A DNA stretch of 35,917 bases from Quinella sp. 2Q5 (GTDB lineage Bacteria > Bacillota > Negativicutes > Selenomonadales > Selenomonadaceae): assembly GCA_015206785.1 (NCBI GenBank), contig JADEZQ010000016.1, positions 1 to 35,917 of the forward strand, read 5' to 3'. The notes beneath the pieces are model-generated. The model did not search any database, was not told where the DNA came from, and worked only from the letters and a program-made list of their open reading frames with translations. The position numbers and the translations under genes were made by a program. This document shows, in pieces, positions 1 through 35,917 of the stretch (the stretch's first letter is position 1; every line of letters starts with the position of its first letter).

Positions 1-2
1 AC

Positions 3-299
3 GTCAACGACGTGCGAGACTTTTTAAGCGAGGGCGACACCGTTCGAGTCAAAGTCATCAACGTGGACGGCAACAAGATCGCGCTGTCACTCAAGCAGGC
101 AAAGCCCCGACCGCCCGAACAAGACGGGCAGTCTTTCAGGCAAAGGCGCGGAAATTTTCGCGGATCGCAACGGCAACTGTCGGCCTCATTCGAAGATAAG
201 CTGTCCAAATTCCTCAAAGACAGCGACGAACGCTTGACCGACCTCAAACGCAAAACCGATTCCAAACGCGGCGGGCGCGGCTCGCGTCGCTCGGACTGA
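3..299 (+). CDS. S1 RNA-binding domain protein (YabR-like), 3' part
   Basis: The reading frame is already open at the window edge, so the start is missing. The first third (FLSEGDTVRVKVINVD, then NKIALSLKQ) is the end of an S1 OB-fold, which binds single-stranded RNA. The rest is a basic, Arg/Lys/Ser-rich tail with a short predicted helix (FEDKLSKFLKDSDERLTDLK). Small S1 proteins of the YabR/general stress protein 13 type commonly sit just upstream of tilS-hpt-ftsH in Firmicutes, which fits the genes that follow. The exact role, probably in translation or RNA binding, cannot be read from the sequence. Confidence 0.8.
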   Translation, partial: VNDVRDFLSEGDTVRVKVINVDGNKIALSLKQAKPRPPEQDGQSFRQRRGNFRGSQRQLSASFEDKLSKFLKDSDERLTDLKRKTDSKRGGRGSRRSD

Positions 300-302
300 C
301 TG

Positions 303-331
303 CCCCTTGCACACGGCAGGGGGTGCTTTTT
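303..331 (+). terminator. Hairpin with T-run overlapping the tilS ribosome binding site
   Basis: CCCCTTGC (303-310) pairs with GCAGGGGG (316-323) through eight pairs, one of them G-U, around a five-base loop. Three bases later comes TTTTT (327-331). This looks like an intrinsic terminator for the S1 gene, although the T-run is short and offset. The right arm is also the only Shine-Dalgarno-like sequence for tilS, so folding could hide it. Confidence 0.45.
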
Positions 332-333
332 AA

Positions 334-1305
334 CTGCTGAAACGATTCATCGATATCTGCGCGGCAGAAAAAATTTTCGCCGGCGTCGGCAAAGTTCTTG
401 TCGCGGTATCGGGCGGCGCGGACTCTTTGGCTCTGGCGCAATTGCTGATTGATTCGCGGCGACGCTTCGGCGTGGAAGTTGCCATCGCACATTTCGAACA
501 CGGCTTGCGCGGTCAAGCTTCCGTCGAGGACGCGGCGTTCGTCAAAAATTTCTCGCACGAGCGTAACGTCGAATTCATCGGCGGCAACGGGGACGTTCGA
601 CAGTTCGCGGCGGCTGAAAAAATTTCCGTCGAGACTGCAGCCAGAATCGTGCGCTACGAGTTTTTGCGCGACGCCCGTCAACATCTGAACTGCGACGCCA
701 TTGCCACCGCCCACCACGCCGACGACCAGGCTGAGACGATTTTGATGCGGCTCCTGCGCGGCGCGACGACGGCGGGCTTGTCGGCAATGAAGTTGCGCAC
801 GTTCACCGAATACGGGCTGATTGTCCGCCCGCTGTTGAAATTCCGCAAGACCGAGCTGGAAAGTTTCTGCCGCAGAAAAAATCTGTCGCCGCGTGTGGAC
901 GCAACGAACTTCGTCCCCGACGCCACGCGCAACCGCATCCGCTTGGAGCTCATACCCGCGCTTGAAACGTTCAATCCCGCGACAGTCGAGACGCTTTGCC
1001 GCTTCGGGGCAGTCGCGGCGGACGAGACGGACTTCATCGACATGCAGACGGAAAAAATTTTCCCCGCCGTCGTCGTTGAAGGTGCCATCGTCCGCGCAGA
1101 GTTCATCAAGTTGCACAGCGCACTTCAACGAGCCGTCATCAAAAAATTTCTGGTGCACATCATCGGTTCGGCAAAGGATTTCGGCTTCATGCACATAGAC
1201 GGCGTGCGAAAGGTTTTGCTGAACAATCTTTCGGGCGTGGAGCTTCCGAAAAAACTTCGCGCCGACTTGAAACGAGGAAGACTCACCATCACGAATAACT
1301 TTTAA
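334..1305 (+). CDS. tilS: tRNA(Ile)-lysidine synthase TilS
   Basis: TilS uses ATP and lysine to convert the wobble cytidine of the CAU-anticodon tRNA(Ile) to lysidine, so that it reads AUA; the family is essential in most bacteria. The PP-loop ATP-binding motif SGGADS lies at residues 26-31 if translation begins at 334. The conserved HHADDQAETILMRLLRG segment follows near residue 130. No ATG, GTG or TTG lies between the in-frame TAA at 331-333 and the P-loop; the first standard codon is a TTG at 427, after the motif. The start is therefore best placed at CTG 334 (or 337), ten bases after AGGGGG. Length is about 323 residues, at the short end for the family. It is followed closely by hpt. Confidence 0.9.
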   Translation: MLKRFIDICAAEKIFAGVGKVLVAVSGGADSLALAQLLIDSRRRFGVEVAIAHFEHGLRGQASVEDAAFVKNFSHERNVEFIGGNGDVRQFAAAEKISVETAARIVRYEFLRDARQHLNCDAIATAHHADDQAETILMRLLRGATTAGLSAMKLRTFTEYGLIVRPLLKFRKTELESFCRRKNLSPRVDATNFVPDATRNRIRLELIPALETFNPATVETLCRFGAVAADETDFIDMQTEKIFPAVVVEGAIVRAEFIKLHSALQRAVIKKFLVHIIGSAKDFGFMHIDGVRKVLLNNLSGVELPKKLRADLKRGRLTITNNF

Positions 1306-1322
1306 CGAAAGGGTTGATTGCC

Positions 1323-1880
1323 ATGAAGAGCAAGGAAGATTACATCGAACGCGTGCTGTACACCGAGGAGGAGATTGCCGCCCGCGCCAAGGAGATCAGT
1401 GCGCAAATCAGCGAGGACTTCAAAGACATTGCCAAGCCCCTCTTGACGGTCGGCATCCTTAACGGCGCAGTCATGTTTTACACGGACGTTGTGCGGCGGC
1501 TGACCATCCCCGTGCAGTTTGATTTCCTGATCGCTTCCAGCTACGACGCCAACAGCCACTCCAGCGGCAAGGTCAACATTCTCAAAAACCTGGACAACGA
1601 CCCCAAAGGCCGCGATATCCTGCTCATCGAAGACATTATCGATTCGGGCACGACAATGAACTTCCTGATAGATTACTTCATGGACAAGAAGGCAAACAGC
1701 GTGAAGATCTGCACCCTGCTCAACAAGCCTTCGCGCCGCAAAGTCGACGTCAAAATCGATTACTGCGGCTTCGAAGTTCCCGACGAATTCATTGTCGGCT
1801 ACGGGCTGGACTTCGCGCAACATTATCGCAACCTGCCGTATCTGGGCATTCTCAAACGCAGCGTCTACGGCGGCAAATAA
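1323..1880 (+). CDS. hpt: Hypoxanthine phosphoribosyltransferase
   Basis: This 185-residue purine-salvage enzyme joins hypoxanthine or guanine to PRPP, giving IMP or GMP. The phosphoribosyltransferase signature DILLIEDIIDSGTT is at residues 98-111 and binds the ribose phosphate of PRPP. The C-terminal FIVGYGLDFAQHYRNLPYLG is typical of bacterial Hpt. ATG 1323 lies nine bases after AAAGGG; an in-frame TTG at 1314 abuts that site and is too close. Only 17 bases separate it from tilS and 24 from ftsH, so the three are probably co-transcribed, an order well known in Firmicutes. Confidence 0.95.
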   Translation: MKSKEDYIERVLYTEEEIAARAKEISAQISEDFKDIAKPLLTVGILNGAVMFYTDVVRRLTIPVQFDFLIASSYDANSHSSGKVNILKNLDNDPKGRDILLIEDIIDSGTTMNFLIDYFMDKKANSVKICTLLNKPSRRKVDVKIDYCGFEVPDEFIVGYGLDFAQHYRNLPYLGILKRSVYGGK

Positions 1881-1904
1881 TTCATCGGCAAAGGAGCGTT
1901 TTGA

Positions 1905-3800
1905 TTGAACAGTTTCATGCGCAACGTCGGGTTTTATCTGCTGGTGATCTTCATCGCGATAACTGCCTACGATTACTTTTCGGTTAAGCCCAAGCCCGTG
2001 GAAGAAACGAGCTATTCGCAGTTCCTTCAGCTGGTGGAAAAGGGCGACATCGCAAAGGTCGTGCTGACAAGGAACACGATTCAAGTCACCAAAAAAGACG
2101 GCGGCGAGTTCACCACGACAGCACCCGACGAGCCGATTGGCGACGAAACTCTTGTCGGAAAGCTCGAAGCCAAAGGAGTGGACATCATTGCGCAGAATCC
2201 GAAAGATCCGCCCTGGTGGATGACGCTCCTTACGTCGCTGTTGCCAATTGCGCTGCTTGTCGGTTTCTGGTACTTCATGATTAACCAGGCTCAGGGCGGC
2301 GGCGGAAAAGTTTTTTCTTTCGGCAAGAGCCGCGCCAAGATGATGGGCGGCGACAAAGTCAAAATCAAATTCACTGACGTGGCGGGCGCGGACGAGGCAA
2401 AGGAGGAGCTTGCCGAAGTCGTCGAATTCCTCAAGCACCCCAAAAAGTTCAACGACCTCGGTGCCAGAATCCCCAAGGGCGTGTTGCTGTTCGGACCGCC
2501 CGGCACCGGTAAAACGTTGCTCGCCAAGGCAGTGGCGGGGGAAGCGGGCGTCGCGTTCTTCTCAATCAGCGGCTCGGACTTTGTGGAGATGTTCGTCGGC
2601 GTCGGCGCAAGCCGTGTGCGTGATCTTTTTGCGCAGGCGAAGAAAAATTCCCCGTGCATAATCTTCATCGACGAGATTGATGCCGTCGGACGTCAACGCG
2701 GTGCTGTCGGCGGCGGCGGCCACGACGAACGCGAGCAGACGCTCAATCAGCTGCTCGTCGAGATGGACGGCTTCGCTGCCAACGAAGGCATAATCATCAT
2801 CGCCGCGACGAACCGACCGGATATCCTTGACCGCGCGCTGTTGAGACCCGGACGTTTCGACCGTCAAATCGTCGTCGACAAGCCCGACCTTACCGGACGC
2901 GTGGCGATTCTGCGCGTGCATACCAAGGGCAAGCCCATCGCCAAAGACGCCGACCTCGACATTCTCGCGCGGCGCACACCCGGCTTCACGGGCGCGGATC
3001 TGGCTAATCTCGTCAACGAAGCCGCACTGCTTGCCGCACGCCGCAATAAACACGAAATCAACATGACCGAGCTGGAAGAGTCAATCGAACGCGTGATGGC
3101 GGGGCCCGAACGCAAATCCAAAGTCATGAGCGACAACGAGAAGAAGCTCACCGCTTACCACGAGGGCGGGCACGCTCTGGTTGGAATGTTGCTCAAACAC
3201 GCCGACCCCGTCCACAAAGTCACAATCATTCCGCGCGGACGAGCCGGCGGTTATACGCTGATGTTGCCAAAGGAAGACCGAAGCTACGCCACGCGTTCGG
3301 AGCTGATTGACCGGCTCAAGGTTGCAATGGGCGGGCGCGTCGCCGAAGAAGTTGTCCTCAACGAAATTTCCACCGGCGCATCTCAGGACATTCAGCAAGC
3401 GAGCCAAATCGTTCGCGCAATGATTATGCAATACGGCATGAGCAACGTCCTCGGTCCCGTCGCATACGGCGGCGACCCCGCGCAACAATATTATTTCGGG
3501 CAGCCGCAGAAAAATTATTCGGAGGAAGTGGCGGGCGAGATCGACAAGGAGATTCATCGTTACATGCAAGAGGCGTACGAGGCTTGCCGCACAATCATCA
3601 ACGACAACCGCGACAAGCTCGACGCCATCGCCAAGGCTCTCATCGACAAGGAGACTTTGACGGCGCAGGAGCTCAAGGATATCGTCTTCGGCGTGCCGGA
3701 AATCGAACAGCCCTTCCAGAAAGATCCGCCCGTTGATCTGTCCAAGCCCGCGCCGATTGAACAGAAACTTCCCGACGACCCGACGCCGTCGCCCGTATAA
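1905..3800 (+). CDS. ftsH: ATP-dependent zinc metalloprotease FtsH
   Basis: FtsH is a membrane-anchored hexameric AAA+ protease that degrades damaged membrane proteins and some regulators. This 631-residue copy has a TM helix near residues 6-24, an extracytoplasmic segment, and a second TM after the WW pair near residue 105. The Walker A motif GPPGTGKT is at 197-204, then Walker B IIFIDEID and the second region of homology. The zinc site HEGGH is at 419-423, where the usual form is HEAGH; the His-Glu-x-x-His ligands are intact. The start is TTG 1905, eight bases after AAGGAG. The C-terminus ends in a Pro/Asp-rich tail. A probable terminator follows. Confidence 0.96.
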
Positions 3801-3818
3801 AAATTTTTTCGAGGAGTT

Positions 3819-3856
3819 GACCGCAGCTGACGAACTCAACGCGGTCTTATTTTTTT
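3819..3856 (+). terminator. Probable intrinsic terminator after ftsH
   Basis: GACCGC (3819-3824) can pair with GCGGTC (3841-3846), followed by TTATTTTTTT. The stem is short and the loop is 16 bases, so strength is uncertain. The T-run leads directly into the ribosome binding site of the next gene, so some read-through is likely. Confidence 0.45.
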
Positions 3857-3870
3857 GGAGGATGATCATC

Positions 3871-4866
3871 ATGAGCGAAGTTGTATTGCATTTCACCCGC
3901 GCGGGGCACGTGGAGAACATTCACCGCGGGGACGTTGTCGCCGTCAACAGCGCGGGCAAAATCGTTTCGTCCGTGGGCAATGCGCAGTTGCCGATGTTCT
4001 GGCGCAGCGCGGCGAAGCCCTTCCAAGCTCTGGCGTTCGTGAAAAACGGCGGCATGGAGCGTTACGGCATAACCGACGAAGAACTTGCCGTGCTCGTCTC
4101 CAGCCACAGCGGCGAAGAGAATCACGTCGCGCTTGTCCGCGGAATTTTGGCGAAGCTCGGTCTGGACGAATCTGTTCTGGATTGCGGCGTATTGCGTCCG
4201 TTGAACGGCAAGGCGTTCAAAAAACTTTTGGTCTCCGGCGAACCGATAACCGCCGTGCACAATCAATGTTCGGGCAAACATTCGCAGATCATCGCGCTGG
4301 CAATGATGCTCGGCGTGGACGTCAGCGGTTACATTCGCCCCGAACACCCCGCGCAGAAAGTCATCTTCCGCAACGTGGCAATGGCGTCGCGTATGCCCGA
4401 AGACAAGCTCGAAATCGGAATCGACGGCTGCGGCGTGCCGGTGTTCTATCTGCCGATTTACAACATGTCGCTGGCTTATGCTCGGCTGTCCACGCCGTCG
4501 AAGGGGGATTGGAACGACTACACCGACGCCGCCACGAGAATCCGCGACGCAATGAGCCGTTATCCGCAAATTGTGGCGGGCACCGGACGAATCGATACGG
4601 CTGTGCCTGAAGTCACGAGCGGCAGAATCATCGCCAAAGTCGGCTCGGACGCGGTCTTTTGCATGGCGGTCAAGGACGGCGACCTGGGCATCACCTTCAA
4701 GGTTGAGGACGGCTCCTTCGCCACGGTCACGCCAATGACTATCGCCGTGCTCAAACATCTCGACCTGTTGACGCGCGAGGAAGCTGACGAACTCGATAGA
4801 CGTTTCCCGCCCGTGCTCAAGAATCATCGCGGGGAAGTCATCGGCACGATTGAAGCTGTCTTCTGA
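3871..4866 (+). CDS. L-asparaginase, thermolabile type II family (R. etli type)
   Basis: This 331-residue protein matches the Asparaginase_II family (Rhizobium etli AnsA type), unrelated in fold to E. coli asparaginases. It would hydrolyse asparagine to aspartate and ammonia. Visible family features are RSAAKPFQ at 45-52, which carries the Ser-x-x-Lys catalytic pair (S46, K49), SHSGEEN at 78-84, and the metal-site residues C133 and K136 in CSGKH with C187 in DGCG. The C-terminal part is conserved to the end. ATG 3871 follows GGAGG by nine bases; an in-frame ATG at 3862 touches that site. No signal peptide is seen, so it is cytoplasmic. It ends nine bases before mutL and probably shares its transcript. 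Some members act on other substrates. Confidence 0.88.
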   Translation: MSEVVLHFTRAGHVENIHRGDVVAVNSAGKIVSSVGNAQLPMFWRSAAKPFQALAFVKNGGMERYGITDEELAVLVSSHSGEENHVALVRGILAKLGLDESVLDCGVLRPLNGKAFKKLLVSGEPITAVHNQCSGKHSQIIALAMMLGVDVSGYIRPEHPAQKVIFRNVAMASRMPEDKLEIGIDGCGVPVFYLPIYNMSLAYARLSTPSKGDWNDYTDAATRIRDAMSRYPQIVAGTGRIDTAVPEVTSGRIIAKVGSDAVFCMAVKDGDLGITFKVEDGSFATVTPMTIAVLKHLDLLTREEADELDRRFPPVLKNHRGEVIGTIEAVF

Positions 4867-4875
4867 GGTGTCGGC

Positions 4876-6729
4876 ATGGCGAAGATTAAACTGCTCGACA
4901 CCGGCACCATCAACAAAATCGCGGCGGGCGAGGTCGTTGAACGCCCCGCTTCCTGCGTCAAAGAGCTCGTCGAAAATTCCATCGACGCGGGCGCACGTCG
5001 CATCGAAATCGAAATCCAGAACGGCGGCAAGGCTTTGATTCGCGTGACTGACGACGGCACGGGCATGAGCCGTGAGGACGCCGCGCTTGCCGTCCGCCGC
5101 CACGCCACCAGCAAACTTTCCACCGCCGCCGATCTTCAGCACATATCGACGCTGGGTTTCCGAGGCGAGGCTCTGCCGACGATTGCTGCCGTGTCAAAGT
5201 TCACCTTGCAGACGCGCCGCGCTGACGACGAATTGGGCACGCTCATCAAAATCGACGGCGGCTCCGTCATCGACACTCACGAGGTCGGTTGCAAGGTCGG
5301 CACCACGGTCATCGTCGAAGATCTGTTCTTCAACACGCCCGCCCGATTGAAGTTCCTTAAGGCGACGCCCGCCGAGGCGAACAAGATTTACGATTACGTC
5401 GTCAAGCTCGCGATTAGCCGCCCCGACGTCGCGTTCCGCTTCGTCAACGGCAACCGAACCGCCATCGCCACGCCCGGCAACGGCAAGCTCACCGACACCT
5501 TGAGCGCGATTTACGGCACCGAGCTGACCGATTCGCTGTTGACCGTCAAACGCGACGGAGACGATTTGAAACTGTCGGGCTTCGTGACCAAGCCGAACGT
5601 CGTCAAGAGTCATCGCTCCTGGCAAACGTTCATCGTCAACGGGCGCGTGGTCGAAAGCCGCACCATCGCCAAAGCACTTGACGAAGCATATCGTTCGCTC
5701 GTCGCGAAGAACGGCTTCCCCTTCGCCGCGCTGATTATCGAGGTGCCGCAGACTTCCATCGACGTCAACGTTCACCCGCAGAAGATTGAGCTCAAGTTTG
5801 ACGACGACGGAAAAATTTTCAAGACGGTTTGGCACGCCGTGCGCGAGGCTGTCGAAGGCAAAGTTTACGGCGAACACAAGCTGACCGAGGTTGCCGCCGC
5901 GCCTGAAGCACCGCGCTTCGAACAGTTCACGTTGGGCGAGGACTTCCAAGAAATTTCTCCGCCGCCGAAAAAAATTCCTGAGCGCAAAAAAAATCCCCGC
6001 GACGATTTCGACTTCGAGCGGGTGCTGACGACCGTCACCGAGGCAAAAAAATTTTCATCGTCCGCCGACGTTCGCCCTGCCGAAAAAATTTCCGAGCCCG
6101 CCGACGACGTTCGCCCCGCAAAAAAAATTCCGCCGCCCGTTCAACAGCCCGCCCTTGAGCTTGAACCCATCGGGCAGGTGGCGCGCTGTTATGTCGTGGC
6201 GCAGGACGAGCATGACTTGTACATCATTGACCAGCACGCCGCGCACGAACGCGTTCTCTTCGACAGGCTGAGCTCTTATGCCGAACGAGTGCCCGCGCAG
6301 GGTTTGCTGATCCATCGCGTGATGAAGTTCGACGCACGAGAGAGCGAGCTCATCGAAAAAAATTTGGCGGTCTTCGCGGATTTGGGCTTCACTATGGAAC
6401 CGAGCGGCGCGGGCGAATTCCGACTGATTGAGCTGCCCGTGGACGCCGCCGACACCGACGCAGAGGATCTTTTGCGCGGAATATTGGCGGAGATTTTCAG
6501 CGGCGTGGACGAGTCCGACGACATTGCAAAAAAAATTCGCCGCGCGGTGCTCTCAACGACGGCGTGCAAAGCGGCAATCAAGGCTGGGTGGGAACTGAAC
6601 CTGCGGCAGATGCAAATCCTGCTCAACGATCTGTCGCGGACGGCGCACCCGCACACTTGCCCACACGGACGCCCGACCATCATAAAATTTTCGGCGGACG
6701 ACCTGGCAAAGATGTTTAAGCGTACATGA
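4876..6729 (+). CDS. mutL: DNA mismatch repair protein MutL
   Basis: MutL couples mismatch recognition by MutS to strand incision. The N-terminal GHKL ATPase is complete: INKIAAGEVVERPASCVKELVENSIDAGA region, DDGTGM, and TLGFRGEAL. Residues about 340-430 form a Pro/Lys-rich linker. The C-terminal domain has the endonuclease motif DQHAAHERVLFD starting at residue 452, ACKAAIKAG, and CPHGRP at 595-600, so it is a nicking MutL as in Bacillus rather than the E. coli type. The last acidic position of the DQHA(x)2E(x)4E motif is Asp (D463) rather than Glu. Length is 617 residues. No mutS is in the window, and miaA or hfq, which often follow mutL, are absent. Confidence 0.96.
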   Translation: MAKIKLLDTGTINKIAAGEVVERPASCVKELVENSIDAGARRIEIEIQNGGKALIRVTDDGTGMSREDAALAVRRHATSKLSTAADLQHISTLGFRGEALPTIAAVSKFTLQTRRADDELGTLIKIDGGSVIDTHEVGCKVGTTVIVEDLFFNTPARLKFLKATPAEANKIYDYVVKLAISRPDVAFRFVNGNRTAIATPGNGKLTDTLSAIYGTELTDSLLTVKRDGDDLKLSGFVTKPNVVKSHRSWQTFIVNGRVVESRTIAKALDEAYRSLVAKNGFPFAALIIEVPQTSIDVNVHPQKIELKFDDDGKIFKTVWHAVREAVEGKVYGEHKLTEVAAAPEAPRFEQFTLGEDFQEISPPPKKIPERKKNPRDDFDFERVLTTVTEAKKFSSSADVRPAEKISEPADDVRPAKKIPPPVQQPALELEPIGQVARCYVVAQDEHDLYIIDQHAAHERVLFDRLSSYAERVPAQGLLIHRVMKFDARESELIEKNLAVFADLGFTMEPSGAGEFRLIELPVDAADTDAEDLLRGILAEIFSGVDESDDIAKKIRRAVLSTTACKAAIKAGWELNLRQMQILLNDLSRTAHPHTCPHGRPTIIKFSADDLAKMFKRT

Positions 6730-6752
6730 AGTTTTTTGCCGCAGACAGCGGC

Positions 6753-6900
6753 GGGTCTTACTTTTCTTTGCTGGTCCAAAGAAAAGTAAGCAAAAGAAAG
6801 GACCCCCGAGCCGGCAACGACGCATCACGTCGTCGTATGCCGGCGGCCGCCCGTCCATGGGCGGCCTCGTTGTCAGCTCAGGAGACGGGTGACGGGTTCA
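6753..6900. repeat. Palindromic intergenic repeat, copy 1
   Basis: CTTACTTTTCTTT (6757-6769) and AAAGAAAAGTAAG (6778-6790) form a perfect 13-bp inverted repeat, flanked by GGGTC/GACCC (6753-6757, 6801-6805). CAAAAGAAAG follows the right arm. Two more hairpins come next: CCGGCAACGACG pairing with CGTCGT and TGCCGG (6811-6843), and GGCCGCCC/GGGCGGCC (6845-6852, 6859-6866). The block ends near GGTGACGGGT. The same core recurs at 26781-26870. It lies between the converging mutL and csaB genes and could terminate both. Confidence 0.85.
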
Positions 6901-7977
6901 CGTCAGCAACTCGGCGGCAAGCTTCGCGTTCAGGCGGGCACTGTCGCCGAGTTTTTTTAGTAGCGCACCGTCCGTTGAATTTCGTGGCGTGTAAAGTTTC
7001 GTCATTGCTTCGGAAAAAATTTTGTCGGCGGTGACTGAGGAGAGCGTACCCGAAATTTTTTCGCCGACCGAATCGAGGAACCGTTCAATCTTCGGGTCGT
7101 AGGAGATGCCCAACATCGGCACGCCCATGAGCCCCGCGAAAATCAGCGCGTGCAGCCTCACGCCAATCAGGACGTCCATGCACCCGACGAGGCTGAGGAT
7201 CTCGCGCGTGGAAAATTCTTCGTCGAGCACGGCGGCGGGCGTAGTCATCAGCGCGGCGACGTCGCGGGCGGCGCGTATGTCTTCGGGGAATTTCATCGGC
7301 AGGAAAATAATTTTGGCGGCGGTCTCTTCAGCCAGATGGTCGAGGGCGGCGGCGAGTTCGCGTTGAAAATTTCCGCTGTCCGCCCAATGACGAATGGCGA
7401 CGCCGACAAGTTTTCCGCCTTCGGCAACCGAATGTCGCGCCAGAATTTTTTTGCCGATGTCGAGCGGCGCGGGTCTCATGGCGAGCACGGGGTCTGCCGT
7501 CAAAAAAATTTTCGGGCGGGTGATGTTGAGCCGTTCGAGTTCCGCCAATGAGCCGCGGTCGCGCACGGTGATCAAGTCCACGCGGTTGACGATAAGCTCC
7601 GTCAGCTTTCGGGCGAAGGTGCCGCGGATGGGGCCGATGCCTTGCGCGTAGAGCATGACCTTGCAACCGAAGGCGAGCGCAAAAAAAATTATCGCCAGGT
7701 AGTAATACAGGCTGCGCCCGCTGGTGACGTTCTGCAACAGGGAACCGCCGCCCGAAATGAGCAAGTCCGCCGCGCGGATTTTTTTTATGATGGCGCAAAT
7801 GTCCGGCCGTTCCAATGCATCAACGCCGTGACGGTGCCGCGTGTATTCGGGGTCAATGGAAATGACGCTGACGCGCAGGTCTGCAATCTCTTCGCGCAGA
7901 ACCTGTAGCATCGCCGCGAGCATCGCCTCGTCGCCGCCGTTCTTGGAGCCGTAGTAGCCGGAAATCACAATGTTCAT
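6898..7977 (-). CDS. csaB: Polysaccharide pyruvyl transferase CsaB
   Basis: CsaB adds ketal-linked pyruvate to a cell-wall polysaccharide, which in many Gram-positive and Negativicute-like bacteria serves as the anchor for S-layer-homology domains. This 359-residue protein begins MNIVISGYYGSKNGGDEA, the glycine-rich N-terminus typical of CsaB. It also shows ISGGGSLLQ, ADPVL, and the C-terminal GVRLHALIFAGLMGVPMLGISYDPKI. A longer frame runs upstream, but ATG 7977 has GAGGT just before it and begins at the conserved N-terminus. It stands alone, convergent with mutL and divergent from the TlpA-like gene. The acceptor polysaccharide is not known from the window. Confidence 0.9.
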   Translation of the reverse strand: MNIVISGYYGSKNGGDEAMLAAMLQVLREEIADLRVSVISIDPEYTRHRHGVDALERPDICAIIKKIRAADLLISGGGSLLQNVTSGRSLYYYLAIIFFALAFGCKVMLYAQGIGPIRGTFARKLTELIVNRVDLITVRDRGSLAELERLNITRPKIFLTADPVLAMRPAPLDIGKKILARHSVAEGGKLVGVAIRHWADSGNFQRELAAALDHLAEETAAKIIFLPMKFPEDIRAARDVAALMTTPAAVLDEEFSTREILSLVGCMDVLIGVRLHALIFAGLMGVPMLGISYDPKIERFLDSVGEKISGTLSSVTADKIFSEAMTKLYTPRNSTDGALLKKLGDSARLNAKLAAELLT

Positions 7978-8059
7978 ATCAACCTCGGAAATTTTTGCTG
8001 GGCTAAAATTTTTGTTATCTATTCTGCCCGCGCCGCAATTTCCCTGCCGCCAATGAAGC

Positions 8060-8088
8060 TTGCCCGTGCCCGACGCCTCTGCTAAAAT
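8060..8088 (+). promoter_or_regulatory. Putative sigma-70 promoter of the redox operon
   Basis: TTGCCC (8060-8065) and TAAAAT (8083-8088) are separated by 17 bases and lie just upstream of the TlpA-like gene in the 133-base csaB divergent gap. The match is moderate. Confidence 0.45.
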
Positions 8089-8110
8089 GTCGGCGAAGGA
8101 GATGATTACC

Positions 8111-8650
8111 TTGACGAGAAAATTTTTTGCCGCGCTGATGGTTGCGGCAGTGCTGATGACCGGTTGCGGTGATGAGTCTGCCGACTCCAACGAGAGCGTG
8201 ACCAATGAGCAAGCGTCGCCCGTCGCCGCGAAGGTGCCCGCCTTCAGCGCAAAGACCGTCGACGGCGAGACCGTGACTCAAGAAATTTTTGCCGAGAAGA
8301 AAATCACGATGGTGAACATCTGGGGGACATTCTGCCCGCCGTGCATTGGCGAGATGCCTGAGCTTGGCGAGATGGCTCGTTCATTGCCCGACGACGCACA
8401 GATTATCGGGCTGGTGTGCGACGCGACGGATGGTTCGCCGGAAATTCAGAAGGCGCGGGAAATTTTGTCGAAGGCGGACGCTGACTTCGTGAACATCATT
8501 CCCAACGCCGAGCTGCTCAAGTTCATGGAGGGCGTTGAAGTTGTGCCGACGACGATTTTCGTCAACAGCCGCGGCGAAGTCGTTGGCAAAACAATTCTCG
8601 GCGCGGACATCAAGGGCTATCACGCACAGCTGGAGCAACTGCTCAAATGA
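8111..8650 (+). CDS. TlpA/ResA-like thioredoxin-fold lipoprotein
   Basis: This 179-residue protein begins MTRKFFAALMVAAVLMTGC, a signal peptide ending in a lipobox with C19 as the lipidated residue. It is therefore tethered outside the cytoplasmic membrane. The thioredoxin fold follows, with WGTFCPPC and the redox cysteines C75 and C78, and the cis-proline segment VVPTTIFVN. Such proteins reduce or exchange disulfides on exported proteins. TTG 8111 is chosen because AAGGAGA is nine bases upstream; the in-frame ATG at 8102 abuts that site. Its TGA overlaps the next ATG by one base. With the two downstream genes it forms a translationally coupled redox unit. The protein substrate is unknown. 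Confidence 0.88.
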   Translation: MTRKFFAALMVAAVLMTGCGDESADSNESVTNEQASPVAAKVPAFSAKTVDGETVTQEIFAEKKITMVNIWGTFCPPCIGEMPELGEMARSLPDDAQIIGLVCDATDGSPEIQKAREILSKADADFVNIIPNAELLKFMEGVEVVPTTIFVNSRGEVVGKTILGADIKGYHAQLEQLLK

Positions 8651-8772
8651 TGCGGCTGATAATCTTGACGGCGGCGGCGGCGATGATCATCTGGGGCATT
8701 GAGCGCGGTGAACTGTCGGCTATCTTCGCGAAGGCGACGCGCGTTTGCCTGGAGTGTATCGGTATCGGCTGA
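8650..8772 (+). CDS. CD1871A-type CXXC miniprotein
   Basis: This 40-residue ORF has one hydrophobic helix (residues about 3-16: LIILTAAAAMIIWG) followed by IERGEL and the terminal CLECIGIG. It matches the small CD1871A family named in clostridial annotation, whose members end in a CxxCIGIG motif. It starts at the ATG overlapping the TlpA stop and ends at a TGA overlapping the next ATG, so all three genes are coupled. It would be a membrane peptide offering a two-cysteine site (C33, C36). Its biochemical role is not established; transferring electrons between the polyferredoxin and the lipoprotein is my inference. Confidence 0.85.
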   Translation: MRLIILTAAAAMIIWGIERGELSAIFAKATRVCLECIGIG

Positions 8773-9590
8773 TGCGGCGGCTGATTCAGTTGGCGGCGAC
8801 GGTGCTGACCAATCCGCATGCGGCGAACTTTTTGGGCGGCAGGATTTATCGCGGCGGGCTGAAAAATTTTTGTGCGCCCGGTCTGAACTGCTGGTCGTGC
8901 CCCGCGGCGACGTTGAGCTGTCCCCTCGGCGCAATCCAAACGATGAGCTTCTACGCGGCGGGTTGCACGTTGCTAATCGGGCTGTTGTTGGGGCGGATGG
9001 TCTGCGGCTTCCTGTGCCCGTTCGGATTTTTGCAGGAGCTGCTGAACAAAATCCCCGCGCCGAAATTTTCTCTGCCGCGACGACTGACGCGCGTGAAATA
9101 TTTTCTGCTGGCGATGTTCGTGCTGATTGGTCCGGTCCTCACGGAATTGAACGCGCCGACCTTCTGCCAGTACATCTGCCCCGCAGGCACGCTCGAAGCC
9201 GGTTTGCCGCTCATTGCCGCGCACGAAGACCTTCGCAATCGCCTCGGCTCGCTGTTCGCGCTGAAGGTGACGATTCTTGCGGCGGTGATTGTCGGCAGCG
9301 TCCTCGTCCACAGATTCTTTTGCCGCGTGATGTGCCCGCTCGGTGCCGTCTATGGTCTGCTGAACCGTTGGAGCTTTTGGCGGCTGAACTTTGCGGCGGA
9401 CAGGTGCGTCGGTTGCGGCAGATGCCGACAAGCTTGCCCGATTGAATTGGATCCGACGCGCGAAGTTAATTCCGCCGAATGCGTGCGCTGTGAACGTTGC
9501 GTCGAAGCCTGTCCCACGGGAGCTTTGACCTGCCACACACCGCCCGTTAAATTTCCGTTAAAACGCCCGCCGACAGTTGACGGCTCATAA
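8772..9590 (+). CDS. Membrane 4Fe-4S polyferredoxin, NapH/YccM-like
   Basis: This 272-residue protein combines membrane helices (near 62-80, 108-126 and 163-181) with many cysteines. C-x3-CP motifs occur at CGFLCPFG (C78, C82), CQYICPAG (C132, C136) and CRVMCPLG (C184, C188), as in NapH, YccM and NosR. An N-terminal group has C34, C40, C43 and C50. Two classic ferredoxin sites follow at C212-C222 and C237-C247. It is expected to move electrons from a cytoplasmic donor across or into the membrane. The ATG at 8772 overlaps the previous stop; an upstream in-frame start would extend back through the miniprotein gene and is rejected. The likely partner is the TlpA-like lipoprotein. Confidence 0.87.
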   Translation: MRRLIQLAATVLTNPHAANFLGGRIYRGGLKNFCAPGLNCWSCPAATLSCPLGAIQTMSFYAAGCTLLIGLLLGRMVCGFLCPFGFLQELLNKIPAPKFSLPRRLTRVKYFLLAMFVLIGPVLTELNAPTFCQYICPAGTLEAGLPLIAAHEDLRNRLGSLFALKVTILAAVIVGSVLVHRFFCRVMCPLGAVYGLLNRWSFWRLNFAADRCVGCGRCRQACPIELDPTREVNSAECVRCERCVEACPTGALTCHTPPVKFPLKRPPTVDGS

Positions 9591-9605
9591 GGTACCTTGT
9601 ATTAT
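9577..9605 (+). promoter_or_regulatory. Sigma-70 promoter of the MarR gene
   Basis: TTGACG (9577-9582) and TATTAT (9600-9605) have the ideal 17-base spacing. The -35 box lies inside the end of the polyferredoxin gene. Confidence 0.65.
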
Positions 9606-9623
9606 AACCGTACAGGTACCTTA
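9588..9623. promoter_or_regulatory. Double palindromic operator around the MarR promoter
   Basis: TAAGGTACCT (9588-9597) and AGGTACCTTA (9614-9623) are perfect inverted copies. Each is itself a palindrome centred on GGTACC. One lies in the promoter spacer and the other just past the -10, so a bound repressor would block polymerase. The adjacent MarR protein is the obvious candidate for autorepression; that link is inferred. Confidence 0.65.
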
Positions 9624-9645
9624 AATTTTTTTGGGAGGGTCGGAC

Positions 9646-10095
9646 ATGCAAGACAACGCGTTACTCGAAAAGTTCCTGGAGACACATCACCTGATGCGCC
9701 AATACAACGCGACGTGGTACAGAAAAAATTTCGGCGGGCTGGATCCTCGGCAGGGGCAAGGGCGAATCCTTTCGGCGTTGCGGCGCATGCACAGCATCAG
9801 CCAAAAGGAACTCGGCTTCATCTTGGACATCCGCCCGCAGTCGCTCGGTGAGCTGCTGCAGAAGCTGGAATTACACGGCTACATCAGCCGCCATCGTTCG
9901 CCGACAGACAAACGCGCACTGATTGTTGAGCTGACGGACAAGGGCGAGGAATTCCAAATGCAAAAGCCCGACTACGAAGAATTGTTCGTTGACCTGACGG
10001 CGCAGGAATGTGACACAATGAAACGGTCGCTGGAAAAAATTTCCGCGCGCCTGACCGAACTCATCGAACAGGAATCATTGGACGACTTCTACTGA
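9646..10095 (+). CDS. MarR-family transcriptional regulator
   Basis: This 149-residue winged-helix protein has the family layout. An N-terminal dimer helix is followed by the recognition region ISQKELGFILDIRPQSLGELLQKLELHGYISR, the wing HRSPTDKRALIVELTDKGEE, and a C-terminal dimer helix. MarR proteins usually repress their own promoter and nearby stress, efflux or redox genes, and lose DNA binding with a ligand or oxidation. Only a C-terminal cysteine (in QECDTM) is seen, so a multi-Cys sensor is not evident. ATG 9646 follows GGGAGG by seven bases. A palindromic operator overlaps its promoter. The redox operon just upstream is a plausible target. Confidence 0.87.
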   Translation: MQDNALLEKFLETHHLMRQYNATWYRKNFGGLDPRQGQGRILSALRRMHSISQKELGFILDIRPQSLGELLQKLELHGYISRHRSPTDKRALIVELTDKGEEFQMQKPDYEELFVDLTAQECDTMKRSLEKISARLTELIEQESLDDFY

Positions 10096-10119
10096 AAAAT
10101 GGCGACAATCGCCGCTTGA

Positions 10120-10148
10120 TTGAAAAATTTTTTCCGCGCGAATATAAT
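10120..10148 (+). promoter_or_regulatory. Sigma-70 promoter of pcrA
   Basis: TTGAAA (10120-10125) and TATAAT (10143-10148) are separated by 17 bases, a near-consensus promoter in the short gap after the MarR gene. Confidence 0.7.
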
Positions 10149-10174
10149 TGCTCCGACGAAAGGGGGATGCTCTT

Positions 10175-12397
10175 TTGGACGAGCAATTTTTTTTTGACAC
10201 GGAAAAAATTTTCGGCGGGCTTAATCCCAAGCAACGCGAGGCAGTTAATTGCCTCAACGGACCGCTGTTGGTTATGGCGGGTGCGGGCTCCGGCAAGACG
10301 CGCGTTTTGACTTGCCGCATTGCCAATTTGATTGCGCAGGGGATTGCGCCGTGGAATATTTTGGCGATAACCTTCACCAACAAGGCAGCCAATGAGATGA
10401 AGTCCCGCGCCGCCAAAATGATTGGCGAGAGTGCCCGCGAGGTTTGGCTGAGCACGTTCCATTCGTTCTGCGCACAAATTCTGCGCCGCGAAATCGACAT
10501 CACCGACAAGTTCAAGCGCAACTTCGCCATCTACGACGCGAGCGACAGCAAGGCTCTCGTCAAGCAATGCGTCAACGAATTGAAGCTGTCGGCGGAACTT
10601 TTTGCCAACGCCAACGCGGGGATATCCGCCCTGAAAAACGATTTGGTTAGCGTGGACGCGTTCAAGGAGCGGTCATTGAATCGCAGCGTGTACTTCAAGA
10701 ACCTTGCCATGATTTACGAGATGTACCAAAATCGCCTGCAACAGAACAACGCGCTTGACTTCGACGACCTGATATTCTTCACCGTGAAAATTTTCAGCGA
10801 CTACCCCGAAGTTTTGGAGAGATACCGGGAGCGTTTCCAATACATTTTGATTGACGAGTATCAAGACACGAATGCCGCGCAGTACGAGCTGACCAGGCTT
10901 TTGGCGGCGAAATACAAGAACATCTGCGTTGTCGGGGACGCCGACCAATCGATTTACGGCTGGCGCGGCGCGGACATGCGCAACATCATGAACTTTGAAC
11001 GCGATTATCCGAAGGCGACCGTTGTCCTTTTGGAGCAGAATTATCGTTCGACCAAGACCATCTTGCGGGCGGCAAACGCCGTCATTGCCAACAACGACGA
11101 CCGCATTCCCAAAAACCTTTGGACGCAAAACGACGGCGGCGAGAGAATCAAGCTCATCGTCTGCGAAAGCGACCGACAAGAGGCGCAGCTTGTGGCTAGG
11201 GAGATTCGCAGGCTGGTTGAGTACGAAAACTTCCGCTACGACGAAATTGCGTTGCTCTATCGCATGAACGCCCAATCGCGCCCGTTCGAAGAATACTTCA
11301 TGCAGATGGAGATACCCTACGTCATTGTCGGCGGGCTCAAGTTCTACGACCGCAAGGAGATCAAAGACATTCTCGCCTATCTGCACGTCATTGCCAACCC
11401 GAACGACAGCGTGCACCTGCGGCGGATAATCAACACGCCGCGGCGCGGGCTCGGTCAAGTCAACGTGAACAGGCTGATGGAATATGTCGAGGACGAGGGG
11501 ATTTCGTTCTTTGAGCTGGTGACCGACATGAATCGCCTGCTGATGGTGCCGGGGCTGACGCAACGCTTCCGCAACGGCATTAGGAACTTCGCGGCAATGA
11601 TGATGAGTTTCATGGAGTCCGCCAAAACTTTGCCCGTACACAAGCTGATTCAGACCGTGCTGGACGAGACGGGCTACATGGACGCCTTCAAGACCGACGA
11701 CGCCGACGAGAGCAAAAATCACACCGACGACGCCCGCGAGGAGAACTTGGGCGAGTTCATCAACAGCGCAAAGGCTTTCGTTCAGCTCAATTCCGAAGCC
11801 ACGGTGCAAGACTTCCTCAATCACGTCGCGCTTATCAACGACACGGACGCCGTCGCGGACAAGGAATCGCGCGTCAAGCTGATGACTGTCCATTCCGCAA
11901 AGGGGCTGGAGTTCCCCGTTGTGTTCGTCGTGGGCATGGAGGAAAAAATCTTTCCGCACGGCAGTGCTCTCGATACCCCCGAAAAGCTCGAAGAGGAACG
12001 CCGCGCTTGTTATGTCGCTTTGACCCGCGCAGAGAGGAAACTTTACATCACCGCCGCCGCAACCAGAATGTTCTTCGGCGAGATGCTCAAGCAGAAGGTT
12101 TCGCGCTTCGTGGACGAGATGCCCGCCGATTGCATGGAGAGCCACGGCTACCTCCCCGAACGCCGCCCCGTGCCCCAAGTCGGCAAATTGCCCGCCCGTC
12201 ATGTTGCGCCGAAAAAATCTGCACCGACGCAGAGAACGCGCACCGATTGGAATGTCGGCGACCAAATCAATCACAAACTCTGGGGGCTCGGCACCGTCAT
12301 GGACGTCGGCAACGTCAACATCACCGTGCAGTTCGCCAATCCCCAGGTCGGCGTCAAGAAGCTCGCGGTCAAGGTCGCGCCGATTACAAAAATTTGA
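10175..12397 (+). CDS. pcrA: ATP-dependent DNA helicase PcrA/UvrD
   Basis: This 740-residue superfamily 1A 3'-5' helicase acts in nucleotide excision repair, mismatch repair and removal of RecA from DNA. Walker A GAGSGKT is at 36-42, LAITFTNKAANEMK is motif Ia, DEYQDT at 227-232 is motif II, and GDADQSIYGWRGA is motif III. Motif IV is LEQNYRS; motifs V and VI are MTVHSAKGLEFPVVFVVG and YVALTRAERKLYI. The C-terminal part resembles the PcrA polymerase-binding tail (GDQINHKLWGLGTV). TTG 10175 follows AGGGGG by eight bases; upstream in-frame codons lie within the promoter. It is followed after 14 bases by ligA, a pairing common in Firmicutes. Confidence 0.95.
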   Translation: MDEQFFFDTEKIFGGLNPKQREAVNCLNGPLLVMAGAGSGKTRVLTCRIANLIAQGIAPWNILAITFTNKAANEMKSRAAKMIGESAREVWLSTFHSFCAQILRREIDITDKFKRNFAIYDASDSKALVKQCVNELKLSAELFANANAGISALKNDLVSVDAFKERSLNRSVYFKNLAMIYEMYQNRLQQNNALDFDDLIFFTVKIFSDYPEVLERYRERFQYILIDEYQDTNAAQYELTRLLAAKYKNICVVGDADQSIYGWRGADMRNIMNFERDYPKATVVLLEQNYRSTKTILRAANAVIANNDDRIPKNLWTQNDGGERIKLIVCESDRQEAQLVAREIRRLVEYENFRYDEIALLYRMNAQSRPFEEYFMQMEIPYVIVGGLKFYDRKEIKDILAYLHVIANPNDSVHLRRIINTPRRGLGQVNVNRLMEYVEDEGISFFELVTDMNRLLMVPGLTQRFRNGIRNFAAMMMSFMESAKTLPVHKLIQTVLDETGYMDAFKTDDADESKNHTDDAREENLGEFINSAKAFVQLNSEATVQDFLNHVALINDTDAVADKESRVKLMTVHSAKGLEFPVVFVVGMEEKIFPHGSALDTPEKLEEERRACYVALTRAERKLYITAAATRMFFGEMLKQKVSRFVDEMPADCMESHGYLPERRPVPQVGKLPARHVAPKKSAPTQRTRTDWNVGDQINHKLWGLGTVMDVGNVNITVQFANPQVGVKKLAVKVAPITKI

Positions 12398-12411
12398 GGC
12401 GGGTGATTCAC

Positions 12412-14421
12412 GTGGACATTGCTCAGGTCAAAGCGGAGCTGGCTCAACTGCGCAAGGAGATTCGCCGCCACAACCGCAGATATTATGAGCTGGACGCGCC
12501 GGAGATTTCCGATTACGAGTACGATCGGCTTATGGCTCGGCTGAAAGATTTGGAGGCGGCGTATCCCGAATTCGTCACAGCGTCATCGCCAACGCAGACC
12601 GTCGGCGGCTCGGCTCGTCGTGAGGCAGGCAAGCTCGTTGCGCATGATGTGCCGATGCTTTCGTTGCAGGACGTCTTCAACCGCGCGGACGTCGAAAATT
12701 TTGTCAGCGACACCATCGAGAAGCTCGGCGACGTTGAATTTGTCGTTGAGGAGAAAATTGACGGGCTCAGCTTGGCGTTGCGTTATGTCGAAGGAAAATT
12801 TTCGCAGGCCCTCACGCGCGGCGACGGCATTCATCACGGCGAGGACGTCACCGAAAACGCGCGGGTCATCGCCGACATCGTTCAACAGCTGACCGACGCG
12901 CCGACCTATCTGGAAGTCCGCGGCGAGGTCTATATGACGCACGCCGACTTCAACGCGACCAATGAGCGGCAGGAACGTCTTGGGCTGAAAACTTTTGCCA
13001 ACCCCCGAAACTGCGCGGCGGGCACTCTCCGTCAGCTGGACAGCCGAATCGTTCGCGAGCGTCGCCTGTCGATGTTCGTGTTCAATCTGCAACGCGTTGA
13101 CGGCGTCGACATCGAAAGCCACACTCAAGCTTACGACTTCATGCGCCGCAACGGAATCAAGATCATCACAGGCTACGCGGTCTGCAGGACGTTCGACGAG
13201 GTTTGGCGGGCGATTGAGGATATCGGCAAGCGGCGAGACTCTCTCGGCTACGACATCGACGGCGCGGTCGTCAAGGTCAACAGCTTCGCGCAACGTGAGC
13301 AACTCGGCGCGACGAGCAAGTTTCCGCGCTGGGCAGTGGCGTATAAATATCCGCCGACAGAACGTGAAACCATCCTTCGCAATATCGAGCTCAGTGTCGG
13401 GCGCACGGGACGCATCACGCCGACAGCCGTCTTCGATCCCGTCAGCTTGAACGGCACCCGCGTCGAACGCGCCACCCTCCACAACCGCGACTTCATCAGC
13501 TCAATGGACGTGCGAATTGGCGACACCATTCGCGTTTACAAGAGCGGCGAAATTATTCCGCGAATCAGTGGCGTGGAAGTGGCGAAGCGTCCTGCAAATT
13601 CCGCGCCGTACAATTTCCCCGAAGACTGCCCCGCTTGCGGTCATCGCCTCGAACGCGACGACGACGCCGTTGACTTGCGTTGCGTCAATTCCAATTGTCC
13701 CGCGCAGCTTGAAAACCATCTGCTGAATTTCGTCGGGCGCACGGCAATGGACATCAAAGGCCTCGGCGAGACGTCTATCCCGAAGCTCATCGCTGAAGGT
13801 TTCGTTCGCAACGTCGCCGACATCTACAAGCTGCGTGATCATCGCGACGAACTCATCGCCAAAAAAATTTTCGGGCTCGTCAAGTCCACCGACAAAGTCC
13901 TCGCCGCCATCGACGCGAGCAAAAAAAATTCCCCCGCGCGTCTTCTGACGGGCTTGGGGATTTTTGGTGTCGGGAGTGCCGCCGCACGTAACCTGCTCAA
14001 AAAATTCGGCGGCATTGATGAAATTTCGCGGGCGACTGTTGACGAACTGCAGGAGGCAGACGACATCGGAGCCGTCACCGCCGGACACGTCCGCAAATTT
14101 TTTGATGACGCCGACAACCGGCAGATCCTCAACGAACTTCGGAGCGCGGGCTTGAACTTCATCGCGGAGAAAAAAATTTTTGACGCGTCGCCGATTGCGG
14201 GCAAGACCTTCGTCCTGACGGGCACGCTGACCAATCTCACGCGCGAGGCGGCGTCGACGCTGATTGAGGAGCGCGGCGGCATCGTCAAAGGTTCCGTCGG
14301 CAAGAAGACCGATTACGTCGTCGTCGGTGATGCGCCGGGCTCGAAGCTGACGAAGGCTCAACAGCTCGGCATAAAAATTTTGTCGGAAGCGGAATTCGAC
14401 GCGCTGATTAAAGAGCCGTGA
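12412..14421 (+). CDS. ligA: NAD-dependent DNA ligase LigA
   Basis: LigA seals nicks with NAD+ in replication and repair. This 669-residue protein has domain Ia (RRHNRRYYELDAPEISDYEYD), and the adenylation motif KIDG at 115-118 with K115 as the AMP-accepting lysine. The OB-fold follows, then a Cys4 zinc finger beginning at C406 (CPAC, later CVNSNC), helix-hairpin-helix repeats, and a C-terminal BRCT domain (AGKTFVLTGTLTNLTR onward). GTG 12412 is chosen, nine bases after GAGGCGGG; GTG 12403 overlaps that site. The end overlaps the convergent gene at 14408 by 14 bases. Confidence 0.95.
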   Translation: MDIAQVKAELAQLRKEIRRHNRRYYELDAPEISDYEYDRLMARLKDLEAAYPEFVTASSPTQTVGGSARREAGKLVAHDVPMLSLQDVFNRADVENFVSDTIEKLGDVEFVVEEKIDGLSLALRYVEGKFSQALTRGDGIHHGEDVTENARVIADIVQQLTDAPTYLEVRGEVYMTHADFNATNERQERLGLKTFANPRNCAAGTLRQLDSRIVRERRLSMFVFNLQRVDGVDIESHTQAYDFMRRNGIKIITGYAVCRTFDEVWRAIEDIGKRRDSLGYDIDGAVVKVNSFAQREQLGATSKFPRWAVAYKYPPTERETILRNIELSVGRTGRITPTAVFDPVSLNGTRVERATLHNRDFISSMDVRIGDTIRVYKSGEIIPRISGVEVAKRPANSAPYNFPEDCPACGHRLERDDDAVDLRCVNSNCPAQLENHLLNFVGRTAMDIKGLGETSIPKLIAEGFVRNVADIYKLRDHRDELIAKKIFGLVKSTDKVLAAIDASKKNSPARLLTGLGIFGVGSAAARNLLKKFGGIDEISRATVDELQEADDIGAVTAGHVRKFFDDADNRQILNELRSAGLNFIAEKKIFDASPIAGKTFVLTGTLTNLTREAASTLIEERGGIVKGSVGKKTDYVVVGDAPGSKLTKAQQLGIKILSEAEFDALIKEP

Positions 14422-15334
14422 TGACCCACAGATAATTTCGCGTCGCCAGCTCGTTGACGGCTTGAATCTGCGCGGGCGTCAACTTGTTGCTGATGTAGAG
14501 CTTGGGCGTCGTACTGAAGAGCGGAACTTTTTCGGCACGCAGACCGTGAGCCGCAAGGTAAGCCATCGCCTGTTGCTCGTCCTGCAATGCGTCATCGTTG
14601 ATCTTGTCATCGTAAACGTGTTCGTACATCGCCTTGGTCTCGGCGTAAATGGTCGGAGCTTCAGCCGCGCCGAAGAGAGCCGCCGCCGCGTCCGTGAAGT
14701 ATTTGCGCTGAACGAAGTCCGACGTTATCAGGCAGCCGCCGTGCTTCTGCAAGACATCGCGGATATTGTCGAACATCTTGTCGCGATTCTCGTCGTTCAG
14801 GTAAATCGTCACGCCCTGCTCGATAATGCAAATCCTGCCGTTGAGTTTGTCGGCACTCGCCATCATCAAAGGACCGTCCTGCAACCAGAACGCGTCGTAG
14901 GTGACGTTGTCCTTGGCGCGCGTGCCAAATTCATCAACGCACCAATCGCCGATTAGGCAAACCGTCTGCAGTTCACCGACGACAACCTTGCGCCCTTCGT
15001 CGCCGAGAACCATTGCCCGCGGCGAAAGAGAGCACGCCAGATCGAAGACGTTGTCGTAATCGTGTTCGCGGACGTATTCAATGGCGGCGGCGTAGTTAAG
15101 CTCTTGATAGAGCGCGTTGGCAAGTTTGATCCGTTCGAAGTCGGGCAGGTTATCCGCGTTGAAGAAGACCGGTCGTTTCATCAGCGTGAGGAATTTGTCA
15201 GCCTCCGGAATTCCCGCTTCGGTCAGCCATTGCAGCTTCACCTGCGCGGAATACTCGACCATCTCGAATTCAGCGGCGCGTGCCGTCGTCGCGACCATCA
15301 ACGCCAGCAGAATCGTTGCGAAAAATTTTTTCAT
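14408..15334 (-). CDS. Exported protein resembling COG3315/leucine carboxyl methyltransferases
   Basis: This 308-residue protein begins with a clear signal peptide, MKKFFATILLALMVATTARA, with likely cleavage after residue 20 and no lipobox. The mature part resembles the SAM-dependent O-methyltransferase group of COG3315: a glycine-motif-like VFDLACSLSPRAMVL, and later GRICIIEQGVTIYL followed by DNIRDVLQKHGGCLITSD. This similarity is from memory of family patterns and is moderate. Export of a SAM enzyme is odd because SAM is cytoplasmic, so it may bind another ligand or be degenerate. ATG 15334 has GGAGG upstream. It lies ten bases after the flavin reductase gene and is probably co-transcribed with it. 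Confidence 0.55.
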   Translation of the reverse strand: MKKFFATILLALMVATTARAAEFEMVEYSAQVKLQWLTEAGIPEADKFLTLMKRPVFFNADNLPDFERIKLANALYQELNYAAAIEYVREHDYDNVFDLACSLSPRAMVLGDEGRKVVVGELQTVCLIGDWCVDEFGTRAKDNVTYDAFWLQDGPLMMASADKLNGRICIIEQGVTIYLNDENRDKMFDNIRDVLQKHGGCLITSDFVQRKYFTDAAAALFGAAEAPTIYAETKAMYEHVYDDKINDDALQDEQQAMAYLAAHGLRAEKVPLFSTTPKLYISNKLTPAQIQAVNELATRNYLWVITAL

Positions 15335-15344
15335 GCGCTGCCTC

Positions 15345-15869
15345 CTACTCGATGACGTAAGCCTTAACGATCTCGCCGTAGTAAGCGACGTGCGGGGCAG
15401 AGTGATCGCCTTCAGCGGGATAGAACTTTCCGAAGCGCGACGAAATATCTTTGACGGTCTGCTCAACGCTGTAGACAACGCGGCATTCCAAAGTCAGCGG
15501 AAATTCTTTCAGCGCGGGCGGACGGACGATGTCGGCCTCAACGACGTGCAGACCAGCCTTGGCGATTTTGTCGATGTCGCGACCGGACTTGCTGCCGCAA
15601 AGTGCCAGAGCCTTCTTCATCTCGGTTGACAGTTCGCCAATCGGTGCGCACACAGTGAATTCGCCCGTGCGTTCAATAAGCTCGTAAGTGAAGCGGATGG
15701 AGCGGACGTAGGCAACGAAAATCGGCACGCCCCATTCCACGCCGAGCGTCCCCCAGCCAATCGTCATCGCGTTGACGCAGTCTTCCGCCTCGCTGGTGAG
15801 CAGAATCCCGCCCGGCAAAGCTTTGGCAATGTCGACCGCATAATCGAACGGATTGATCTCTCGTTTCAT
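15345..15869 (-). CDS. Flavin reductase-like FMN-binding protein
   Basis: This 174-residue protein fits the flavin reductase-like split-barrel family (PF01613). It opens with KALPGGILLTSEAEDCVNAMTIGWGTLGVEW, then PIFVAYVRSIRFTYELI and GEFTVCAP, the usual flavin-binding core. In anaerobes these proteins bind FMN and reduce unknown partners or act in flavodoxin-like redox reactions. The start ATG 15869 follows AGGAGG. A promoter lies just upstream at 15900-15927, so expression can be independent of mraY. The exact electron donor and acceptor cannot be told from the sequence. Confidence 0.85.
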   Translation of the reverse strand: MKREINPFDYAVDIAKALPGGILLTSEAEDCVNAMTIGWGTLGVEWGVPIFVAYVRSIRFTYELIERTGEFTVCAPIGELSTEMKKALALCGSKSGRDIDKIAKAGLHVVEADIVRPPALKEFPLTLECRVVYSVEQTVKDISSRFGKFYPAEGDHSAPHVAYYGEIVKAYVIE

Positions 15870-15899
15870 ATTGTTACCTCCTGTCGATAATCTGCGGCG

Positions 15900-15927
15900 A
15901 TTTTAACACGCGGGAATTTTTTTGCAA
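15900..15927 (-). promoter_or_regulatory. Putative promoter of the flavin reductase gene
   Basis: On the minus strand TTGCAA (15927-15922) and TAAAAT (15905-15900) are separated by 16 bases, in the 116-base gap downstream of mraY. Confidence 0.5.
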
Positions 15928-15985
15928 AGGCGGCCGTCGAAAAGTTTTCCGCGGTAATAAGCGATTGTTCGGGTATAAAGACTCC

Positions 15986-16939
15986 TCACAACATTGACAG
16001 CCCGATAATTCCCGCGACGAGACCGACCGTCCAGAAGACGAAGACGACTTTGACTTCCGACCAGCCGCCCAGCTCGAAGTGATGATGCAGCGGGCTCATG
16101 CGGAAAATTCTTTTGCCCGTCGTCTGGAACGAGATGACCTGCAGGATGACTGACAGAGCCTCGCAGACGAAGACGAAGCCGACGATTGCCAGCAGAATTT
16201 CCGTGTGCGTGAGGATGCCGACCGCCGCGAACGCTCCGCCCAGTGCAAGGGAACCCGTGTCGCCCATGAAGACTTTGGCGGGGTGGAAGTTGAAGCGTAA
16301 AAATCCGACGCACGCGCCGACCGTCGCCGCGCAGAAGACCGCCAGATCCTCGTGCCCCGTCAGCAGACAGATGACCGCGTAGCAACTCGCCGCAATCGCC
16401 ATGCAACCCGAAGCCAGCCCGTCGAGCCCGTCGGTCAAGTTCACGGCATTGGACGCGCCGACCATCACCAGCAACATGAACGGCAGATACCAACGTCCGG
16501 CGTCAAGCGTCACGTCCGCCACGGGCAACCAAATCTTCGGGCTGAAGTCGACCAGCAATTCGGACGCGACAACCGTCGTGACGATGACGATGAGAATTTG
16601 TCCGGCGAGTTTGTAGCGGGCGAGCAGACCCTGATTGTGTTTGCGCACGACCTTCAAGTAATCGTCGACGAAGCCGAGCACGAAGTGTCCGAGCAGAATG
16701 AACAGCGCGAGAAAAATTTTGGCGTTCCATTCGGCGAAGGCGAGCGTCCCCGCGACGATGCCCGCTATCAAAAAAATTCCGCCCATAGTCGGCGTGCCGC
16801 TTTTGACCTGGTGGCTCTTGGGACCTTCGGCGCGAATGCTCTGCCCGAACTTCAGGCGGTGCAAAATCGGAATACAAATCGGCGCGAGCATGAGCACGAC
16901 ACCCGCCGCGACAGCTCCCGCCATCAAAAGTTGCGTCAT
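15986..16939 (-). CDS. mraY: Phospho-N-acetylmuramoyl-pentapeptide transferase MraY
   Basis: MraY transfers phospho-MurNAc-pentapeptide from UDP to undecaprenyl phosphate, making lipid I at the inner face of the membrane. This 317-residue protein is highly hydrophobic with about ten TM helices. Signature motifs are GPKSHQVKSGTPTMGG near residue 39, FVDDYLK with the Asp pair, NAVNLTDGLDGLA, FMGDTGSLALGG and the His cluster SPLHHHFE. It follows murF by 15 bases. In the usual dcw cluster murD, ftsW and murG come next; here a flavin reductase gene does, so the cluster is split. Confidence 0.96.
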   Translation of the reverse strand: MTQLLMAGAVAAGVVLMLAPICIPILHRLKFGQSIRAEGPKSHQVKSGTPTMGGIFLIAGIVAGTLAFAEWNAKIFLALFILLGHFVLGFVDDYLKVVRKHNQGLLARYKLAGQILIVIVTTVVASELLVDFSPKIWLPVADVTLDAGRWYLPFMLLVMVGASNAVNLTDGLDGLASGCMAIAASCYAVICLLTGHEDLAVFCAATVGACVGFLRFNFHPAKVFMGDTGSLALGGAFAAVGILTHTEILLAIVGFVFVCEALSVILQVISFQTTGKRIFRMSPLHHHFELGGWSEVKVVFVFWTVGLVAGIIGLSML

Positions 16940-16954
16940 AGAAAAATTTTCACC

Positions 16955-18313
16955 TCAGATGAGTTCGATGATCTTGTCCATGTGCATGACGTGCGACGCC
17001 TTGAACAGAATCGTGTCGCCGTCGCGGACGATCTCAAGAATTTTTTTCGCGGCGTCCTCGTGCGTGTCGAAGGTGTAGACGTTCTTCAAGCCGGCGTCGC
17101 GTGCACCGGCGGCGATGAACTTTCCGAGTTCGCCGAGCGTGATTAGCGTGTCAAATTTATTTTCGACGAGTTCCGCGCCGATCTCGCGATGAACACTTTC
17201 GGCGATGTCTCCCAGCTCCAACATGTCGCCGAGCACAGCAATCAACCGCCCGCTGTAAACTTCCGCCGCCGTCTTGATCGCCACGCGCATGGAAGCGGGG
17301 CTCGCGTTGTAGGCGTCGTTGACGATGGTGAGCCCGTCGCGCCTGATGACCTCGAAGCGCATCTTCGTCGTCGTCAAGGAGGAAACGCCGCGCTGAATCT
17401 CGTCGATGTCCAAACCGAGCGTCAAGCCCGCCGCAACAGCTGCCAACGCGTTGGAAACGTTGTGACGACCGAGCATTGGGATTTCGAAGTCGTGCTTCTC
17501 GCCGCGATAGACCAGAGTGAATTCCGTGGACACGCTGCCAATCAAGACGTCGTGCGCGGTGATATCGGCGTCGCCGTCAAGCCCGTAAGTGACGACGTTG
17601 ACGCCCGTGCCCGCGAAATTTTTCATTGCCGCGGTGTATTGATTGTCCGCGTTCAAAATGACGGTGCCGCCCGCGGGAATTGCCTCGACAAGCTCCGCCT
17701 TTGCCTTGGCGATGTTGTCGAGCGTGCCGAGGATTTCGATGTGGGCTTCGCTGACGTTGGTGACGATGCCGATTGTCGGGCGCACGACTTGGGCGAGCGA
17801 TTCAATCTGACCGAGCCCGCGCATACCGATTTCCACGACGGCGGCGTTATGTTTGTCGTCAAGCTCAAGAAGCGTCATTGGCACGCCGACTTCGTTGTTG
17901 AAGTTGCCGGAAGTTTTCTGCACGTGACCGAGCCCGCTCAACGCCGCGGCAGTCAAATCCTTCGTGGTGGTCTTGCCGTTGGAGCCGGTGACCGCGACGA
18001 TGGGGATATCGAAGCGATTGCGCCAGGCTCCCGCGATTTTGCGATAGGCGTCGAGCGTGTCGTCAACCTTGAGGACGATGCTGTTGGGCAGACGTTTGGC
18101 ATTGCGGCTGACGAGCACGGCGATGGCTCCCTTGTTGAAGGCGTCGCAGGCAAAAGATTCGCCGTTGAAGTTCTCGCCCTTCAAGCCGACGAACAACGCG
18201 CCCGCCGTGACCTTTCTGCTGTCGGTCGTTACGCTGTCGAAGAAAATTTCCGCGTCGGAATTGCAGTCCGCACCGGTGACTTGGACGACTTCCGACAAAC
18301 TCAATTTATGCAT
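16955..18313 (-). CDS. murF: UDP-MurNAc-tripeptide-D-Ala-D-Ala ligase MurF
   Basis: MurF adds the D-Ala-D-Ala dipeptide to UDP-MurNAc-tripeptide with ATP, completing the cytoplasmic pentapeptide precursor. This 452-residue protein has the N-terminal substrate domain (DSVTTDSRKVTAGALFVGLKGENFNG), the ATP-binding GSNGKTTT at 110-117, and the central EIGMRGLGQI. The C-terminal domain carries NDAYNASPASM. ATG 18313 lies inside the end of murE (8-bp overlap), preceded by GGAGG. A longer in-frame start upstream is rejected because it lacks a binding site and precedes the conserved N-terminus. Confidence 0.96.
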   Translation of the reverse strand: MHKLSLSEVVQVTGADCNSDAEIFFDSVTTDSRKVTAGALFVGLKGENFNGESFACDAFNKGAIAVLVSRNAKRLPNSIVLKVDDTLDAYRKIAGAWRNRFDIPIVAVTGSNGKTTTKDLTAAALSGLGHVQKTSGNFNNEVGVPMTLLELDDKHNAAVVEIGMRGLGQIESLAQVVRPTIGIVTNVSEAHIEILGTLDNIAKAKAELVEAIPAGGTVILNADNQYTAAMKNFAGTGVNVVTYGLDGDADITAHDVLIGSVSTEFTLVYRGEKHDFEIPMLGRHNVSNALAAVAAGLTLGLDIDEIQRGVSSLTTTKMRFEVIRRDGLTIVNDAYNASPASMRVAIKTAAEVYSGRLIAVLGDMLELGDIAESVHREIGAELVENKFDTLITLGELGKFIAAGARDAGLKNVYTFDTHEDAAKKILEIVRDGDTILFKASHVMHMDKIIELI

Positions 18314-19784
18314 GGGTAGCAACCTCCCTGATGGCTTCGCTTGCAACTTCGCGGTCGTCGAAATGAATCGTGCCGCTGTTGAGTATCTGATACGTCTCGT
18401 GACCTTTGCCGAGGATCATAACGACGTCGCCCGCCGCGGCAAGTTCAATCGCGCGGAAGATGGCGGCGCGTCGGTCGGCAATGCGTTCGTGAGCTTTGGA
18501 GCCGATGCCGCGTTCGATGTCGTCCAAAATTTTTTCGGGATCTTCAGTGCGTGGGTTGTCGCTGGTGGCGATGACGACGTCGGAGAGTTCAGCGGCAATC
18601 GCGCCCATGACGGGTCGCTTGGTGTTGTCGCGGTCGCCGCCGCAGCCGAAGACCGTGATGATTTTTCCGCGGGCAATCTGTCGTGCGGTGAGCAAAACAT
18701 TCTTGACGCCGTCGGGTGTGTGCGCGTAGTCGACGATGACGGCAAAGGGCGCGTCGGCTTCTATGCGTTCGAATCGACCTGGCACACTGCGGAAATTTTT
18801 CAGCGCACGGCAAATGACGTCGGGTCTGATGTTTTCCGCAAGAGCCGCACCGATTGCCGCCAGCGTGTTGTAAACGTTGAACATGCCCGTCACGCGCGTG
18901 GCGAGCTCCGTGGCGAGAGTGCCGCGAATTTTGAACTGCATGCCGTCCGCGCCAACGGTGATGTCTTCGGCGCGAAGGTCTGCGGAATTTTTCACGCCGT
19001 AAGAAATTTTTCGGCAGAGGCAGTGTCGCTCAATCTCCGCAGTCGCGGCGTCGTCGGCATTGATCACGGCGGATTTGCCGGTCTTGCGCCCCGAACGACT
19101 GACCGCGTCGAACAGCCGAGCCTTCGCACGTAGATAGTTTTCAATCGTGCCGTGGAAGTCAAGATGATCCTGCGTCAGGTTTGTGAAGACCGCCGTATCG
19201 AACTCGATGCCCGCGACGCGACTTTCAGCCAGAGCATGACTTGAAACTTCCATGACGACGACTTGAACGCCGCGAGATTTCATGAGCGCGAAGACGTGTT
19301 GCAGGTCGATGACGTTGGGCGTGGTGTTTGGGTTGGGAAAGCTTTCGTCGCCGATGAGGATTTGGATCGTGCCGATGAGCCCGACGCTCAAGCCCGCGGC
19401 TCGAAAGATTTCCCGCAACATGTAAGTCGTAGTGGTCTTGCCGTTGGTGCCGGTGACTCCGACGACGCGCATTGAACGGGCGGGGTAGTCGCAGAAATAC
19501 GGCACGACAACCGCCAGCGCAGTCAACATGTCGGGGACGATGAGCGCGGAAATATTTTCGGGCGGCGTGAAGTTTTGTCGCGCAGTCATAACCGCGACGG
19601 CTCCTCTGTCGACAGCCTGCCCGATGAAGTTATGTCCGTCAACGTGTGCGCCTTCCATGCACACGAACAAATTTTTTTCGGTGACCTTGCGCGAATCGTG
19701 TTCAATGCCGCCAATGTCGACGTCCGCGCCGACGATTTTGGCTTCGGGAATGAGCAGCGCAAGTTCGCTCAGCTTCTTGGTCAA
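18306..19784 (-). CDS. murE: UDP-MurNAc-tripeptide synthetase MurE (meso-DAP type)
   Basis: MurE adds the third residue to the peptidoglycan stem peptide. This 492-residue protein has the substrate domain IEHDSRKVTEKNLFVC, the ATP motif GTNGKTTT at 112-119, and VMEVSSHAL. The specificity motif DNPR at 409-412 marks a meso-diaminopimelate enzyme rather than a lysine one. The start is TTG 19784, preceded by GGAGGCGAG. The gene leads the murE-murF-mraY transcript from its own promoter at 19807-19836. Confidence 0.96.
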   Translation of the reverse strand: MTKKLSELALLIPEAKIVGADVDIGGIEHDSRKVTEKNLFVCMEGAHVDGHNFIGQAVDRGAVAVMTARQNFTPPENISALIVPDMLTALAVVVPYFCDYPARSMRVVGVTGTNGKTTTTYMLREIFRAAGLSVGLIGTIQILIGDESFPNPNTTPNVIDLQHVFALMKSRGVQVVVMEVSSHALAESRVAGIEFDTAVFTNLTQDHLDFHGTIENYLRAKARLFDAVSRSGRKTGKSAVINADDAATAEIERHCLCRKISYGVKNSADLRAEDITVGADGMQFKIRGTLATELATRVTGMFNVYNTLAAIGAALAENIRPDVICRALKNFRSVPGRFERIEADAPFAVIVDYAHTPDGVKNVLLTARQIARGKIITVFGCGGDRDNTKRPVMGAIAAELSDVVIATSDNPRTEDPEKILDDIERGIGSKAHERIADRRAAIFRAIELAAAGDVVMILGKGHETYQILNSGTIHFDDREVASEAIREVATHA

Positions 19785-19806
19785 GTTCTCGCCTCCTTCG
19801 CCGTCA

Positions 19807-19836
19807 ATTATAATTGAACGTTCGCTGAAATTACAA
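19807..19836 (-). promoter_or_regulatory. Promoter of murE-murF-mraY
   Basis: Minus-strand TTGTAA (19836-19831) and TATAAT (19812-19807) are separated by 18 bases. The -10 lies about 22 bases before the TTG start, so the leader is very short. Confidence 0.55.
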
Positions 19837-19862
19837 TGGTGCCGAAAAATTTTTCAGCGCAC

Positions 19863-19895
19863 AAAAAAATCCCTCGGCATTCGTCGGGGGATTTT
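19863..19895 (-). terminator. Intrinsic terminator of the aroF-to-spermidine-synthase-like gene run
   Basis: Read on the minus strand, AAAATCCCCCGACG forms a stem with CGAGGGATTTTTTT, ending in a T-run. It lies directly after the stop at 19900 and before the murE promoter. A nearly identical hairpin sits at 35361-35394. Confidence 0.75.
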
Positions 19896-19899
19896 CGCG

Positions 19900-21492
19900 T
19901 CAGAAACTGTTGAGCACGCCGTCCAAGCCGTCGCGTCGGTAGATGTCTTTAAAGTAGCTCAGGTGCTGTTGAATGATGGCGTCGAGCGCACGCATGCTCA
20001 GCATTTCGACGGGAGCGCGGTCGTCGGTGAGGATGTTGGAGCCGCGGGCGGGCGTTGACCATTCGTCGGCGGTCTGAATCATCAGCGCGGCAAGTTCAGC
20101 GTCACCGAGAGCCTCAGCCCGTGAGCGCAGCGTGTCAAAAATTTTTTCGTCGGCGGCGGCAAACAGCACGCGATTGGTCACGCCACGCGCGTCGATAATT
20201 TTCTCGGCGGGAAAAATTTTTCCGATGGTGTCGATGAGATATTCGTTGATGTTGCCCGCGCCCGAAGCCCTCATGTTCAGGTTGACGACCATGACGCCGC
20301 GAGATGTCAGGTGACTTTTGACGAGCGAAAAAAATTCCGTCGAACTCATCTGGAACGGCGGCGAGATATCCTGGAACGCGTCGACGAGAATCACGTCGTA
20401 AACGTTCGCGTCGGCTTGAAGGAAGGCGCGTCCGTCGTAGGTGACGACTTCGACATCTGCCGGCAAATCGAAATATTTTCGGGCGAGCGCGGTGATCTTC
20501 TCGTCAATCTCCACGCCGACAATTTGCGACGCGGGAAAATATTTCCTGCACTGCTCGGCGAAGGTGCCCGTGCCCATGCCGAGGATCAAAATTTTTCCGC
20601 CGCCGGTCATCAGCGGAGCCGCCAGCGCGTAATCGTAGTAGTAGCCCGTCAAGCCGCCGCCTTTGACTTTGACGGACTGCACGCCGAACAGAACATTCGT
20701 CGAGAAAATTATTTGCCGAGGAGTGTCGCGGACTTGCAGGTAGTTGTAAATCGATTCGCCCTCGTAAAGAAGATTCTTCTGCCAGAAGGCGAAGCCGCTT
20801 GAACTGCCGACGACGCCGCACGTCAAAAAAATCACGACGCTCATAACGCACAGCACCTTTCGTGCGCCGATGCTGACGAAGTAAATCACGCCGAGCAGCA
20901 GCAGAATCCCCGAAAAGATCATGAACGTTATCGCGGTGCCGACGGCGGGAATTGTCACGAACGTGGGCAGGAACGTGCCGATGATTGAGCCGACGGTGTT
21001 GAACGCGTTGAGGTTGCCGACGATGCGTCCGTTGTGTTCGAGATTGTCGGTTGCGTATTTGACGAGCGACGGCGTGACCGTGCCCAGGACGAACAGCGGC
21101 GCGACGAAGATTGCCATGCACGAGACGAGCGCCGCCCAAATCAAAAGGTTGGTGTCGATGGCGACGATGAGCACGCCCGCCACGCCGAGGATCAAAAATT
21201 TCCCCAGCACGGGGATGGCACCAATCCACAGCGCGGCGAATATCAGCCGCCGATAAAGTTTGGCGGGGTCAGCGTCGATGTCGGCACGCCTGCCGCCCCA
21301 CACGTTGCCCAAAGCCAGCGCGATCATTATCGTGCCGATGATTATCGTCCAGACGATTTGCGAGGAGCTGAAGTACGGCGCGAGCAGACGTCCCGCGCCG
21401 AGTTCAACTGCCATTATCGACATGCCCGAAAAAAATTCCGTGGCGTAGAGAAAATTTTTGTTTGCCAAAAGCGGCGAAGGTTCACGGTTCAT
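19900..21492 (-). CDS. Membrane protein fused to a spermidine-synthase-like domain
   Basis: This 530-residue protein has a hydrophobic N-terminal half with about six to eight TM helices and a C-terminal half with a spermidine synthase fold. The aminopropyl/SAM-binding glycine motif ILGMGTGTF lies near residue 300, VEIDEKI follows, and LVDAFQD lies near residue 370. Such fused MFS/spermidine synthase-like proteins are widespread, but their product is generally unproven, so true spermidine synthesis is not claimed. ATG 21492 overlaps the trpG stop as ATGA, which favours it over GTG 21504, which touches its only possible binding site. A terminator follows. Confidence 0.8.
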   Translation of the reverse strand: MNREPSPLLANKNFLYATEFFSGMSIMAVELGAGRLLAPYFSSSQIVWTIIIGTIMIALALGNVWGGRRADIDADPAKLYRRLIFAALWIGAIPVLGKFLILGVAGVLIVAIDTNLLIWAALVSCMAIFVAPLFVLGTVTPSLVKYATDNLEHNGRIVGNLNAFNTVGSIIGTFLPTFVTIPAVGTAITFMIFSGILLLLGVIYFVSIGARKVLCVMSVVIFLTCGVVGSSSGFAFWQKNLLYEGESIYNYLQVRDTPRQIIFSTNVLFGVQSVKVKGGGLTGYYYDYALAAPLMTGGGKILILGMGTGTFAEQCRKYFPASQIVGVEIDEKITALARKYFDLPADVEVVTYDGRAFLQADANVYDVILVDAFQDISPPFQMSSTEFFSLVKSHLTSRGVMVVNLNMRASGAGNINEYLIDTIGKIFPAEKIIDARGVTNRVLFAAADEKIFDTLRSRAEALGDAELAALMIQTADEWSTPARGSNILTDDRAPVEMLSMRALDAIIQQHLSYFKDIYRRDGLDGVLNSF

Positions 21493-22058
21493 GCGCGGCG
21501 ACACCCTTGCAGGAAGTTTGCCATCATCAGGCGACCGTCGGGCGTCAAAATTGATTCGGGGTGAAACTGGATGCCTTCCACGTCGAAAACTTTGTGGCGC
21601 ACGCCCATAATCGTGCCGTCGTCCAATTCGCTCGTGACCTCAAGGCAATCGGGCAAGCTCTCCCGTTCGACAACCAGCGAATGATAACGCCCGACCTCGA
21701 CGCCTTGAGCCAGCCCGCGATAAATTCCGCGACCGCAGTGTTTGAGCCGAGACGTTTTGCCGTGGACGACTTCAGCCGCGCGAACGACCTTGCCGCCGAA
21801 AACTTCGCCGATTGCCTGATGACCCAGACAGATGCCAAGAATCGGCAACGTGCCCGAAAGTTCAGCGATGAGCCGTTCGGAAATGCCCGCCTCGCTCGGA
21901 ATGCCCGGTCCCGGCGAAATTATCACGGCGTCGAAATTTTTTGCCGCGTCGACGGAAATTTTGTCGTTGCGAATGACTTCGACGTCAGCACCCAGTTCCG
22001 ACAGCAGCTGATAGACGTTGTAGGTGAACGAGTCGTAATTATCAAGCAGCAGGATCAT
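21489..22058 (-). CDS. trpG: Anthranilate synthase glutamine amidotransferase TrpG/PabA
   Basis: This 189-residue class I glutamine amidotransferase releases ammonia from glutamine for the chorismate-using partner. The N-terminus MILLLDNYDSFTYN is typical of TrpG/PabA. The catalytic triad is visible as C77 in GICLGHQ and H166/E168 in HPES. It overlaps trpE by 17 bases and the next gene by four, so the subunits are translationally coupled. In many Firmicutes one such subunit serves both anthranilate and 4-amino-4-deoxychorismate synthesis; the window cannot decide this. Confidence 0.92.
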   Translation of the reverse strand: MILLLDNYDSFTYNVYQLLSELGADVEVIRNDKISVDAAKNFDAVIISPGPGIPSEAGISERLIAELSGTLPILGICLGHQAIGEVFGGKVVRAAEVVHGKTSRLKHCGRGIYRGLAQGVEVGRYHSLVVERESLPDCLEVTSELDDGTIMGVRHKVFDVEGIQFHPESILTPDGRLMMANFLQGCRRA

Positions 22059-23541
22059 CGTTCTCGACCTCCTCGACGACTTGGAACAGAGCCTTCGCCT
22101 TCTGCAGGAACTCGCGATACTCGTTGAGCGGCACGGAGTCGGCGACGATGCCCGCGCCCGTCTGAATCACGGCGTCAGTGTCGTTTTCAATTCGCAACGT
22201 CCGCAACGTTATGCACATGTCCATATTGCCGCAGAAGTCCATGTAGCCGACGGTGCCCGCGTAACTTTTTCGGCGGACGGGTTCCAGCTCGTGAATGATT
22301 TCCATTGCGCGGAGCTTCGGTGCGCCGCTGACGGTGCCTGCAGGGAACGTCGCGCACAGAACATCAATCGGCGTGAAATTTTCCTTGAGCTGACCGCTGA
22401 CGCTTGAGACCATGTGCATTACGTGGCTGAAGTATTCGACCGCGCGGAGCTTGTCGACCTTGACGGTGCCCGCCGCGCAGATTCGACCCAGATCGTTTCG
22501 CGCCAAATCGACGAGCATGGAGTGTTCAGCGTTCTCTTTCACGTCGGACATTAAATCAGCGGCGAGGGCTGAATCTTCCTCGGCAGACTGTCCGCGGCGG
22601 CGAGTGCCGGCAATCGGATAGGTGAAGACTTTTTGACCCGCGACCTTGACCAGCATTTCGGGCGACGCGCCGACGAGTTTGACGCTGCCGAAATTTATGT
22701 GGAACATGTACGGCGAGGGGTTGACCTGCCGCAGCCGACGATAGAACATGAACGCGGGCTTGGTGACTTTGGCGCGGAATTGTTTGCTCGGCACGACCTG
22801 GAAGATGTCGCCGGCGAAGATGTGTTCCTTGGCGCGGGCGATGGCGTCGAGGACTTCGGGCGGGGCTTCGGCGTAGCGGCTCATGAAATTTATCGGCGGG
22901 TGCGGAATTTTTTCGGGCGGCGAGATTTTTGTCGGCGCGGAAATTTTTTCGGCAAGCGCAGTCATCTTCGCGGCAATGTCGTCGTAAAGTTCGGGCAGGT
23001 TCGTCTGTTCGGTGATGTCCGCCAAATAAATCAGCCGCGCAGAATTTTTCAGGGCGTCTAGCACAATCATCACGCGACAAATCATGAACTGCCCCAGAAG
23101 TTCTTCGTCGCCGAGATTGAGCCCGCGAATCCTGTCGAACGTCGCGGCGATCTCGAAGTTGAAGTAGCCGACCATGCCGCCGTTTGCCAGCGGAAGATTT
23201 TTGTCCAGCGCGGCGGGCTTGTAGCGGCTCATGAAAATTTTTATGGCGTCGACGGGTGCGCCGTCAATGCAACGCATCAAGTCGCCGTCACGAATCATCA
23301 GCTTGGAGCGGAAAACTTGCACCTCAACGAAAGGTTCCGCGCCGATGAACGACCAACGACCGAACGCCTGTTGCGTGGTGTCGACCGATTCCAAAATGAA
23401 GCCGCGGCCTTCGCCGACGAGTTTGTAGTAAATCGAAACGGGCGTGTCCAAATCGGTGTTGATGTCGGTGCTCACGGCGATTAGGTTTGACTTTTGCGCT
23501 AGGCTTACAAATTCGTCGCGCGTCGGAAAAATTTTTTTCAT
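22042..23541 (-). CDS. trpE: Anthranilate synthase component I TrpE
   Basis: TrpE converts chorismate and ammonia to anthranilate, the first step of tryptophan synthesis. This 499-residue protein has the LES motif at 50-52, part of the tryptophan feedback site, which favours TrpE over PabB. The chorismate-binding domain shows IFAGDIFQVVPSKQF, PIAGTRRRG, LVDLARNDLGR and FPAGTVSGAPK. Residues about 205-230 form a Lys-Ile-Ser/Pro linker rich in A/T-tract DNA. ATG 23541 follows GAGGA. No trpDCFBA genes follow. Confidence 0.92.
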   Translation of the reverse strand: MKKIFPTRDEFVSLAQKSNLIAVSTDINTDLDTPVSIYYKLVGEGRGFILESVDTTQQAFGRWSFIGAEPFVEVQVFRSKLMIRDGDLMRCIDGAPVDAIKIFMSRYKPAALDKNLPLANGGMVGYFNFEIAATFDRIRGLNLGDEELLGQFMICRVMIVLDALKNSARLIYLADITEQTNLPELYDDIAAKMTALAEKISAPTKISPPEKIPHPPINFMSRYAEAPPEVLDAIARAKEHIFAGDIFQVVPSKQFRAKVTKPAFMFYRRLRQVNPSPYMFHINFGSVKLVGASPEMLVKVAGQKVFTYPIAGTRRRGQSAEEDSALAADLMSDVKENAEHSMLVDLARNDLGRICAAGTVKVDKLRAVEYFSHVMHMVSSVSGQLKENFTPIDVLCATFPAGTVSGAPKLRAMEIIHELEPVRRKSYAGTVGYMDFCGNMDMCITLRTLRIENDTDAVIQTGAGIVADSVPLNEYREFLQKAKALFQVVEEVENDDPAA

Positions 23542-23579
23542 GGGCGATTCCTCACTACAGATTGTCGGCAAAGCAGCCG

Positions 23580-24461
23580 TCAGAAGAAAGTGATCCACAC
23601 CAGCTCAGCCTTGTCGACCAGAGTCGGCGTCAGCTCGTCGAGATTTTCTATTGCGGCGAAGTGCCAACGGTTCTGCTCGTCGCGGCGAAAGGCAAGCTCA
23701 AACGTCAGCCGCCCGATGAATTGCCCGCGCAGGGAATTGTCGCCGTTCACGTCGAGCACGACGGTCGCGCGGTCGCCTTCGGTGCGGGTTTCGGTGACGG
23801 TGACGTCGGCGGCTTGGCGAAGCAATTCAAACTCGTTGGCGACGTACGCGGCGGGATCGTCCTGTGGGATGTCGGGCGCGGGAATTTTCGCGAAGTAAGC
23901 GGCGGCAACTCCGTCGATGAACTTCAGATGGCGCGTCTTGTGTTCGGCGTTGTAAGCGGTCAGAAATTCCGCGCTGTGTTGGAAGTACGGGTCGTCGGGA
24001 TATTTGGCGCGATAGGCGTCGTAATTTTTGGCGAGCTCAACGGTTGCGGCGTCGTAGGTGGCGGCAAAGAATTCGTCGACGTCCACGCGCTGTGAAAGTT
24101 TTGCAGCGTCGCGTTCGGCGAGAGCGGTCTTGATGTCGTTGAGCGCGGCCTCAGGCGTATCGTCGGGTGCACAGCCCGCCAAAAAAATCACCGCCGACAG
24201 AATCAGCGGCAGAAAAATTTTTGTCGCAACATCACGAATCGCACAAACCGGATGCAACGTCACGTTGCCCGCCGACAGAATCAGCGGCAAAAAAATTTTT
24301 GTCGCAACATCACGAATCGCACAAACCGGATGCAACGTCACGTTGCCCGCCGACAGAATCAGCGGCAGAAAAATTTTTGTCGCAACATCACGAATCGCAC
24401 AAACCGGATGCAACGTCACGTTGCCCGCCGACGGAATCAGCGGCAGAAAAATTTTTCGCAT
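23580..24461 (-). CDS. Putative lipoprotein with tandem-repeated signal region
   Basis: The protein is 293 residues. ATG 24461 is six bases after GAGGTGA. The first 90 residues are three copies of a 26-residue unit plus a final partial copy: each has the hydrophobic core KIFLPLILSA (KIFLPLIPSA in the first) followed by a polar segment GNVTLHPVCAIRDVAT. The last core continues VIFLAGC, a lipobox with C97 as the lipidation site. Without the repeats this would be an ordinary short lipoprotein signal. The mature domain (about 195 residues, PEAALNDIKTALAERDAAKL then VDVDEF) resembles DUF2939/DUF4878-like extracytoplasmic domains, weakly. Whether the extended signal still works is unclear. It lies between pdxK and trpE in the same run. 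Confidence 0.7.
   Translation of the reverse strand: MRKIFLPLIPSAGNVTLHPVCAIRDVATKIFLPLILSAGNVTLHPVCAIRDVATKIFLPLILSAGNVTLHPVCAIRDVATKIFLPLILSAVIFLAGCAPDDTPEAALNDIKTALAERDAAKLSQRVDVDEFFAATYDAATVELAKNYDAYRAKYPDDPYFQHSAEFLTAYNAEHKTRHLKFIDGVAAAYFAKIPAPDIPQDDPAAYVANEFELLRQAADVTVTETRTEGDRATVVLDVNGDNSLRGQFIGRLTFELAFRRDEQNRWHFAAIENLDELTPTLVDKAELVWITFF
24192..24456. repeat. 78-bp tandem repeat array
   Basis: Units begin at 24192, 24270 and 24348, with a 31-base partial unit at 24426, exactly 78 bases apart. Copies are almost identical: one G/A difference in the second and one A/G in the last. Each holds an A5T5-like tract and the imperfect palindrome GCAACGTCACGTTGC. Because 78 is a multiple of three, copy-number changes keep the frame of the lipoprotein gene that contains it. 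Confidence 0.95.
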
Positions 24462-24465
24462 GCAA

Positions 24466-25296
24466 TCACCTCAGCTCGGTCAGGAACTCTTCGAACGGCA
24501 AGCCCCAATTCCACGGCAGGTTCAGCTGTTCGGCGCGGGCGATGCACTTGGCAACGAAGTCAGCTGCCTTGCGCGTCGACGCCGTCAAAGTTTCGCCGTT
24601 CAACCACGAAGCCGCCGCCACCGCAAAGAAGGCGTCGCCGCTGCCCGAACGGTCGTTGCCGATGCGTTTGCCCGTGACGAAATCAATTTGCCCGCGGTCG
24701 TAGATGAAGTTGGTGATGTCGTCCGCGTCGCCGACGTCGAGCGTGACGCCCGTGATGATGACGCGCCCGCCGCGAGTTTTCGCCGCGATGTTCGCCGCCA
24801 TAGTCGCAAGGTCGGAATCGCTCATGACGCCGCCTTTGGGATATGTCGCGCCCAAAAGTTCACAAGCCTCCGTCAGGTTCGGCGTGACCAGGTCGGCAAA
24901 CTCCAACAGCTCGCGCATGCGCCGGCACATCTCAGGCGTGTACGTCGCGTAAATTTTTCCGTGGTCGCCCATGACCGGATCGATGATGACGACGGCGGGG
25001 AACTCGCTGATGACGCGGCGGGTGATGTCAATCTGCGCGGCACTTCCCAAAAATCCCGTGGCGATGGCGTCGAAGGTCAGCGCGTTCTTCTTCCAGCTGT
25101 CGATGTAGTCATTCATGCGGTCGGTGAAGTCGTCCATGAAATAATTTGCGAAGCCCGTATGCACCGAGAGCAACGCAGTCGGCAACGGACAGACTTGGAT
25201 CTTCAGCGCGGAAATTATCGGCAGCTCCACCGTCACCGAACAACGCCCGAAGCCCGTCACGTCGTTGATGAGCGCAAGTCGTCTCTGCTTAAGCAT
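24466..25296 (-). CDS. pdxK: Pyridoxal/pyridoxamine kinase (PfkB-like)
   Basis: This 276-residue ribokinase-fold enzyme would phosphorylate pyridoxal or pyridoxamine in vitamin B6 salvage. The N-terminal [22 protein letters not shown] and the phosphate-site segment [21 protein letters not shown] are typical of the group. [12 protein letters not shown] near residue 214 has the anion-hole GSGD and catalytic D221. ATG 25296 overlaps the queF end by eight bases as ATGCTTAA; a longer in-frame start upstream is rejected. Some related proteins prefer hydroxymethylpyrimidine, but the pyridoxamine assignment fits best. Confidence 0.87.
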
Positions 25297-25726
25297 GCCG
25301 TTCAACCAAAATCTTCTTCGCGACGGATTCAAACTCGCCGCGCCCGTAATTGACGAACGGCACGATGGAAATTCCGCCGCGCACGCTGAAGACGCCTTCC
25401 ACTTCCAGATACCGCGGGTTCAACAGCTTAATCAGGTCGTCGGCGATGGTGTTGACGGCGGTCTCGTGGAACGTCCCGCAGTTGCGAAAGCTCGTCAGGT
25501 ACAGCTTGAGGCTCTTGCTCTCGACAAGCTTTTCGTCGGGCACGTAGCGGATTTTAATCGTCGCGTAGTCGGGCTGATGAGTTATCGGGCAAAGGCAGGT
25601 GAATTCGTCGCTAGTGAGCGTGACGAAATAGTTGCGCTCGCTGTTGGCGTTGGGAATCGCCTCCAAAAATTCGGGCGCGTAGTCGTATTTGTAATCGGTC
25701 TTGTTGCCGAGGTTCTTGAGTTCCAT
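25289..25726 (-). CDS. queF: NADPH-dependent preQ0 reductase QueF
   Basis: QueF reduces the nitrile of 7-cyano-7-deazaguanine (preQ0) to the amine preQ1 in queuosine synthesis. This 145-residue short-form protein has [16 protein letters not shown] with the nucleophile C46 and D53, the family motif [14 protein letters not shown] from residue 69, and the nitrile-site FHE. ATG 25726 has GGAGA upstream. The other pathway genes (queC, queD, queE) are not in the window. It is ten bases after tsaD and overlaps pdxK. Confidence 0.93.
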
Positions 25727-25735
25727 AGCGTCTCC

Positions 25736-26740
25736 TTACAGTCCGAGATTGGGCACGGCGTTCAACGTGGCGTCGGCGAAAGTTTTTTCCAGCGACCGGT
25801 AGTAGCCGCGGCAAGCAATCATTGCGGCGTTGTCGGTGCAAAGAATCTTCGTCGGATAAAAAAATTCCAGCCCGCGACTCGTGCACGCCTCCCGCAAAGT
25901 TTTTTCCAGCGACGAATTTGCCGCGACGCCTCCCGCCAAAACGATTTTGCCGAGATGGAATTCGTCCGCCGCCGCCAAAGTTTTTTCCGCCAGAGTATCG
26001 ACGACGGTCTTCTGAAAGCTCGCTGCCACGTCCGCCGCGTTGAGGGTCTCGCCCTTCATCTGCGCGGTGTTTAGGAAATTGAGCACAGCAGACTTGAGCC
26101 CGCTGAAGCTGAAGTCGTAGCCGTCAACCTTGGCGTGGGGGAAGGCAACGGCGTTCGCGTCGCCGAGTTTGGCAAGCTTGTCGATTTCGGGGCCGCCAGG
26201 GTATGGCAAGCCCATCACCCGTGCGATTTTGTCGAAGGCTTCGCCCGCGGCGTCGTCACGCGATTGACCGAGCAACTCGAAGCGGTTGTAGTCGAACATG
26301 CGAATCAGCGCGGTGTGTCCGCCCGATACCACCAGCGACAGGAACGGCGGCTCAAGGTCGGGTGCGCTGATGAAGTTGGCGAAGATGTGTCCTTCCAGAT
26401 GATTGACGGCGACGAGCGGGACGTTCAACGCGTACGCCAGAGATTTTGCCGCGCTCAGTCCGACGAGCAAAGCTCCCGCCAGTCCCGGGCCATACGTCAC
26501 GGCGATTTGGTTCACGTCGCGCAACTTGATGCCCGCCGATGTCAGAGCTTCGTCGATGACGGGCATGATGTTGACGATGTGTTTGCGCGAAGCGATTTCA
26601 GGCACGACGCCGCCGAATTTTCGATGCAGGGGAATTTGCGTGGAGATGACGTTCGACAAAAGTTCACGTCCCCCGCAAAGCACTGCCGCCGCCGTCTCGT
26701 CGCAGCTGGTCTCGATGCCGAGCGTCAGAATTTTTTCCAT
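25736..26740 (-). CDS. tsaD: tRNA threonylcarbamoyladenosine transferase TsaD
   Basis: TsaD transfers the threonylcarbamoyl group to A37 of ANN-decoding tRNAs, working with TsaB and TsaE. This 334-residue protein begins ILTLGIETSCDETAAAV, and the metal-binding histidines H114 and H118 are in NHLEGHIFANF. SGGHTALI, AGEAFDKIARVMGLPYPGGP and LAGGVAANSSL complete the ASKHA fold. ATG 26740 follows GAGGAG. Upstream is the second palindromic repeat, which separates it from trmB. Confidence 0.95.
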   Translation of the reverse strand: MEKILTLGIETSCDETAAAVLCGGRELLSNVISTQIPLHRKFGGVVPEIASRKHIVNIMPVIDEALTSAGIKLRDVNQIAVTYGPGLAGALLVGLSAAKSLAYALNVPLVAVNHLEGHIFANFISAPDLEPPFLSLVVSGGHTALIRMFDYNRFELLGQSRDDAAGEAFDKIARVMGLPYPGGPEIDKLAKLGDANAVAFPHAKVDGYDFSFSGLKSAVLNFLNTAQMKGETLNAADVAASFQKTVVDTLAEKTLAAADEFHLGKIVLAGGVAANSSLEKTLREACTSRGLEFFYPTKILCTDNAAMIACRGYYRSLEKTFADATLNAVPNLGL

Positions 26741-26780
26741 GTGGTCTCCTCAAATGTTTTTTTTTGCCCGCAACGCGGCC

Positions 26781-26870
26781 GGGTCTTACTTTTCTTTTGC
26801 CGGCCCAAAAGAAAAGTAAGCAAAAGAAAAGGGCCTCTCGACCGGCAACAGGAACCGGACAGGTGACGGG
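26781..26870. repeat. Palindromic intergenic repeat, copy 2
   Basis: CTTACTTTTCTTTTG (26785-26799) and CAAAAGAAAAGTAAG (26806-26820) form a perfect 15-bp inverted repeat, preceded by GGGTC and followed by CAAAAGAAAAGGG. CCGGCAAC and GGTGACGGGT occur downstream as in copy 1. It lies between the trmB stop and the tsaD start. Confidence 0.85.
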
Positions 26871-26873
26871 TCG

Positions 26874-27500
26874 TCATGCGCCGAAGGTCGCGCGGCAGAA
26901 ATTTATCGGGACGCCCGCCGCGCTGAATTTGGTTTCGTATTCGGTGCGGATATTGTCGGCGGGTTCGGCGGCGTGCAAGTCGTTGGTCACGTCGCGAACG
27001 CTCATGCCCATCAACGCGAACTGCTCCAGCGAAAAATCGAACAGCGGGCGGTTGTCGGTCTTGAAGTGAATTTCGCCGTCGGGCTTGAGAATCGTCTTGT
27101 ACATCTCCAAAAATCTCGCGTGGGTCAGGCGACGCTTAGCGTGACGTTTCTTCGGCCAGGGGTCGCAGAAATTTATGTAGAGCCTGTCGATTTCGTGCGG
27201 CGAAAAAATTTCGGCGATGCGGTTAATGTCGAAGACGATCAGGCGGACGTTGGTCAGCTGTCGTTCGCGAACTTTCCTTGCCGCGGCAAGAACGCAGGTC
27301 GCTTCGACTTCGAGCCCGATGAAATTTATTTGCGGGTTGCGTTCGGCAATCTGCGTGATGAAGTCGCCCTTGCCCGTGCCGAGCTCAACGAAAAGTTCCC
27401 GCGCCGGATCTTTGGCAATGGGTTGAACATCGCCTTGCGTCACGAAGTCAGCGAAGGCTTGAAGTTTTTCGTCGGTGTGAGGCTTTTTCCTCAGGCGCAA
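26874..27500 (-). CDS. trmB: tRNA (guanine-N7-)-methyltransferase TrmB
   Basis: TrmB methylates N7 of G46 in the tRNA variable loop using SAM. This 208-residue protein has the SAM-binding ELGTGKGDF at 39-47, GLEVEATCVLAAARKV, and the signature D113PWPKKRHAKRRLTH. The C-terminal TEYETKF is also typical. The start is TTG 27500, about ten bases after GAGGAG, which lies within the end of aroF. The last codons reach the edge of the second palindromic repeat region. Confidence 0.94.
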   Translation of the reverse strand: MRLRKKPHTDEKLQAFADFVTQGDVQPIAKDPARELFVELGTGKGDFITQIAERNPQINFIGLEVEATCVLAAARKVRERQLTNVRLIVFDINRIAEIFSPHEIDRLYINFCDPWPKKRHAKRRLTHARFLEMYKTILKPDGEIHFKTDNRPLFDFSLEQFALMGMSVRDVTNDLHAAEPADNIRTEYETKFSAAGVPINFCRATFGA

Positions 27501-27506
27501 AATTTT

Positions 27507-28538
27507 TCACTCCTCAAGTCCGATTAAATTTTCGTCGCGCAGGAAAGTCGACAGCTTGCGCACGCCGTCCATCACCGCGCGATAATGTTCGGGCGTCAGC
27601 GATTGCATTCCGTCCGACAGAGCTTTGGCGGGGTTGGGATGAACTTCCATCATCAGCCCGTCCGCGCCGGCCGCCAGAGCCGCCAGAGCCATCGGTTTGA
27701 CCATGCGCCACTTGCCGGTGCCGTGCGAGGGGTCGACGATTATCGGCAGGTGCGAAAGGTGTTTGACCGCGGCGACGGCCGACAAGTCCAAAGTGTTTCG
27801 CGTGTAAGTCTCGTAGGTGCGGATGCCGCGTTCGCAAAGGACGACGTCGGGGTTGCCCGCGTTCATGATGTATTCGGCGGCGTTCAACCACTCGTCAATC
27901 GTTGCGGCAAGTCCGCGCTTTAGAAGGACGGGACGATTGCATTTGCCGACTTCTTTGAGCAGACCGAAGTTCTGCATGTTGCGTGCGCCGATTTGAAGCA
28001 TGTCGGCATATTCAGCGACGGGCGCGATGCCTTCGACGGTGGTGACCTCGGTGACAATCTTGAGTCCGGTGACGTCACGAGCTTCAGCCAAATACTTGAG
28101 CCCCTCGACCTCCAGCCCTTGGAACGAATACGGCGACGTCCGCGGTTTGTAGGCTCCGCCGCGCAGGAATTGTGCTCCGCCGTCCTTGACGATCCGTGCC
28201 GCCCGCAAAAGTTGTTCGCGTGATTCAACGGCGCAAGGTCCCGCCATCACGATTGGTTCGCCGCCGCCGATTTTCACGCCGCCCACGTCGATAACGCTTG
28301 CCTGCGGATGAAACTCACGGCTCGCAAGTTTGTAGCTCTTGGATATCGCAACGGAACTTTCCACGCCCGGCAACGCGTCAATCGCCACGGACGCCAGCTT
28401 CGTCTTGTCACCGATGACGCCGACAATTTTCTGTTGCGCGCCCTCCATGATCTTGGCTTCAAGACCGACGCTGCGAATCGCCTTGATGACCTCGTCTATG
28501 TTTTGAGTCGTCGCCTCCGGATTCATGATGATAACCAT
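27507..28538 (-). CDS. aroF: 3-deoxy-7-phosphoheptulonate synthase (type I beta, with regulatory domain)
   Basis: This enzyme condenses phosphoenolpyruvate and erythrose 4-phosphate, the first step of the shikimate pathway. Residues 1-68 form the ferredoxin-like regulatory domain seen in Thermotoga-type enzymes, which senses aromatic amino acids. The catalytic barrel shows GPCAVES at 100-106, GGAYKPRTSPYSFQG, LLKRG and VDPSHGTGKW. Length is 343 residues. ATG 28538 follows AGAGGTGA. It heads the long minus-strand run that also has trpE and trpG, so chorismate entry and use are co-located. The first codons MVIIM may be trimmed to an internal ATG. Confidence 0.94.
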   Translation of the reverse strand: MVIIMNPEATTQNIDEVIKAIRSVGLEAKIMEGAQQKIVGVIGDKTKLASVAIDALPGVESSVAISKSYKLASREFHPQASVIDVGGVKIGGGEPIVMAGPCAVESREQLLRAARIVKDGGAQFLRGGAYKPRTSPYSFQGLEVEGLKYLAEARDVTGLKIVTEVTTVEGIAPVAEYADMLQIGARNMQNFGLLKEVGKCNRPVLLKRGLAATIDEWLNAAEYIMNAGNPDVVLCERGIRTYETYTRNTLDLSAVAAVKHLSHLPIIVDPSHGTGKWRMVKPMALAALAAGADGLMMEVHPNPAKALSDGMQSLTPEHYRAVMDGVRKLSTFLRDENLIGLEE

Positions 28539-28668
28539 GTAAACTTCACCTCTAAATTTGTTGCTACCGCGGACGCCGCCGCGTGTCCGACGTAAATTCT
28601 TCGCCGCCCGCCATTATCCTGCCCGCCGCAGATTTTTTCGCGCTGTCGATGTATCTGCGGGGCAAAGA

Positions 28669-28677
28669 TGTTATAAT
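28669..28677 (+). promoter_or_regulatory. Extended -10 promoter of the lactate operon
   Basis: TGTTATAAT carries the TGn extension and a consensus TATAAT, 39 bases before the etfB start. No good -35 is seen. It lies in the 177-base divergent gap between aroF and etfB, which holds no gene. Confidence 0.5.
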
Positions 28678-28715
28678 GCCTCAACCGTAATCATCATCAC
28701 GATAGGAGGGCTACG

Positions 28716-29507
28716 ATGGAAATTTTGGTTTGCATTAAGCAAGTTCCCGGCTCCAACAAAGTCGAAGTCGATCCGGTAACGGGCGTCTTGAAACGCGGCG
28801 GTGCAGACGCGAAGATGAATCCGTATGACTTGTTCGCGTTGGAGACGGGGCTCAGGCTCCGCGAAGAATACGGCAGCACTCTCAGCGTGTTGACTATGGG
28901 TCCGCCACAAGCCGCGGCAATTCTCTACGAAGCCTTTGCTATGGGCGCGGACAGGGGTGCACTTATCACCGACAGAAAATTTGGCGGCGCGGACGTTCTC
29001 GCCACAAGCTACACGCTCTCGCAGGGTATCCGCAAGTTCGGCAAGTTCGACATCATAATCTGCGGCCTACAGACTACCGACGGCGACACCGCTCAAGTCG
29101 GCCCCGAAGTTTCGGAAATGCTCGGCATCCCCTGCGTGTGCAATGTCCGCGCCATCGACAACATTGCGGACGGTCACATCGTCGTTGATATGGAAATGAG
29201 CGACGACATCGAAAAGCTCAAAGTTCCCTTCCCGTGCCTAATCACCGTTCAGAAAGACATCTGCGAACCGCGCTTGCCCTCGTACAAGAAGCAGAAGGCG
29301 GCGGCCGGCAGGGAAATCAGCCGCTACTCGCTCGACGACATGGACGACACCGACGCGAAGCATTACGGGCTTGAAGGCTCGCCGACCTGCGTGCAAAGAA
29401 TCTTCCCGCCGACGTCCGACAAAGTTCAGGAGACGTGGACGGGCTCGGCAGAAGAGTTGTCCGCCAGAATTTACTGCGCGCTGCGGAAGATGAAGTTTAC
29501 TGCGTGA
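28716..29507 (+). CDS. etfB: Electron transfer flavoprotein beta subunit (LctB-like)
   Basis: EtfB pairs with EtfA to carry flavin. This 263-residue protein begins MEILVCIKQVPGSNKVEVDP, typical of EtfB, then NPYDLFALETGLRL, AFAMGADRGALITD, and the nucleotide-binding CGLQTTDGDTAQVGPEVSEMLGIP. EtfB proteins of electron-bifurcating complexes bind a second FAD where ordinary ones bind AMP. ATG 28716 follows AGGAGGG. Its place before etfA and a D-lactate-dehydrogenase-like gene matches the lctBCD genes of Acetobacterium woodii, which oxidise lactate with NAD+ at the expense of reduced ferredoxin. Confidence 0.92.
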   Translation: MEILVCIKQVPGSNKVEVDPVTGVLKRGGADAKMNPYDLFALETGLRLREEYGSTLSVLTMGPPQAAAILYEAFAMGADRGALITDRKFGGADVLATSYTLSQGIRKFGKFDIIICGLQTTDGDTAQVGPEVSEMLGIPCVCNVRAIDNIADGHIVVDMEMSDDIEKLKVPFPCLITVQKDICEPRLPSYKKQKAAAGREISRYSLDDMDDTDAKHYGLEGSPTCVQRIFPPTSDKVQETWTGSAEELSARIYCALRKMKFTA

Positions 29508-29519
29508 CGGAGGGACATC

Positions 29520-30707
29520 ATGGGAAAGCTAATCGTTCATCAGGACAAGATTCAGGACGTCGCCGCGCTGGTCAAGATTTGTCCCTTCGGCGCAATGGAG
29601 AATCGCAACGGCAAGCTCGAAATCAACGCCGCCTGTCGCCTGTGCAAACTCTGCGTCAAACGCGGCAAAGGCGTCTTCGAGTTCGTCGAGACTGAAGCCG
29701 CCGTCGGTGTCGACAAATCTGCTTGGCGCGGCATTGCGGTTTACGTTGACCACGCGGACGGCAAGATTCACCCCGTCACCTTTGAACTTATCGGCAAGGC
29801 AAAAGATCTCGCCGCCAAAATCAATCAGCCCGTGTACGCAATTTTTATCGGCGCGGACATCAATCACCAGGCGCGGGAACTTCTTCATTACGGCGTGGAC
29901 AAAGTCTACGTCTGCGACAAGAATGAGCTTCGCGCCTTCAACATCGAGAACTATGCGGCGGCCTTCGCGGCGTTCATCAGCACGGTGAAGCCCGCGGCAA
30001 TTCTGGTCGGAGCCACGCCCGTCGGTCGACAGCTTGCGCCGAGGGTGGCGGCTCGTTTCCGCACTGGGCTCACAGCTGATTGCACCGTCCTCGACATCCG
30101 CGAGAACACTGACCTTGTGCAAATTCGTCCGGCTTTCGGCGGCAACATCATGGCGGAGATTCTCACGCCTCATCATCGTCCGCAAATGGCAACCGTGCGC
30201 TACAAGATCATGGACGCGCCCTCTCGTCTCGACGAAATTTCCGGCAGCATCGTTTCATTGGAAGTCGACGAGTTCACGAGCCGCGTCGAAGTTTTGAGCG
30301 TGACTCGCAAGCCGAAGGAAATCGGCATAGAAAACGCTGACGTGCTGGTTGTTGCCGGTCGCGGCGTAAAGAAGAAGGAAGACCTTCAACTGATTCGCGA
30401 GCTTGCCGAAGTTTTGAACGGCGACTTCGCTTGCACGCGTCCTCTGGTTGAAGGCGGCTGGTTGGAGCCCAAGCGGCAGATCGGTCTTTCGGGGCGCACC
30501 GTCCGCCCAAAGCTCATCATAACCTGCGGCGTGTCGGGTTCCGTGCAATTCGTCGCGGGCATGGAGCATTCCGAACAAATCTTCGCCATCAACACCGACC
30601 CGAAGGCTTCGATATTCAAAGTCGCCAACTATGCCGTCGTGGGCGATTTGTACGAAATCATTCCGAAGCTGATTGCCAAGATTAAGCAGGGGAGGATCAT
30701 CGCATGA
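29520..30707 (+). CDS. etfA: Electron transfer flavoprotein alpha subunit with 4Fe-4S domain (LctC-like)
   Basis: This 395-residue protein is longer than ordinary EtfA because of an N-terminal ferredoxin-like domain. Its cysteines C21, C39, C42 and C45 could hold one 4Fe-4S cluster. The EtfA N-domain follows from about residue 70. The FAD-binding C-domain has [33 protein letters not shown] and [21 protein letters not shown]. The iron-sulfur domain is found in lactate dehydrogenase/Etf complexes, though its direct role is uncertain. ATG 29520 follows GGAGGG. Its end overlaps the next start as ATGA. Confidence 0.92.
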
Positions 30708-32107
30708 GCAACTACAATCGGCTGACCGAGCAGGATTTGGCGACAATCGCCACGTTCCTTGACCGCGGGCGCATTCTCTGGCGCGACGAGATTAACGAGG
30801 AATACAGCCACGACGAACTGACCGCTGAACGTTCCTATCCGGATTTGGTGGCGCGTGTCGTCTCAACGCAGGAAGTCTCGAAGATTTTGGCTTATGCCAA
30901 CGAACGGCGAATCCCCGTGACGCCGCGCGGCGCAGGCACCGGTCTCGTCGGGGCAGCCGTCGCCATCGAACGGGGCATTATGATTGACACGACGCTGATG
31001 AATCATATCCTTGAGCTTGACGAGGAAAACTTGACGCTCACCGTGGAACCCGGCGTGCTGATTATGACGTTGCGTGCCTACGTGGAGGAGCGCGGTTACT
31101 TCTATCCGCCCGACCCCGGCGAAAAATCCGCGACCATCGGCGGCAACATCAGCACCAACGCGGGCGGCATGACCGCTGTCAAATACGGCGTCACTCGCGA
31201 TTTCGTCCGCGGGCTTGAAGTCGTTTTGGCGGACGGAACGATTCTTGAACTCGGCGGCAAAGTCGTCAAGAACAGTTCGGGCTACGACCTCAAGAACATG
31301 ATCGTCGGCTCGGAGGGGACGCTCGCTTTCATCACGAGGGCGACACTTCGTCTGGTGCCGCTGCCCAAGTGCAACATCAGCCTGCTCATTCCCTTCCCGA
31401 CTCTGGCTCAGGCAATCCGCACCGTGCCGCTCATCATCAAATCCAAAGCCGTGCCAACCGCCATTGAATTCATGGAGCGCGAAGTCATCTTGGACGCGGA
31501 AGAATATCTCGGCAGGAAGTTCCCCGACAATCAGGCGGACGCGTATCTTCTGCTGAAATTTGACGGCAACACCAAAGAGGAAATCGCCAAGTACTACGAC
31601 GACGTCGCTCAGATTTGCCTTGAGCAGGGCGCGATTGATTTGCTCATTGCCGACACGCAGGAGCGCAGCGATCCCGTGTGGAAGACGCGCGGCGCGTTCC
31701 TTGAGGCTATCAAAGGCACGACGACCATGATGGACGAGGTTGATGTTGTCGTTCCCCGCAACCGCGTCAACGACTTCGTCGAGTTCGTGCACGCCCTGCG
31801 CGAGGAGATTGGCATCCGCATAAAATCTTTCGGGCACGCCGGCGACGGCAATCTTCACGTCTACATTCTTCGCGACGACTTGCCCGAAGACACCTGGCAC
31901 GAGCTTTTGAACGAGGCGATGAATCGTATGTACGCCAAAGCCCGCTCACTCAAGGGGCAGGTCTCCGGCGAACACGGCATCGGTCTGGTCAAGCAGCCGT
32001 ATCTGAAGGACTCATTGCCCGCGACGAGCCTTGCGATTATGCGCGGCGTGAAAAAAGTTTTCGACCCGAATAACATCTTGAACCCCGGAAAAATTTTTTG
32101 CGCGTGA
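30704..32107 (+). CDS. lctD: FAD-linked lactate dehydrogenase, GlcD/LctD type
   Basis: This 467-residue flavoprotein would oxidise D-lactate (or another 2-hydroxy acid such as glycolate) to the 2-oxo acid. The PCMH FAD domain has [32 protein letters not shown] and [19 protein letters not shown]. The C-terminal cap has [12 protein letters not shown] and [10 protein letters not shown], which carry the metal and substrate residues of this family. It overlaps etfA by four bases, so the three subunits are made together. With EtfBA it forms the confurcating lactate dehydrogenase. GlcD-type glycolate oxidase is the alternative, but the neighbours favour lactate. Confidence 0.9.
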
Positions 32108-32127
32108 AAGATTTCGGGAGGACGAAG

Positions 32128-33216
32128 ATGAAGACGACGATCCCTTACCACAAGAGCCGCATTCCAATCGAAATCCCCGACAGAAATTTTGTCTGCAGTC
32201 TCGTATCCCGCGCGGAAAATTTTCACCCGAACACAATCGAGCAAGCGATTGTCGAACGGGCATTGGACAACCCAATCGGCTCCGCGTCGCTTGAAGAACT
32301 CGTTCGTGGCAAGCGGCGCATGGTCATCATCTCCGGCGACCACACCCGCCCCATTCCCAGCCGCGTGACTATGCCGATTATCCTTCGGCGCATTCGACAG
32401 GCGAACCCCGACATCAACATCACCATTTTGATTGCCACGGGTTTTCATCGCCCGACGACGTGTCAGGAACTCATCGAACGTTTCGGCGCGGAAATCGTCG
32501 CCAAAGAAAATATTGTGGTGCATCGTTCTCGCGAAGACGAGATGGTTGACCTGGGGACGTTGCCTTCGGGCGGCAGGCTCCTCTTGAACAAGATTGCAAT
32601 CGACACGGATTTTTTGATGGCGGAAGGTTTCGTCGAGGCGCACTTCTTCGCGGGCTTCTCCGGCGGCAGGAAGGCAGTCTTGCCCGGCGTTGCCTCCGCG
32701 ACGACCGTCATGGCGAACCACTGCAATGAATTCATCGCCGACCCCCGCGCACGCACCGGTCAGCTTGAAGGCAACCTGATTCATCAGGACATGCTCTATG
32801 CCGCCGCGCAGGCGAAGCTGGCTTTCATACTCAACGTCGTCATCGACGCGGACAAGCAAGTCATCGCCGCCTTTGCCGGTGATTCGCAGAAAGCTCACGT
32901 CCAAGGCTGTGACTTCGTGCTGAATCTGTCGCGCGTGAAAAAAAATCCCACCGACATCGTCATCACGACCAACGGCGGATATCCTTTGGATCAGAACATT
33001 TATCAGGCGGTCAAGGGCATGACTGCGGCGGAAGCAAATTGCAAGGCGGGCGGCGTCATCATCATGGTTGCGGTATTGAGCGACGGACACGGCGGCGAAT
33101 CTTTCTGCAGAATGCTGACGCAAGCTCACAGCCCGCAAAGTCTCCTGGAAAAACTTTCACGCGTTCCGCGCAACCGGACCGAGCCCGACCAGTGGGAAGC
33201 GCAAATCCTCTGCTGA
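32128..33216 (+). CDS. larA: Lactate racemase LarA, ended early by an in-frame TGA
   Basis: LarA interconverts L- and D-lactate with a nickel-pincer nucleotide cofactor, so L-lactate could feed the D-specific dehydrogenase upstream. The expected active-site residues are present: H72 in DHTRP, H107 in GFHRP, H172 and K182 in AHFFAGFSGGRK, H198 and W356 in DQW, in close register with Lactobacillus plantarum LarA. ATG 32128 follows GGAGG by six bases. The frame stops at TGA 33214-33216 after 362 residues, but homologous sequence continues in the same frame to 33396, so about 60 residues are lost. The cofactor genes larB, larC and larE are not in the window. It may be a recent pseudogene. Confidence 0.85.
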   Translation: MKTTIPYHKSRIPIEIPDRNFVCSLVSRAENFHPNTIEQAIVERALDNPIGSASLEELVRGKRRMVIISGDHTRPIPSRVTMPIILRRIRQANPDINITILIATGFHRPTTCQELIERFGAEIVAKENIVVHRSREDEMVDLGTLPSGGRLLLNKIAIDTDFLMAEGFVEAHFFAGFSGGRKAVLPGVASATTVMANHCNEFIADPRARTGQLEGNLIHQDMLYAAAQAKLAFILNVVIDADKQVIAAFAGDSQKAHVQGCDFVLNLSRVKKNPTDIVITTNGGYPLDQNIYQAVKGMTAAEANCKAGGVIIMVAVLSDGHGGESFCRMLTQAHSPQSLLEKLSRVPRNRTEPDQWEAQILC

Positions 33217-33396
33217 ATCCTGAATAAGCACCGCGTCATCATTGCCACGGACATTTGCGACGGGCGGCTGATAACCGGCATGCACATGGAGCACGCAAAA
33301 ACTTTCGACGCGGCACTCGCGCGCGCTTTTGAGCTGATGGGCAACGACGCAACCGTCTCGCTCATTCCCGACGGCGTGTCCGTAATCGTCCGTTGA
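33217..33396 (+). pseudogene. larA: C-terminal remnant of larA after the premature stop
   Basis: In the same frame as larA, directly after its TGA, 59 codons read as the expected LarA tail (ILNKHRVIIATDICDG, then AKTFDAALARAFELMG and SLIPDGVSVIV) and end at TGA 33394-33396. Joined, the two parts give 422 residues, the usual LarA length. No ribosome binding site or standard start codon suggests separate translation. Confidence 0.85.
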
Positions 33397-33398
33397 AG

Positions 33399-33428
33399 TT
33401 GCAGACAAGCAGCGGCAGGTGCTATAAT
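33399..33428 (+). promoter_or_regulatory. Promoter of the nudix gene
   Basis: TGCTATAAT (33420-33428) is an extended -10; TTGCAG (33399-33404) is 18 bases upstream as a possible -35. It starts just after the larA remnant stop. Confidence 0.6.
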
Positions 33429-33459
33429 GGCGGAAAAATTTTTTTGAGGAGCGATAACG

Positions 33460-34050
33460 ATGCTGATTGACAACGACGATAAAAATTTGGTCGAGAAAAA
33501 AATTTCGAGCGAACCTGTGTTTGACGGCGTGCTTCTTCATGTGCGCAAGGATACGGTGGAGCTGCCCAACGGTCATACGGCAACGCGCGAATGGATCGAA
33601 CACCCAGGCGCGTCGGCGGTCATTCCTCTGCTGCCCGACAATCAAATCATTCTCGTGCGGCAATTCCGCTATCCCGTCGGCAAAGTCACGCTCGAAGTTC
33701 CCGCGGGCAAGCTCGACAAAATCGGCGAAGACCCAATCGAATGCGCGCGCCGTGAACTTTCCGAGGAGACCGGCTACACTGCGGGCAAGCTGTGGAAGTT
33801 GACGACCATTGCGACGACCGTCGGCTTCAGCGACGAATATATTCACCTGTACGCCGCAAGCGACCTGACGCCCGGCAAAATTCATCCCGACTCCGACGAA
33901 TTCATCAACGCCGTAAAAATTCCGCTGACCGCCGCGTTGCAGATGGTGGAGAGCGGAAAAATTTTCGACGCCAAATCCGCCGTGTCGATTCTGCTTTTGG
34001 CAAAGCAAGTCTTCCACAGCGAACGGCACGTCAACACGGGGGTGCTTTGA
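33460..34050 (+). CDS. Nudix hydrolase, ADP-ribose pyrophosphatase type
   Basis: This 196-residue protein has the nudix metal site as PAGKLDKIGEDP followed by CARRELSEETGY. The Glu residues of the REL-SEE core that bind magnesium are present, and the loop is one residue longer than the textbook box. VRQFRYPVG just before it and the general layout match NudF-type enzymes that split ADP-ribose to AMP and ribose 5-phosphate. ATG 33460 follows GAGGAG. Its TGA overlaps the next ATG by one base, so it is coupled to the membrane protease gene. Confidence 0.88.
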   Translation: MLIDNDDKNLVEKKISSEPVFDGVLLHVRKDTVELPNGHTATREWIEHPGASAVIPLLPDNQIILVRQFRYPVGKVTLEVPAGKLDKIGEDPIECARRELSEETGYTAGKLWKLTTIATTVGFSDEYIHLYAASDLTPGKIHPDSDEFINAVKIPLTAALQMVESGKIFDAKSAVSILLLAKQVFHSERHVNTGVL

Positions 34051-34685
34051 TGTTTGATGATATCGGCGGCTTCCTGACGACGCTGATTGCGGGCTTGCCC
34101 GGCATCGTCATTGCAATGACAATCCACGAATGGGCGCACGCTCGCGTTGCCTATGCGCTGGGCGATTACACGCCGCGCTTGCAGGGACGTTTGACGCTAA
34201 ACCCCGCCGCGCACGTTGATCCGATTGGTCTGGTGATGTTGTTACTCGTGCACTTCGGTTGGGCAAAGCCCGTGCAGATAAACCCGATGAACTTCAGCAA
34301 CCCCCGCCGCGACGATATCCTGGTTTCGTTGGCGGGACCGGCGTCCAACCTCATCACCGCCTTCGTCGCGCTGATAATCCTGGTCATCATGGCGAAGTTC
34401 GACTTCCCCTTCTCGGAGGGCGTGCTCGTCGTCTTCAACCTCATAATCATCTACAACATCAACTTCGCGATATTCAACATGCTGCCAATCCCGCCGCTTG
34501 ATGGTTCGCACATCTTGCGCAACCTTCTGCCGTATGAATTGGCGCGTGCCTATGAACAGCTCGAACGCTACAGCTTCATCTTCCTGATCATAATCCTCGC
34601 GACGCCGATCCTCAGCTACGTCTTCGTGCCGTTGCAACGATTCATCTTCGGCATCTTCCGCGGCATTGTCGAGTTTCTGTTGTGA
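34050..34685 (+). CDS. Site-2 protease-like M50 membrane metalloprotease
   Basis: This 211-residue membrane protein has the zinc motif HEWAH at 26-30 in the first TM segment, and the second metal site NMLPIPPLDGS in a later one. GPASNL and GRLTLNPAAHVDPIG are also typical of the small S2P-like M50 group (YwhC-type). About five hydrophobic segments are seen. Such proteins cleave other membrane proteins within the bilayer; no substrate is known. The start ATG overlaps the nudix stop and has GGGGGTG upstream. A terminator follows, so it ends the transcript. Confidence 0.9.
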   Translation: MFDDIGGFLTTLIAGLPGIVIAMTIHEWAHARVAYALGDYTPRLQGRLTLNPAAHVDPIGLVMLLLVHFGWAKPVQINPMNFSNPRRDDILVSLAGPASNLITAFVALIILVIMAKFDFPFSEGVLVVFNLIIIYNINFAIFNMLPIPPLDGSHILRNLLPYELARAYEQLERYSFIFLIIILATPILSYVFVPLQRFIFGIFRGIVEFLL

Positions 34686-34690
34686 ATGTC

Positions 34691-34734
34691 AAATCCTGCT
34701 CAAGGTCTGATACCGTCGAGCAGGATTTTTATTT
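34691..34734 (+). terminator. Intrinsic terminator shared by the M50 and TetR genes
   Basis: AAATCCTGCTC (34691-34701) and GAGCAGGATTT (34718-34728) pair perfectly over 11 bases, followed by TTATTTT. The T-rich tail is on the plus strand. The TetR stop codon (34700-34702) lies in the left arm, so the same hairpin sits at that gene's end. Confidence 0.8.
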
Positions 34735-35290
34735 TCAGGCGGATATTTTCTTGGAACGAGATGTTCAGCTTGCTGAATGCCGTCGTCTGATAAATCGAAT
34801 GCACCATCTCGGAAATGATGTTGCCCGGCACGTCGGCGCGGAATTCGCCGCACAGCTGTCCGCGCGTGATGATCTCTTCGAACATTTCGCCGAAGCCCGG
34901 TGACAGACTGCGCGGGATTTGTTCGGGCTTATCGGAGTGTTCGCCCGCGCTGATGAATAGCGGCAGGATGAATCGGTTTTCGTCGATGACTTTCGCCGTG
35001 CACGCGCAACACCGTTCCAAAAGTTCGAACGACGACTGATTGACCGTGCCCGCCGCAGAAATTTCGACTTCGACTTCCTCGCGCAGGTTCCGTGCCAAAG
35101 TCAACAGCACCTCTTCCTTGGAGGCGAAGTAGTTGTAGAACGTGCCGACGCCGAGCCCTGCCGCCTGCATGATGAGCGCGATTGACGTGTTGGCGAAGCC
35201 GTGCGCCTCGAACATTTTGGCGGCGGCGTTCAGGATTGTCTGCCGTGCCTGAAATTTTTTCCGCGTCCTCAAGCCGATTGCCTCTGCCAT
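34700..35290 (-). CDS. TetR/AcrR-family transcriptional regulator
   Basis: This 196-residue protein has an N-terminal helix-turn-helix: ARQTILNAAAKMFEAHGFANTS, then IMQAAGLGVGTFYNYFASKEEVL with the TFYNYF recognition helix. The C-terminal ligand domain is variable and does not show the inducer. TetR proteins mostly repress neighbouring or divergent genes. No divergent partner is seen here, since the next gene upstream is on the same strand. ATG 35290 follows GAGGGGG. It has a good promoter of its own. Confidence 0.88.
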   Translation of the reverse strand: MAEAIGLRTRKKFQARQTILNAAAKMFEAHGFANTSIALIMQAAGLGVGTFYNYFASKEEVLLTLARNLREEVEVEISAAGTVNQSSFELLERCCACTAKVIDENRFILPLFISAGEHSDKPEQIPRSLSPGFGEMFEEIITRGQLCGEFRADVPGNIISEMVHSIYQTTAFSKLNISFQENIRLKIKILLDGIRP

Positions 35291-35322
35291 TGTCGCGCCC
35301 CCTCGAAAAATTTTCTGCCGTC

Positions 35323-35351
35323 ATTATACAAACTGCGCGGGTTTTGCACAA
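35323..35351 (-). promoter_or_regulatory. Promoter of the TetR gene
   Basis: Minus-strand TTGTGC (35351-35346) and TATAAT (35328-35323) are 17 bases apart, 33 bases before the start codon. Confidence 0.65.
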
Positions 35352-35360
35352 ATGCTTGCG

Positions 35361-35394
35361 AAAAAAAATCCCTCGACCGATGTCGGGGGATTTT
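35361..35394 (-). terminator. Intrinsic terminator of the repeat-protein gene
   Basis: On the minus strand AAAATCCCCCGACA pairs with TCGAGGGATTTTTTTT around a short loop, ending in a T8 run. It is almost the same hairpin as at 19863-19895. Confidence 0.75.
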
Positions 35395-35409
35395 CCGTTG
35401 ACGAAAGTT

Positions 35410-35894
35410 TTACTGCACGTTCATGGAAAGCTCGATGAATTTGTTGGAAAGGCGCGCGCGTTGCAGGACGTCTTCGGTGACTTCCGCGCCCGCTTCGACG
35501 ATGATGGTGCCGCTCTCGGCGGTGATGGTCTTGGTTGCGTGTTTGCCGAGCAGTACGCGGCGGCGGCGTTCGTCAACTGCCTTCTCGACCTGCTTCTTTT
35601 GCGAGAGCTGCGGTTCGAGCGGCGGCGTCGGTTCGGGTGATTTGCGTTTGCTTGCGCGAGCCTTCTGCAATGCCGCCTTCAAGTCTTCCGCCTGCTGAGT
35701 CATTGACGCGATCTTCTGCTCCTCTTCGGTGAGCTTTTTCTTCGAGGCGGACTTCGGTGCTTGGACGGGCGGTGTCTCGACGACGGGTGTCTCGACGACG
35801 GGCGGTGTCTCGACGACGGGTGTCTCGACGACGGGCGGTGTCTCGACGGGCGGCGTCTCGATGACGGGCGGCGTCTCAATGACGGGCGGTGTCT
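35410..35894 (-). CDS. Pro/Thr/Val/Glu-repeat protein, C-terminal part
   Basis: The frame is open to the contig end, so the start is missing; about 160 residues are seen. Before the adapter boundary comes a low-complexity region of ETPPV, ETPPVV and ETPVV units (35764-35894), then a Lys/Glu-rich, probably coiled or extended stretch (KKKLTEEEQKIASMTQQAEDLK). The C-terminal 50 residues contain GKHATKTITAESGTIIVEAG followed by EDVLQRARLSNKF. This resembles the ends of PRC-barrel-type proteins annotated in Negativicutes, but I am not certain. An internal ATG at 35703 is unlikely to be the true start. Confidence 0.65.
35764..35894. repeat. Short degenerate tandem repeats coding ETPPV units
   Basis: GACGGGCGGTGTCTC and GACGGGTGTCTC variants alternate, in 12- to 18-base steps. 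All steps are multiples of three, so the frame is kept. The array runs into the contig end. Confidence 0.85.
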
Positions 35895-35917
35895 AGATCG
35901 GAAGAGCACACTCTGAA
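35895..35917 (+). other. Illumina adapter remnant at the contig end
   Basis: AGATCGGAAGAGCACAC is the first 17 bases of the TruSeq read-1 adapter; TCTGAA then continues it with one G missing. This is not genomic sequence. Confidence 0.95.

Follow-up and report, generated by a model that had tools for sequence, protein, structure and literature searches.

A 19.6-bp register of AnTn tracts across coding and non-coding DNA in a genome of uncultured bacteria related to Selenomonas

The genus studied here comprises uncultured bacteria related to Selenomonas, and its DNA carries a clade-specific, genome-wide pattern of AnTn blocks. The core of the pattern, unseen by the earlier reader of this DNA, is a spacing of 19.6 bp, seen in this genome and some of its relatives: the tract register has a period of 19.58 ± 0.05 bp and is coherent to about 300 bp. 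It ignores gene borders and reading frame, and is borne by synonymous codons and, less so, by amino-acid order.

Tract excess in the window, the assembly and the genus

The window (the whole stretch of DNA analysed, 35,917 nt; GC = 57.0%) contains 76 A3+T3+ tracts of at least 7 bp (merged sites), which form a palindromic, strandless class. AAAATTT, AAATTTT and AAAATTTT occur 55, 61 and 40 times, respectively; the order-0 expectation is 0.77 + 0.74 (about 1.5 by base composition), and the first-order Markov expectation is about 5.3 for each of AAAATTT and AAATTTT. The earlier note had counted about 75 AAAATTT/AAATTTT sites where about one was expected at random and had placed most of them in genes, and both statements were borne out (76 vs about 1.5; 64 of the 76 in called genes, 12 outside). 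Its remark that the core is often extended to a longer word fails for the 13-mer GAAAAAATTTTCG, since this has just two exact occurrences in the window. The tracts are unevenly spread: 9 of the 33 called genes, including hpt, ftsH, tsaD, queF and etfA, are tract-free, and the density is higher outside genes (4.58 per kb) than inside (1.68 per kb). The IFIDEID stretch of FtsH does use ATC TTC, as had been noted (ATC TTC ATC GAC GAG ATT GAT). Genes were called with our own simple caller, and the gene names in the feature lists were read off the translations without family searches. Tracts and contrast regions of the window are as follows.

368..377, no strand, AnTn tract, 10 bp
1052..1061, no strand, AnTn tract, tilS, TEKIFP
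3799..3809, no strand, AnTn tract, 11 bp, ftsH end / spacer
6045..6055, no strand, AnTn tract, mutL linker, EAKKFSS
7502..7512, no strand, AnTn tract, csaB-like gene, PKIFLT
8119..8128, no strand, AnTn tract close to tlpA-like gene start
8862..8871, no strand, AnTn tract, ferredoxin-like gene, LKNFCA
10123..10133, no strand, AnTn tract, spacer ahead of pcrA
10203..10212, no strand, AnTn tract, pcrA, TEKIFG
13861..13871, no strand, AnTn tract, ligA, AKKIFG
14170..14181, no strand, AnTn tract, 12 bp, ligA, EKKIFD
15321..15331, no strand, AnTn tract, hypothetical gene start, MKKFFA
18526..18535, no strand, AnTn tract, murE, PEKILD
19845..19854, no strand, AnTn tract, spacer
20137..20147, no strand, AnTn tract, spermidine-synthase-like gene, DEKIFDT
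20212..20221, no strand, AnTn tract, spermidine-synthase-like gene, IGKIFPA
23527..23538, no strand, AnTn tract, 12 bp, trpE start, MKKIFPT
32089..32099, no strand, AnTn tract, glcD-like gene end, PGKIFCA
33434..33445, no strand, AnTn tract, 12 bp, spacer ahead of nudix gene
1905..3798, + strand, ftsH, contrast region, tract-free 1.9 kb
29520..30707, + strand, etfA, contrast region, tract-free 1.2 kb

As checks of the excess, the earlier note had named codon-preserving shuffles and the DNA beyond the window, and the excess persisted in both. The whole assembly (1.82 Mb) contains 552 copies of AAAAATTTTT and none of the reversed word TTTTTAAAAA. In a 404-kb sample of the genome, 623 genic tracts were observed against 148.7 ± 8.5 after synonymous shuffling (within genes, 30 shuffles); AAAAATTTTT was found 78 times in genes against 6 after shuffling, TTTAAA was depleted there (10 vs 25), and GATC was depleted as well (774 vs 1599). 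A5T5 was 15-fold enriched. The AnTn enrichment was greatest for arms of about 5 and longer, and TnAn was depleted; the carrier is AnTn of variable length, not one fixed word.

The Ile codon ATT was used in 91% of 131 K-I-F but in 29% of 163 [AGDVLR]-I-F. The tripeptide KIF occurred 131 times against 20 expected from amino-acid frequencies (6.4-fold) and 45 from dipeptides, KNF 79 times against 12.6 and 27, and EKI was likewise in excess. In the Selenomonas control, KIF showed no excess (3 vs 3.1 expected), and KNF (6 vs 1.7) and EKI (13 vs 5.1) were in excess in small numbers. Codons thus track the DNA word, as the earlier note had supposed in writing that they were chosen for the DNA, not the protein; the latter part is just half true, since the protein sequence shifts as well and some of the phasing is carried by amino-acid order. 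Placement of the tracts in unconserved protein found no support in MutL, where the tract-marked columns are slightly more conserved on average (0.715) than all columns (0.665).

The word bias is genus-wide and varies in strength between genomes. All 28 genus genomes counted contained 208-1725 copies of AAAAATTTTT; in 29 other genera (123 genomes), the range was 2-145. The genus member G007, at only 121:27, falls among the other genera (raw counts, uncorrected for base composition), and some other genera of the family showed a mild preference of AnTn over TnAn (raw counts; 48:1 and 58:0 in g18, 76:6 and 67:7 in g29, 109:10 in g44). Among 77 named-contig loci, L002-L006 showed a genic tract excess (134 vs 49.7), and four or five of these may belong to the same genus.

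The 19.6-bp register in this genome and its relatives

The register was first spotted by inspection and afterwards tested in other genomes, by jitter and by shuffles. Pair distances gave a maximum at 19.6 bp, with peaks near 19, 38, 57, 77, 97 and 117 bp. The power was 179.7 for loose and 61.3 for strict tracts, against maxima of 14.0 and 10.8 in the jittered copies (100 each), and with similar-flank pairs removed it was 176 (loose, n = 1589) and 57 (strict, n = 428). For two loose tract classes at distances up to 300 bp, the power at 10.5 bp was 1.3-5.2 vs 20-118 at 19.6 bp. For the loosest tracts it was still 7.0 at 1200-2000 bp, i.e. above 1 at long range. Five phased arrays lie in the window, whereas 500 jittered copies gave a mean of 0.44 and a maximum of 3. 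Arrays and a tandem repeat of the window are as follows; the repeat contains four long AnTn tracts, one every 78 bp.

5953..6127, no strand, phased array of 5 loose tracts, mutL around linker, gaps 1.07, 3.93, 1.89, 1.99 x 19.6 bp
7215..7445, no strand, phased array of 5 loose tracts, csaB-like gene, gaps 3.83, 1.02, 3.01, 3.88 x 19.6 bp
12698..12798, no strand, phased array of 4 loose tracts, ligA, gaps 2.04, 0.97, 2.09 x 19.6 bp
13867..14023, no strand, phased array of 4 loose tracts, ligA, gaps 3.11, 3.88, 0.97 x 19.6 bp
24191..24456, - strand, tandem repeat, hypothetical gene, 78-bp unit (about 4 x 19.5), 3.4 copies

Tandem repeats of 39 and 78 bp do occur. Tandem duplication was rejected as the source of the register in this genome (G000), where 7 of 435 strict pairs were similar-flanked and their removal lowered the power from 61.3 to 57.3. 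Anchoring of the tracts to start codons was also rejected (R2/n = 0.77).

With similar-flank pairs kept, the power for same-gene distances was 51, 44 and 45 in the three mod-3 classes, 17 within spacers, 24 from gene to spacer, and 7 between different same-strand genes; the mod-3 and spacer spectra, like those of AA/TT, retain tandem repeats. The mean cosine of 0.358 dropped to 0.13 with ten synonymous shuffles (about two thirds lost) and to 0.02 with ten codon-order shuffles. A cause at the protein level, in which repeats or secondary structure favour K-I/N-F at regular residue steps, would be in line with the residual 0.13, the excess of KIF, KNF and EKI and the presence of the 39-bp and 78-bp repeats. 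We regard it as highly improbable: 19.6 is not a multiple of the codon length, periodicity is equal in all three frame classes and present in spacers, removal of similar flanks alters the G000 signal little, and most of the mean cosine goes with synonymous shuffling.

Across 66 genus genomes, 13 reached significance in whole-assembly pair counts, and the other 53 failed this stringent register test. Of 17 genus genomes sampled, 10 had an AA/TT spectrum that peaked at 19.4-20.4 bp and seven, several of them tract-rich, had no such peak; 25-60 kb samples of G003, G004, G006, G010, G013, G108 and G171 had no 19.6-bp peak. The loose-tract spectrum was maximal at 19.6-20.0 bp in 7 of the 17, and strict-tract spectra had an in-band peak in five only (G148 at 20.25). 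Since 53 of 66 genomes fail the register test and the tract-rich G108, G013 and G171 are without a peak, tract excess and register are separable. In G179, which has a 39-bp repeat, 58 of 238 strict pairs were similar-flanked, each at a multiple of 39 bp; without them the power fell from 80.5 to 37.0 and the period was unchanged. Samples of Selenomonas and E. coli K-12 showed no AA/TT peak at about 19.6 bp. Among the 77 loci, only L044 had its maximum in the band, and weakly (19.7, power 2.9); L002-L006 showed no register peak.

In mutL, one register common to the species was considered and rejected: species-unique tracts peaked at 10.2 bp (16 species) and 14.7 bp (30 species), periods dominated by a few hot positions. 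On the mutL tree of 30 genomes, those with an in-phase ratio of at least 1.3 were clustered, needing 7 changes (11 of 500 shuffles gave so few), and did not form a single clade.

A context-dependent mutation or repair bias might make and lengthen AnTn, the register being a by-product of a replication or repair template of about 20 bp. The genus-wide word bias of differing strength, the higher tract density outside genes and the occurrence of the word without register in some species all point in this direction. Such a bias would, however, have to hit AnTn and spare TnAn, raise Lys-Ile-Phe, and maintain the register for 300 bp regardless of gene borders, and we consider it quite unlikely.

Architectural reading and candidate proteins

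Among the roles listed in the earlier note, a nucleoid-protein or bending site is the one favoured, because of the 19.6-bp register. We judge the chances nearly even that the AnTn register is an architectural (nucleoid) code of two-turn minor-groove contacts on a wrapping protein. The AnTn blocks, with their narrow minor groove, would be the protein contact points. Steps of 19.6 bp would correspond to two helical turns at 9.8 bp per turn, under the 10.5 bp of free B-DNA; if 9.8 bp is read as the contact repeat, the DNA would be wrapped left-handed, with about one superhelical turn per 145-200 bp by our arithmetic, and the protein would touch the minor groove every second turn. A more specific form, held more tentatively, is a bacterial code resembling nucleosome positioning, with left-handed wraps on an architectural protein (HU used in a special way, or another protein), and with selection strong enough to dictate codons as well as Lys-Ile-Phe and Lys-Asn-Phe; each coherent 300-bp array would then hold about two superhelical turns.

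Intrinsic DNA shape might suffice without protein, phased AnTn blocks bending or stiffening the DNA and setting supercoil geometry. The preference for AnTn over TnAn fits intrinsic-bending rules and counts for this explanation, as does the coherence of the register to about 300 bp. An analogous role has been proposed where A-tracts are phased at 10-11 bp in other bacteria, and the available text of one source describes an 11-bp AT-tract 'structural code' for cyanobacteria (PMC4132750). Against it, the power at 10.5 bp is low, and two turns would measure 21 bp in relaxed and about 22 bp in plectonemic DNA, not 19.6 bp; by arithmetic, each bend would then be rotated by about 48 degrees against the one before, and planar curvature would cancel. 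We consider this explanation rather unlikely. It overlaps mostly with the favoured model.

As for the protein in the favoured architectural reading, H-NS was found in none of 65 genus genomes and Lsr2 in none of 31, many of these assemblies being incomplete and the control genome of each search being matched. The histone fold (PF00808) was found in none of 31 genomes; three archaeal controls were matched, and divergent bacterial histones could be missed. The AT-hook search gave no match in its controls. Among 363 called proteins (22% of the assembly), scanned for small basic or RGR/GRP-bearing ones, five were small and basic (three ribosomal-looking, two hypothetical), and two had RGR/GRP matches (FtsH and a formate-ligase-like protein). 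Of 65 genus genomes, 56 contained HU; none was found in the G000 assembly, which is 79% complete. HU, the sole architectural family found in the genus, is a candidate for the wrapping protein. It would need an altered binding mode or a partner, because HU is widespread in bacteria without the pattern; E. coli served as the control of the HU search, yet the pattern is absent from its sample. When HU sequences of 30 genomes (one each) were compared by eye, the register species were not obviously set apart. Two of these 30 had short acidic tails.

It is an old question whether bacteria encode chromosome packaging in their sequence, and the arguments so far have mostly drawn on signals of 10-11 bp. 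The signal described here, very strong in one genome, differs in its period, which is precise; it influences the choice of codons and of amino acids alike and varies between species of a single genus. Comparison of register-positive with register-negative species thus makes the question testable, and the same contrast offers a natural way to screen for the protein responsible.

Comparison with known systems

A DNA-uptake sequence has by definition a fixed non-palindromic core word; unlike it, the tracts here are palindromic and variable in length. The PATCs of C. elegans have a period of 10 bp. A recognition mark of which many copies suffice (an uptake sequence, a methylation site or a HIP1-type palindrome) would agree with tracts that are palindromic, genic, clade-specific and protein-altering, and with their likeness to HIP1 and uptake sequences as these are described in the available parts of PMC4390886 and PMC1939737. 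It is very unlikely in our estimation: tract length varies around no single fixed word, and uptake, methylation and recombination marks predict no 19.6-bp register like that of the loose tracts and AA/TT. The HIP1 of cyanobacteria, by the same partial account, is a fixed GC-rich GCGATCGC linked to methyltransferases (PMC4390886). The present pattern shares with highly iterated palindromes a short palindrome in coding and non-coding DNA and clade specificity, and differs from HIP1 in being a variable-length A/T tract with spatial register instead of a fixed GCGATCGC.

With PATCs (PMC7725773, in the portion consulted) it shares a register of An/Tn runs; those lie in non-coding nematode DNA, whereas the tracts here are bacterial, largely coding and spaced at 19.6 bp. 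A-tract oligonucleotides are abundant in most bacteria, as homopurine/homopyrimidine words with high-G+C exceptions (PMC2843746). There too A-tracts are over-represented, which was explained by the narrowness of the minor groove and by packaging proteins, HU among them, but the accessible text of that source describes no long-range register for them.

Another close system is the prokaryotic A-tract (AT-tract) helical periodicity of 10-11 bp (PMC4132750, PMC3431218, PMC7537859). In the excerpts available from these sources, surveys of A/T-run periodicity treat 10-11 bp, and in PMC3431218 spectra were normalised over 5-20 bp and peaks accepted at 9.5-11.5 bp only. Common to both are an A/T-run register at the DNA level, set mainly in synonymous codons, coherence over at least 100 bp and the proposal of a nucleoid code. 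Compared with what those excerpts describe, the register here differs in its period of 19.6 bp (two turns), outside 9.5-11.5 bp, in the AnTn palindrome as its carrier, and in that amino acids are also shifted.

Tracts, codons and amino acids

The earlier note had counted about 75 AAAATTT or AAATTTT sites in the window against a chance expectation near one; 76 separate tracts (A3+T3+, at least 7 bp) were found at a GC content of 57.0%, with word counts of 55 (AAAATTT), 61 (AAATTTT) and 40 (AAAATTTT), and base composition predicts about 0.8 per 7-mer (first-order Markov, about 5). The sites are mostly genic, as claimed (64 of 76 inside called genes); the exact 13-mer to which they were said to be often extended occurs only twice in the window. 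In translation they appear as EKIF, GKIF, KKIF, EKIS, KNF, ENF and many others. The earlier note's example of codon usage in FtsH is correct, and ftsH is itself tract-free (gene names are our reading of the translations).

A sample of G000, the assembly containing the window, was analyzed (403,751 bases, GC 55.8%, 363 called genes). The excess survived codon-preserving shuffling (623 genic tracts versus 148.7 ± 8.5 in 30 within-gene synonymous shuffles), and it extends beyond the window, the assembly holding 552 copies of AAAAATTTTT and none of TTTTTAAAAA. Relative to the synonymous shuffles, enrichment grows with both arm lengths (about 15-fold for A5T5), short TnAn combinations are rarer, and the words most in excess within genes, when all were ranked, are AAAATT, AAATTT and AAAAAT among 6-mers and AAAAATTT, AAAATTTT and AAAAAATT among 8-mers. 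Tract density is 1.68/kb within genes (621 sites) and 4.58/kb outside (161 sites), and the tract centre occupies all three codon positions (332, 146 and 145). The proposal that codons follow the DNA and not the protein holds for Ile and Asn codons, which depend on context (ATT in 91% of 131 K-I-F versus 29% of 163 [AGDVLR]-I-F; AAT in 94% of 89 Asn codons between AAA and TT), but the protein sequence is shifted too, not codons alone: KIF was observed 131 times (expected 20.3 from amino acids, 45.2 from dipeptides) and KNF 79 times (12.6 and 27.2), with the reversed tripeptide FIK at 16 versus 20 expected. As a separate observation, genes of the sample contain far fewer GGCC-containing words, GGCGCC and GATC than their synonymous shuffles (GATC, 774 versus 1599; GGGCCC, 2 versus 37), a deficit such as restriction pressure might produce.

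A register of 19.6 bp

Centre-to-centre distances of tracts in G000 cluster near 19, 38, 57, 77, 97, 117, 136 and 156 bp, these clusters being separated by gaps, and the best period of this register (regular tract spacing) is 19.58 ± 0.05 bp (bootstrap, loose tracts). The power, or periodicity strength (expected value, 1), was 179.7 for loose (wider class) and 61.3 for strict (narrower class) tracts, whereas 100 jittered copies of each set reached at most 14.0 and 10.8; it remained at 176 and 57 without similar-flank pairs. For loose tracts the best power was 104 at distances of 12-100 bp, 82 at 100-200 bp and 24 at 200-300 bp, and the power at 19.6 bp fell to 2.4 at 300-400 bp. Of the 20 G000 stretches of at least 7 kb, window included, 17 have a spectral maximum of their own at 19.1-20.2 bp. 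The A+T fraction near tracts oscillates between about 0.40 and 0.48 at the same period (about 19.6 bp), the AA/TT spectrum peaks at 19.6 bp, and masking all A2+T2+ tracts leaves a weaker A+T peak at 19.5 bp. Five phased arrays of at least four loose tracts were found in the window (500 jittered copies: mean 0.44, maximum 3), one of them the first of two tandem repeats:

Window 23580-24461, hypothetical gene, N-terminal part a 78-bp tandem repeat (98% matching)
Window 35764-35886, tandem repeat of a 33-bp unit near the contig end (overlapping row: 18 bp, to 35894)

The 78-bp unit, with one long AnTn tract, is about 4 × 19.5 bp, a length fitting the register.

Same-gene distances are equally periodic in the three mod-3 classes (power 51, 44 and 45); the power was 17 within spacers, 24 from gene to spacer and 7 between different same-strand genes (n = 89), opposite-strand pairs being too few (n = 11), and no anchoring to start codons was found in the sample. 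The register is a property of the DNA, not of the message or the protein. The mean cosine fell from 0.358 to 0.13 in ten synonymous shuffles and 0.02 in ten codon-order shuffles; thus, codons carry most of the register and amino-acid order the rest.

Distribution among related genomes

The G000 assembly (1.82 Mb, 42 contigs, 79% complete; the window is contig 6) has as closest named relatives by LarA protein (81-83% identity) metagenome genomes of Selenomonadaceae (sheep omasum, sheep rumen) and of a Selenomonadales bacterium; we infer a rumen origin for the window itself. As the earlier note had suggested checking, related genomes were compared (151 of the family): AAAAATTTTT has 208-1725 copies in 28 same-genus genomes (reversed control, 0-117) versus 2-145 in 123 genomes from 29 other genera. 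A genus member from another draw (G007) has 121 versus 27 reversed, and in Selenomonas loci (74 kb) the tract excess in genes was absent (8 observed versus 10.6 after shuffling). One subclade (L130, L131, L132 and L134, from G202, G169, G182 and G180; support 100/99) has 0.4-0.6 tracts/kb around mutL at GC 0.50-0.52, versus 2-8 tracts/kb in most of its relatives, so that the trait is apparently weakened there; G169, despite this low density, has 263 AAAAATTTTT versus 14 reversed.

Among 17 genus genomes sampled (24-404 kb each), the overall loose-tract maximum falls at 19.6-20.0 bp in seven (G000, G179, G148, G181, G196, G015 and G096), the strict-tract maximum in band in five (G000, G179, G181 and G015, 19.6-19.8 bp; G148, 20.25 bp) and the AA/TT peak at 19.4-20.4 bp in ten (the loose-tract seven with G156, G152 and, weakly, G165; G152 and G165 pooled, 5.7 versus a maximum of 4.6 among 60 block shuffles). 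No peak near 19.6 bp appeared in the sampled spectra of G003, G004, G006, G010, G013, G108 and G171, several of them tract-rich. Whole-assembly counts of AAATTT pairs at centre spacings of 37-41, 28-32 and 47-51 bp were 114/23/28 in G000, 244/86/84 in G181, 301/132/152 in G148, 638/213/261 in G179 (tandem repeats included) and 571/568/629 in G108; 13 of 66 genomes were significant (Bonferroni-corrected p < 0.05), and the in-phase class was highest in 45. Since several tract-rich species show no such peak, the register is separable from the word excess, although base composition also alters sensitivity. Among other genomes, none of 77 named-contig loci (L002-L006 being possible congeners) exceeded a power of 5.8 in the band 18.9-20.3 bp, and in 100 kb of E. 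coli K-12 the identical method gave no 19.6-bp signal (top AA/TT peak, 10.3 bp). A named sheep-omasum relative has strong 10.2-bp AA/TT periodicity without tandem repeats (L002:12001-18000, power about 20), perhaps from a coiled-coil gene or a one-turn version of the code.

MutL, candidate proteins and known periodicities

AnTn without a TpA step is the classical narrow-minor-groove block (see also PMC2843746). Lehmann et al. (PMC4132750) tie periods below 10.5 bp to solenoidal wrapping on proteins. The register equals 9.79 bp per turn, which against 10.3-10.5 bp would arithmetically give one left-handed superhelical turn per about 145-200 bp, so that 300-bp coherence would equal about two such turns. 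The short period and this arithmetic favor a wrapping protein that would touch AnTn blocks every second helical turn; nucleoid architecture of this kind is our best, if tentative, explanation, put just short of an even chance.

Among the 30 MutL orthologues compared, many species have a linker rich in EKIS, EKNF or EKIF blocks. Of 14 columns tract-marked in at least 5 species, eight are at least 90% conserved, and mean conservation is 0.715 in marked columns versus 0.665 overall; over the whole protein, tracts are not confined to weakly conserved positions. Tracts unique to single species had no common register across species. The placement of MutL tracts, not concentrated in unconserved columns, and this lack of a shared register slightly weaken nucleoid architecture and strengthen the alternative that mutation bias produces the tracts, which we still consider improbable. 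On the MutL tree (30 genomes) the register is clustered, yet seven changes are required. In G179 a 39-bp unit (2 × 19.5) is repeated 33.5 times at L111:15967-17272, and the MutL linker of this genome also has a repeated 13-residue block of the type PEKISEPVKKSS.

As to proteins that might serve nucleoid architecture, a search for HU gave matches in 56 of 65 genomes (single copy in 43), ordinary HU-like by eye in the 30 sequences read, but none in G000, whose assembly is incomplete; H-NS (65 genomes), Lsr2 (31) and a histone fold (31) were looked for in the genus and none was found. Three tandem HU genes lie at G003:C54:33502-34410 (L156); in the one examined, the C terminus carries an acidic extension.

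The accessible literature, largely without subscription papers, yielded periodicity work on 10-11 bp and no description of a genomic register of about 20 bp. By title and start of abstract, none of the papers mentioning a period of about 20 bp deals with genome sequence periodicity, one being on DNA cyclisation kinetics and the others mostly clinical. The present pattern is of the same kind as the A-tract structural code known at 10-11 bp, but differs from it in its period.
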